Source of the DNA: Rugalucina vietnamica
Lineage: Eukaryota; Mollusca; Bivalvia; Lucinida; Lucinidae
Reading direction: 5' to 3'
Length of the DNA: 64,000 bases
Assembly: GCA_964017185.1 (NCBI GenBank)
Contig: OZ024871.1
Coordinates: 57,959,226-58,023,225, forward strand
A program made the translations under genes and the position numbers. The notes below the pieces were generated by a model. The model saw only the letters and a list, made by a program, of their open reading frames with translations. It was not told the DNA's origin and searched no databases. This document shows, one piece after another, positions 1-64,000 of the stretch. Numbering within the stretch: the first letter of the stretch is position 1; each line of letters starts with the position of its first letter.

Positions 1-423
1 ACTAACATACCAGTAATCAGTTTACTGGTCTCCTGTAATTTACTGACAACTACTCAAACCGGAGGAATTATAAATAATTCATGGTCAAATCTTTATGAAA
101 GAAATATACTTGACATTAAGGTCTACCTACCGCCTGATATATATAATAAGAATCTGGCACACTACCGACATAGCCATCTACCACAAGAGCAGCTTGGCAA
201 GTTATGAGTAACTATAGTATTCTATGAATGAATGAGGAAAGCCAAGTAGTTAATGAGAAATATGCTCTTGGGAAAGCCTGAACATCTGAACCCTTCTTCC
301 TTATAATTGTTAAACATATATCCTACTATAAACTAAAGCAATCTTGCCCCCATCAGATAGCACAACAGAGTTTTCAAAGAGAAGTCTTCCAAATTCTCTT
401 GACTGAACAGTCTCTCAGCTGAG
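1..423. other. Sequence downstream of DCTN4, no gene seen
   Basis: AT-rich sequence beyond the 3' minisatellite of DCTN4. It is presumably distal 3' UTR or intergenic DNA. I see no convincing poly(A) signal for the minus strand and no coding potential, so the transcript end is not placed. Confidence 0.5.
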
Positions 424-1316
424 GTGATTATTTAGCGGGAGCTACAGGACCCAAGTTGACACAGACCCTGTGCTCTAGCCAGACAACAGAGGTGATTATT
501 TAGCTGGAGCTACAGGACCCTAGTTGACACAGACCCTGTGCTACAGGACCCAAGTTGACACAGACCCTGTGCTCTGGCCAGACAACAGAGGTGATTATTT
601 AGCGGGAGCTACAGGACCCAAGTTGACACAGACCCTGTTCTCTGGCCAGACAACAGAGGTGATTATTTAGCGGGAGCTACAGGACCCTAGTTGACACAGA
701 CCCTGTGGTCTGGCCAGACAACAGAGGTGATTATTAGCGGGAGCTACAGGACCCTAGTTGAGACAGACCCTGTGCTACAGGACCCAAGTTGACACAGACC
801 CTGTGCTCTGGCCAGACAACAGAGGTGATTATTTAGCGGGAGCTACAGGACCCAAGTTGACACAAACCCTGTGCTCTGGCCAGACAACAGAGGTGATTAT
901 TTAGCGGGAGCTACAGGACCCTAGTTGACACAGACCCTGTGCTCTGGCCAGACAACAGAGGTGATTATTTAGCGGGAGCTACAGGACCCTAGCTGACACA
1001 GACCCTGTGCTCTGGCCAGACAACAGAGGTGATTATTTAGCGGGATCTACAGGACCCAAGTTGACACAGACCCTGTGCTACAGGACCCAAGTTGACACAG
1101 ACCCTGTGCTCTGGCCAGACAACAGAGGTGATTATTTTACGGGAGCTACAGGACCCAAGTAGACACAGACCCTGTGCTCTGGCCAGACAACAGAGGTGAT
1201 TATTTAGTGGGAGCTACAGGACCCAAGTTGACACAGACAACAGAGGTGATTATTTAGCTGGAGCTACAGGACCCAAGTTGACACAGACTCTGTGCTCTAG
1301 CCAGACAACAGGAGGT
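424..1316 (-). repeat. Minisatellite of 68-bp units made from the DCTN4 stop-codon region
   Basis: About 12 units, marked by GAGGTGATTATTTAG at 424, 490, 590 and onward. Read on the minus strand, each unit repeats the C-terminal codons of DCTN4 ([15 protein letters not shown]) followed by TAA. The copy nearest the gene is the real end of the last exon, so the array starts inside coding sequence and runs through the 3' UTR. Some units carry an extra 33-bp sub-duplication (CTACAGGACCCAAGTTGACA). Unit junctions share the short match ACAACAG(G)AGGT with the exon, which fits slippage or microhomology-mediated expansion. Confidence 0.92.
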
Positions 1317-1460
1317 TCCTGGTTTTCTGTTGGTAGTGCTGAGGCAGTGTTCTTGTAGATGTGTTTCAGTATAAAACATGCCTTCACATCACCATCCTGG
1401 GCTAGGGGTGTCACTTTACATACAACACCAATCTTGTTGGCCTTCCGAAATGCAATAATG
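1250..1460 (-). CDS. DCTN4: DCTN4 exon 12 (last, with stop)
   Basis: The acceptor TTTGTTTTGTTTCAG precedes CATTATTGCATTTCGG. The first base completes a Ser codon split with exon 11, then [18 protein letters not shown] follows, a strongly conserved C-terminal segment. The TAA stop at 1252-1250 lies inside the first unit of the downstream minisatellite, so the final residues (about [15 protein letters not shown]) are encoded by repeat DNA. Confidence 0.96.
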
Positions 1461-4400
1461 CTGAAACAAAACAAACATTGCAGCAGCTAAACATACCCCA
1501 ATAAATTACATTTAGTTGTATTCCCTAAATCAATAAAAAATAAGATGCTACTGTCCATACACCATCTTTCAGAAACTGCCTTTTTTCAAAATATCACTTT
1601 TCTGAAATGTATCAAGAAAAATATGATAATCTCACCGTTTTGCATTCCAAATGTCATACCAGAGGACCAATGGTCCTGTAAACGCTCACCTGAGATCAGC
1701 TGCATAACCAATAAACATGTTTGAATATTATGGTATTTAACTCCAGTGCAGGGGCAGATGAAGCCCTTGGGCCATTTTCTTTTTTCAGAATCTTCAATAT
1801 TCTGTCCATTTGCCAATTTCCTGCTGGCTTTTCCCTTCAAATGACATTTTAACAGTTTTCCCAATTCAGATGCATAGGCAACCAATGTTGACCTTGCCAT
1901 AAACTTGGTCAAGGTCATCACAGGGTCATGATTTATATATACATTGGAGTACTTTAGCCATCGATGCCTCACGCCAAGTTTCCTTTAAATCAGTCTATTG
2001 GTTTCAGAGAAGATGATTTTTGATGGGTTTTTACCATATATGGGCATGGCGGCCATCTTTGTTATGTGACCTAGATTATTTATATATACATTGATTCCCC
2101 CATTCTATAGATGCTTCACATAAAATTTGGCTTTGATTGGCCAAGCGGTTCCAGAGGAGAAGACGTTTGAATATTATGGAAATATACATGTATATTGCCC
2201 TGGGGTGGGGGCACATGAGCCCCTGGGGTCCATTTTTTTCAGAATCATTAATATTCAGTCCTACTTCCCATTTTCTGCAAGACTTTCACTTTAAATTACA
2301 TTTTAAAAGTTTTCCCCATTCAAATGCATTGGCGACCTATGTTGACCTTGCCGTAAAATAGGTCAAGGTCATCAAAGGGTCATGATTTATATATACATTG
2401 TAGTGCTTGAGCCATTGATGCTTCGTGCCAAGTTTCGTTGAAATCGGTCAACCGGTTATGGAAAAGAAGATTTTTGAAGGGTTTTTACCATATATGGACA
2501 TGGCGGCCATCTTGGTCATGTGACCTGGATTTTTTATATACATATTTGTTACCTCTTCCTATTGATGCTTCACATAAAATTTCGCTTAGATTGGCCAAGT
2601 GGTTTCAGAGGAGAAGACGTTTGAATATTATGGATATATACAAGAATATTGCCCTGGGGTGGGGGCACATGACCCCTGGGGTCCAATTTTTTTCAGAATC
2701 ATTAAAATTCAGTCCTACTGCCCATTTCCTGCAAGACTTTCACTTTAAATGACATTTTAAAAGTTTTCCCCATGCAAATGCAATGGCGACCTATGTTGAC
2801 CTTGCCGTAAAATAGGTCAAGGTCATCACAGGGTCATGATTTATATACTGTACACATTGTAGTGCTTGAGCCATTAATGCTTCATGCCAAGTTTCGTTGA
2901 AATCAGTCCACTGGTTCTGGAGAAGAAGATTTTTGAAGGGTTTTTACCATATATGGGCATGGCGGCCATCTTGGTCATGTGACCTGGATTTCTTATATGG
3001 TGCGACACCACTCAAAATTTATCACTCCGCCGTACCCCACGAAAATAGTGCATTTGAAAATTTTGCCTAGGTGAGTTTGACACTGTATTACGAGCACATT
3101 TATTTGTGTCTGTTTTATATTTAGTATGCACTGCAAAGTATCACTAGTGTACGACATTTGGGTGTACAAAACACGATCTTAAAAGAGACTATTTCTCGTC
3201 GGAAGCTTCTGTCTGTAAACTACCCCCTCCTCAAATCTGCACCATTCTAGAGGGTAAAACCCAACCCTAGGGTGGTTGCAAAACGGAATACCGGAAAAAC
3301 TCAACGGTCAACCCCCCTTTGAACTAGGCTCGTTGGGTAGATGTATGGCTGAGCGATAAGGCAAGGGGAGTCCTTTTGGTCATAAAATGTTTGGTAACAG
3401 CTGGGAGTGTCACAAAGTGCGACAATTTGCATTGTGGCCTATGGAGAATTTTGACTGGTGTCACCCAATATACACATTGGTTCCCCCTTCCTATTGATGC
3501 TTCATATAAAATTTGGCTTTGATTGACCAAGCGGTTTCAGAGGAGAGATCTTTAAAATTGTGGACGGACGAACGACGGACGGACGGATGGACGGACGGAT
3601 GCCGGATCATGGCCATCCTATAAGCTCACCTTGTGAGCCTAACGGCTCAGGTGAGCTAAAAAAGTGTTGCAAAAAATTAAAAATCTGTTAACAAATAAAA
3701 ATTTTATACCAGAAAATAATTTTGAATAGGGCTTTTCCCCATTGTGAAAATGTAAGTAAGTGAACTATTTTCCCAGATTCAAAATGATTTTAGGGCATAA
3801 AATTTTTATTACTCATTGGCTTTTCAAAATCTTTGCGGAACTTTTTAGGACTTTTGGGATGCAAAGTGATGACAGGTTCATAACTGTCTGCAGCTGTTTC
3901 AGAAAAGGCTGATCTTTGGAAATGGAACTATGAAAGTTAACTATAACTACCTAAGATTTAGAGGTCTCACTCATATTGTGAAAGAAGTGTGTTCATATAC
4001 CAAATGAGTGCCAAGACACAAGGCAAAATCACTGAACCGTGAAATAAGGTCACACTGACCTATAAGTATTTCAGGGTCAAAGGTCTAGTGATACTTACTC
4101 ATAATGTGACAGAAATATGATCATATACCCATTCAGTGTTGAGATATAAAGCAAAAACACTGTACCATGAAATTAGGTCATAGTGACCTATAAGTATGTT
4201 TGGGTTAAAGGTCTGGTCATACTCATTCATAATCAGAAAGAAGTATGAAAAAATACCAACTGAGTATCGAGATATAAGGCAAAATCACTGAACCATGAAA
4301 TTAGGTCACAGTGACCCAGGAATACTTTACGGTCAAAGGTCTTGTCATGCTCATACATATCGTGAAAGAAGTATGTCCATATACCAATTGAGTGCTGAGA

Positions 4401-7400
4401 TATAAAGGAAAATCACTGAACCGTGAAATTAGGTCATATTGACCTAGGACTACTTTAGGGTCAAAGGTCTTGTCATACGCAAACATAGTGTGAAAGAAGT
4501 TTGTTCATAACTACTTGAGTGCTGAGATATAAGGCAAAGTCACTGAACCGTGAAATTAGGTCACAGTGACCTATAAGTATATTGAGGTCAAAGGTCTGGT
4601 CATACTCACTCATAATCTGAAAAAAGTATGAATGAGTGTCAAGATATAAGGCAAAAATCACTGAACCGTGAAATTAGGTCACAGTGACCTAGGACTACTT
4701 CAGGGTCAAAGGTCTTGTCATACGCAAACATACTTTGAAAGAAGTTTGTTCATAAACCATTTGAGTACCGAGATATAAGGCAAAATCACTGAACCGTGAA
4801 ATTAGGTCCCAGTGACCTATAAGTATACTGGGGTCAAAGGTCTGGTCATACTCACTCATAATCTGAAAAAAGTATGAAAATATACTAATTGAGTGTCAAG
4901 ATATAAGGCAAAATCACTAAACTGTGAAATTAGGTCACAGTGACCTATAAGTATATTGGGGTCAAAGGCCTGGTCGTACTCACTCATAATCTGAAAGAAG
5001 TAAGAAAATATACTAATTGAGTGTCAAGATATAAGGCAAAATCACTGAACCGTGGAAAGTAGGTCAACCGACCCTTACCATCTTCCTAAGTTGTTTCTAT
5101 TAAGAAATAAAAAGAAAAAAAAATTCGGGGAGTTTTAGATTTTGACCTCTAGCCCCACCCCCCAGTGTATGAAGTATGAATGCTTTATGATAAGTTGCTG
5201 TCCAGATATGGACTCCTTGTAAAAGTTACACAGCAGTACATCTATTTTTTACAGTGTTCTAGTTTTTAACCTCCAGCCCCACCCCCAGGCATGGACCCAG
5301 AGATAAGATGCCATGAAATGAAACTCAACCCTACAGGGTACCTATGGTCCGAGTATGAAAGCCCTCTGATAAAAAGTTTTCAAGATATAGACTTCTAGAA
5401 TACTATATCACAGAAAAGCCATTATTATTAATGGTGTTCTAGATTTTAACCTCTAGCCCCACCCCCTGGCATGGACCCAGGGATCTGATGCCATGGAATG
5501 AAAGCCGACCCTACAGGGTGTCAATGGCCCAAGTATCAATGCTTTCTGATGAGTGGTTGTCAAGATATGGACTTCTAGAAAACTTTAACACAAGAATTGC
5601 CATTTTTGAAGGTGTTCTAGATTTTAACCTCCAGCCCCACCCCCTGGCCTGGACCCAGGGGTCCGATGCCATGGAATGAAAGCTAACCCCACAGGGTATC
5701 TATGGTCCAAGTATGAATGCTTTCTGATGAGTGGTTGTCAAGATATGGACTTCTAGAAAACTTCAACGCAAGTGTGACGCGCACGGGAACGCGCACGGGA
5801 ACGGGAATGCACACGGGAACGGGAACGTGGACGACCGGGGTGACTGCAATAGCTCTATGAGCTAATAATAATAATATTAATAGTAATTTCTATATTTAAG
5901 AGGATAATGTTTTTTTAGCATAGATGCCATTCTTCCATACTGTCCTCCAGTGAATACAGACATTATTATCAGACTTTTTTATTTTCAAATATATACCGGT
6001 ATATTGTTTCATAAATTTTATTAGACATGCCATGTTAGGGATGCTATATTTTTGAAGAATGCCTTATATTGCGCCAAGGTATCATTTTTTACCTCTTTAG
6101 AATGACACAGCCTGGAATCAGGGATGGAGTGAGTACTGAGGTACTTGATTAAGTATTGAGTACTGGCATTTTTGAAAGTACTGAAGAAAGTACTGAGAAC
6201 TGAAGTTTTGAAAATACTTAAGTACTGTGTACTTAACAAAAAGTACTCATGAGTACTTCTGAGTAAATTAAAGTACCCAAAAGTTTACTTAAATATTTAT
6301 CAAATGAAAAAAGAAAAAAAATCTGCCTGTAAATCTGTCACAGAAAGTTCTTAACCTCAAGCCCATGCATAATGCATGCTGAAATTTCTTTCCCTTTTTT
6401 GAGAAAAACAAGTTCACAAGAAACTAAAAAAGATTTATCTTAAAGGATTGTACCAGCAGTTATTGAGAGTTGAAACACTATCAAAGCATCTATTAAATGT
6501 TCAAATATATGCCTATTTATGTCATATAAATTCTTTATATGTATTTCATCATCGAACTAGAAAAAGAACCTTGAGAGGCACGTATACCCCCGGCTGGTAG
6601 ACACCCACCCAAAACCCACCACCTCTAACCTAACCCTGGACATGCTCACTCCTGACACATTCAACCTCAATTCCTGAATCAAAGAGAACACACTCAACAT
6701 CATTGAAATAAGCATTTGCAGAAAGCACTTTCCCCATAGCCATCTGGCCATGGGCGGAGGGGGGCGGTAGTAGAACAACATATCCTTAAGCAGTATACAG
6801 AGCCAACTTGTATACTCAATCTAGGACTTGATCTCAGACATTGATGGTCAGGTCCTTGGTCCAAGATTGTAATTGAAAATAGAATGTCATTCTTCAATAA
6901 TAAAACTAAAATAATATAAGATGTCATAGATCTTGACCTCTAGCCCAACCATGGGCATAATGATGTCATAAGAGTCTGATGTCATAAGAACAAAGCAAAC
7001 CTTATAGAGTACATGTGGCCCAAGTATGGTTGTGTGAAATAATTTGTAAAGAAAAGTATACAAAATACAATTTTTAAAGAAGTTCTAGATTTTGACTTCT
7101 AGCCCCACCCCCACACATGGACCCAAGAGTCTGGCACTTACAGGATACCTACTATCTAAGAATAAATGCTTTCTGACTTTGTGGATGTCAAGATATAGAC
7201 TAACAGAAAATCTATTATGGCATCTATCATATTCTAAAGGTGTCCTAGATTTTGACCTCTAGCCCCACCCCTGGGGATGGCACCCAGGATTTGGTGCCAT
7301 GAATTAAAAGCAAACCCTACAGGATATCTATGATCTTAATACATGTACGAATACATTCCTATGACCAATTACTAAGATATAGACTTAGAGAAGAAACATT

Positions 7401-10400
7401 AACACTGTAATAACCACGGCTAACAAACAGTTAAATGCGTAACCGCCGGTTAATAATAGAAATCCGATTCACGTCCTTCCGGTTTTGCGTGTGAGGTGCA
7501 ACAAAAGGTAAACAAAACATACACTACTCGGATCGATCGATGATTATTTTGTAACACAGAAAGGTATCAAAAATCTAAGAATTCTATTTTGTCACTTATT
7601 TACCATTGTTAGACAGCACCAAAACAGTTTGCAACATTACTTGATGTTTTTGGCGTTATTTGTTCCCTCCTTCGAAAAAGATGTTTCAACACCGTCAAGG
7701 ACGACAAAATACAACTAAAAATTGGGCAATTTGGCGTTAAATATCAAGTTTTTGTGATTGTTCCACGCCACATTTTGCAGATATACATTAAAAAAAATGA
7801 CAACTGATGTATGCTACAGTACACTTTTCTCAGGGTCCAGCATTTCTGTTTTGAAGGGAAGAAAAAAATGGTTAAGCATTTAATCATGAAATTAAGAAGG
7901 ATTTATTTCAAGTGATATTTGAAAACTTCTGCCTTTTTTTATGAAGTTTAACATTCTCTGTACAGCGTTAAAGATTAAAGCAGACCAAAAAATGCAAATT
8001 ACAGTATATACAATGTTGTAAAGTCTAAGTTTTATCATAAACAGAAATACCATACATGCAAATTATTGTATTGCTTGTTTGTTGCAAAAATGTTTGTATT
8101 TTGATATATACAAAGCATTATCATTGCAAATATCACAAATAAACCAAATTTGGATTTTTTTTCATTTTCCTGGAGAGGGGCTGTCTGATTTATTTTCGGT
8201 TACGCATTAGAATACCTGGTTAAGCATTGGAGTGTGTACAATTGGAGAGCAACAGAAACCAAAGCAGCCCCATTAATAATATCTATACGTTTTTTGTTGC
8301 TGATTTTTTATTTCTTAGAATAATATCTTTGATATTTATAGTTATAGTTTAACACTTTTACTGCCACGCCTCTCAAAAAATCAATATCTCACTGCCAAGC
8401 ATATATTTATTTTATTATTTTTATTGATTTATTAATTAATTCATTAATTATTATATTTTTAGATATATGCGCATGTTATATATCACTGAAAAGGGCTTTT
8501 TACGCTTGATAATCTGATATACATTACATTTATCTCCCTTTAAAACTTTCACCCTATAACCAGATAACCCGGGGCATGCCGGTATACCCGTAAAACGACT
8601 ACAGTCGTCGGTGGCAGTGAACGGTAAAAACGACTACAGTCGTCGGCGGCAGTGAATGTGTTAAACTAAGAAATTGTTGATGTAAATGGAGACGTTTTAC
8701 AGCCGCCACATGAATCCAGCTGATACATTATTTTTATATTTATTTCAGTATGGGTGTTTTTAAGGGAAAACGAAAGCTAGGTAGACGCTTGTCAAGTTAT
8801 GTGAAAAAGACTACCTTTTATCAGACCAAAGACCCCACACGCTCCCCTCTACGCAAACGAGTGTTTGCTTTAAATTATTCTCCAATTGTATCATCAACTC
8901 CAGCATGTAGTGTGAAAAAAAAAGAAAAACACTCCCAAGAAAACACCACAGAAGTCTAGCTCAAAGCGGAAACTTTCCTTCACCACAGGCCCCTTTGATG
9001 ACACCCTTCCCTTTTCTCCCCTGAAATCAGAGGCTGATCTTCAGTATTTTGACCCCTACTTTACGGACACCCAGGCAGATGACAGTAGGGGTCTCAAATA
9101 CGTACATAATCTTTTGCCACGTGTGCTTCAAGAGCTTGGGCGTGTTGGGAAAAGTGATACTTTCGTAAAGTTCTTGGAACTTGTGAATGAGATAAAATTT
9201 CCCTTGAATAACATTGCATTCTCTCTGTTTTGCGATGTTGTATCGTGGTACAGCAGATACTCGTTGCATGAGATATTCTGAAGATACTATTCAGTTTTTT
9301 GGGGTTGGTCTGAAGCTTTTTGGTGTGAGATTTGTTCGTTTCATGACAGGAATGAAAAATTTCCGACCAGTTCTGACACAAACCGACCTGAATAGACAAG
9401 AAGCAAGCTAGACGCTTGAAATTTCGGATTAAAGAAGAAGAGAAATTCAGCTAACGGTGAAGCGCAAACAAAGGCGCTGATCAGCTTCGCACTTACAGCG
9501 AAGCTGATCTGCGCCTTTGTTTTCGCATAAGCAAAAATCCGGTGTTCCCACTATGCGGCTCTTTAATATTGTTGGCTAATTGCTTACCCAAAATATCATG
9601 TTCGATCGGTCTTTATGTCCTCTGAAACTACAAGGACAATGAATGAATATTAATGCGCATTATTCAACTGATGATGTCAACGAAAACAAACAATGCTTGC
9701 ACTTTCCCGAGCACTTTCCCTTATTAAGACTTGGTTGCTAGCAGCTATATTCCGGTATGTAACATATAACGCCAAAAGGCTAAAATGTTATCATTTCCTT
9801 TAATACGCGCATTATTCTGTTTGTAGACGGGATTTTCCCGTTGGTTTGCCATGGTAACTTCAACAGAAGTGGAGTTAGGTGATCTATTCTATGCTATTTT
9901 CTGATCTTCCGTTCAACAACAATGCGAGATCTCCGTACAACCGCAATGCGATGTCACGATAACCGTGTGTTGTCATGCATTTCTAAATATCATAGTATAA
10001 AACCTTATATTCTGAAATAAATGAATAATCACCGCTGTGTCCGGTGTGGGTACATTATATTTTATTGGCCAAATAAAAATGGAGATGAACTCAATATATG
10101 ACCCCCCCCCCCTCGTGGGAAAATCAATGTTGTGGTTTCCGACCAGGTCAGACACAAACGAGGCTGTACATCCACAGAAAATAGCTAGTTGCTTGAAATT
10201 TCGTATTTAGAAAGTAGAGAAATTGTACTATCCGTGTAACGCAAACAAAGGCGCTGATCAGCCTCGCGCATCTGTTCTGCGCCTTTGTTTCAGCATATGC
10301 AGATAGTTGGCTTTCTCTTGCAGTGGCTCAATTTAATATAAAAGTATATAATTCTCTCCCTATGCAAATACAAACCAGCTCTCACTGAAGTGTTCAATGA

Positions 10401-13400
10401 GAATGCACCTAATCCTTCCTAAATAACACAGGAATTTATTAGAACAATGTGTAGAGTAATATGATTTATTCCCGATAGCTCAGTGGTTAGAGCGTCCGCT
10501 TCGGGAGCGGTAGGTCGTGGGTTCGCGCCCCGGCTTAGCCATATCAAAGGCGTTAAAATGGTACTGGTAGCTCCCTTGCTGACGCTCGCAGTAAAAGAAT
10601 AGTGCCAGGAAGATACAAGAAGACAGTTAAGTATCTGTCAAGGATGTTTGTTATGTCGCATAATAGCTCATGAGCTAATGTTGTCTGTTGAAAACGAAAC
10701 GTTAAAGAAAGCTTCTTTATTTTTATCTTTATATAAAAAAGCTTTTAGACTACATAAATACAGTATAAATAGGCTAGTAATGTATCCTGTTATTCTTTTG
10801 AATGTTCTGGTAATGTGGAAATTTATGTATACTGTCTTTTTTCTCACAAACCATGTCAATCAAAAGTAAAATCAAAGCAAAGAAATGTGTTGTTGTTTTT
10901 AAAAAAGAATATCTTGAAATAACATAACGCCCGTAGCTTCATTTGCTATTAAATAGCCCACACTTTTAAAGCTTGATAAGATACGTTGAAAATTAATCAA
11001 ATGCTTAACCGAACCATCAAATGCTTAACCAGGATAAAAAATACATATATTACCTGCGTCCATGATTTGAAACATTATCACACACTAATACAATAAGAAA
11101 AAGGAAGTACAAGAGATATTTAAGGATTTTGTATATGCAGATTCTCGTTTGTTTGTTTTGTTTCGCGCACACCACTGTCAGTCAAAACCCCTTGAATAAA
11201 ACTTGATTTGTAGAGGTAAAAACCATACAGAGATGACGAGACAATGTGATAATTAAATTGTTTAGCATAAAAATCGATATAGAAACTTATTTACATGTGT
11301 TTATTATGTCGATTTTTGGCTATCATTCTAATGATTAAATGCGTGACCGAAATTTTGACACAGCTATTAGCCACATATACATAGAATGCAGTGGTCAATG
11401 GCAAGGAAAATGTTCACAGAACTTATACAATGTCAAATTCATCTGTTCGCTGCCTTGCCGTCCGTTTATAATGAAGCAATTAGCGGGGATCTAAAATTAT
11501 CCCTATGTCTGACCCACATTTTCTTCATGTACAATGCAAAAGTCAACAAACATTTTGGAGGAGGGAATAAAAATCACGATTATAAAGAAACAAATCTGGA
11601 AATCCTTTGGGATACGATGAGATAAATTTATAACTAACAAAGTAGCATTGAGAAAATCTTAATAACTTTCTCCAGGTAAAAATAAATAACTTGGAAACGC
11701 GAGTTACGAAAGTTTGTTTACCTTTTACTGCACCTCACACGCAAAACCGGAAAGACGTGAATCGGATTTCTATTCTTACCCGCGGTTACGCATTTAACTG
11801 TTTGTAAGCCGTGAATAACACATTTTAACGGTGACCTTGATTTTGACCTCCAGCCCCCTGCCCCGAACATTGGTTCATGAGAAATACACCACTAGAGAAA
11901 CTTTAACCAAAACTTTGACATAAATTCTACGAACGGTCCGGAATTATGAACGAACATACAAACTAACTAACATTCGAACGGATCAACGGAAAAGCGAAAA
12001 CTATATACCCGTCGGCATAAAAGCCGGGATTATAATAAGAGAATATCATACAAAAGCATATTTATACAAGCAAAATTAAGTCATGTCACTTTGCTTTAGG
12101 TTTGCTTTCATTTGAACCCTTAGTGTGTATATAGATTTGTATTAAATGTACTACACATGACCATGTATTTTTTACAGTAGAAATGAATAAACTGTCAAAC
12201 TACAGCTCAAGATAGTGGTGTGAGCAAAGAAGCTTTGTGTTGTGTGTTTAAATTATAATGAAATTGATCTGCAATATCATTGTATTGAGGGTCTTTCTTT
12301 AGTTGGTATATCGACTTTCAAAGACACTAGATGTAGACCTTTTGTGAAGGGTAACATACAAAAGAAGATTGGTTTTCATGTTAAGCATTTCAATGCACCA
12401 TTTAACCATTTTAAAAAACACTGAAAATTGTATAACTAAACTGCACTCTGATTATGTTTAAATGTATATAAATATCTGTACCAGGAAGTTGATTTTATTT
12501 TGAAGAGCATGTTTAAATTGGCCTCTTTATGCGATAAAAACACCTATAAATCAAAGTGTTGAATCACTACTAAAATTTTAATAAAAATTATACAAAATGA
12601 CAGATTTATACAAAGCAAATAAGGCCTATATTACCCTCTAATTACAAAAATCAAAATCAGAGTAGCAAGAAGAAGATTAAGATTTGGAATTTATACTTTG
12701 GTTATGTTTTTATAGTACAAGGCTGATGACATGGACACATAATGTAATTTGCATATCAAACTTATTTGAAATGCTTTCCAAGAAGCTCATTCAAAATACT
12801 TCAGAAGAAAACTTGCTTTTTTGATAAAGTAAAAAAGCACAAAAAACATGGTGACCGTGTAGCTGATTGATGTCTTCAATACAGAGATGTAACCTGGTAC
12901 CTCATCTTCTAAATCTCAAATTCCAAGCCCAATTTAAATCAGATCTGGTAGGTGCCCCTACTGTCAGTAGGTTACATTTAAGGTAAGATTCCTCTATCAT
13001 AAAACAATCTGACCTAGTTTCTACCTTTCTTGTCTATGCCAGGTCATAAAAGATTTTAGACCTATGATTCAATGAGTTAAACTTTCATAGATCTAATAAA
13101 CATCATGAAATGAGGGAGACTGGAGTTATATACCTTGAATCATCTTTAAACTCTTGTTGCCCCTGGTTACTATCAGCATAGATGGCAGCATCATCTCGCG
13201 GGGCCAGTGCCAGTTCTTTCTTAGGAAGCTCAATCTAAAATACAACACAGCTTTAGTCAGGTACAAAGCTGAAGTGCTTTGCAAGACTATGTTACTGTTT
13301 AGACACTGTACAAAGAAGAGAGAGCAGGTTTCCAAAGGAGTGTATTTTTGTCACATAGCAACAGCATTTTATTTGACTAGCAGAAAAAGTACAATGATAA

Positions 13401-16400
13401 GGTCCTCAATACAATGACAAGGTTCTCAATATTGTCAGAGTGGACAGAAAAACAAAGATGAGAACCAGAGGACCAATGGTCCTGTAAACGCTCACCTGAG
13501 ATCTGCTTCATATATTAATAAACATATTTGAATATTATGGATTTAACCCCAGTGCAGGGGCAGATGAAGCCCTTGGGCCATTTTCTTTTTTTAGAATAAT
13601 CAATATTCTGTCTATATGCCAATTTCCTGCTGATTTTCCCCTTCAAATAACATTTTAAAAGCAGATGAGCCCCTGGGGTCCATTTTTTTTTTTCAGAATC
13701 ATTAAATTTCAGTCCTACTGCCCATTTCCTGCAAGACTTTCACTTAAAATGACATTTTAAAAGTTTTCCCCATTCAAATGCATTGACGACCTATGTTGAC
13801 GTTGCCATAAAATAGGTCAAGGTCACCACAGGGTCATGTTTTATATATACATTGTAGTACTTGAGTCATCCATACTTCATGCAATGTTTCGTTGAAATCG
13901 GTTCACCGGTTCTGGAGAAGATATTTTAAGGGTTTTTACCATATATGGGCATGGCAGCCATCTTGGTCATGTGACCTGGAGTATTTATATACACATTGGT
14001 TCCCACTTCCTATAGATGCTTCATATAAAATTTGGCTTTGATTGGCCAAGTGGTTTCAGAGAAAAAAATCTTTGAAAAGTGTGTATGGACGACAGACCGG
14101 CCAAGGTCAAGAGATGACCTTGACCTAAATTAATCATATACCTTCATCTAATCCATTAGTTGTATGCATCTACCACTTTTCAGATCTCAGGCTGCAATAG
14201 TTTTCAAAAAATAGCTAATTTCCACTTTTCCCATTATAAGTCTATGGAAACTTAAAGTTACCATAGCAACCAGAGTTCTTATCCGACTGGAATAAAAAAC
14301 ACAAATTATGTAGAGGCTAGTGTCAGGAACATGTATACAAAGTACAGGATTCATCCACTTGACAGTTTTTGAGGAGAAGATTTTTGAATGTTTTTTTTCA
14401 AAATTTTGCCCTTTATGGGGCCCCAGCAACCAATCAAAACAAAGGATTAGGACAAAACTCGCAAGAAACGTCAAACACCACTCAATAAACATTTCTGCAA
14501 AAACAAAATTCAAATGTCTGCAATTTTAGCGGAAAAATAGCCGATTTCCACTTTTCCCATTATAAGTCTATGGAAACTTTAAGTTGCCATAGCAACCAGA
14601 GTTCTTATCCGCCTGGAATAAAAAACATAAATTATGTAGAGGCCACTGTCAGGAACATGTATACAAAGTATAGGCTTGATCCCTTTGACAGTTTCTGAGA
14701 AGAAGATTTTTGAATGTTTTTCGAAATTTTGCCCTATATGGGGCCCCTGCAACCAATCAAAATGAAGGATTAGGACAAAAGTCACATGAAACATAGAGGA
14801 CTACTCAATAAACATTTCTGCAAAAACAAAATTCAAATATCTCCAACAAGACAGCAAAAACTGGCAATTTTCACTTTTTTCCATTATAAGTCTATGGGAA
14901 GCATAAGTTGCCATAGCGACCAGAGTCCTTATCCGATCAAAACAAAAAACACAATTATTCTTTCCCCCTACCTGTAGATGGTGTATGTGTAATATGAGAA
15001 CAATCAGCCCAGTGGTTTCAGAGAAGAAGATCTTTGAAATTGTGAACGACGACGGACGACGGACGGACGCCGTAGCATGGGTATACTATAAGCTCACCTA
15101 TGAGCCTTCGGCTCAGGTGAGCTAAAAATGTGAAAAATGAAACAAATGATAACATTTTGTGAATATACTGTATCATTGTGAAACCAGAGGACCAGTGGTC
15201 CTGGAAACGCTCACCTGAGTTCTGCTGCATGTACATATACCAATAAACATAATATTATGGTATATAGCCCCAGTGTAGGAGCAGATGATTTTTTTTTTTC
15301 AGAATTATCACTATTCTGTCCATTTGCCAATATCCTGCAAGTTTTTCCCTTCAAATGGCATTTTAAGTTTTCCCTATTCAAATACATAGGCGACCCATGT
15401 TCACCTTGCTATTAAATAGGTCATAGTCATCACAGGGTATTGATTTGTAATCATATTGCAGTACTGTAGCCAACAATGTGACATGCAGTTTCCTTGAACT
15501 TGGTTCACCAGATTTTTTAAGGGTTTTTACCGTATATGAGAATGGCAGCCATCTTGGTCATGTGACCTGGATTATTTATAAACATCCTATAGAAGCTTCA
15601 CATTTAATTTGGCTTTGATAGTGCATTTTTTGAATATTATAATATTGAATATTTTTTGAATATATATACAAGTATGTTGCCTTGGGGCAGTGGCAAACTA
15701 ATCCCTGGGGACCAAATTTTTTCAGAATCATGTATCTTCAGATTTTTGAAGGGTTTTTATCATACATGTATATGGGCATTTCAGCGATCTTGGTCATGTG
15801 ACCTTCATTAAACACATTGGTTCTCCCTTCCTGTAGATACTATATTTGGCTTTTATCGGCCAAGGGGTTTCAGAGAAGATCTTTGAAAAGTGTTGACAAA
15901 GGATGGACGGACGAACGACGAATGCCAGGTACCTGCCTATCCTATAAGCTCACCTATGAGCCTTCGGCCCAGGTGAGCTAACAAACTGAGCCATCAGTTA
16001 GAAGAGAAAATAATTCTAAGCAGATTGTTGTCTACTTTTACCTTTTAAGAAAAATATAACTATGTAACATATGCATTATATAGGGAATACAAGGTATCAG
16101 TGTGAAACAAACTAAAACTATGACAAGCTTTGTCCAATGATGGAAAATATTTTCTGAAAAAGCTGAGAAAAAATGGGACATATGAGCAGATGCATTGTTT
16201 GAAGAAAAAGTGGGCCAAATGTAACAAATGTGTTATACAGGTAAACGTCATTATAAGACTCTCTTTGGGGTCCACAGAATCAGACCATGTTATAAGCGAA
16301 CCATGTTATATCCTTTCCACTACTATCTAGCATATTTTTGTGTAACTGCTGCCAGACTATGCTCTGCCTATAACTGAAGTCCAAGGGACCTACTTGGCAT

Positions 16401-19400
16401 GACTCATTTGAACTACTATCATTCAGCATAGTTTGAGGTGATTACAATTAAGGATTGAAATTGAGATTATTAGCTTTCACTGGATGATGAAAAACAGGAG
16501 GCTGTTTAAATGTCTGTCGAGCTTCTCTGAGCAGTTTTAACATCGCTCCGCCCATAAACATGGTCCTTTAATGTGACTATGTTTTTCATTCAAAGATGAA
16601 AACCAGAGGACCAATGGTCCTGTAAACGCTCACCTGAGATCTGCTGCATATACCAATAAACATGTTTGAATATTATGGTATTTAACCCCAGTGCAGGGGC
16701 AGATGACGCCCTTGGGCCATTTTCTTTTTTCAGAATAATCAATATTCTGTCCATTTGCCAATTTCCTGCTGGCTCTTCCCTTCAAATGACATTTTAACAG
16801 TTTTCCCCATTCAAATGCATAGGCAACCCATGTTGACCTTGCCATAAACTTGGTCAAGGTCATCACAGGGTCATGATTTATATATACATCGCAATACTTT
16901 AGCCATCGATGCTTCACGCCAAGTTTTCTTGAAATCAGTCTACTGGTTTCAGAGAAGATGATTTTTGAAGGGTTTTTACCATATATGGGCATGACGGCCA
17001 TCTTGGTCATGTGACCTAAATTATTAATATATACATTGGTTCCCCCATCCTATGGATGCTTCACATAAAATTTGGCTTTAATTGGCCAAGCGGTTTCAGA
17101 GGAGAAGATGTTTGAATATTATGGTAATATACATGTATATTGCCCCGGGGTGGGCCCATATAAGCCCTTGGGTTCAACTTTTTTCAGAATCATTAATATT
17201 CAGTCCTACTAACTATTTCCTGCAAGATTTTCACCTCAAATGACTTTTTAAAAGTTTTCCCCATTCAAATGCATTGGCGACCTATGTTGACCTTGTCATA
17301 AAATAGGTCAAGGTCACCACAGGGTCATGATTTATATATACATTGTAGTACTTTAGCCATCGATGCTTCATGCCAAGTTTCTTTGAAATCGGTCCACCAG
17401 TTCTGGAGAAGAAGGTTTTTGAAATGTTTTCACAGTATATGGGCATGGCAGCCATCTTGGTCATGTGACCTAGATTATTTATATACACATTGATTTCCCC
17501 ATCCTGTAGATGCTTCAAATAAAATTTGGCTTTGATTGGCCAAGCCCTTACAGAGGAGAAGACGTTTGAATATTATGGAGATATACATGTATATTGCCCC
17601 GGGGTGGGGGCACATGAGCCTCTGGGGTCCAATTTTTTTTTCAGAATCATTAATATTCAGTCCTACTGCCCATTTCCTGCAAGACTTTCACTTTAAATGA
17701 CATTTTAAAAATTTTCCCCATTCAAATGCATTGGCGACCTATGTTGACCTTGCCGTAAAATGGGTCAAGGTCATCAGAGGGTCATGATTTATATATACAT
17801 TGTAGTGCTTGAGCCATCAATGCATCATGCCAAGTTTTGTTGAAATCGGTCCACCGGTTCTGGAGAGGAAGATTTTTTAAGGGTTTTTACCATATATGGG
17901 CATGCCGGCCATCTTGGTCATGTGACCTGGATTTGTTATATACAAATTGTTTCCCCTGCCTACAGATGCTTCATATAAAATTTGGCTTTGATTGGCTCAG
18001 CGGTTTCAGAGAAGAAGATCTTTGAAAATGGTGGACGACGGACGGACAGACTACAGACGATGACGGACGGACGCCGGAGCATGGGTATACTATAAGCTCA
18101 CCTGTGAGCCTTCTGCTCAGGTGAGCTAAAAATCAAGAAAGACATTTTCATATATGGTGATTTCAATGAAAATGTAAATATAAGCTGATGCTGGACATTT
18201 AAAATTTGTCAAACACGAGTAGCAAACTAACCTTGGCAGTGACTGATTCTCCTTCATTTCCCTCTGCCTGTGTCAGCTGGAACTTCACAATGTAGGTTGC
18301 AGGGTTACTGAAGGTCAAGGTCACTTTTGTATCCTTCTTGTATCTCAATTCTGCAGGCTGCATCATACGGATTTCTGGTATATGTAAGCTGTTAATAGGG
18401 AAAAAGAAGCTATAAACAGTCTCATCGCTTTAAGCAGTACTAGTTGCATTGACTTTCAATCAATGCCAATAAATTTATTGAGCAATTCTGGTCTCCCACC
18501 TGTAACACAAAATACAACAAAATCTAATGCACACAATGCTCAAATGATATGTTAAAGCAAATAAGTTTCCAGTTTCCTCCACAACCTTTGACCACACAAT
18601 GCCAACATCAGCACATTCCAGTATGCATTAAAAAGTTCCATGAGCTTTCTGTGTAATTGAAGTAAAATAAATAACGTTTAAACTTTAAAAAAGTTGGAGA
18701 TGATCAAAGACTAGCCATTTTTTATATACATACTAGAAAAAGTGCCTTGAGAGGCATGTATACCCCCGGCTGGTAGCTCCCCACCCCGACCCCTAAGCCC
18801 ACCGCCCCCGACCCAGACATGTTCACTGACACATTGAATCTCAATTCCTGAATAAAAAAAAACCCTCAACAAGTAAATCTTTAAAATTTGAATTTGCAAA
18901 AAGCACTGTCTAAAAGCATTGACAGGTGTGTGTGTGTGGGGGGGGGGGGAGTATAGTAGAATGACAGACTATTATAGAGCAGTATACAGAGCTGACTTGT
19001 ATACTCAATCTAGGACTTGATCGCGGACATTGAGGGTCAGGTCCTCGGTCCTAGATGGAAAATAGAATGTCATTCTTTAATAATATTAATAAAAAAAATA
19101 ATATGAGATGTCCTAGATCTTGACCTCTAGCCCCACCCTGGGCATGGAACCTAGAGTGTAATGTCATTAGGAACAGGCAAACCTTATAGAGTACCTATGG
19201 TGCAAGTATGAATGATTTCTAATCATGGTGGTTAAAAAAAGTACAGAAAATACAATTTTTAAAGACGTTCTAGATTTTAACCTCTAGCCCCAACCCCCGC
19301 ACATGGACCCTTCAGTCTGAACCTTACACTGTACCTATGGTCTAAGTATGAATGCTTTCTTACAAGACTTATTTGATGTCAAGAAAATAGACTTACAGAA

Positions 19401-22400
19401 AATTTATCATGGTCTCTATCATATTATAAATGTGTCCTAGATTTTGACCTTTAGCCCCACCCCTGGGGATGGTACCACTGATTATGAAAGGAAACCATAT
19501 AGGGCATCTATGAACTAAATAAGAATACATTCCTATGATTGTTTATTAAGATATGGACTTATAGAAGAAACAGTAATATTGTAAACAGCACATTTTAAAG
19601 GTGACCTAGATTTTGACCTCCAGCCCCACCCCCCGTGCATGGACCCTGGGGTCCGACCTCATAGAAACAAAGCAAACCCTATAGGGTACCTATGGTCCAA
19701 ATATGAATAGTTTCTGACCATTGGTTCATGAGATATACACCTTTAGAGAAACTTTAACCAAAACTTTTACATAAATTCTACGAACGTTCCGGAATTACAA
19801 ACAAAGAAACGAACTAACGAACATACGAACGGACGAACAGACGAACGGAAAAGCGAAAACTATATACCCGTCGGCATAAATGCCGGGGGTATAATAAAGC
19901 ATTCTCTGCACCATTCTTAGTGAGTTATCTAAGCCAATGAAACATTTCATGCAACAGACCATTAACTAATTTGTATGCTAGATACAGTTTTATAGCAGCA
20001 ATACACATATTATGCATGCCTAATGATTATCTAATACATAAAGGTATGAGACACATATGGTGGTCCCCAGGGAATGGAAAACACTACATTATATGTTTAT
20101 TGAATCACAAACATCTACAGAAGTCTTTAAGATGCTAGTCCCTCAGTTTTGTGTCACAGGGGTCCTTAGGACTCTCACTCCCTATTTTCGAAGGTCCTGG
20201 AGGAATTTTAAGATAACACCATAATAACACTTCTGATTGACAGATATGCATTTGCAAGAGAATTCTCCTTGCAATCACATCAACTGCAAAGAAACCTTTA
20301 GAAATTATCTGAAATAAAGTTTTTGAAATCCAGATGGATAAATTTCACAATTTCTCTTTAATATAATATTGGATGACCTATTACACATTTTGGGTGTCCT
20401 AAGGAACTCTTTAACATTTCATTATGTAGGCCCCAGTCATGTTTTGGGGAGTCAGGGACTCAATCAGTGTTAGGAGTCTGGAAAAACCCTGCAACATTTA
20501 GTAAAACAGAATGCACAGACAACTCTTTAAAAAAGAAAATCAATAAAATCTACATCTTTACAAAATATTTTTGTAAAAAACATCCACTAGTTTCATGGGG
20601 TAGATCAAATGGTACTACATGTGTGGACATCGTAGTCATTTGTATCCTATGGACAGCCATATCATGTCTTGATCAACAGCCAAATCACTAGTATCAAATA
20701 TATTAAGACTGTTGATATTCTTACTCGGGCAAGAGCAAATGATGGTAAACTCAGATGACATGTAGTACCATTGATTTACCGGTGAGTCTCTTAGATATAA
20801 GATGTTACAAACCATAGATGATAGCTACTCACAGAGCTATAAGCTGTATCTTGAACTTGATAGAGAGAGGATTAAACTCTGGCTTGCTCAGGTTGTGCTC
20901 ACACACCTGGTGAAAACAATGAGATAGGATTAGTGCTCACACTCCTGGTGAAAACAAGGAGATAGGATTAAACTCTGGCTTGCTCAGGTTGTGCTCACAC
21001 ACCTGGTGAAAACAATGAGAGAGGATTAGTGCTCACACTCCTGGTGAAAACAAGGAGATAGGATTAAACTCTGGCTTGCTCAGGTTGTGCTCACACTCCT
21101 GGTGAAAACAATGAGAGAGGATTAAACTCTGGCTTGCTCAGGTTGTGTTCACACTCCTGGTGAAAACAAGGAGATAGGATTAAACTCTGGCTTGCTCAGG
21201 TTGTGCTCACACTCCTGGTGAAAACAATGAGAGAGGATTAAACTCTGGCTTGCTCAGGTTGTGTTCACACTCCTGGTGAAAACAAGGAGATAGGATTAAA
21301 CTCTGGCTTGCTCAGGTTGTGCTCACACTCCTAGTGAAAACAATGAGAGAGGATTAAACTCTGGCTTGCTCAGGTTGTGTTCTCACTCCTGGTGAAAACA
21401 AGGAGATAGGATTAAACTCTGGCTTGCTCAGGTTGTGCTCACACTCCTGGTGAAAACAATGAGATAGGATTAAACTCTGGCTTGCTCAGGTTGTGTTCTC
21501 ACTCCTGGTGAAAACAAGGAGATAGGATTAAACTCTGGCTTGCTCAGGTTGTGCTCACACTCCTGGTGAAAACAAGGAGATAGGATTAAACTCTGGCTTG
21601 CTCAGGTTGTGCTCACACTCCTGGTGAAAACAAGGAGATAGGATTAAACTCTGGCTTGCTCAGGTTGTGCTCACACTCCTGGTGAAAACAATACAGCTGC
21701 AATAGTCTGTCAGTTTATAAGAATCTCATGCAAAATACCATGACGTCAAATGTATTATTTTGCTTCTGTTCAACATTATAGGAATTAATTTTATTTTTGT
21801 TTTATTGATGTGTAAACTCACTCACAAACTTAATAAAGCCCGAATTATGAAAAAGTTTATGAGTGATTCACCTCATTTAAACATCGATAAAATCAACAAA
21901 AATTGTAAATGATTCCTTATAATTCCAACTTTGTCTCATCACACTGCATTTGTCTACATTGATTTAAATTTTTATAGCCAGCAGAAGGAAAATAGAGCAA
22001 AACGGATCTTCATGAGGCAGACATCTTGAAAATTTCCAAAGCATAGAACTCACTTCTCGCAATCAATAGAAGCTAGACTGGCTTGCTATTGGCAGGCTGT
22101 AAAAGCGGGAGCTTTAAAACATCTCCCCTTCATTCAAAATTATTCTTCTGGGAAAAAAATATTACCAACTGGACCGATAGAAGACATGTAGATTTTGAAC
22201 TGGGGCTCGGAACAAATAGAAATTCAACACACAACAAAATTAAAACACTTACCGACAATGTTCAAAATGCGTTCATCCATTGTTTTTATGACTTTTAGAT
22301 TTAGTGATGTCAACGTTTCTTCAGAAAAAAAAAAGTCATGCAATCACGTAACATTGCGCCGTTTTAAAGTGAAAACAGAGTATTGCTTTATTGTTAAATA

Positions 22401-25400
22401 ATTTTCTGTATTTTTTGTTAATTTGTATATTTTACAACCAGCAAGGTTGGTTCAGAAATGGGAGACTTTGTAAAAGCTGTTTCTGAAAGATGGTTTAAGG
22501 GTAGTAGCTGCCATCACCACACAGCTAGGGGCTATGTCAAGCCAATCCCCCTTTGGACATGACCAACATTATTCCACCAGGAAATAATCTAAATCCTGTG
22601 GCCCAACAATCTAAAAGATCTAGATTCCTACTACATATAAAACTCACCTTACACCTCAAAGACCTCCTTATCAGAAAATGTTTATGACACGGATACAGAT
22701 CTGATGACTCCGATGGTTGAAACTCAGGACTAGATAACCTCTGACTTATTGTTGTTTCTGCAGAAAAAAAAGAATGTTATGTATGTACATGTCATTGGTT
22801 GTGTACTTTAAAAATAATAAGTAGGTTTCTCTGAGAAGTAAGCTTCTCTAAGAGACATATTCACCAGCTATGCAGAGTTTAGTAGTATTATTACATTACC
22901 AGCTCAAGATATAGAGACTTGAGCTAGAGATTTGTTATGCATCCAAACTAGACCAGAATAAACAAAGAATCAAATCCCCAACCCTTGAATACATTGACTA
23001 TTACACACTAAATGCTTCTCATCAATTGTAATTGTCCAATTTTCTCCAATCAAGTGTTCTCAAGTAAATTTTTTAGGAATATGAAAACCAGAGGACCAAT
23101 GGTCCTGTAAACGCTCACCTGAGACCTGAGATATATACCACTAGAATGGTAATATACATGTATATAACCCCAGAGCAACCTCTGGAGGCAATTTCTTTTT
23201 TTAATACTGCTCTCCCATATACCGAATTTCCCTTGCGAATGCCCATCCGAATGCAATTTTGAGCAAATTCGCATTAATCGCTAGAAATTCGGAAGCATTC
23301 AGTAGCATTTGTAAGCATTCGGAAGCATTCGGTGAAAATTTCGAGATGTTGCGAAAATTAGGAGCATGCTCCTAAAATTCGCAAGGAAATAATATTCTTA
23401 ACATATTCGTAAAGAATTCGTAAACAATTCGGATTGATTGCAAGACATTTGTAACACTCGCAAGCAATTTGCAAGGATTCGGTAGCATTAAATTCTATTG
23501 AGTTTTGATGTCCGTAAAGAATCGCTACTGAATCGCAACATTTTCACATTCAAGACTCAGTTTTTAGCATAGTTTATCTATTCTGGCCCTATCCTTCAAG
23601 TAAAGGCCATTATTTATGGTGTTTAGCTTTAAGCTATCCATCAATGTATGACAGACAAACTTAAGTCGCGTGAAATTTTTGTTTGCCCAGTAAAATTGTC
23701 TTTTTTATTGTGTAAATCGCAATTTGAGAGAAGCAACAAAGTGGTGTGTGTTTCAAGAGAAGACTTGGATCAATAATGGCATATTTTTTCCATACCCCTT
23801 GGCATTGTGGGTGATTTCGTTTTACATTGATATTATTGGCTACAATGTTTGCGAATGAGTAAACCAGAGGACCAATGGTCCTGTAAACGCTCACCTGAGA
23901 TCTGCTGCATATACTGGTCAATAAACATGTATGAATATTATGGTATTTAATTCCAGTGCAGGGGCAGATGAAGCCCTTGGGCCATTTTCTTTTTTCTGAA
24001 TCTTCAATATTCTGTCCATTTGCCAATTTCCTGCTGGCTTTTCCCTTCAAATGACATTTTAACAGTTTTCCCAATTCAAATGCATAGGCAATCCATGATG
24101 ACCTTGCCATAAACTTGGTCAAGGTCATCACAGGGTCATGATTTATATATACATTAGAGTACTTTAGCCATCGATGCTTCACGCCAAGTTTCCTTGAAAT
24201 CAGTCTATTGGTTTCAGAGAAGAAGATTTTTGATGGGTTTTTACCATATATGGGCATGGCGGCCATCTTTGTCATGTGACCTAGATTATTTATATACACA
24301 TTGATTCCCCCATTCCATAGATGCTTCACATAAAATTTGGCTTTGATTGGCCAAGCGGTTTCAGAGGAGAAGATGTTTGAATATTATGGAGATATACATG
24401 TATATTGCCCCGGGGTGGGGGCACATGAGCCCCTGGGGTCCAATTTTTTTTTAGAATCATTAATATTCAGTCCTACTGCCCATTTCCTGCAAGACTTTCA
24501 CTTCAAATGACATTTTAAAAGTTTTCCCCATTCAAATGCATTGGCGACCTATGTTGACCTTGCCGTAAAATAGGTCAAGGTCATCACAGGGTCATGACTT
24601 ATATATACATTGTAGTGCTTGAGCCATTAATGCTTCATGCCAAGTTTCGTTGAAATCGGTCCACCGGTTCTGGAGAAGAAGATTTTTGAAGGGTTTTTAC
24701 CATATATGGGCATGGCGGCCATCTTAATCATGTGACCTGGATTTCTTATATATACATTGGTTCCCCCTTCCTATTGATGCTTCACATAAAATTTGGCTTT
24801 GATTGGCCAAGTGGTTTCAGAGGAGAAGACGTTTGAATATTATGGAGCTATACATGTATATTGCCCCGGGGTGGGGGCACATGAGCCCCTGGGGTCCAAT
24901 TATTTTCAGAATCATTAATATTCAGTCCTACTGCCCATTTCCTGCAAGACATTCACTTCAAATGACATTTTAAAAGTTTTCCCCATTCAAATGCATTGGT
25001 GACCTATGTTGACCTTGCCGTAAAATAGGTCAAGGTCATCACAGGGTCATGACTTATATACACATTGTAGTGCTTGAGCCATTAATGCTTCATGCCAAGT
25101 TTCGTTGAAATCGATCCACCGGTTCTGGAGAAGAAGATTTTTGAACGGTTTTTACCATATATGGGCATGGCGGCCATCTTGGTCATGTGACCTGGATTTC
25201 TTATATACACATTGGTTCCCCCTTCCTATTGATGCTTCATATAAAATTTGGCTTTGATTGGCCAAGCGGTTTCAGAGGAGAAGATCTTTGAAATTGTGGA
25301 CAGACGGACGGACGGACGGACGGACGACGGACGGACGACGGACGGACGCCGGATCATGGCCATCCTATAAGCTCACCTTGTGAGCCTAACGGCTCAGGTG

Positions 25401-28400
25401 AGCTAAAAATGAAAAGAATTCGGCAAGCATTCGCTACACATTCGCTTCATTTGTAAGGTGTTTGCAAAACGTTCGTATTATTTGTAACGGCATTTGTAAG
25501 CGTTCGGAACATTCGTAAGGTATTTTCAAGAATTCGGTAGTGTGGATGGCAATCAATCACAACATTCTTAAGACATTTGTAAGGATCCGCAAGCATTCTT
25601 AACGCTTTCGCAAAGACATCGTTTTGTACAAGCCCCGCCCGGAACAATCGCATCATATTCGGTAATTTCAGCGCGAATTTCAAATTTTAGCATTCGCAAG
25701 GGATATTCGGTATATGGGAGAGCAGCATAAATCATAAAGATTCAGTCCATTTGCCAATTTACTGCAAGTTTTACCCTAATAAGAGCTGTCGCAGGACAAC
25801 ATAGCTCGTCTGACTTGTGCTTTGCCACTAAATCTATTAAATCTATGACCAAAGACATTGACCTCAATGTCACTCAGGTGGGTCGTGATGGTACAGCATA
25901 AAACTTCAGACCAATATCTACCAACATGCTAAGTTCAACTTGATCCATCTACATATTTGATATAAACTTATACCCTAAAACCCAAGTCTGTGACCTTGAC
26001 CACAGGTGAGTCAAGATGCTACAGCATAATAAAAGAATAATATCTAATAGCAAAGTATCAACTAGATCCATCCATCTGTTCCAGCAATATACAGTTCAAA
26101 ACACTTTAAGCAAAAGCTTTAACATAAAATTTCAAAGTCTGTGACCTTGAACACAAGGTCACCCAGGTGGGTCATGATGGTACAGCATAAAACTTCAGAC
26201 CAATCTCTACCATCATGCAAAGTATCAACTTGATCCATCTACATATCCAAGAGATATAGACTTATAAAAACTTTAACCAATAAGAGCTGTCGCAGGACAG
26301 CGCGCTCGACTGCTTCTGATCTTTGTCAAACATAAGGCCAAACCCGACCTGTAACCCAAAGCACTATGCTCATACATCTCTTTGCATTGATGCAATAAGG
26401 CAAAATCACTGAACCATGAAAGTCAACTATAACTACCTAAGATTTAAAGGCCTCACTCATATTGTGAAAGAAGTGTGTTCATATACCAAATGAGTGCTAA
26501 GATACAAGGCAAAATCACTTAACTGTGAAATAAGGTCACACTTACCTATAAGTACTTCAGGGTCAAAGGTCTAGTCATACTTAGTCATAATGTGAAAGAA
26601 ATATGATCATATACCCATTGAGTGTTGAGATATAAAGCAAAATCACTGAACCATGAAATTAGGTCATAGTGACATATAAGTATGTTTGGAATAAAGGTCT
26701 GGTCATACTCATTCATAATCAGAAAGAAGTATGAAAAATACCAACTGAGTGTTAAGATATAAGGCAAAGTCACTGAACCATGAAATTAGGTCACAGTGGC
26801 CCAGGAGTACTTTACGGTCTAAGGTCTTGTCATACGCAAACATATCGTGAAAGAAGTATGTTCATATACCAGTTGAGTGCCGAGATATAAGTGAAAATCA
26901 CTGAACCGTGAAATTAGGCCATAATGACTTATGACTACTTTAGGGTCAAGGGTCTTGTCATAAGCAAACATAGTGTGAAAGAAGTTTGGTCATAAACCAA
27001 TTGAGTGCCAAGATATAAGGCAAAATCATTGAACCATGAAATTAGGTCATAGTGACCTATAAGTATGTTTGGGTTAAAGGTCTGGTCATACTCATTCATA
27101 ATCTGAAAGAAGTAAGGAAAATACCAACTGAGTGTCGAGATATAAGGCAAAATCACTGAACCATGAAATTAGGTCACAGTGACCTAGAACTACTTCAGGG
27201 TCAAAGGTCTTGTCATACGCAAACATATCCTGAAAACAGTATGTTCATGTACCAATTGAGTGCCGAGATATAAGGCAAAATCACTGAACCATGAAATTAG
27301 GTCATAATGACCTAGGACTACTTTAGGGTCAAAGGTCTTACCGTGAAATTAGGTCACAGTGACCTATAAGTATATTGGGGTCAAAGGCCTGGTCATACTC
27401 ACTCATAATCTGAAAGAAGTAAGAAAATATATTAATTGAGTGTCAAGATATAAGGCAAAATCACTGAACCATGGAAAGTAGGTCAACCGATCCTTACCGT
27501 CATGACACACAAGTCAGTGTCGCAAAGTCAAAAGATGAATGACCAACCATCTTCCTAAGTTGTTTCTATTAAGAAATATAAAGATAAAAAAAATCAGAGA
27601 GTTCTAGATTTTGATCTCTAGCCCCACCCCACTGACTCTGACCCAGAGGTCCGACCGATGTCATGGAACCTAAAGTGTATGAAGTATGAACGCTTTATGA
27701 TAAGTTGTTGTCAAGATATGGACTCCTTGTAAAATTTACGCAACAGTACATCTATTTTTTACAGTGTTCTAGTTTTTAACCTCTAGCCCCACCCCCAGGC
27801 ATGGACCCAGAGACCCGATGCCATGAAATGAAACTCGACCCTCAGGGTACCTATGGTCCGAGTATGAGAGCCCCCTGATAAAAGGTTTTCAAGATATAGA
27901 CTTCTAGAATACTATATCACAGAAAAGCCATTATTATTAATGGTGTTCTAGATTTTAACCTCTAGCCCCATTCCCTGGCATGGACCCAGGAAGCCGATGC
28001 CATGGAATGAAAGCCGACCCTACAGGGTGTCAATGGCCCAAGTATCAATGCTTTCTGATGGGTGGTTGTCAAGATATAGACATCTAGAAAACTTTAACAC
28101 AAGAATGGCCATTTTTGAAGGTGTTCTAGATTTTAACCTCCAGCCCCACCCCCTGGCCTGGACCCAGGGGCCCGATGCAATGGAATGAAAGCTAACCCTA
28201 CAGGGTATCTATGGTCCAACTATGAATGCTTTCTGATGAGTGGTTGTCAAGATATGGACTTCTAGAAAACTTTGATGCAAGTGTGACGCGCACGCGCACA
28301 GGGGGGAACGTGGACCACCGGGGTGACTGCAATAGCTCTATGCACTTCGTGCAGTCGAGCTAAAAACTCTAACACAAAATTTCTAAGTCCGTAACCTTGA

Positions 28401-31400
28401 CCTCAAGGTCACCAAGGTGGGTCATGATGGTACAGAATAAAACGTCAGACCAATAGCTACCAACATATAAAGTATCAACCTGATCCATCAACAACTTCAA
28501 GAGATATAGACTTATAAAAACTTTAACCAAAAACTTTAACAAAAAATTTCTAAGTCTGTGACCTTGACCTCAAGGTCACCCAGGTAGGTCATGATGGTAC
28601 AGCATAAAACCAATATCTACCAACATGCCAAGTATCAACTTGATCCATCCACAACTTCAAGAGATATAGACTCATAAAAACTTTAACCAAAAACTTTAAC
28701 ATTTTGAGCAAAGCCGACGCCGACGCTAACGCCGACGCTGGGGTGACTGCAATAGCTCTTCCTGTACTTTCGTACAGGCGAGCTAACAATTTTCCCCATT
28801 CAAATGCGTGGGCAACCTAAGTTGACCTTGCTGTAAAAAAGGTCAAGGTCATCGCAGGTTCTTGATTTATATAGACTTTGTAGAGCTCCATTGCCTGATG
28901 CTTCATGCCAAGTTTCAAAATCATAGGCCTTCTGGTTCTGGAGGAGAAGATTTTTAAATGTTTTTACTATTTATAGCCATGGCGGCCATCTTGGTCATGT
29001 GACCTTGACCATTTATACAAACTTTCATTCACTCTTCCTAAGAATGCTCCACATGAAGTTTGGCTTTGATTGGCCAAGCGGTTTCAGAGGAGAAGATCTT
29101 TGAAATTGTGGACGGACGACAGACGACGGACGCCAGAGCATGGGTATACTATAAGCTCACCTGTGAGCCTTCGGCTCAGGTGAGCTAATAAAAGCAATGG
29201 CAAATTTTAGTTTGATTTGTGGCTTAGCATCCTAGTCAACAGCTATGGTCATGTTCGCACATTGCTTCCATTTTATGAGACTTCTATCCAAACTTAGGAT
29301 GCCATGACACCCAAAAAGTGCTGAAAAAAATAACCAAATAAGTAATCAACTAAGGCTTATATGTATGGGTGGTTTGACATGAACCACTTTTCCTGGGCAA
29401 GCACAGACCTTCTGAGCAGTTAACCAGTAATCAGATGGCTGGTCAGCAGTTCATGAGCTTTGCCTGGAGGCATACACAGCCCATCTATGTCTCAAGGCAC
29501 CAATGGGCAGGGGCCAATAAGGCAAAATCTTGCTGAAAGATGAAGTAAGGAATGACAGGCTTCCAATGGATCACACATTTAACAGAGCTATAACTCACTT
29601 TTGTCAAGCTGTAACACATCAGCAAATATTTCCTTTAGTAGTGGAGGCAATGATTCCACAGCCTCTGCCTCCTTCACAGGCTTGATCACAATCTCTTCTC
29701 CTTCCTTGATCCTACAATCAAGTTAAATATCTTAAGTGTGCTTTTATTAACAGTTTCATATTCTCACAGTTATGTGTCTAAAGTGTGTTTATCAATAAAT
29801 AAGATACACATGTTGTGTCAGAAATAAAAACAAGTAGCCCAAAGGGCAACAATGCTCATCTGAGTGTCAGCATGCATACTCTTTGGACAAAAGAAAAGTA
29901 GTTGGGTTTTTTACCATATATGGACATGGCGGCCTTCTTGGTCAATGTGACCTCGATTTTTATATACATATTGGTTCCCCTTTCTATAGATGCTTCAGTT
30001 TTAATTTTTATTTGCTATTACTGCAGCTGGTGGTGTGCCCTGTGGCAGCTTTAAAAAGTCTCCCAGTACATCATCCATAGTGCAGATTATCCTTTTGGTC
30101 CTTTGGGGTGGGGCAAGATGAGCTCCTAATTTTTTTGAGAATCATTTATATTCAGTCCTACTGGCCATTTCCTGCAAGATTTTCCTTTTAAATTACATCT
30201 TAAGTTTTTCCCATTCAAATGCATAGCAACTTATGCTGACCTTGCCGTAAAATAGATCAAGGTCATCAAAGGTTCATAATTTATATAAACATTGTAGTAC
30301 ATGTACTTGAGTCATCAATGCTTCATGCCAAGTTAAGTTTAAAAGTTTACCGGTTCCCGAGAAGAAGATTTTGAAGGGTTTTTACCATATATGGGTATGG
30401 CGGCCATCTTGATCATGTGATATTTGAAAATGTGAACAGGTGGACGCACACACACACACAAGCTAGCTTGAGTACCATCCTATAAGCTCCCCATGAGCCT
30501 TTGATTCACAAAGTCCAGGCACAGAACAAAACAGTCAATCAAATCAGAATGCTTCCCAATATTGAATATTCTAAAAGGTATATATAATGAATATATGAAA
30601 AGGTATGAATATAACATGAATGCTTGTTCAAGAATTCTAGAGTTCTTGAATAATTAAAAGGTCCACCATATGGCTAATAAAGATCAAGTAATACTAAGTT
30701 TAAAGTAATTAAAAGATAGTGTATACAACTTACGGTGAAGCTCCTGACGCCAGTGTTTTACGTTTCATGGCTACAGAAACCAGACCATACTTGTCCATAC
30801 TAGCCTGTAACATACATAACATCATTTCTTAGTTATTTGTCTCTTCTGACATATTGAAGTAATCAATCTGTATGAAATAGGGATTACCTATTACAGGACT
30901 GGTAAAGGTAGGCAATGATCAGGAAATGGCGCGATCAGAAAGAAATTCTCACTCCAAATACCAAGGTGGGAAAAACTAAACCAGAGGACCATTGGTCCTG
31001 AGAACACTCACCTGAAGCCTGATCTTGGAGTATTAAGTCATCATGAAATGACCTTGACCTTGAATACTCACACACCTTTATTGACTTCATAAGTTGTCTG
31101 CATCTGCAAAGCTTCGTGTCTCAGGCTGCAATAGTTTCCAAACCCAGTGATTTCTGAGAAAACCATAATTTAATTTTGATATTTAAATGACCTTGGGTCA
31201 AGGTCAAGAAATGACCTTGGCCTTCATTAATTACTTACCTTCATTGACTCCATTAGTTGTCTGCATCTAGCAACTTTCAGGTCTCGAGATGCAACAGTTT
31301 CCAAAATATCCATTGTTTTGCCTTTTCCCATGTAAAAGCCTATGTTTCCAAAATTGTCCTTGCCATAAAATAGGTCAAGGTCATCCTAGGGTCATCATTT

Positions 31401-34400
31401 CAACAAACTATGATGGGCTGGAGTCCCAAATGCTACAACCAAGTTTCGCGTAAATTGGCCAGCCGGTTCTGGAGAAGATTTTCGAGTGGTTTTTACCATA
31501 GTTGGGCATGGCGGCCATCTTGGTCATGTGACCCGAATTTCGCGAACAAACTTTTGTCTCCCCTACCCATGGATGCTCCTCATAAAATTTCACTTTGATT
31601 GGCCAAGCAGTTTCAGAGAAGATCTTTGAAAAGTGAGTATGAATCAAGACAGGCCAAGGTCAAGGGATGACCTTGACCTAAATTAATCACATACCTTCAT
31701 CTACTCCATTAGTTGTTTGCATCTACCACTTTTCAGGCCTCAGGCTGCAATTAATTTCAAAAAATCCATAGTTTTCACTTTTTCCCATATAAAAGCCTAT
31801 GTTTCCAAAATAGAAATTGCCATAAAATAGGTCAAGGTCATCCTATGGTCATCATTTGATCAAACTATGATGGGCTGGAGTCCCAAATGCTACATACCAA
31901 GTTTCATGAAAATCGGCCTGCCGGTTCTGGAGAAGAAGATTTTTGAGTGTTTTTTACCATATATGGGCCTGGCGGACATCTTGGTCATGTTTCGATCAAA
32001 CTTTTATCTTCCCTACCCATGGATGCTTCACATGAAATTTCACTTTGATTGGCCAAGCAGTTTCAGAGAAGAAGATCTTTGAAAAGTGTGTATGGACGAC
32101 AGACTGGCCAAGGTCAAAAGATGACCTTGACCTAAATTAATCACATACCTTAATCTACTCCATAAGTTGTTTGCATCTACCACTTTTCAGGCCTCAGGCT
32201 GCAATAGTTTTCAAAAAATCCAGTTTTCACTTTTTCCCATGTAAAAGCCTATGTTTCCAAAATTGACATTGCCGTAAAATAGGTCAAGGTCATCCAAGGG
32301 TCATCATTTGATCAAACTATGATGGGCTGGAGTCCCAAATGCTACATACCAAGTTTTATGTGAATCGACCAGCCGGTTCTGGAGAAGAAGATTTTTGAGT
32401 GGTTTTTACCATATATGGGCGTGGCGGCCATCTTGGTCATGTGACCTGGATTTTGCAATCAAATTTTTGTCTCCCCTACCCATGGATGCTCCACATAAAA
32501 TTTCACTTTGATTGGCCAAGCGGTTTCAGAGAAGAAGATCTTTGAAAAGTGTGTATGGACGACAGACTGGTCAAGGTCAAAAGATGACCTTGACCTATAT
32601 TAATCACATACATTCATCAACTCCATTAGTTGTTTGTATCTACCACTTTTCAGGCCTCAGGCTGCAACAGTTTTCAAACTAGAGGACCATTGGTCCTGAG
32701 AACGCTCACCTGAAGCCTGATCTTGGAGTATTAAGTCATCATGAAATGACCTTGACCTTGAATACTCACTCACCTTTATTGACTTCATAAGTTGTCTGCA
32801 TCTGCAAAGTTTCAGGTCTCAGGCTGCAATAGTTTCAAAACCCAGTGATTTCTGAGAAAACCATAATTTGAATTTTGATACTTAAATGACCTTGGGTCAA
32901 GGTCAAGAAATGACCTTGGCCTTCATTAATTACTTACCTTCATTGACTCCATTAGTTGTCTGCATCTAGCAACTTTCAGGTCTCAGGCTGCAACAGCTTC
33001 CAAAATATCCATTGTTTTCGCCTTTTCCCATGTAAAAGCCTATGTTTCCAAAATTGACCTTGCCGTAAAATAGGTCAAGGTCATCCTAGGGTCATCATTT
33101 CAACAAACTATGATGGGCTGGAGTCCCAAATGCTACATACCAAGTTTCGTGTAAATCGGCCAGCCGGTTCTGGAGAAGAAGATTTACCATAGTTGGGCAT
33201 GGCGACCATCTTGGTCATGTGACCCGAATTTCGCAATCAAACTTTCGTTAGGTCAAGGTCATCCTATGGTCATCATTTGATCAAACTATGATGGGCTGGA
33301 GTCCCAAATGCTACATACCAAGTTTCATGAAAATCGGCCAGCCGGTTCTGGAGAAGAAGATTTTTGAGTGGTTTTTACCATATATGGGCGTGGCGGCCAT
33401 CTTGGTCATGTGACCTGGATTTCGCGATCAAACTTTTGTCTCCCCAACCCATGGATGCTCCACATAAAATTTCACTTTGATTGGCCAAGCAGATTCAGAG
33501 AAGATCTTTGAAAAAGTGTGTATGGACGACAGACTGGCCAAGGTCAAGAGATGACCTTGACCTAAATTAATCACATACCTTCATCTACTCCATTAGTTGT
33601 TTGCATCTACCCCTTTTCAGGCCTCAGGCTGCAATAGTTTTCAAAAAATACATAGTTTTCACATTTTCCCATGTAAAAGCCTATGTTTCCAAATTTGACC
33701 TTGCCGTAAAATGGGTCAAGGTCATCCAAGGGTCATCATTTGATCAAATTATGATGGGCTGAAGTCACCGATGCTACATACAGTGGTGTTATAGCTAAAA
33801 ATCCAAATTAGCCGTTTAAACATCTAATTTGTTAATGGCTAATTGTAAAATTTCGCGGCGAAATTGTGTGAAAAATAAAAGTCAGCGCGGAATTTCGCCG
33901 CAAAATTCCACCGCGAAATTCAGCCTCAGGTGAGCTAAAGATCCATAGTTTTCACTTTTTCCCATGTAAAAGCCTATGTTTCCAAATTTGACCTTGCCGT
34001 AAAATAGGTCAAGGTCATCCAAGGGTCATCATTTTATCAAACTATGATGGGCTGAAGTCCCCGATGCTACATACCAAGTTTCGTGGAAATCGGCCCTCCG
34101 GTTCTGGAGAAGAAGATTTTTGAAGTGTTTTTACCATATATGGGCGTGGCGGCCATTTTGGTCATGTGACCAAGATATCGCGAACAAAATTACAATGCCA
34201 CTACCCAAGGAGGCTCCACATAAAATTTCAACTAGATCGGCCAAGCGGTTTCAGAGAAGAAGATCTTTGAAATTGTGGACGACGACGGACGGACGCCGGA
34301 TCATGGCCATCCCATAAGCTCACCTTGTGAGCCTTCGGCTCAGGTGAGCTAATTAACAATGAAGCATTTATATTAAGGCCAAGTGAGCAGCTATTTTCCC

Positions 34401-37400
34401 TATAGGCGGCCACTCAGTTACCGAAACTTAACTAAAAAATATGAAAACATGCATCAGGTGCAAACAGCACAAAAATTCAATGCCAAAACACTGGCGGGGG
34501 GGGAGGGGGGGGGGGGTAAACTAGTTTTACAGGCGCCTGACCTCACCCTAAATTTCTGCAGCATTTCACAACATTTAGTTAGTGAATCTCTAACTAGTCA
34601 ATGAATCCCCAAGGAAAAACAAATTAATAATGATAACCACTGTTATGAATAAAAAACGAGAACTCACAGATACAATGACTTGTCTGGAGATCCCTGGGCA
34701 GGCCTATTTCTGTCTATAGAGAAAACCAGGGAACCAATGGTTCCCATGATCTCATTAGCTTTGGTCTTTGAAAAATGTCATTTGACCAAGTTAAAAAAAA
34801 TGACCTTGACCTTGAATACTACGTACATGTATTCTCAGTAAACTGCTTGTGTATACCAGTACCATTTTTCAGATCACATGCAGCAAACTTTATGAAAAAT
34901 CCAGTATACCTTTTTTCCATTGGAAAATCTATGTGACCAAAATCGACCATGCCATATGTCAATCCAAATCTTGCCCAAGATCTTAACAGCAACATCAAGA
35001 TCTTGCTTTATATAAAAAAAAATTATGATGGCAACAGTCCTCAATGCTAAATACCAAGTTTTGTTGAAATCTGTCCAACAGTTCTGGAGAAGATTTTTGA
35101 AGGCTTTTTACCATATTGGTTGCCATCAAGTGACTCCTTTTAAAAGCACCTTGTGAGCCTAACAGCTAAAAAGTAAAGGTAAAAATGTGTTCCTGGTGGC
35201 CCCCTAGGCCTAAAGCACTGATAATTATATTATCACACTTAACCATTCGATCATCTCACCGCTGTGTCTGGTGTGGGTTCAAGCCCCTCAGAGGAAACAT
35301 GTGAGACAAGCAAAATTCTGCTTGTGGGTGTGCCGGGTGGTTTTTCTCGAGATTCTCCCATTTTCGCCCCACCTACTGATTGGCCCGTCTCATAAGAGCT
35401 GAAATAATCTTGAAAGGGATGTAAAACTGAATTTAAAAAATATAAAAAAAATAAAATGTTCCCACTCAAATTTCATCCTGCACATTATCAATATACATGT
35501 AGCAAATTTAAGGAATATAGACAATTTCCAGGTGATTCAAAACAGCATGCCTAAATACTATTTGACATTAACCAACACTAGGTGTGGCTAAATTCACCAT
35601 GCTACTGTTATACATACAGCATACATGAGATGACTTCTCCTTCTCACATATTTCTTCCTCTCTTTCTCTGCCTTCTCCTTCTGGGCCAACTGATGGTAGT
35701 TCTCCAGTAGACGACTGATCTACAAACACAATCATGCACAATAAACTGATGGTAGTTCTTCAGTAGACAACTGATCTACAAACACAATCATACACAATAA
35801 ACTGATGGTAGTTCTCCAGTAGACAACTGATCTACAAACACAATCATACACAATAAACTGATGGTAGTTCTCCAGTAGACAACTGATCTACAAACACAAT
35901 CATACACAATAAACTGATGGTAGTTCTCCAGTAGACGACTGATCTACAAACACAATCATACACAATAAACTGATGGTAGTTATCCAGTAGAAGACTGATC
36001 TACAAACAAAATCATACATAATAAACTGATGGTAGTTCTCCAGTAGACGACTGATCTACAAACACAACCATACACAATAAACTGATGGTAGTTCTCCAGT
36101 AGACAACTGATCTACAAACACAATCATACACAATAAACTGATGGTAGTTCTCCAGTAGACAACTGATCTACAAACACAATCATACACAATAAACTGATGG
36201 TAGTTCTCCAGTAGACACAATCATACACAATAAACTGATGGTAGTTCTCCAGTAGACGACTGATCTACAAACACAATCATACGCACAATAAACTGATGGT
36301 AGTTCTCCAGTAGACGACTGATCTACAAACACAATCATACACAATAAACTGATGGTAGTTCTCCAGTAGACAACTGATCTACAAACACAATCATACACAA
36401 TAAATTAATGGTAGTTCTCCAGTAGACGACTGATCTACAAACACAATCATACACAATAAACTGATGGTAGTTCTCCAGTAGACGACTGATCTACAAACAC
36501 AATCATACACAATAAACTGATGGTAGTTCTCCAGTAGATGACTGATCTACAAACACAATCATACACAATAAACTGATGGTAGTTCTCCAGTAGATGACTG
36601 ATCTACAAACACAATCATACACAATAAACTGATGGTAGTTCTCCAGTAGACAACTGATCTACAAACACAATCATACACAATAAACTGATGGTAGTTCTCC
36701 AGTAGACAAATGATCTACAAACACAATCATACACAATAAACTGATGGTAGTTCTCCAGTAGATGACTGATCTACAAACACAATCATACACAATAGTTCTC
36801 CTGTAGACAACTGATCTACAAACATAATCATACACAATAAACTGATGGTAGTTCTCCAGTAGATGACTGATCTACAAACACAATCATACACAATAAACTG
36901 ATGGTAGTTCTCCAGTAGACGACTGATCTACAAACACAATCATACACAATAAACTGATGGTAGTTCTCCAGTAGAAGACTCATCTACAAACAAAATCATA
37001 CACAATAAACTGATGGTAGTTCTCCAGTAGACAACAAACACAATCATACACAATCAACTGATGGCGGTTCTTCAGTAGAAAACTGATCTGCAAACACAGT
37101 CATACACAATCAATTGACGTTAGTTCTCCAGTAGAAGACTGATCTACAAACACAATCATACACAATCAACTGATGGTAGTTCTCCAGTAGACGACTGATC
37201 TGCAAATACAGTCATACACAATCAACTGACGTTAGTTCTCCAGTAGAAGACTGATCTACAAACACAATCATACACAATCAACTGATGGCAGTTCTTCAGT
37301 AGACGACTGATCTGCAAACACAGTCATATACAATCAACTGGTGGTAGTTCTCCAGTAGAAGACTGATCTACAAACACAATCATACACAATCATGGTCTGT

Positions 37401-40400
37401 TCTGATGGTCTATGGCCATGTCTGTATGACATTTTCGAGGGATTTCTGAGCAACATGTTACAAATAGTACATGTATATGCATATGAACAAAAGCTCAGTA
37501 ATGCTCAGTAGCTTCGGGAGTGGTAGGTCGTAGATTCCCATCCCAGCCTTGCCCTACCAAAAGACCAGAAGTGATAAATAAGGACCATTGGTCCTGTAGC
37601 TCACCTGAGAGATTATCACATTGTAAGCTCATGAGATTTAAACTAATTGAGAATCAACCAATGAAAGTCTATGCATGGACACTATTGACCCCCGGGGCAT
37701 GGCCAAATTTGACCCAGGGGCATGACTGGCACAATTTATAATGGGGACTACCAAACATTGCTACATACAAAATAAAGAAGCTCTGGGCCTTTTGGTTTCA
37801 GAGAAGAAGATTTTTGTTAGTTTTTCCCATTGTAAGTCTATGGAGACTATCTACCCCCGGGGCGTGGCCAAATTTGACCCCAGGGGCATGGCTGGCACAA
37901 TTTATGTAGAGGACTATTAGCCATTGCCACATACCAAATATCAAAGCTGTGTGCCCTGTGGTTTCAGAGAAGAAGATTTTTGATTTTTTTTCCCATAGCA
38001 AGTCTATTGAGAATATCAACCTCCGGGGCCTGGCCAAATTTGACGCCAGGGGCATGAATGGCACAATTTATGTAGAGGACCATTAGCCATTGCTACATAC
38101 CAAATATCAAAGCTGTGGGCCTAGTGGTTTCAGAGAACAAGATTTTTTATTTTTTTTTCCCATAGTAAGTCTATGGAGACTATCAACCCCCGTGGCATGG
38201 CCAAATTTGACCCCAGGGGCATGAATGGCACAATTTGTGTAGAGGACCATTAGCAATTGCTACATACCAAATATCAAAGCTGTGGGCCTAGTGGTTTCAG
38301 AGAAGAAGATTTTTTTAGTTTTTCCTATTGTAGGTCTATGGAGACTATCAACCCCCGGGGCGTGGCCAAATTTGACCCCAGGGACATGATTGGCATAATT
38401 TATGTAGAGGACCATTAGCCATTGCCACATACAAAACACGGCTAACAAACCTTTAAATGCGTAACCGCCGGTTAAGAAAGAAAACCCGATTAATGCCCTT
38501 CCGGTTCCGCATATGAAGACCAAAAAAAGGTAAACAAAACATACACTACTACGATCGATTGATGATTATATTTTAGTACGGAAATATATTGATTATCTAT
38601 GAATGCTATTTTGTCACTTATTTACTATTGTAAGTCAGCACCAAAGTAGCTCGCAAAATAATTTGATGGTATTTGAGTTATTTATTCCCTTCTTCGAACC
38701 TGGTGTTACAACACGACCAAAGTCGGCGAAATACAATTAAATAATTGGACAATTTGCTGGTAAATATCAAATTTTAGTGATTGTTCCACGACAAATTTAC
38801 AGATATATATTAACTAAATTGCAACTGATGTCTGTGCCAGTATTTTATTGTGTTAGTGCCCGGCATTACCGATTTGAAGGGAAGGAAAAGATGGTTACGC
38901 ATTTAATCATTTAAATATGAAGGATATATTTCAAGATACGTTTGAAAACCTCTACCGGTTCAAGTTATGGTATTTATTTTCCCTGTAAAGCGTTTTGAAT
39001 GACATAACACCAGAAAAAAATAAATTAAAGTATAAAGAATGCTGTAAAATCATCTCCAGGAACAGGAATATCATGCATGTGAACTATTGTATTACATGTA
39101 TTGCATAGACATAGTTTGTATTATTTTATATCAAACATTTTCACTGCAAATATCACAAACACACCAATTTGAATTAGCACCTATTAAGAGAGGACGAGAG
39201 AATGTGACAATTAAAACTTCAGCGTATAACGCGTCTCATTATAGTGCGGTTTTCAATATAACACGGTCATGTCATGGCTCCCAAATTAATTATTTTGCTA
39301 TATGCTTATTGTAAATAACCTCATTATAACACGGTTCACCTATAACACGGTCTGTTTCCATGGACCCCAAAGATAGCGTTATAATGAGGTTGACCTGTAG
39401 TAACAAAAACAAAAGCATTAATACATGCGTTTTATAATGATTATATTGCTATCATTCTAATGATTAAATTCGTAACCGAAATGTTGACACACCTTTTAAC
39501 CACATATGCATAGAATGCAGTGGCCAGAGGCAACGAAACTGTCAACAGACCTCACACAATGTTAAAATCATCTGCACACTGTATTGCTTTCCATTAATAT
39601 GGACGTAATGAGCGGAAATCTAAAAATATCCCTGCGACTGACCCACATTTTCATCGTGTATAATGCATTCCCAACATGTGTTTTGGGGTAGGGAATAAAA
39701 ATCATGATTATAAAGAAAAGTTTCTGGAAATCCTTTGGGGTCCAAATATAGCAATGTCTAACTAATAAAATAGCATTGAGAGAATTATAATATCTGTCTT
39801 CGAATCAAAATATTTTACTCGGAAACACGAGCTGCAAAAGTTTGTTTACCTTTTGTTGGTCATCTGATGCGAAACCGGAAGGACGTGAATCGGATTTGTT
39901 TTCTTAACCGCGGTTACGCATTTAAAGGTTTGTTAGCCGTGCAAAATATCAAAGCTGTGGGCCCTGTGGTTTCAGAGAAGAAGATTTTTTATTTTTTTTC
40001 CCATAGCAAGTCTATGGAGACTATCAACCCCCGGGGCGTGGCCAAATTTGACCCCAGGGGCATGATTGGCACAATTTATGTAGAGGACCATTAGCCATTG
40101 CCACCTACAAAATATCAAAGCTGTGGGCCCTGTGGTTTCAATGAAGAAGATTTCTTAATTTTTTTCCCATACTAAGTCTATGGAGACTATCAACCCCCGG
40201 GGCGTGGCCAAATTTGACCTCAGGGGCATGAATGGCACAATTTATACAGAGGACTATTAGCCATTGCTACATACCAAATATCAAAGCTGTGGGCCTAGTG
40301 GTTTCAGAGAAGAAGATTTTTTTAGTTTTTCCAATTGTAAGTCTATGGAGACTATCGACCCCCATGGCCAAATTTGACCCCAGGGGCATGGCTGGCACAA

Positions 40401-43400
40401 TTTATGTAGAGGACCATTAGCCATTGCCACATACAAAATATCAAAGCTGTGGGCCCTGTGGTTTCAGAGAAGAAGATTTTTGAATTTTTTTCCCATAGTA
40501 AGTCTATTGAGACTATCGACCCCGGGGCGTAGCCAAATTTGACCCCAGGGGCATGAATGGCACAATTTATGTAGAGGGCCATTAGCCATTGCTACATACC
40601 AAATATCAAAGCTGTGGGCCTAGTGGTTTCAGAGAAGAAGATTTTTTTTAGTTTTTCCCATTGTAAGTCTATGGGACCTATCTGTTGCCATGGAAACCAC
40701 AATTTTGATACAATCTGCTCCAAAACCTAATGCCATCAATCCCCCAACCCAATTATGGTTCACATTAAATTTGATCAAGATCGGCCTACTAGCTTCAGAA
40801 ATATTCTTTTTTGAAATTGTGGACGGACGACGACGACGGACAACGGATGCCTGCCTATCCTATAAGCTCACCTGTGAGCCTTCGGCTCAGGTGAGCTAAA
40901 AATGGTACACAAGTACTTGTTGCTATCTTGCCTGGTGCTAAATACTGTTTTAGCAACCACTGGCACCCATGCAAAATATGCCATCCTCCTAAAAGAAATT
41001 AAAATTATGCTCTGTGTTGGTAATGTATATTTTCCTGAAAAACAGCTTCAGAAATCTTCTCAAAAGTGAATCTACTTGCTCCAAAATATATATAGCAATT
41101 ACAAATTGAAATTATAAATGACACTAATCTTGTCTGCTTTTCAAACGAGTAGCCCACAGGGCAACGGTCATTCACCTGTGAATCGAATCATGATTAGAAC
41201 CATACATTAATATCGATTTTTCAAACACTTAAGAACAGCTAACTCCACAATCAGTAAAGGAACCTGGTTGAAATTCGAACTCCTTCGCCATATCATGGTT
41301 GTCCTTGTTACTGCCAAGAATGAAGATCTGATCAAAATTAAATGTGCTAGAGTGTTAACAACACTAAATTTTTCAGACATTCAAGGGCAGCTAACTCTGC
41401 AGTCCTTAAGCTGATTAGGTCAAAATGCAAACTAATCCGAGATATGGTTGTCCTTGTTCCTGCCAAGAATGATGAAGATCTGATCAAAAATGAAGGGTCA
41501 CAGTGTTAACACTACTAAATACAAATTTTTCAAACACTGAAGGGCAGCTAACTCCACAATAAGAGGTGGGATCTGGTTGAAATTTGAACTCGTTTGAGAT
41601 ATTATGGTTGTCCTTGTGACTGCCAAGAATGAAGATCGGATAAAAAATGAAGGAGATAGAGTGTTGAAAACACTTAATATAAATTTTTCAGACACTCAAG
41701 AGAAGCTAACTCTGCAATCAGTAATCACTAATGTGATCTGCCCATGTTAGAACTCATCCAAGATCTTATAGTTGTTCTTGTTACTGCAAAGAATGATGAA
41801 GAATCAAGATCTGATAAAGTGATGGGATAGAGTGTTGACAACACTAAATATCATTTTTTCAAACACTCAAGGGCAGTAAATTGCAAATATGTAGAAGATC
41901 TGATCATAAATATAGGGGCTAGTGTGTTGACAATATCAAATATCAATTTGTCAAACACTCAAAGGCAGCTAACTCAATTCGAACTCATCCGAGATATTGT
42001 GGTTGTCCTTGTAAGTGCAAGTAAGAAAAAGATCGGAATCAAAATTTAATAGCAGAGACTTTGTGCTGACACCACTTTCCCCATTATAAGTCTATCAGGA
42101 TTTTTCAGAACACTCAAGGGCAGAAAACTACACTGTCCTTCATTGGATCTGGCCGGAATTTGAACTCATTTGAACTTATGAGATATTATGGTTGTTACTG
42201 TTACCTACAAGAATGAAGATCTGATAAAAAATGTAGGCACTAGTGTGTTGACAAGGTTTTCCCCCAATAAACCCTACGGGAGCTATCTGTTGCCATTGAA
42301 ACCAGGCTTCAGATCCTACCTGTAGGCAATCCCCAACCACAATGATGCTTCTGACAAAGTTTGATTGTGATTGGCCTGCTGGTCTCGGAGATATACATGT
42401 TTGAAAGTGTGGACAAACGTACAGACAGACTAACAGACACCGGCTAAAGTCCCTACTCACCTTGTGAGTCTTCAGCTCAGTGAGCTAAAAATGTACACAA
42501 CAGTTTACTCCTTTGATTATTAAAAGGTATAACATAACATTTGATTTATGTATGGCCACTACAGGCTATTGCTTGCAAGAGTTACTTCTGCTTGAATGGT
42601 AGCCCAGAGAGAAACAAAATAAAGAGGAAAATAAACAATTATCTCTATGTTCACACTCTGCATGCCAATTATCGATATTTGACCTACGCCGGAGTGAAAT
42701 AGCTAACTCCGAGGCAATAGCCAACGCCTGAGGAACAGCGTGTATAGGGTTGCCAGCAAAACCATGAAATATTTTATAGAGCATGGAGATAATGTATTTG
42801 TTATGATAAGGTAGTGTGGTAAGATGTTCTTGCTTCCATATTAAATTTACAAAATGTAACAATACATTGTCTGGAACATATGAAATACAAGAAAACATGC
42901 ACGATTTTGTGATTTTGACTGTCAAGATTGATTTAGAAGTCAACAATTCTTTGAAGTCAAAATTTTTCATTCTCTATTCACACTATAATTTATAACTCAT
43001 ATTCGCTGTACAAACTATTTTAATAAAAACTCACTTCTGACCAAGCGTTTAGATATTATTCGCCACCAAAGACCCCTTGCGGAAAAAGGAATGGGATCGC
43101 CAACGCCGGAGGAAGATTACATATGGACATGGCGAACGCCTGAGGATGATAACGTTTGCAGAGAATGCTGAGTCAAAACAAAAAAAAAATATAGTTTTTA
43201 CTCTACTTTGTCGTTGAAGTCCTTGTCACGATCATTGATATTTATTTCTGAAATTGATTTTATAACTGTCAAGCATATTTTCATAACTGTTCACAATATT
43301 TAATGCTATTTCAGAGCACTAAAACAGCTATAATTCCTAATTAGCGTCGTATACTTGCGGCACATATTTATTGTTATAAATATGAATAATACGCCTGTAC

Positions 43401-46400
43401 CGATTGGTCAAATATATTCATTTCATTTATAGCGGTAAATCTGTGATGTATAGAAGTCTTTGGTAAGTATGGAGATAGTAAAAATTTCCAAGGACAGCTA
43501 CATATACATATCATTATAGGGTCCTGCCAAATTTCGAACTGATTCCTGTTTTCTGCAGAAATCAAGATCTGATCTAAATAAAGAAAATAGGGTGGTAGCA
43601 ACAGTAGTTGGCAGATACGGTATATACGGTACATCTCTATAATGATACATACGTGCATGCACGTGCATGGTTATGGAAATACCGTGATGCCGATTTAAGC
43701 ACATACGAATACCCATTACCGTGTTTTAATAAAATCATTACTATTCTTCTTCAAATAGTATCGCATGAACATATAAGTTCTGCACAGCAACTCGTTTGTG
43801 TCGTGTGCAAAAAATATTTTTATGATACACTACGAATTTGAGAAACGTGTAACTGAAACGTGCGGGCGTGATCCCACGCCGCAAGGTAAGCGTATTGTAG
43901 TAGATTATAGGCATTACAGATCAGTATAGGGAGAAAGTAAATATTATTTCTTGATAAAAAGACCATCAAATCTTGAGAACAAAATCGGGCGTCGTGTTGG
44001 TCTTATCTCTTCGGCTGCAGTCGAATCTTACTCCGGTATTAACGTTACCCTCATTTCCTCACGAAAGAGGGTCTGTTCATTAAATGCTTGAAAATGTTCA
44101 AAATATACCAAATACAAGTGTGCTTCGGTTCTGTAAATATCAGATAAACATTGTTTCTTCCATATACACAATTTCATAAGTCAATCATTTATTAGCTTGT
44201 CTACATATACCTCGTGAAGTGCAAATCAACAGAAAACGGAAAACAGGCCAGCAGTTGACCGTACGTACGATATGCACATTCTTATATTCTTTTCTTTGTT
44301 TTTCTACAAAGATTATGAATTACATGCCGTATTAGCGGTAAAATTAAACTTTAATTTCTTCGTACACTGGACGCCAAAGCTTTTAAACACAAATATGCCT
44401 CATCGTTGGTCGTACCCATTCAATCCGTTCCTCCGGCGGCGATCGTATCATACTCCGGCGTAGACGTTACCCTCATTTTCTCATTTAAAACAGTGTCCCG
44501 TTCAAATGATGCAAAATGACCAGAGAATACTATATAGGGGTGTGTTATTGTTTTAGTTTGGACTGTCAGTGGTTGTTACTTTTATATGTGCACGGTCGAT
44601 CACACATCTGCTCACAGAAACACGCCAATTTACTGATTTCTGTTGATAGTTGTGTAAAGCACATTGTGCTTACTTTAATCAAGAATACGGATATGGTTTC
44701 ACATGGAAGTAATGTGGAACACTTGTTTAACATGAAATAAATCTATAAAAAATAAGCGAATCTCGAGTAAAGGCGCATTTTTACTTAAGTTTTGCACATT
44801 TTCAAGAAACACACTCACTATATCCCTCAGCCGTTGGCTATTGCCTCGGAGTTAGCTATTTCACTCCGGCGTTGGTCAAATATCGATATTTGGCATGCAG
44901 AGTGTGATGTTTAATTATTGCTTTTTGTTCTTGATGTTTTGATGAATTGATTTCAGATATTTTTTATTGTGACTGGTATAACCACAGGGCTAGACCAAAA
45001 ATAGATTCAAGATTATTTATATTTAAGTCACAGAGTCGCCGATAAATAGAAAGAACATGAGACTATGAAGCGAGAGGTTGTGGGTTAAAACCCCACTGGC
45101 AATGAGATATGTCCTTGAGCCAGTCACATTAACTTACCACAGGGATGGTGAATACCCCAGCAGTGTTGGCTCCAACACAGTTTAGAGTGAGGTGCTTAAA
45201 CAGGATACAAACAAACTTAGCCATCCCTTCTACCATTGTATACTAACCTTCAAAGCATCAGGATTCTCTAGCTCCTGCCAGGCCCCAGTTGCTGAAATAA
45301 ACATACAACATAGTAACATGGCATGTATAGTCAGGTGATAGTGCTCAACAATTTCATCAACTTTCTAACAGTAATACAATTTGATTCCATGAAAAGGAAT
45401 CCAAAACACTGACAACTGATTACACTAGAAATGTCCAAACTAGCATTTATGAACAAGAACTTAAAATATTCAAAGCTGTTAAAAGAAACTTTAATTTTCA
45501 AAAGCCTGCTTGATTCTTGCATTACGGTGATGAAAAGAGATAGGAACTTGGTTTCAAAAACTTGGGATTCAAGCTCTATTAATTAATTGTAATGCACATT
45601 GACCCTTCCTTGCGCCTTTTACAAGTAGGTACTGCTAACTAGCAGTGTTAAGAGGTCAATAGCTACTTCACTGACAGAAAAATTCCTCTCTTACTTAATC
45701 CTAAATTTAGAGCTTCTAGCCTTTTTCTGTGATTGTACAGGCTCCAGAATTGTGTCAGCCATAGTCGGAAACCCGGTAAATTGTTAATATGATGCCCAGC
45801 TTGTTACCTTGAGATTTGTCAGCTATACCAACATCCCTGGTGGTCCACCTACAGAAGCCACAGGCCAGGTAATACATTTTCTTGGGTGTTGATTTGCCGG
45901 GGTCATCTGGATTACTGATCAGCTGACTGGTGGCCCGCGTTGTCAGGGTGTGTCCACAGCTTGGGCAATCAAAACAGTTGCTACATCTGTAACAATGGAT
46001 GGCAATACTGACACAGTACTAGATGAGTGCAGTTTATTAGTATATATATGGATTATGGAAGCTATCAGAATATTTAGATTAATTCTACCAATGGTCTCCA
46101 TTTATGAGTTAACCTTGGAAGCCTGTATAGCTGGGTAATGTGACTGGATTGCGGCCAACAACTCTGACGTGCAGGTTTCACCTCTACTGGTGACGTCAGC
46201 AAAAATTTTGATTATTTAAAAAAATCTATTTTCCTGCAACTGTCTACAGGTACTGTTTCATTGGTTTGTCTAACACCTAACAGACACAGTAGTTTCATTA
46301 TGTGTTTCCCAACCAAATGTTGAGATCTGCTCATTGAGTTTTAATATGATATTCAATTTTAATATTAAATGTGGATATTGTGAATTGTAGGTCAATGAAC

Positions 46401-49400
46401 ATCGAGCAAAACATAGATTATGTGACTGTCATGTACCTGTTTTTCTTAAGCTTGGCCTCAGCTGGTGGCAGGTTCTCTAGACAGTTGGGACAATACGGAG
46501 AATCAACCTGGAACACAATATCAGCTAGAATTTGTTTTCTATACGAAAACTAATGTCTCCCCTCTTTCAAACTGCATGCACCATGGATTAGTAGCCTAGA
46601 CTGACATGAACCCTGTGACATTACAAAATAACAACAACAACATAAAGCAGTGGCGGATTTAGAGGGGGGTTCAAGGGGTTCGCTCGAACCCCCCACTGGA
46701 CCCAAATTATTTCATTTTCATGGGGAATATCAAGAGATTTTGTGTAAACTTAGGGAAACGAACCCCCCTTTTCTACATTTGAACCCCCTCTTCAGAAATC
46801 CTGGATCCGCCCCTGTAAAGGAGTTTGAACTGCTAACAGTCAGGGACATAACTTAAACAGGTTATAAAAATAACAACTGAATCAAGTTATAAAAGCGTTT
46901 AAAATTATCTCCCTTTCTTGGTTGTGAGAGTTAACTTTTCTTTGTTTAACTCACTTTAAGTTATTTTGTAAAAGTTGCAAGTATTAAAAAATAACTTAAA
47001 TAGGTTATAAAGTAATTTTTTTTCATGAACTTTCTAGACGATGCGTAGTAAATTTTATTGGCTGGTCATAAAGTTATGTAACAGATCTTTCATAGAAAAT
47101 TGTCCACTTGCCCATGAAAATTGTGCTAAGGCTACAATTGGAAGATGAACCAGAGGACCAATGGTCCTGTAAATGCTCACCTGAGTCTGCTGCATAAACC
47201 AATAAACATGTTTGAATATTATGGTATTTAACCCCAGTGCAGGGGCAGATGAAGCCCTTGGGCCGTTTTCTTTTTTCAGAATAATCAATATTCTGTCCAT
47301 TTGCCAATTTCTTGCTGGCTTTTCCCTTCATATGCCATTTTAACAGTTTTTCCCATCCAAATGCATGGGCAACCCATGTTGACCTTGCCATAAACTTGGT
47401 CAAGGTCATCACAGGGTCATGATTTATATATACATTGTAGTACTATAGCCATGGATGCTTCACGCCAAGTTTCATTGAAGTCAATCTATTGGTTTCAGAG
47501 AAGATATTTGAAGGGTTTTTACCATATATGGGCATGGTGGCCATCTTGGTCATGTGACCTAGATTATTAATATACACATTGGTTCCCCCATCCTATAGAT
47601 GCTTCGCATAAAATTTGGCTTCAACTGGCCAAGTGGTTTTAGAGGAGAAGATGTTTGAATATTATGGTAATATACATGTATATTGCCCCGGGGTGTGGGC
47701 ATATGAGTCCTTAGGTCCATTTTTTTTCAGAATCATTAATATTTAGTCCTACTACCCATTTCCTGCAAGATTTTCACCTCAAATGACTTTTTAAAAGTTT
47801 TCCCCATTCCAATGCATTGGCGACCTATGTTGACCTTGTCCAAAAATAGGTCAAGGTCACCACAGGGTCATGATTTATATACACAATGTAGTACTTCAGC
47901 CATTGGTGCTTCATGCCAAGTTTCTTTGAAATCGGTCCACCAGATTCGGAGAAGAAGATTTTTTAAGGGTTTTTACCTTATATGGGCATGGCAGCCATCT
48001 TGGTCATGTGAACTTGATAATTTATATATACATTAATTCCCCCATTCCATAGAGTGCTTCATATAAAATTTGGCTTTGATTCGCCAAGCGGTTGCAGAGG
48101 AGAAGATGTTTGAATATTATGGTAATATACATGTATATTGCCCCGGGGTGGGGGCAGATGAGCCCCTGGGGTCCATTTTTTTTCAGAATCATTAATATTC
48201 AGTCCTACTGCCCATTTCCTGCAAGACTTTCACTTTAAATGACATTTTAAAAGTTTTCCCTATTCAAATGCATTGGCGACCTATGTTGACCATGCCGCAA
48301 AAAAGGTCAAGGTCATCACAGGGTCATGATTTATATACACATTGTAGTACTTGAGCCATCAATACTTCATGCCAAGTTTCTTTGAAATTGATCCACCGGT
48401 TCTGGAGAAGAAGATTTTTGAAGGGTTTTTACCATATATGGGCATTGCGGCCATCTTGATCATGTGACCTGGATTATTTATATATACATTGATTACCCCT
48501 TCCTATTGATGCTTCACATAAAATTTGGCTTTGATTGGCCAACCGGTTTCAGAGGAGATGATGTTTGAATATTATGGTAATATACATGTATATTGCCATA
48601 GGGTGGGGGCATATGAGCCCCTGGAGTCCAATTTTTTTTCAGAATCATTAATATTCAGTCCTACTGCCCATTTCCTGCAAGACTTTCACTTTAAATGACA
48701 TTTTAAAAGTTTTCCCCATTCAAATGCATTGGCGACCTATGTTGACCTTGCCGTAAAATAGGTCAAGGTCATCACAGGGTCATGATTTGTATATACATTG
48801 TAGTGCTTGAGCCATCAATGCTTCGTGCCAAGTTTCGTTGAAATCAGTCCACCGGTTCCGGAGAAGAAGATTTTTGAAGGGTTTTTACCATATATGGGCA
48901 TGGCGGCCATCTTGGTCATGTGACCTGGATTATTTATATACACATTGGTTCCCCCTTCCCATAGATGCTTCATGTAAAATTTGGCTTTGATTGGCTAAGT
49001 TGTTTCAGAGAAGAAGATCTTTGACCAGAGGACCAATGGTCCTGTAAACGCTCACCTGAGTCTGCTGCATATACCAATAAACATGTTTGAACATTATGGT
49101 ATTTAACCCCAGTGCAGGGGCAGATGAAGTCCTCGGGCCGTTTTCTTTTTTTCCAGAATAATCAATATTCTGTCCATTTGCCAATTTCTTGCTGGCTTTT
49201 CCCTTCAAATGACATTTTAACAGTTTTTCCCATTCAAATGCATGGGCAACCCATGTTGACCTTGCCATAAACTTGGTCAAGGTCATCACAGGGTCATGAT
49301 TTATATATACATTGTAGTACTATAGCCATGGATGCTTCACGCCAAGTTTCATTGAAGTCAATCTATTGGTTTCAGAGAAGATATTTGAAGGGTTTTTACC

Positions 49401-52400
49401 ATATATGGGCATGGCGGCCATCTTGGTCATGTGACCTAGATTATTAATATATACATTGGTTCCCCCATCCTATAGATGCTTCACATAAAATTTGGCTTCA
49501 ATTGGCCAAGTGGTTTTAGAGGAGAAGATGTTTGAATATTATGGTAATATACATGTATATTGCCCCGGGGTGTGGGCATATGAGCCCTTAGGTCCATTTT
49601 TTTTTTCAGAATCATTAATACTTAGTCCTACTACCCATTTCCTGCAAGATTTTCACCTCAAATGACTTTTTAAAAGTTTTCCCCATTCCAATGCACTGGC
49701 GACCTATGTTGACCTTTTCCTAAAATAGGTCAAGGTCATCACAGGGTCATAATTTATATATACATTGTAGTACTTCAGCCATTGGTGCTTCATGCCAAGT
49801 TTCTTTGAAATCGGTCCACCAGATTCGGAGAAGAAGATTTTTTAAGGGTTTTTACCTTATATGGGCATGGCAGCCATCTTGGTCATGTGAACTAGATAAT
49901 TTATACATACATTAATTCCCCCCTTCCTATAGATGCTTCACATAAAATTTGGCTTTGATTCGCCAAGCGGTTTCAGAGGAGAAGATGTTTGAATATTATG
50001 GTAATATACATGTATATTGCCCCGGGGTGGGGGCAGATGAGCCCCTGGGGTCCATTTTTTTCAGAATCATTAATATTCAGTCCTACTGCCCATTTCCTGC
50101 AAGACTTTCACTTAAAATGACATTTTAAAAATTTTCCCTATTCAAATGCATTGGCGACCTATGTTGACCTTGCCGTAAAAAAAGGTCAAGGTCATCACAG
50201 GGTCATGATTTATATACACATTGTAGTACTTGAGCCATCGATGCTTCATGCCAAGTTTCTTTGAAATCGATCCACCTGTTCTGTAGAAGAAGATTTTTGA
50301 AGGGTTTTTACCATATATGGGCATTGCGGCCATCTTGGTCATGTGACCTGGATTATTTATATACACATTGATTACCCCTTCCTATTGATGCTTCACATAA
50401 AATTTGGCTTTGATTGGCCAAGCGGTTTCAGAGGAGATGATGTTTGAATATTATGGTAATATACATGTATATTGCCCCGGGGTGGGAGCATATGAGCCCC
50501 TGGGGTCCAATTTTTTTCAGAATCATTAATATTCAGTCCTACTGCCCATTTCCTGCAAGACTTTCACTTTCAATGACATTTTAAAAGTTTTCCCCATTCA
50601 AATGCATTGGCGACCTATGTTGACCTTGCCGTAAAATAGGTCAAGGTCATCACAGGGTCATGATTTATATACACATTGTAGTGCTTGAGCCATTAATGCT
50701 TCATGCCAAGTTTCGTTGAAATCAGTCCACCGGATTTTTGAAGGGTTTTTACCATATATGGGCATGGCGGCCATCTTGGTCATGTGACCTGGATTATTTA
50801 TATACACATTGGTTCCCCCTTCCCATAGATGCTTCATGTAAAATTTGGCTTTGATTGGCCAAGCTGTTTCAGAAAAGAAGATCTTTGAAAATGGTGGACG
50901 ACGGACGGACGACGGACGGACGACGGAGCATGGGTATACTATAAGCTCACCTTGTGAGCCTGACGGCTCAGGTGAGCTAAAAATGGTGGACGACGGACGG
51001 ACGGATGACGGATGGACGGACGGACGACGGAGCATGGGTATACTATAAGCTCACCTTGTGAGCCTGATGGCTCAGGTGAGCTAAAAAAGTTGAAAAATGG
51101 GTGAATAACTTAAACAAGTTATTTAAGCAAAACTTTTAAAAAAAATATATAACTTGATTCAGTTATGAGTCAGTTATTATTTTTATAACCTGTTTAGGTT
51201 ATGTCCCTGACTGGCTTATATCGTAATGTAAGGTCCAACCCACTGGGCATACAACAAAAGAGAAATGCCTTTGCCCAAGTCCTGGTTAAATTCTAAATTG
51301 GCTGAGGCTATCCACACGATGGCTGTACCAATAATGTCGCTTATCCACACGACTGTCATGGCCATAAGCAGCGTTATTGGCAAGACAGGCTGACGTGGAC
51401 AGCCTGTACGTTAGGTATTGGCTATCGTGATAACACATTATGGTAGTATGTTTTCTTATTATTTTACTTTCAAATTCGCATATATTGCATTTTAGTGTCA
51501 ATTTTTCATTAAATCTTGTGTTATTGCAGTTGATTCCAAAGACAAATTCTTTGTTAATTATGAATTTGATTTTTAAAGAGAGAAAAAAAGTTGAAAATGG
51601 AATGAAATAGGAACGAAATCATGAAGAAAAATACATGTACATGTATAACTATTGTAAATATTAATTCATGTGTTAAGGATGTTCGCTGCTAACATTTGAC
51701 ATTTTGGAACTTCCGGTTTTTCTTTTGTTGAATAACTCGTAAATGGTTGCAGATATTTTCCTAATATTTTACATTTCGATACATATTGATGATATGCATT
51801 GAAAGAGCCATGAAAATGGCCAATCTAAGGAACTTCATTTTTTCACCCCATTTTCTGCAACTTATCTGAAAATTTTAGTTGTCAGTAAAATTTAGGGGGT
51901 AGGGTAGATTAAACTTGAATATTACACATATCTAAATTAATTGCACGAGTTTGATGTTTATTTTAGCAGCGGTATATGTATATATTGTCTTCTAAGTCAT
52001 TCTTTATGTCTTTGGTGTGCTAGTTTTAAAATTTTGGGTGGTTTTATGAAATGGTCTTTAAGAAATAAAACAGCCGAAAAAAGGCTTAAAATGGCGATTT
52101 TCAAGTTATTGGTTCTCTCTTATATGCACACTACCCTATATATTTCTTTCTTTTATTCGAATAATATTACCAAGTTCTATGTTGTATGAAAATACAAGAA
52201 AAAGTTTGAATCTACAAATATGGGTTTGGCACATTTCAAAATATTGATTTTTCCGACTTTTCAAGTATGGGGGTAGGGTTGGAAAACGACTCGTAAAATT
52301 TTGTCATCTACTTCAAGTTGCAAACTTGTCTATGCTTTTTGTCCAGAATAGTCTGCATTACGTAAATATTATGACTTTTGAAAGCATTCTAGGTGTATTT

Positions 52401-55400
52401 TTGTTCAAGACAGGCATGTTTCAAAGAATTGAAAATTAAATTAATTTTACTTAATTTAAACATGGTGTTCAGAGGTCTCATTCACAGGCCTGTAACTTGA
52501 AAAAATGCACACTACCCTATACTTATTTTGTTTTCAAATGTCTTGTGTTGTATTTTGGAATCCAAAAAGAGTGGTTAGAAAAAAAGTTTAAATACTTTTT
52601 CATTGGCAGCGAACATCCTTAAATGTTTCTAGGTTAATTCTTTTTTTTAAATTTTATTATCCAAATCAAAAACATATTTTATACAATGACATATTCATGC
52701 TTGTACTATTTCTCTATATATGAATACATTATACTGGTTTTAAAAGACGTCTTTATATACTGAAGTCTATTAAGACGTATTTATACATTTCTTATATCAA
52801 AACTTAGAAGAGAGAGAGAGAGGAGGGGGAGAGAGAGAGAGATATGGAGAGAAATTCCGGATTTCGCAGCGGAACACAGCGAAAAAGTATATCTGTCATT
52901 ACGGATAAAAATCAATTGACCAGTGTTTCGCAGCGAAAAAGATGACAGTCACAAAAGTTTTTTTTTTTGTTAAATTTAATTTTTTGTTTAAATTTAATTT
53001 TTATGTTTCGCGACGAAAAAGATGACAGTCACAAATTTTTTTTTTTTTTTTTTTGTTTAAATTTAATTTTAATTTGGATGTATTTGTATCATTTCAAGTA
53101 ACATGATCGTATTATGCTGACGGTCATGACGCTCAAGAAAAAATCTTACCACTTAGTATGCGGCATGACACTACAAATGTCTGAAATTATCACCATAGAA
53201 AAAGAAAATCTTAACAGATCATTTTGTTTCATTGTTAACATGAAATATTAATCTAAAATGTCAGCGTTAGTGAGCAATACCATGTATGTGTCCATTGTTG
53301 TTGGTTTTATGCCATTACTGTGTGGTCTCTTGTAGCTTGATAATGGGCTATTATGCTTATATAATTTACTTATACAGTGGTGTTATGGCTAAAAACCCAA
53401 TTAACGGCTGATTGTAAAATTTTGAGGCAAATTTGTGAGCGGAATTTCGCACAGAAATTTCGCAGCGAAATTCCCCACGAAATTCCGGATTTCGCGGCGA
53501 AATTTTGTGGCGGAACACGGCGAAAAAGTATATCTGTCATTATGCACAAAAATCAATTGACCGGTGTTTCAGGGTGTTTCGCGACGAAAAAGATGACAGA
53601 CACAAAAGCTTTTTTTTTGTTTAAATTTAATTTTAATTTGGATGTATTTGTATCATTTCAAGTCCTATCAATATTTTGTTTTCGTTTCAATTTTGTATAA
53701 TATCGTTTTAGTCCCGACAGTCACAAAAGTTTTATCGTTTAAATTTCATTTTAATTTGTATTAATTTATTTCTTTTCAAGTCGTATAAATATTTGTTTTC
53801 TTTTCAATTTTGTATGATAATTGTATAAGTTAAGTGTTTTATTCGTGTCTAAATGCTTTGAAGTTTTTGAGACCCTAATTATCGGCTTTGTGTTTATTTT
53901 CATGCTCCTTTACAGATTAATCAGACCTACCCAATAATATTAGATCCTATTATCTAGCTTAATTAACAGAACAAAAGCTTATAGCGGTGTAAGCAATGTT
54001 CATGGGATGATTGCCCACAGATTTGTTTGTTTGTATCAGGGTCTCTATAGAAGGGGTCAAGAATCTTTGTCCTATGTTCAAAACTCTTGTATGTCAGTTT
54101 CGTATTTACTCACCCAAAAAACATACTTTCAAAATTTATAATTAATGTCAATTTACCATAATCCTGTTATTAATTCTTTCATTTTTTCTTTATCAGAACA
54201 TGCTAAATTATCCAGTCTTCATTAATAATAGTACTATAGTTTGGAATTTATATTTGTTTTGACTTAATATGTACCACAGTGTCCATTTTCACATTTTTTC
54301 ATGCATTTTCACAACTTTATGGAACATTGCACAATTTATTTTGATGAAAATTGTATGAATGTAAAGCTGATGTGATGCATTGCTTATTGGTATGTATTTC
54401 ATATCTTTAATTGGTATTTCACGATTTTTACTGTGATAAATTCACTTTTGAGTAAGTTTTTTTAGCAACTTCTTACACTGTTCGTATATGGTACTTGACA
54501 TACCTGAGTTTTTGATTATTGGAAAAATCAATGCATAGTTTCTTGACCCCTTCTATAGAGACCCTGTTTGTATTGAGGCTGAACGTCCCAGTCACCAATT
54601 TTTCAGTCATGTCTGGACGGAGCTACCGTTTCCTGGGTATTTTAAAAGTAGTACTGTGGGTAGTTAATGTGCCTTACTCAAGGACACAACACGGTGTCGC
54701 CAGTGCGGATCGAACTCATGGAGTCTGATGCACTACAACTATGCCACGGCGATCCCAACCCACAGATGTATACAAGTCCAGATTACTGCATGATAGGCAG
54801 CCTGCATTTCTTTTTCAGCTTTAATTTAATTTTTCGCAGATTACTGCATGATAGGCAGCCTGCATTTTTTTTTCAGCTTTAATTTAATTTTTCACAGATT
54901 ACTGCATGATAGGCAGCCTGCATTTCTTTTTCAGCTTTAATTTAATTTTTTGCAGACTACTGCATGATAGGCAGCCTGCATTTCTTTGAGCTTTAATTTA
55001 ATTTTTGGCAGACTACTGCATGATAGGCAGCCTGCATTTCTTTGAGCTTTAATTTAATTTTTGGCAGACTACTGCATGATAGGCAGCCTGCATTTCTTTT
55101 TCAGCTTTAATTTATTTTTTTTGCAGACTACTGCATGATAGGCAGCCTGCATTTCTTTTTAAGCTTTTAATTTTTTGCAGACTACTGCATGATAGGCAGC
55201 CTAAATTTTTTTAAGCTGTGGTAAATTGTATACTTGAAAGTTTAATCAATACTTAAGGTTGTCAAAGTAGTGAATCAGCAATTGCTTCGTAATGGAACTA
55301 AGGTCAAGAAGTTTGCTCCCTCAGAGTGAGATCTGTCGATTCTACTCTAGAAGATTGGGAAAGAGAAAGGTTAAGATTGAATGAGACTGCACCAAATGAC

Positions 55401-58400
55401 TCACAGGAACAATTTCGTTCCGACACACACAGGGGAACTTCACCCCAAAGACCAATGTCACCAAGAAGACTAGACAACCCTGATCCCTATCAGAATAATG
55501 ACCTTCCCTTATGGAGGAGTTCATTTCAAAGCCCTGAAAGAAAACCCCAAGTTGACTTTGAAGAAACCTTTCAAGGATTCTTAACACATTCACCAATGCA
55601 TGAAACAGAGAGACAACCATACCAAGCAGTGCGCGAAAATAGTGCATTTCGACCAGTTATGACTGGTCAGGACTACACCGTCACGAGAAATAGCTTGAAC
55701 TCAAACCGTGTAAACCACCCAACATACAGGGCCCCTGAACCATTACATGTACATGTACCTCATGAGCATGTATCTGATAGACAATCATTAAGGCCCCAAT
55801 TTCAACAGTATGGTCCATATAGAGCACCTGATGAGATTGCAGTTAGACCATTTGACTACAATAGATTATTACCCAGAAATTATGACAACAGATATCAGTT
55901 CAATGATATAAAACCAAGACCTCCGTCCTTTGATAGAAAACCAGATGCATGGGAACCCTTTTTGATGCAAAGGTTTTCGGAAGATTTCATAGGTTTCCCG
56001 CCCAAAGTTTGAGTGTTTCTGGCAGCTTCTGTGTGATTTGTATAGAAAATATGTTGCATTCTTCGTAAAATTCAACATTTGGCCGATGCAACAACATAGC
56101 GGAAACATCTTGATGTTACATACATGCAGCATAAATCTATGTCAAAGGGGGAGGGGGTCAGATTTTTTCAAAAAAATATTTTGTCAGAAAACATATTTTT
56201 TGCAATAGATTTTCAAGGAAATGCTACAATATGCTTATTGCAACCCAAAATTTTGGGTAGAAACTATTTATCCACGAATAACAGGTACAACATCTTTATT
56301 AGAATTATAACTGTAAACAGCACGGTCCATCACTTATGCAAAAACCTGCACCTTAAATATACTATGCAAAATAGAGCAAATTTTACTTTGAACAGTGACT
56401 CCATATGTTTTGTAGACATTAGGGAAGTTCTTCTGACAATGGCTTGCATGTATCAAGTTATGGTAGAACCAGTCTTTGTGTGATGCTGAAGTGACATTTG
56501 ATTTAAGCCCACGGAGGCATATCTCAAGTAAAACATAAACAATCAAATATTGATATACTTATTTTGCACAGTATATCTATATGCATCATAAGTTTACACC
56601 TTGTGTATACCTATTAAAATAGGACAGTCAGTCTGTTCATTCAGGTAGAACATATATATACAGTATATTTCCATAGCCCTGGTGAATTACAAATAATGGA
56701 CCTGAGCCCATTTTTCGGTTTTGGGGCTTTTTGACAGCCTTCCCCCCCTTGCCCAAACATGGCATTTGGATATAATATGAGCGTCGTCACGCATAAAAGG
56801 TCCTTAGCGTAATTCATGACGTTGCGAGATATTGACGTCAAAAGCGACGCGTAAATTACGCGACAAATTCATTCCCAATTAACGTCCGTGCGTGCATGTA
56901 TTATTTAAGCTTAGCGGCTTGTGTTTGCATAGAATGGCGTTTGTTATCTCTGTTAAAAGTCACCGGTAAGTGGATATGTATATGGTAAAAAGAATTGACC
57001 TTCAATAATAAGACAGACAAATCATGAAAACTACATACATCATATCGCTAAAACATTATCAAAATGTACCAACATAGCCGCGACCGTCTATTATCTCGAC
57101 GGCTCTGTTAGGATGTCAAACAGTGTCAACGGTGAAGTATTATCAATTTGGCGTGTCACCACTAAATCATTCAGATTTAGACGCATGCATGTATGCACAG
57201 ATTTGTTTTCTGGTCAGTGTTATCACAAGATCTGAATTGAATTTAGTCTTGTTGGACCAAAATCTGATCAAAAATATTTTCCCGTCTTTCTCTCTACATG
57301 TTCTGATCTTTCCAAAAAAGCCGCTTGTTATATTTTAATTCAAGGGAGAGCAATCTTTAAAAAAAACATAACACGCATGTGGTTTGAAGCTGAAAATGTT
57401 TTGTATTTTTATTTTGTTTTAAAGCAAAAGCAAACAATAAACATAAAATTTAAAAGTGTACTATTTTGCATCTTTTTTACGTTAATTATTACAAATATGC
57501 GAGTCCATTAAACAAAGAACTATTAAAATTAATATTATTATATAGCCATAGTCAGTGTACTTGCGGACCGATGTCAAATCGAGAAAAGGCATCAAATAAA
57601 CCATTTCCGCGCGAATTTCTTATGTCAGCAGCCGACAGATGCACGATGTTCTTTCCGCCGGATACAAATGGACCCAGTAGTCCGCAGTATGATACATTTT
57701 TAGAAAAGAAAAAAAAAATCATATCCCCACATGCACACTCGTCGTACAGACACAGCGGATCTTAAGGTCTCAGGAAAAAAAGTTTATCATTCGGCTGATC
57801 GCACGGGTGATGCGAGGTGTCCGTGCAATGCCTGTGAAATAGCACGGATATCGTGCAGCAATCCTAAGAAAATCCCACAACGTCCACACTATTATCGTGC
57901 GGCCGCTTTGCTGTGTGAGTATTTTACAGATTTTGTCGGAGCCAGATGTAGTAATAAAAGAAGTGAAACGACGTGACCGAGGCACAGGCTGCAGTTTTAT
58001 TGACCAATACAACGATTCCCGTCATTTGCTTTTATTGGTCGTTGCCATATAGATCTAATTATATTAATTTATTTATCTATTTATTTATTCTTTTTTATTT
58101 ATTTTTTTTAATTCAGTTTTACGTCCTTTTCAAGATGATTTCAGCTCATATTAGACGGGCCAATCAGTAGGTGGGGCGATAACGGGAGAACCCCGAGAAA
58201 AACCACCTGACACACCCGCAAGCAGAGCTTGGCTTGTCTCACATGTGGCCAGAGCGGGGCTCGAACCCACACCGGACACAGCGGTGATTATTTATTTATT
58301 TCAGAATATAAGGTTTTATACTATGATATTTAGAAATGCATGACAACACACGGTTATCGTGACATCGCATTGCAGTGTACGGAGATCTTGCATTGTTGTT

Positions 58401-61400
58401 GAACGGAAGATCAGAAAATAGCATAGAATAGATCACCTTACTCCACTTCTGGAGAAAAATCACCAAGGCGGTCACATTTACCAGCAAACAGAGAATCTAC
58501 ACACAGTGTGTGTTCAAACAGCGGAACGGCGTCGACGTTTACAACGTCCAATCAGATTGGCGAGATTTATGTTTTTTGACGTAAAGTTTGGATTACGTCA
58601 CGTCGCGTGACACAATGTTGTTCATGGAAGTATGAACACAGATGAACATCTAATGGTTCATCTAAGGAGGTTTTAGAAAAATGTAAATATTGTATAATGA
58701 CTTAGGACGTACAACTGAGTTTTTTTCATTGACGACGTCGTCACGTCGTTTGAACGACGTCACAATTTTGTTGTAACAATGGTGAGGGTAGACAACTTTG
58801 AAATGCCATAGAAACATCAATAACAGAGATACCGTCTTCAAATTTTCACAAGTTGTTACGAATATGTCTCTCTTTTAAAAAATGTAAAAATTGGAATTTC
58901 GATAAAAATTACCCTAAGGACCCTTTATGCGTGACGACGCTCATATATCATTTATAAAAGTACAGTTGTGTTCAAAATATTTTGGTTGGGCAAGGGGGGG
59001 AACATGGTCTTATAAAAGGTTTCCTATTTCCTATATGATGCTATATTAAAGTTAAAGATTTTGTCCAATTTTTAAAGAACCACTGCATGAGTTACACAAA
59101 ACATTACATGCTTAAAAAAACAATAGAAATTAATTTTTCGACTGCAATAAACGTCATTTCAGTGCCTGGAACGCGAGATTTTGAAAATTTCTTGGGCATT
59201 TCACAAAAGAAATCTTCCGAAAACCTTCAGATGATGTCACGAAGCTATGGATGGCCAGATTACAAATTTCGTGACCAACTTATGTTTGCCTTAAGGGGTG
59301 AAGCCCTACTGTTTGCATCAAACTTGCCCATTCATGTAAGGGAAGATACAGAATTACTTATAAGTGCTATGGAACAACGGTTCAGACAGTGTTTACTTGC
59401 CGAGACCCATAGAGCAAATCTCAATAATATCAAGAAACAGTCTCGAGAGACAATTCAACAGTATAGTGCCCGAGTAAGCCAGTTAATGACCCGTGCATAC
59501 CCAGGAATACAGGGTACTGGGATCTTTGAAAACTTAATAGCCATTGAACATCTGTTAAGGGGGCTCCCTGATCAGAAAATGGCATATGAAATCTTGACCA
59601 AGAAACCAAGAACTCTAGCAGAAACTGTGGACATGATCTCATGGCATGAAGCTTGCCGCCAACAGACTGTTATGAGTTCAGGAATTCGTAGAATTGAGGA
59701 CTATAGCTCGAAATATGATTCAGATGACTCTGATGTGTCCATGAACTTGCGCAGAGTGAGTGGGAGAAAGATAGTGACTGAGGAAAGAATTAATCAGCTT
59801 TGGCGTGATATGAAAATGTATCTCAGCCAACAAATTGAAAATATAGTAAATCCCAGCTCTGAAGAGACTAAAAGTGAAGAAAACAGTGAAAATAGTAAAA
59901 AGAAAAATCTGTACAAGGACCTCACTTGTTACAAGTTTAGTGAGAAAGGACACATATCACCTGTCCAGACTGTCCGAAGAAACAGGCAGTTCAGAAATTA
60001 AGGTTACAGGAAAACGAGAAAGGGCTGCCCGAGATGGCCTAAGAGCAGCCCGAGATTTAAGTCAAAAGGCCACAAAAGAAAGAAATAAAGAATGTCTGTC
60101 TCCAAGAGAAGAGAAAACTAATAATCAGAATAATTCTGAAGAAAAGAGTTTATCAAATAAAATGCCAGAAAGTGTCAATTCAACCCAAGATAAGGAGACA
60201 GTGAAAAATAGTGTAAGCACTATAAAAGAAACCATTTCTGAAGAGAAGGAATCACCCTCTGTACCCGTGATACAATCAATTACCTTACGTCGGAGACTGA
60301 TACAACAAGTCAATTTGTTCAAGATAAAAAATAAATGAGCCAATTGCTTTTTGTTCATTAAATTTCACCTCTTTATGAAACTTTGTCATCTACTCAATAA
60401 TTTCCTTTTCATCCGACTACTTGCAGCACAGTGACATTCAGAAAAACGCTATTTTTAGAAAGTGTGTGATTTCTTATGGCGTTTTTCACAAGTTATGGAA
60501 TTTGGGTAGCCCAAAGAAAACATGGCTTCCGCGGTAGGAGATCATTGATAATTTGTGGCGATCTTTGTAAATAAACAAGTAATCGCACAGCATTTGACAG
60601 ACAAAAGGTAAGTGCATAACTTTGTTTGTTGTTCTGCAAACAGAAACATTAAAGCGTATGTGCGTGAAAACCCATATCGCCGGGATAAATATTCGTATCT
60701 CTTCGAAAAGCTAGTACTTCTCTTCTTTGTGATAATGGCACTCCCTCAATTACTGAGGATTATCTGCCATGCGCTAGAATGGTATTTACAATGAGTTTGG
60801 AAAAAAGATGGGTATTTGTGCTAAAGGAGCGTTAAACTTGTAGCAGGGAGCTGTTAACCTGGAGTTCGTACTCAATTACATCAAAGGTTCCATCTCCTGC
60901 ACCGCCACACCATTTAATGAGTCAAGTGTCATTATTATTTGGCACCAATTAGAAGAATCTGCGGATAATTTACTTGTCTGGTTCCCGTTTTAGACTATTA
61001 TTTACATGCATGTGCTGACAACCAGTTACTACCCGGATTTCATGAAATGAAAATAAAAAAAAAATAATAATTTGTTATACATGCACGTTGCATACACATT
61101 CAATTGTCAAAAGCGATTGACTGAGCGACATGATAAATGTAAAAACTTTTGCTCTGGCATCGAAAACATCTAATTTTTGACAACGAAAATAATCGGAAAC
61201 ATACTTTGATTAAATTGACGTCATTCGCTCTGTCAGTACTTCAAATAATTCCTTATTTCAATTAGTTCCTTTTCGTTGCTGATGAGAATAAAAACATGTA
61301 TAGAAAATGATCGAAATAAATTTTGCATTAAATTTTACAAATTGCATTACTTTGTACATGTATTTTATGTGCATGTATTTGTTTTCAAGCGCTTTCATTT

Positions 61401-62580
61401 TATTTTTCTTAGTAATGTCGTTGAAATTTTCGTTTGCACATGTCACATACATGCGGTGGCTGTGTGTACACGTCATCATTATCATAGAAAAAAACTGCAA
61501 ACTAGCAGTCTGCTTTATTTCAAATTCATTTTGGTAGGACTGTTTTGTCAAAACATTCCCAAACACTCGACATAGCCTTGTGTCGAAATTTCACGGAGTT
61601 TCTCCACTGTTGAAAAAGATTGTTAATTATAAGGTTTCAAGCTTATATGACAGTTTAATCTCATAATTTTAAACGAACTCGGGCATACATATTCTTACTA
61701 AACGATTTACGATTAATACATATATTCGTCTTATATTATTTTTTCATGTATTAGACATTGTACGGGATGCGTCATAATGAAATCCAAAACAGCGATAGGT
61801 CTATGTGGTACATATCGTATTTAACAGATAAAGACACAAAAATCCACAGAACCATGTTTTAAAATGCGATAAAACAGCAATACGGCACTTCCCGGCATAA
61901 ATGCGAGGTTCATTAGATTAAATTGCAAAGTTTGTCCTACGTAAGTATTAAATGAAAATTTGTCGCAAAGCGTCGGAACAATGTTAAATTTTAAAAGAAA
62001 AACACCACTTTTTTGAAAATTAGAAATGTCAGTTCTAGGCTTTTCGTCTTTATTCCACCGAACACCAAAGTTGTATCTACGCATATCATCTTAATAATGG
62101 TTCAGACACTTAATCGTAATTAAATTTCATTGAGTGCGCATACATGAAGACAGGTGTCACCCTGTGGTGACACTTGCGCATACGGCACTCTTATTTCCGG
62201 TAATAAAATTCAGGCGAAGTTCTGGAATTCTTAAGAAGCTACCGCGGTGCAGGAGATAGGGATCAAAGGCGATAACAATTAGGTGATAATGGCTCTCGAC
62301 TGTTGGTCTTTTTGCATTGAAGTGTATGGAGCACACAGCATGCTGCTAAAGGTGCTAATTTCCGCTTTAATTAAGTACGAATTCCAGGTATAACAGTTCC
62401 CTGCTTGTAGTAAATGTCAAACTGGTGTCAATTTCAATGTAGAATACGCACCTCATGAAGAACACAGTCACCGCATCTTATTTTCAAACAATGTCTGCAC
62501 AAGTACAACCGATAGATTGGATGCCATTTCTTGCAGGAGCACAGATATTCAACAATTTTTGTATCACAAAATAAGGCCAT
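1250..62580 (-). CDS. DCTN4: Dynactin subunit 4 (p62), complete 12-exon gene
   Basis: DCTN4 is a subunit of the pointed-end complex of dynactin, the dynein cofactor for minus-end microtubule transport. Twelve exons sum to 1362 bp, encoding 453 aa against about 460 in human. The N-terminus is rich in CxxC pairs (CRHC, CGDC, CPNC, CSNC, CPSC, CGFC), the family's zinc-binding Cys-rich region. A CKVC pair spans the exon 8/9 junction. Diagnostic matches include [55 protein letters not shown] and [12 protein letters not shown]. The start ATG at 62580 has A at -3 and G at +4 and aligns with the human start. All junctions are GT-AG with consistent phase. Exons run 62452-62580, 46437-46507, 45808-45986, 45248-45291, 35618-35719, 30734-30804, 29599-29711, 22648-22757, 20833-20906, 18232-18388, 13134-13234 and 1250-1460. 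Three minisatellites arise from its exon edges. No frameshift or internal stop was seen. Confidence 0.97.
1658..3659 (+). mobile_element. Constant-end repeat with about 430-bp core monomers, copy 1
   Basis: The head is ACCAGAGGACCAATGGTCC followed by CGCTCACCTGAG. The tail is a GGAC-rich stretch and the hairpin AGCTCACC...GGTGAGCTAA. Inside are tandem core monomers with landmarks GGCATGGCGGCCATCTTGG, TAGGTCAAGGTCATC and TTGGCCAAGCGGTTTCAGAG. It has no coding capacity and is non-autonomous. The hairpin and CTAA end recall Helitron-like 3' ends, but the superfamily is not proven. Confidence 0.8.
2999..3467. mobile_element. MITE-like insertion inside copy 1
   Basis: It interrupts the core monomer between TTCTTATAT and TATACACATTGG, where uninterrupted copies read straight through. 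The ends are imperfect inverted repeats (GGTGCGACACCACTC and, inverted, GGGTGACACCAGTC). The target duplication is about 3 bp (TAT). Confidence 0.6.
3660..3924. other. Intron 11 sequence, nothing recognised
   Basis: AT-rich intronic DNA between two repeats. The start of the following element is indistinct, so the limit is approximate. Confidence 0.5.
3925..5866 (+). mobile_element. Two-part tandem-core repeat (128-bp and about 180-bp monomers)
   Basis: The first part is about nine degenerate 128-bp monomers (AGATATAAGGCAAAATCACTG, GAAATTAGGTCACAGTGACC). The second part is about 180-bp monomers (TTTTAACCTCTAGCCCCACC, ATGCTTTCTGATGAGTGG). It ends with an ACGGGAACG-rich stretch and GGGGTGACTGCAATAGCTC...GAGCTAA. 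The same layout recurs at 26281-28363. No protein coding was seen. Confidence 0.75.
4558..4946. promoter_or_regulatory. Perfect ERE-type palindromes in 128-bp monomers
   Basis: AGGTCACAGTGACCT occurs exactly at 4558-4572, 4676-4690 and 4932-4946, with one-base variants in neighbouring monomers (for example near 4804). It is the textbook estrogen-receptor inverted repeat with 3-bp spacing. The same monomers also carry GGGTCAAAGGTC, a DR1 arrangement. The sequence match is certain; function is untested. Confidence 0.6.
5867..6109. other. Intron 11 sequence, nothing recognised
   Basis: An AAT-rich simple stretch (AATAATAATATTAATAG) followed by unremarkable AT-rich DNA. Confidence 0.5.
6110..6300. 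repeat. AGTACT-rich cluster
   Basis: About ten copies of the palindrome AGTACT or a close variant (GAGTACT, AAGTACT, GTACTTAA) occur within about 170 bp, with irregular spacing. It resembles a low-complexity part of a DNA transposon end, but no bounded element could be defined. Confidence 0.55.
8750..9411 (+). pseudogene. Broken transposon-borne ORF, unknown family
   Basis: An acceptor-like TTTATTTCAG precedes ATG at 8750. The first frame runs 69 codons (Lys/Arg-rich start [20 protein letters not shown]). After an A-run near 8918 the reading continues in another frame with a sensible sequence ([52 protein letters not shown]). It then shifts again near 9270 to [19 protein letters not shown] and [10 protein letters not shown]. 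Two frameshifts inside an otherwise coherent polypeptide indicate a decayed gene. It lies inside the TIR element and may be a remnant of its own protein, but I do not recognise a transposase motif. Confidence 0.6.
9467..9521. repeat. Long perfect-type hairpin inside the TIR element
   Basis: A 24-bp stem (AACAAAGGCGCTGATCAGCTTCGC with its inverse, one mismatch) closes a 7-bp loop (ACTTACA). A decayed version of the same hairpin, with the same preceding sequence (GCTTGAAATTTCG...GAGAAATT), lies at about 10180-10292. The two form a direct repeat around a 0.7-kb segment. Confidence 0.8.
9866..10062 (+). repeat. Dispersed repeat segment shared with 58262-58450
   Basis: The sequence from GTGGAGTTAGGTGATCTATTC to CACCGCTGTGTCCGGTGTGG appears almost unchanged, in reverse, at about 58262-58450. 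The 3' part is the head of the SINE family also seen at 35255. Confidence 0.75.
10467..10612 (+). mobile_element. tRNA-derived SINE (tRNA-Pro-like head)
   Basis: A box TAGCTCAGTGGTTAGAGCG, anticodon arm CCGCTTCGGGAGCGG (anticodon CGG) and B box GGTTCGCGCCC are followed by a non-tRNA tail (CTCCCTTGCTGACGCTCGCA). The acceptor stem does not pair and the tail is attached, so this is a SINE and not a tRNA gene. A decayed fragment is at about 37497-37560. Confidence 0.75.
12041..13133. other. Intron 11, nothing recognised
   Basis: AT-rich intronic DNA without a clear repeat boundary or coding sequence. Confidence 0.5.
13134..13234 (-). CDS. DCTN4: DCTN4 exon 11
   Basis: Encodes [20 protein letters not shown] and the acidic segment [13 protein letters not shown]. 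Acceptor GTATTTTAG, donor AAG|GTATAT. It ends in phase 2; the next exon's C completes AGC. Confidence 0.95.
13464..15127 (+). mobile_element. Constant-end repeat, copy 2 (mixed cores)
   Basis: The usual head is at 13464. The first core is the GGCATGGCAGCCATCTTGG type. From about 14150 there is a different core of about 315 bp (CCCATTATAAGTCTATGGAA, TGCCATAGCAACCAGAGTTC, TTCTGCAAAAACAAAATTCA) in about 2.5 copies. The tail hairpin is at 15091-15123. One element therefore carries two unrelated cores. Confidence 0.75.
14257..14920. promoter_or_regulatory. X-box (RFX-type) motifs in the 315-bp core
   Basis: GTTACCATAGCAAC at 14257-14270 and GTTGCCATAGCAAC at 14583-14596 fit the palindromic RFX X-box consensus GTTRCCATRGYAAC. 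A one-base variant is at 14907-14920. Sequence match only; no functional evidence. Confidence 0.45.
15183..15981 (+). mobile_element. Constant-end repeat, copy 3 (short)
   Basis: Head ACCAGAGGACCAGTGGTCC, an eroded core of the GGCAGCCATCTTGGTCATG type and a tail hairpin ending GGTGAGCTAA. It follows copy 2 after only 55 bp. Confidence 0.75.
16215..16320. repeat. Short TATAAxxGAACCATGTTATA-type repeat fragment
   Basis: GTAAACGTCATTATAAGAC, TTTGGGGTCCACAGAATCAG and CATGTTATAAGCGAACC resemble the block at about 39230-39400 (CTCATTATAACACGGTTC, CCATGGACCCCAAAGATAGC), inverted in parts. It is probably a MITE remnant; its limits are uncertain. Confidence 0.4.
16602..18129 (+). mobile_element. Constant-end repeat, copy 4
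   Basis: A well-preserved copy: head at 16602, three to four core monomers of about 430 bp (GGCGACCTATGTTGACCTTG, TATATGGGCATGGCGGCC), a GGAC-rich stretch and a tail hairpin at 18096-18128. Confidence 0.82.
18232..18388 (-). CDS. DCTN4: DCTN4 exon 10
   Basis: Encodes [20 protein letters not shown] and [20 protein letters not shown], the beta-rich C-terminal region matching human LLTLTNPVENLTHVTLFE. Acceptor CCTATTAACAG, donor AAG|GTTAGT. Confidence 0.96.
18732..19896 (+). mobile_element. Dispersed element with TATACCCCCGGC ends, copy 2
   Basis: Same ends as 6553-12040: ACTAGAAAAAGTGCCTTGAG at the start and CGTCGGCATAAATGCCGG with GGGGGTATAATAA at the end. Three to four internal 180-bp-type monomers are present (TGACCTCTAGCCCCACCC). 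Subterminal inverted repeats TATACCCCCGGC/GCCGGGGGTATA are visible. A G-run lies near 18940. Confidence 0.7.
19897..20832. other. Intron 9, nothing recognised
   Basis: AT-rich intronic DNA. No repeat boundary or exon found. Confidence 0.5.
20833..20906 (-). CDS. DCTN4: DCTN4 exon 9
   Basis: Encodes [20 protein letters not shown] then QLIAL. The acceptor TTGTTTTCACCAG and the first two-thirds of the exon are the template of the adjacent 58-bp minisatellite. The donor is GTGAGT. It ends in phase 2 (CT + C). Confidence 0.96.
20863..21692 (-). repeat. Minisatellite of 58-bp units carrying the exon 9 acceptor
   Basis: About 13 units in intron 8, directly upstream of exon 9 in transcript order. 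Each unit on the minus strand holds TTGTTTTCACCAG|G followed by the exon 9 start (TGTGAGCACAACCTGAGC, AAGCCAGAGTTTAATCCT). Most decoys read GAGTGTGAGC where the true exon reads GTGTGTGAGC. Units alternate between AACAATGAGAGAGG and AACAAGGAGATAGG forms, which suggests expansion of a dimer. Short units near 20930 and 21030 lack part of the exon. Confidence 0.93.
21693..22647. other. Intron 8, nothing recognised
   Basis: AT-rich intronic DNA. Short ORFs here have no recognisable family. Confidence 0.5.
22648..22757 (-). CDS. DCTN4: DCTN4 exon 8
   Basis: Encodes [20 protein letters not shown] and [16 protein letters not shown], matching human LYPRHKHLLIKRSLRCRK. Acceptor TTTTTTTCTGCAG, donor AAG|GTGAGT. 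Confidence 0.97.
23207..25725. mobile_element. TIR element rich in ATTCGnAAG motifs, itself interrupted
   Basis: The ends are inverted copies of CTGCTCTCCCATATACCGAA followed by TTGCGAATGC. The interior is packed with variants of CATTCGGAAG/ATTCGTAAG on both sides. Another constant-end repeat (23863-25406) is inserted in the middle. The target duplication is short (about ATA). Confidence 0.75.
23863..25406 (+). mobile_element. Constant-end repeat, copy 6, innermost of a nest
   Basis: A complete copy with head ACCAGAGGACCAATGGTCC, three core monomers, a (GGAC)n/(GACG)n stretch near 25300-25350 and tail hairpin AGCTCACCTTGTGAGCC. Its minus strand is open for 222 codons across part of a monomer; this is treated as non-coding. 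Confidence 0.82.
26281..28363 (+). mobile_element. Nested element with 128-bp and 180-bp monomers
   Basis: Same start TAAGAGCTGTCGCAGGAC and same closing motif (GACTGCAATAGCTCTATG, CACTTCGTG hairpin, GAGCTAA). Its interior is the same two-core series as 3925-5866. It lies inside the element above. Confidence 0.72.
27171..27365. promoter_or_regulatory. Perfect ERE-type palindromes, second locus
   Basis: AGGTCACAGTGACCT at 27171-27185 and 27351-27365. Near matches occur in neighbouring monomers (GGTCATAGTGACC, GGTCATAATGACC). Confidence 0.6.
29599..29711 (-). CDS. DCTN4: DCTN4 exon 7
   Basis: Encodes [20 protein letters not shown] and [17 protein letters not shown], a charged linker less conserved than its neighbours. 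Acceptor CTTGATTGTAG, donor AAA|GTGAGT. Phases fit exons 6 and 8. Confidence 0.93.
29831..30509 (+). repeat. Decayed constant-end repeat remnant
   Basis: Starts AGTAGCCCAAAGGGCAACAATG, holds one eroded core (ATATGGACATGGCGGCCTTC, AGATCAAGGTCATCAAAGG) and ends with a broken tail (TATAAGCTCCCCATGAGCC). An (AC)n run is near 30447. Confidence 0.6.
30734..30804 (-). CDS. DCTN4: DCTN4 exon 6
   Basis: Encodes [20 protein letters not shown] and GAS, aligning with human SDKYGLGTRLQRPRAGAS. Acceptor GTATGTTACAG, donor ACC|GTAAGT. Confidence 0.95.
30979..34352 (+). mobile_element. Constant-end repeat, copy 7, long variant core
   Basis: Head ACCAGAGGACCATTGGTCC at 30979 and a second head at about 32678. 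The core adds segments not in copies 1-6 (TTTTCAGGCCTCAGGCTGCAA, ACTATGATGGGCTGGAGTCC, CCCATGTAAAAGCCTATG). The tail hairpin is at 34316-34350. A small TTTCGC-rich insertion lies at 33783-33925, and a second tail end (CAGCCTCAGGTGAGCTAAA) is seen at about 33921. It probably represents tandem or nested copies. Confidence 0.72.
33783..33925. mobile_element. GGCGAAATT-rich small repeat, copy 1
   Basis: ACAGTGGTGTTATAGCTAAA leads into repeated half-palindromes (TTTCGCGGCGAAATT, TTCGCCGCAAAATTCC). A relative starts at 53376 with ACAGTGGTGTTATGGCTAAA. Confidence 0.6.
34494..34517. repeat. G-run
   Basis: About 24 bases almost wholly G on the plus strand (GGCGGGGGGGGAGGGGGGGG and onward), a potential G-quadruplex site in intron 5. 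Confidence 0.7.
34721..35172 (+). repeat. Decayed constant-end repeat remnant
   Basis: Head ACCAGGGAACCAATGGTTCCC and tail CACCTTGTGAGCCTAACAGCTAA bracket a single eroded core. The head palindrome is kept by compensating changes (GGAACC/GGTTCC instead of GGACC/GGTCC). Confidence 0.55.
35255..35440 (+). mobile_element. SINE-like repeat with Pol III B box
   Basis: CACCGCTGTGTCTGGTGTGG, then GGTTCAAGCCCC (B-box-like), ACATGTGAGACAAGC, GGTGGTTTTTCTCGAGATTC, CCCCACCTACTGATTGGCCC and GGATGTAAAACTGAATTTA. The same series lies inverted at about 58110-58290, and the head alone occurs at about 10030-10060. Confidence 0.65.
35618..35719 (-). CDS. DCTN4: DCTN4 exon 5
   Basis: Encodes [20 protein letters not shown] and [14 protein letters not shown], a basic coiled-coil-like segment conserved in the family. 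Acceptor TGATTGTGTTTGTAG, donor GCT|GTATGT. The first 31 bases plus acceptor are the template of the adjacent 56-bp array. Confidence 0.97.
35688..37391 (-). repeat. Minisatellite of 56-bp units carrying the exon 5 acceptor
   Basis: About 30 units in intron 4, directly upstream of exon 5 in transcript order. Each unit on the minus strand holds TGATTGTGTTTGTAG|ATCAGT followed by CTACTGGAGAACTACCATCA. Units vary at one CpG-like position (GTCGTC, GTTGTC, GTCATC). The distal units from about 37060 are more diverged (TTAGTTCTCC, CTGATCTGCAAACACAG), which suggests growth from the exon side. Several units are truncated (36210, 36790, 37030). Confidence 0.94.
37497..37560 (+). repeat. Fragment of the Pro-tRNA-like SINE
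   Basis: GTAGCTTCGGGAGTGGTAGGTCG matches the anticodon-arm region of the SINE at 10467. Confidence 0.5.
37581..40898 (+). mobile_element. Constant-end repeat with 187-bp core monomers
   Basis: Head AGGACCATTGGTCCTGTAGC with CTCACCTGAG and tail hairpin AGCTCACCTGTGAGCC. The core is a different monomer of about 187 bp (CCGGGGCGTGGCCAAATTTG, TTATGTAGAGGACCATTAGC, CAAATATCAAAGCTGTGGGC), roughly nine copies. A 1.5-kb TIR element is inserted at 38437-39941. It shares ends, not core, with copies 1-6. Confidence 0.78.
38437..39941. mobile_element. 1.5-kb deletion relative of the CACGGC TIR transposon
   Basis: TIRs CACGGCTAACAAACCTTTAA at both ends continue inverted for about 100 bp. CAAAA is duplicated at 38432-38436 and 39942-39946, and removal restores the 187-bp core. 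The interior shares stretches with the 4.4-kb element (CATACACTAC, GATCGAT) but has no ORF remnant. A TATAACACGG-rich MITE-like block lies at about 39225-39405. Confidence 0.82.
41145..42487 (+). mobile_element. Constant-end-like repeat with another core
   Basis: Head ACGAGTAGCCCACAGGGCAACG and tail CTCACCTTGTGAGTCTTCAG with TCAGTGAGCTAAAA. The core is a degenerate tandem of about 150 bp (AACACTCAAGGGCAGCTAAC, GATATTATGGTTGTCCTTG, AAGAATGAAGATCTGAT). Confidence 0.6.
42652..44906. mobile_element. 2.3-kb TIR element with 5-bp TSD
   Basis: Inverted ends of about 85 bp begin CACACTCTGCATGCCAA and continue with ATCGATATTTGACC, GCCGGAGTGAAATAGC and TAACTCCGAGGCAATAGCC. ATGTT is duplicated at 42647-42651 and 44907-44911. 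The interior has no convincing gene. A sub-repeat ACGTTACCCTCATTT(C/T)CTCA occurs twice (about 44043 and 44466). Confidence 0.83.
45050..45215 (+). mobile_element. tRNA-derived SINE with TCCTTGAG tail
   Basis: B-box-like GGTTGTGGGTTAAAACCCC is followed by ATATGTCCTTGAGCCAGTC. The same head-tail order is found on the minus strand near 54600-54757. Confidence 0.55.
45248..45291 (-). CDS. DCTN4: DCTN4 exon 4
   Basis: A 44-bp mini-exon encoding [14 protein letters not shown], matching human SGGWQEPENP. Acceptor GTTTATTTCAG, donor AAG|GTTAGT. Confidence 0.95.
45808..45986 (-). CDS. DCTN4: DCTN4 exon 3
   Basis: Encodes [20 protein letters not shown], then [20 protein letters not shown] and [14 protein letters not shown]. 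Three CxxC pairs make it the core of the zinc-binding region. Acceptor CCATTGTTACAG, donor AAG|GTAACA. Confidence 0.98.
46437..46507 (-). CDS. DCTN4: DCTN4 exon 2
   Basis: Encodes [20 protein letters not shown] and KKN, near identical to human [19 protein letters not shown]. Acceptor ATTGTGTTCCAG, donor CAG|GTACAT. Confidence 0.98.
46648..46815. mobile_element. hAT-like MITE, 168 bp
   Basis: Ends CAGTGGCGGATTTAG and, inverted, CAGGGGCGGATCCAG, followed by runs of G/C (GGGGGGTTC, GAACCCCCC). The flanking TAAAG is duplicated. The CAGnGGCGGATC terminus is typical of hAT MITEs, although the visible TSD is shorter than the usual 8 bp. Confidence 0.75.
46837..51213. mobile_element. TIR element (CAGTCAGGGACATAAC ends) carrying a nested repeat
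   Basis: Inverted ends CAGTCAGGGACATAAC are followed by inverted AACAGGTTATAAAAATAA and TGAATCAAGTTATA blocks. Almost all of its interior is the constant-end repeat at 47149-51084, so the original element was only about 440 bp. The TSD is unclear (GCTAA versus GCTTA). Confidence 0.72.
47149..51084 (+). mobile_element. Constant-end repeat, internally duplicated copy
   Basis: There are two heads (47149 and 49024) with the same order of core variants after each, so a block of about 1.87 kb is duplicated head to tail. The first half stops at GATCTTTGA without a tail. The tail is also duplicated (about 50890-50983 and 50984-51084). At least eight core monomers of about 430 bp are present. Confidence 0.82.
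51677..52618. mobile_element. 942-bp element with TTAA TSD
   Basis: TTAA at 51673-51676 and 52619-52622 brackets inverted ends GGATGTTCGCTGC. TTAA duplication is typical of piggyBac and Kolobok families. The interior is AT-rich with GCACACTACCCTATA twice and no transposase. Confidence 0.78.
52807..52850. repeat. (AG)n microsatellite
   Basis: AGAGAGAGAGAG interrupted by GGAGGGGGAG, about 40 bp. Confidence 0.85.
52855..53800. repeat. GCGAAA-rich repeat pair
   Basis: Two related blocks (from 52855 and from 53376) contain TTTCGCAGCGAAAAAGATGAC, AAAAGTATATCTGTCATTA and T-runs followed by AAATTTAATTTTAATTTGG. The second begins ACAGTGGTGTTATGGCTAAA like the copy at 33783. Confidence 0.6.
54037..54566. 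mobile_element. hAT-like MITE, 530 bp
   Basis: 27-bp inverted ends start CAGGGTCTCTATAGAAGGGG. TTTGTAT is duplicated at 54030-54036 and 54567-54573. The terminus and TSD of 7 bp (8 expected) suggest hAT. No coding sequence. Confidence 0.82.
54595..54757 (-). mobile_element. tRNA-derived SINE with TCCTTGAG tail, minus strand
   Basis: Read on the minus strand: CGTGGCATAGTTGTAGTGCA (A-box region), GAGTTCGATCC (B box), then GTGTCCTTGAGTAAGGCAC. The TCCTTGAG(C/T)AAGGCAC block is a widespread conserved SINE tail. Confidence 0.7.
54780..55207 (+). repeat. Minisatellite of about 57-bp units
   Basis: Eight units of ACTGCATGATAGGCAGCCTG with TTTCTTTTTCAGC and TTTAATTTAATTTTT. Unlike the DCTN4 arrays, no coding exon is part of the unit, although TTTTTGCAG|ACTACTGC resembles an acceptor. 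It lies about 100 bp upstream of the Gag remnant. Confidence 0.88.
55300..55971 (+). pseudogene. Retrotransposon Gag remnant, N-terminal part
   Basis: An open frame of 228 codons (55326-56012) whose last part runs into transposon sequence. It has no in-frame ATG near its start; the frame opens after TAA at 55299. The product is polar and Pro/Arg-rich ([20 protein letters not shown]) and ends with [14 protein letters not shown], the kind of segment that opens the capsid-like domain of LTR-retrotransposon Gag. The matching remainder lies after 59224. No pol, protease or LTRs were found nearby. It is antisense within DCTN4 intron 1. Confidence 0.7.
56778..58943. mobile_element. 2.2-kb TIR element with TA target
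   Basis: Inverted ends TGAGCGTCGTCACGCATAAA and GGTCCTTAG lie between TA dinucleotides, as in Tc1/mariner-like insertions. Interior ORFs (about 57466-57976) have no recognised family. It contains the inverted SINE at 58110-58290 and the segment shared with 9866-10062. Confidence 0.72.
58110..58450 (-). mobile_element. SINE-like repeat plus linked segment, minus strand
   Basis: The minus strand reads CACCGCTGTGTCCGGTGTGG, GGTTCGAGCCCC (B box), ACATGTGAGACAAGCC and CCCCACCTACTGATTGGCCC, as at 35255. It is preceded by the 190-bp segment also present at 9866-10062, so the two form one longer mobile unit in at least two loci. Confidence 0.7.
59224..60338 (+). pseudogene. Retrotransposon Gag remnant, C-terminal part
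   Basis: From 59228 the frame gives [45 protein letters not shown] and [18 protein letters not shown], the helical capsid-like Gag domain. It is followed by an acidic Ser/Glu tail and a zinc-knuckle-like [11 protein letters not shown]. The second Cys of the CCHC motif is Phe, and the frame breaks one base later. An overlapping +1 frame carries on to 60338 with a Glu/Lys-rich tail. The missing Cys, the frameshift and the upstream insertion make this a pseudogene. Confidence 0.75.
60843..62404. mobile_element. 1.6-kb TIR element at the 5' end of intron 1
   Basis: Inverted ends GCAGGGA(G/A)CTGTTA and CCTGGA(G/A)TTCGTACT extend about 40 bp, with a second inverted block CTCCTGCACCGC. TTGTA is duplicated at 60838-60842 and 62405-62409. 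The right end is only about 45 bp from the exon 1 donor. No ORF with a known family. Confidence 0.8.
62452..62580 (-). CDS. DCTN4: DCTN4 exon 1 with start codon
   Basis: ATG at 62580 in the context CATTATGG (A at -3, G at +4). Encodes [40 protein letters not shown] and LHE. Four cysteines in CRHC and CGDC start the zinc-binding region. Donor GAG|GTGCGT. An in-frame ATG at 62685 would add 35 residues that lack family support, so the inner ATG is preferred. Confidence 0.94.
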
Positions 62581-62904
62581 AATGATAATTTGCTGACATT
62601 GGCGATCATCCAGAGGCTTGCACGTACATATAGAATACGCCGCAATGAATTCTCTAAGCGCCTGGTGGCTATCGATAAAAAACATAGAATAGAATAGAAT
62701 AGAATAGAATACAAACTCATAGAGTGTTCACCACAACATACATGTAACAATAAACAACATGGCAAATCAATCAGTACATTATACATGTATTATATGAACT
62801 TAGGCACTGCCTAGAACGGGCATGCAATCATGATTTTGAAATTATTATTCATTAAACAACTTCTAAACTGCACTTACTGTAAAAGTATATGTTGTGCCAT
62901 TGTC
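62581..62904 (-). promoter_or_regulatory. Presumed DCTN4 5' UTR and promoter
   Basis: The position upstream of the start codon is the only basis. An (AGAAT)5 microsatellite occupies 62686-62710, about 105 bp before ATG. No convincing TATA box or initiator was assigned. Confidence 0.4.
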
Positions 62905-63560
62905 CTGTCCTCCCCTATCCAATACCCTACCCTACCCTACCCTACCCTACCCTTACTGCTACCCTAACTTTACTCCTACCATTACACCTAACCACCTACC
63001 CAACACCTTACCTCCTACCCTATCCTTACGACTACCCCTACCCTCCCCCTACTCCTAATCCTTCCCCTACCATACCCTTACTCTACACATAACCTCCTAC
63101 CCTACCCTACTCATACCCATACTCTACTCTTACTCATACTCTTTGCCCTTACCCTTACTCCTTCCCTTACTCTACCAATACCATACCCTAACTTCTACTC
63201 CTAACCATAACCTACCCAAACTCTTACCCCTACCAGGCTACCCTTACTACCATTGCTGCTACTCCTTAACCTACCATACCCTTACTCCTACTTCTACCCT
63301 ACCAGTATTCATATTCTTATCCAACCTTACGAGTTACCATTACACCTACTCATTACCCTACCATCCCCTTACTCCTACTCCTACCGTACTCTTCCCTTCT
63401 TCTATCTTACCATACTCTGCCTTGCCGTGCCCTACCCCACCTAACCCTACCCTATCAAACCCTATCCTTACTCCTACTACTTACCCTACTCTACCCTACC
63501 CTTACTCATTACTCTACCGTACCCTTACTCCTACCCCTCTTTTCACTATCCCTACCTTAC
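62905..63560. repeat. Degenerate (CCCTA)n tract
   Basis: It starts with about six perfect CCCTA units near 62924-62953, then about 600 bp of variants (CCCTTACTC, CCTACCCT, ACTCCTAC). It is pyrimidine-rich on plus, so the DCTN4 coding strand reads (TAGGG)n. Open frames inside it are low-complexity Pro/Tyr/Leu strings and are not genes. Confidence 0.85.
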
Positions 63561-64000
63561 CTAGTACCAGGGTGTTCCCCTCGACCTCGAGTATTAATTT
63601 AGGGGACCAATGTCCCACTACTGACAACTCCTAAACAACATTCTGACAAAATAGGACAATATCAGGAACAAGAAATATTTGTTAATTTTGGGGGACATCA
63701 TGGTCCCTCTGGACAGAACTGCATGTTTTGGGGGGTCATTTTGGGCCAAAACGTTCATTTTGTGCGCCAGGTAAAACCCTCGGGTAGCTGACTGAAGAAC
63801 GAACGACTTACGGAGCCGAAACGACCAGTTACTTGCATTTGGATGTGTATCGGCGATTCGCGGCCGAAACGACCGGATTTCGCTATTTAGACGCATCGTT
63901 CCGGCCTGTTCTGGTTCCGGTAAATAGTAACACCGGATATTAGAATTTCTTCGCGCGTGACTGTGACGTAGTTTTTATTTATTTTTTGTAACTTTAGAAA
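63561..64000. other. Upstream intergenic sequence, no gene seen
   Basis: Locally richer in CG dinucleotides (GCCGAAACGACC twice, near 63812 and 63864; CGATTCGCGGCCG near 63853). It might be the promoter of an adjacent gene outside the window, but no exon can be supported. Confidence 0.4.

Follow-up and report, generated by a model that had tools for sequence, protein, structure and literature searches.

Minisatellites at coding-sequence edges of the dynactin subunit 4 gene in the bivalve Rugalucina vietnamica: probable molluscan 'mirages'

The dynactin subunit 4 gene (DCTN4) of the lucinid bivalve Rugalucina vietnamica carries three large tandem arrays, and the repeated unit of each contains an edge of the coding sequence. 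The locus raises the question of why minisatellites should occur on such edges: whether duplication starts there preferentially, whether selection on the exon holds one copy in place while the rest turn over, or whether arrays simply land there by chance. The window (the whole stretch of DNA that was analyzed, 64,000 nucleotides, C3:57959226-58023225) belongs to an assembly of 1.09 Gb in 47 contigs, in which the contig concerned, C3, is 83 Mb long.

The minus strand of the window holds an intact DCTN4 with 12 coding exons. The exons were located by tblastn with the human protein, and the identity of the gene rests on other evidence, including the match of the 453-aa product to the solved dynactin subunit 4 with an E value of 5.5e-146. 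The joined frame is open for 453 codons plus a stop, and the introns are GT-AG in 11 of 11 cases. The best relative, the predicted protein P0006, has the same length and 91% identity; next come, at 75%, the proteins of Mercenaria mercenaria and Mactra antiquata, two heterodonts that belong to the order Venerida. The stop codon ends at 1250; the start codon at 62580 was the analyst's choice, and P0006 opens with identical residues. The features of the gene and its arrays are as follows.

1250..62580, minus strand: DCTN4 coding region in 12 exons (open joined frame, canonical introns, protein match)
421..1310, minus strand: 68-bp array at the coding end (copy-by-copy alignment)
1250..1460, minus strand: coding stretch of exon 12, which at its 3' end forms the first copy of the array in the gene direction
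20863..21691, minus strand: 58-bp array at the exon 9 acceptor (copy-by-copy alignment)
20833..20906, minus strand: DCTN4 exon 9, opening with GTG (Val) as against GAG (Glu) in 13 of the 15 copies
35688..37391, minus strand: 56-bp array at the exon 5 acceptor (copy-by-copy alignment)
35618..35719, minus strand: DCTN4 exon 5, conserved in relatives, its first 32 bp being the 3'-most copy of the array

The original prediction held that the three arrays have unrelated units and arose independently, each from an exon boundary. The copy-by-copy alignment bears out the independent origins: no similarity of the three units to one another or to the rest of the window was found at E 1e-5, and a common origin was rejected for this lack of similarity. 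An assembly-wide search with the three unit consensuses, in which very common words were skipped, placed 56 of 56 matches inside these same arrays. A dispersed satellite or a transposon-borne array was rejected on the strength of that confinement. The exon boundary as seed is confirmed for the acceptors of exons 5 and 9, while the third seed is a stop codon, that is, a coding end.

The 56-bp unit takes in 24 bp of intron end, with TTTGTAG as the closing bases, and the first 32 bp of exon 5, and its junction reads TTTGTAG followed directly by ATCAGTCGTC. There are 29 acceptor copies in this array, the real one counted, and the most diverged of them sit at its intronic far end. Use of an upstream acceptor copy is predicted to bring in a premature stop in 28 of 28 cases. 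The 27 full-length copies show 55 substitutions elsewhere and none at the AG, where about two are expected by length, a difference that gives no evidence either way on selection for the exon-5 decoys.

The 58-bp unit joins the intron end TTTTCACCAG to the start of exon 9, so that the junction reads TTTTCACCAG and then G(A/T)GTGTGAG; two 38-bp partial units are also present. The array contains 15 acceptor copies, again with the real one counted, and the upstream copies, if used, are predicted to lead to a premature stop in all 14 cases. The Val of the real exon 9 is shared with the copy 96 bp upstream, and the other 13 of the 15 copies have Glu. At the same position, eight of nine aligned mollusc relatives have Glu and the ninth (Mytilus) has Gln. 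The 83 of 125 fetched proteins that fit the search pattern have Lys (61), Glu (18), Gln (3), or Arg (1), and Val was found in none of these 83, the other 42 being unmatched. The simplest order of events is a Glu-to-Val change in the exon followed by a tandem duplication of 96 bp spanning the real edge; the Val could also have arisen by exchange in the opposite direction. Whichever direction the exchange took, the real exon-9 edge plays an active part in the array.

The 68-bp unit comprises the final codons, the stop TAA, and a short 3' flank, and shorter units recur in the array. The array begins at the stop codon within the terminal exon, at the coding end and at no splice edge, and its copies occupy the 3' flank, presumably the 3' untranslated region. 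CTA (Leu) stands both in the real coding end and in the copy at the far end of the array, against CCA in the inner copies. Of 125 fetched proteins, 105 fit the search pattern, and at this residue 100 of these have Leu, three Ile, and two Met. Judging from the sequence, the interior copies of the arrays are free to change and homogenized.

The constant terminal position of the real exon had been put forward as part of a pattern that suggests a local process starting at exon edges. The geometry holds as described. However, tandem duplication across an acceptor joins only the last copy to the remainder of the exon, which makes the real exon terminal. At a stop codon, it is the first copy alone that joins the rest of the exon, so the real copy comes first there. 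Since this placement is automatic, it is no evidence of a directional process. The alternative suggestion, that selection holds one copy fixed, fits the data, with stops predicted in 28 of 28 and 14 of 14 upstream acceptor copies if they were used.

It had also been stated that no named system behaves in this way, which is contradicted by the 'mirages' of amphioxus, tandem arrays across exon-intron boundaries (PMC3087553; PMC3902484). With a probability of roughly 0.85, the DCTN4 arrays are mirages in this sense, minisatellites whose founding duplication took in a coding-sequence edge, with neutral decoys and a selected copy as anchor. In this explanation, the founding duplications took in two splice acceptors and one stop codon. 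Slippage or unequal exchange would lengthen and shorten the arrays. Their extension would be confined to the intron or the 3' flank, since the copy continuous with the exon remainder must stay correct. The decoy acceptors would be ignored by the splicing machinery, since the acceptor nearest the unique exon sequence would pair with the donor through exon definition, and the copies themselves would be neutral. The bearing of the data on DCTN4 splicing is indirect, through the intact frame and the relative protein of equal length and 91% identity.

A functional role of the decoys, by which they would divert transcripts into stop-containing forms and their copy number would tune DCTN4 output, is very unlikely. 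Such a role would agree with the AG that is kept and the stop that is predicted in all 28 and all 14 upstream copies, and a precedent exists in human IFI6, where repeat donors are in use (PMC4526556). However, the AG conservation of the full-length exon-5 copies is indistinguishable from chance (0 changes vs about 2 expected), the mirages of amphioxus seem to leave splicing undisturbed (PMC3087553), and an array at a stop codon would be incapable of such action. Assembly error is an even more improbable origin of the arrays. Tandem arrays are error-prone, and the mirage of BflGb6 haplotype 1 was misassembled in the amphioxus draft genome (PMC3087553), but the present assembly is chromosome-scale (C3, 83 Mb), nested shared variants and partial units occur among the copies, and independent cases occur at other genes.

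How far the contact with edges exceeds chance was assessed within the window. Four single-locus arrays have at least three clear copies, and a DCTN4 exon or coding edge lies in three of them; the fourth is a counter-example.

54779..55202, no strand assigned: fourth single-locus array, 58 bp x 7.4, in intron 1, off the exon edges

Two further arrays are ambiguous, one at 41216-41721 with a weak relative about 400 bp off and one at 63037-63538 that is degenerate. No edge was found inside the 14 other arrays tested, namely, the array at 41216 and 13 that have relatives elsewhere in the window. A unit-length seed in the gene holds an edge with a chance of about 0.02, which gives P 3.8e-5 for an edge in three of four arrays and 1.6e-4 for three of six when the two ambiguous arrays are added, while whole arrays placed at random give P 0.019. 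Counted by edges, three of the 24 in DCTN4, the discovery gene, lie inside array seeds against 0.21 expected (P 0.0014). These P values are optimistic because the gene was picked for its pattern, and an independent sample was needed for the same reason. At the other 21 of the 24 exon or CDS edges, the best copy within 5 kb does not stand out, since 34% or more of 600 control positions do as well or better; the corresponding figures for the three array edges are 1%, 2.5%, and 6%, which are not lower because the controls include dispersed repeats.

The independent sample was taken from kinesin-domain exons of the same genome. At least 133 matches were obtained, with 122 of 251 first-look candidates scored, and they were grouped into 96 loci, of which 52 were examined in shuffled order. 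These 52 loci contain 67 kinesin matches; after three array copies (two at L045 and one at L072) were removed by hand, the count was based on 64 exons with 128 edges, the edges being the ends of HMM matches. The pattern does extend beyond DCTN4, as had been supposed: arrays lie across an exon edge in five of the 52 loci (5/128 edges). Two more cases, one kinesin locus taken out of order (L069) and one myosin locus (L082), were selected by their hit pattern and left out of the count; myosin hits hide small exonic parts, and one such candidate was read.

L034, acceptor side: kinesin, shuffled sample, 99 bp x 2.0, a two-copy duplication only
L042, donor side: kinesin, shuffled sample, 31 bp x 2.9
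L043, acceptor side: kinesin, shuffled sample, 98 bp x 5.1
L045, acceptor side: kinesin, shuffled sample, 170 bp x 3.3
L072, donor side: kinesin, shuffled sample, 184 bp x 2.4, with sub-units of about 92 bp
L069, donor side: kinesin, chosen by hit pattern (overlapping tandem matches), 107 bp x 21
L082, donor side: myosin, chosen by hit pattern, 135-bp and 26-bp duplications

The upstream acceptor copies of L043, taken in the frame of the real exon, are predicted to give a premature stop in four of four cases if used. At L072, the real exon has CGA where all four copies have TGA, and the donors comprise four copies of GTAGGTAA and one variant. The arrays of L070 and L077 lie near an exon, off its edge, and were not counted.

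The background was drawn from eighteen 10-kb stretches (180 kb) at regular steps along contig C1 only, which contain 16 arrays of the same class. A null of the form 'position lies in an array' was rejected for counting because expansion inflates the covered bases; each array was therefore collapsed to one unit, which leaves 0.89% of positions covered. The original prediction had proposed to test whether arrays touch exon edges more often than shuffled positions do. In this sampled form, the excess is present, with five kinesin edges in arrays against 1.14 expected (Poisson P 0.006), although it is weaker in stricter counts and concerns five events: random placement inside the same loci gives 1.65 expected and P 0.027, and arrays with at least 2.5 copies by the main TRF row number three against 0.73 expected (P 0.037). 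Under the same copy threshold, counting L072 by its sub-unit of about 92 bp gives four arrays and P 0.0065. The paired matches of L072, which stood third in the pre-shuffled order, were noticed before the last batch of 12 loci; the count without that batch is four in 40. The kinesin excess is to be read with the caveats that tandem copies may ease the finding of a locus and that the events are five. Of the 12 arrays present in these loci, seven lie clear of any edge.

Exon-edge arrays are thus recurrent in this genome, and DCTN4 (3/24 edges) is rich in them and not alone. In DCTN4, the units span edges, the arrays are confined to single loci, and the gene is intact; at other genes, structures of this kind recur on the acceptor and donor sides. 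Coincidence, that is, local minisatellites so plentiful in the genome that some land on exon edges by chance, is unlikely to account for this. The 16 same-class arrays in 180 kb, the choice of the window for its pattern, and the whole-array P of 0.019 all speak for it, and the independent sample speaks against it (P 0.006, or 0.027 to 0.037 in the stricter counts).

A local mutational process with a preference for exon edges as the starting points of tandem duplication, for instance, through breaks or strand slippage tied to transcription or splicing, is a possible source of the excess, though a doubtful one. It would agree with the seed excess in both DCTN4 (P 0.0014) and the kinesin loci (P 0.006), and the merely two-copy state of L034 implies that long survival is not needed in all cases. 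The kinesin excess comprises five independent events, however, and its P value is 0.027 under the within-locus null or 0.037 at 2.5 copies or more; at least one local array within the window lies off edges, as do seven at the kinesin loci. Hairpin-prone units were not found (z-scores from -0.75 to 0.53 in seven folds), nor was a motif common to the units. The seed breakpoints, judged by eye, have about two shared bases at exon 5, about five (ACCTC) at the stop codon, and no clear shared bases at exon 9, with nothing distinctive about those of the three arrays.

The best reading is that of ordinary minisatellites anchored by a single copy under selection; their excess at edges is moderate and may be mutational or due to anchoring. 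The neutral reading alone predicts no excess at edges. The selected copy would act as a permanent anchor that is not lost and is able to re-seed the array; edge arrays may in this way outlive others and so account for part of the excess. Behind the anchoring idea stands a single clear event, the re-seeding trace at exon 9.

It is proposed only tentatively, with the odds leaning against it, that minisatellites of this bivalve repeatedly arise at exon edges or stay anchored there for long, re-seeded from the exon copy that selection protects. If this were true, extrapolation would place very many intact decoy splice sites beside real ones throughout the genome. Such sites would be a live substrate for intron gain, exon-boundary shifts, and amino acid change at exon edges, the last of which is hinted at by the exon-9 switch from Glu to Val. 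Exon 9 also suggests that minisatellite turnover can take in a coding edge, so that protein sequence may change via repeat dynamics. If some 4% of the exon edges in one bivalve carry arrays, the way in which splicing passes over dozens of intact decoys and the frequency of intron birth from such arrays would become testable in one genome.

The minisatellite of human IFI6 (6-16), with its multiple splice donors, is reportedly the subject of Turri et al. in 1995. IFI6 resembles DCTN4 in having an exon-edge repeat that bears repeated splice sites; the repeat of IFI6 supplies donors that are used (PMC4526556). The Rogers model explains intron gain by tandem duplication of AG/GT stretches (PMC3087553). 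In DCTN4, a stretch with a splice signal is likewise tandemly duplicated, but no new intron is seen in the gene, and its arrays are at most raw material for the events of that model. The satellite or transposon-borne families of the window (454-456, 128, 178, and 166 bp) also form tandem arrays in DCTN4 introns; they differ in that each occurs in several places and none holds an exon edge. The intronic minisatellites of C. elegans are a different thing (PMC4039745). No mollusc mirage was found in the open-access library searched under the wording used, and no matching paper was found for the short repeat words looked for; a gastropod paper concerns intron positions (PMC7931591).

The closest match is with the amphioxus mirages. 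The original paper on the Adh mirage is said to be that of Canestro et al. in 2002. In later papers, mirages are described at Adh3 and the globins BflGb6 and BflGb9 (PMC3087553) and also at TnC and PGBD5 (PMC3902484). They are minisatellite-like, lie on the acceptor or the donor side, have units from tens of bp to about 160 bp, keep the AG or GT in many copies, and vary in cluster length (PMC3087553; PMC3902484). To judge from Adh3 data and globin RT-PCR, they seem to leave regular splicing undisturbed, and in the globin mirages, the interior is homogenized and the boundary units are excluded (PMC3087553). The traits of mirages also include copy-number and somatic polymorphism.

The acceptor arrays of DCTN4 exons 5 and 9 share with mirages a unit across an exon-intron boundary, as do the kinesin and myosin cases; the 68-bp array lies at no splice boundary and works alike, without being a mirage by strict wording. 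Both boundaries are affected in R. vietnamica as in amphioxus, the acceptor at DCTN4 exons 5 and 9, L034, L043, and L045 and the donor at L042, L072, L069, and L082. Many copies retain splice signals, namely, 29 and 15 acceptor copies in DCTN4 and the donors of L072. On homogenization, the picture is divided: an interior evened out with the boundary apart would fit the stop-codon array and, in the exon-5 array, its far end, whereas the exon-9 edge, unlike the boundary units of the amphioxus globin mirages, was drawn into a duplication of 96 bp. The DCTN4 arrays further differ in phylum, occurring in a mollusc and not in cephalochordates, although lineage is no mechanistic requirement, and in their number and placement: one gene carries three of them, acceptor copies number as many as 29, and one array lies at a stop codon. 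What is probably new here is the occurrence of mirages in a mollusc and their recurrence within its genome.

Kinesin exons at other loci of the same assembly are also bordered by tandem arrays, as at L069, a kinesin locus chosen by its hit pattern, and at L072, a kinesin-exon locus from the shuffled sample:

C10:15532681-15537762, L069, with the exon and its array at gene-strand positions 2854-5058
C2:33650460-33651581, L072, with a donor-side array

At L069, the kinesin exon is followed by approximately 21 copies of a 107-bp unit, which includes the 3' part of that exon together with its donor site. At L072, CGA in the real exon is replaced by TGA in all of the array copies (4/4). Two adjacent kinesin matches, overlapping in the profile and the second containing stops, were also observed at C3:46307682-46308150, and this pair is considered a further candidate.

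The window itself contains several other tandem arrays:

1780-2998, 16696-18026, 23961-25300 and 47271-50889, dispersed arrays of 454-456 bp
3966 and 26457, pair of 128 bp arrays
5172 and 27682, pair of 178 bp arrays
37675 and 39942, pair of 166 bp arrays

Relatives of the 454-456 bp arrays are present outside the window in six fetched genome stretches (L009, L020, L021, L022, L025, and L026). Across the assembly, 15,064 exact matches to (TTAGGG)3 were found, partly as interstitial clusters approximately 1.3 kb apart (e.g., C1:60243762-60250414). A random 10-kb stretch (L028, C1:56000001-56010000) is a tandem array over its entire length, with a best row of 373 bp.

Open frames and a tRNA-like match were also recorded in the window:

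59039-60001, + strand, 320-codon open frame in intron 1 of DCTN4, weak Retrotrans_gag match (PF03732; E 0.032, below the cut-off)
55302-56012, + strand, 236-codon open frame in intron 1, a short distance downstream of the fourth local array (54779-55202), without a Pfam match
8916-9281, + strand, open frame with a Pkinase_C match just under the cut-off (20.8 against 20.9 bits)
10475-10535, + strand, tRNA-like match (30.6 bits, E 0.022)

On the contig that carries the window, three myosin matches approximately 950 bp apart (C3:16465077-16467095) cover the same part of the profile, and they may be muscle myosin exons that are spliced in a mutually exclusive manner.
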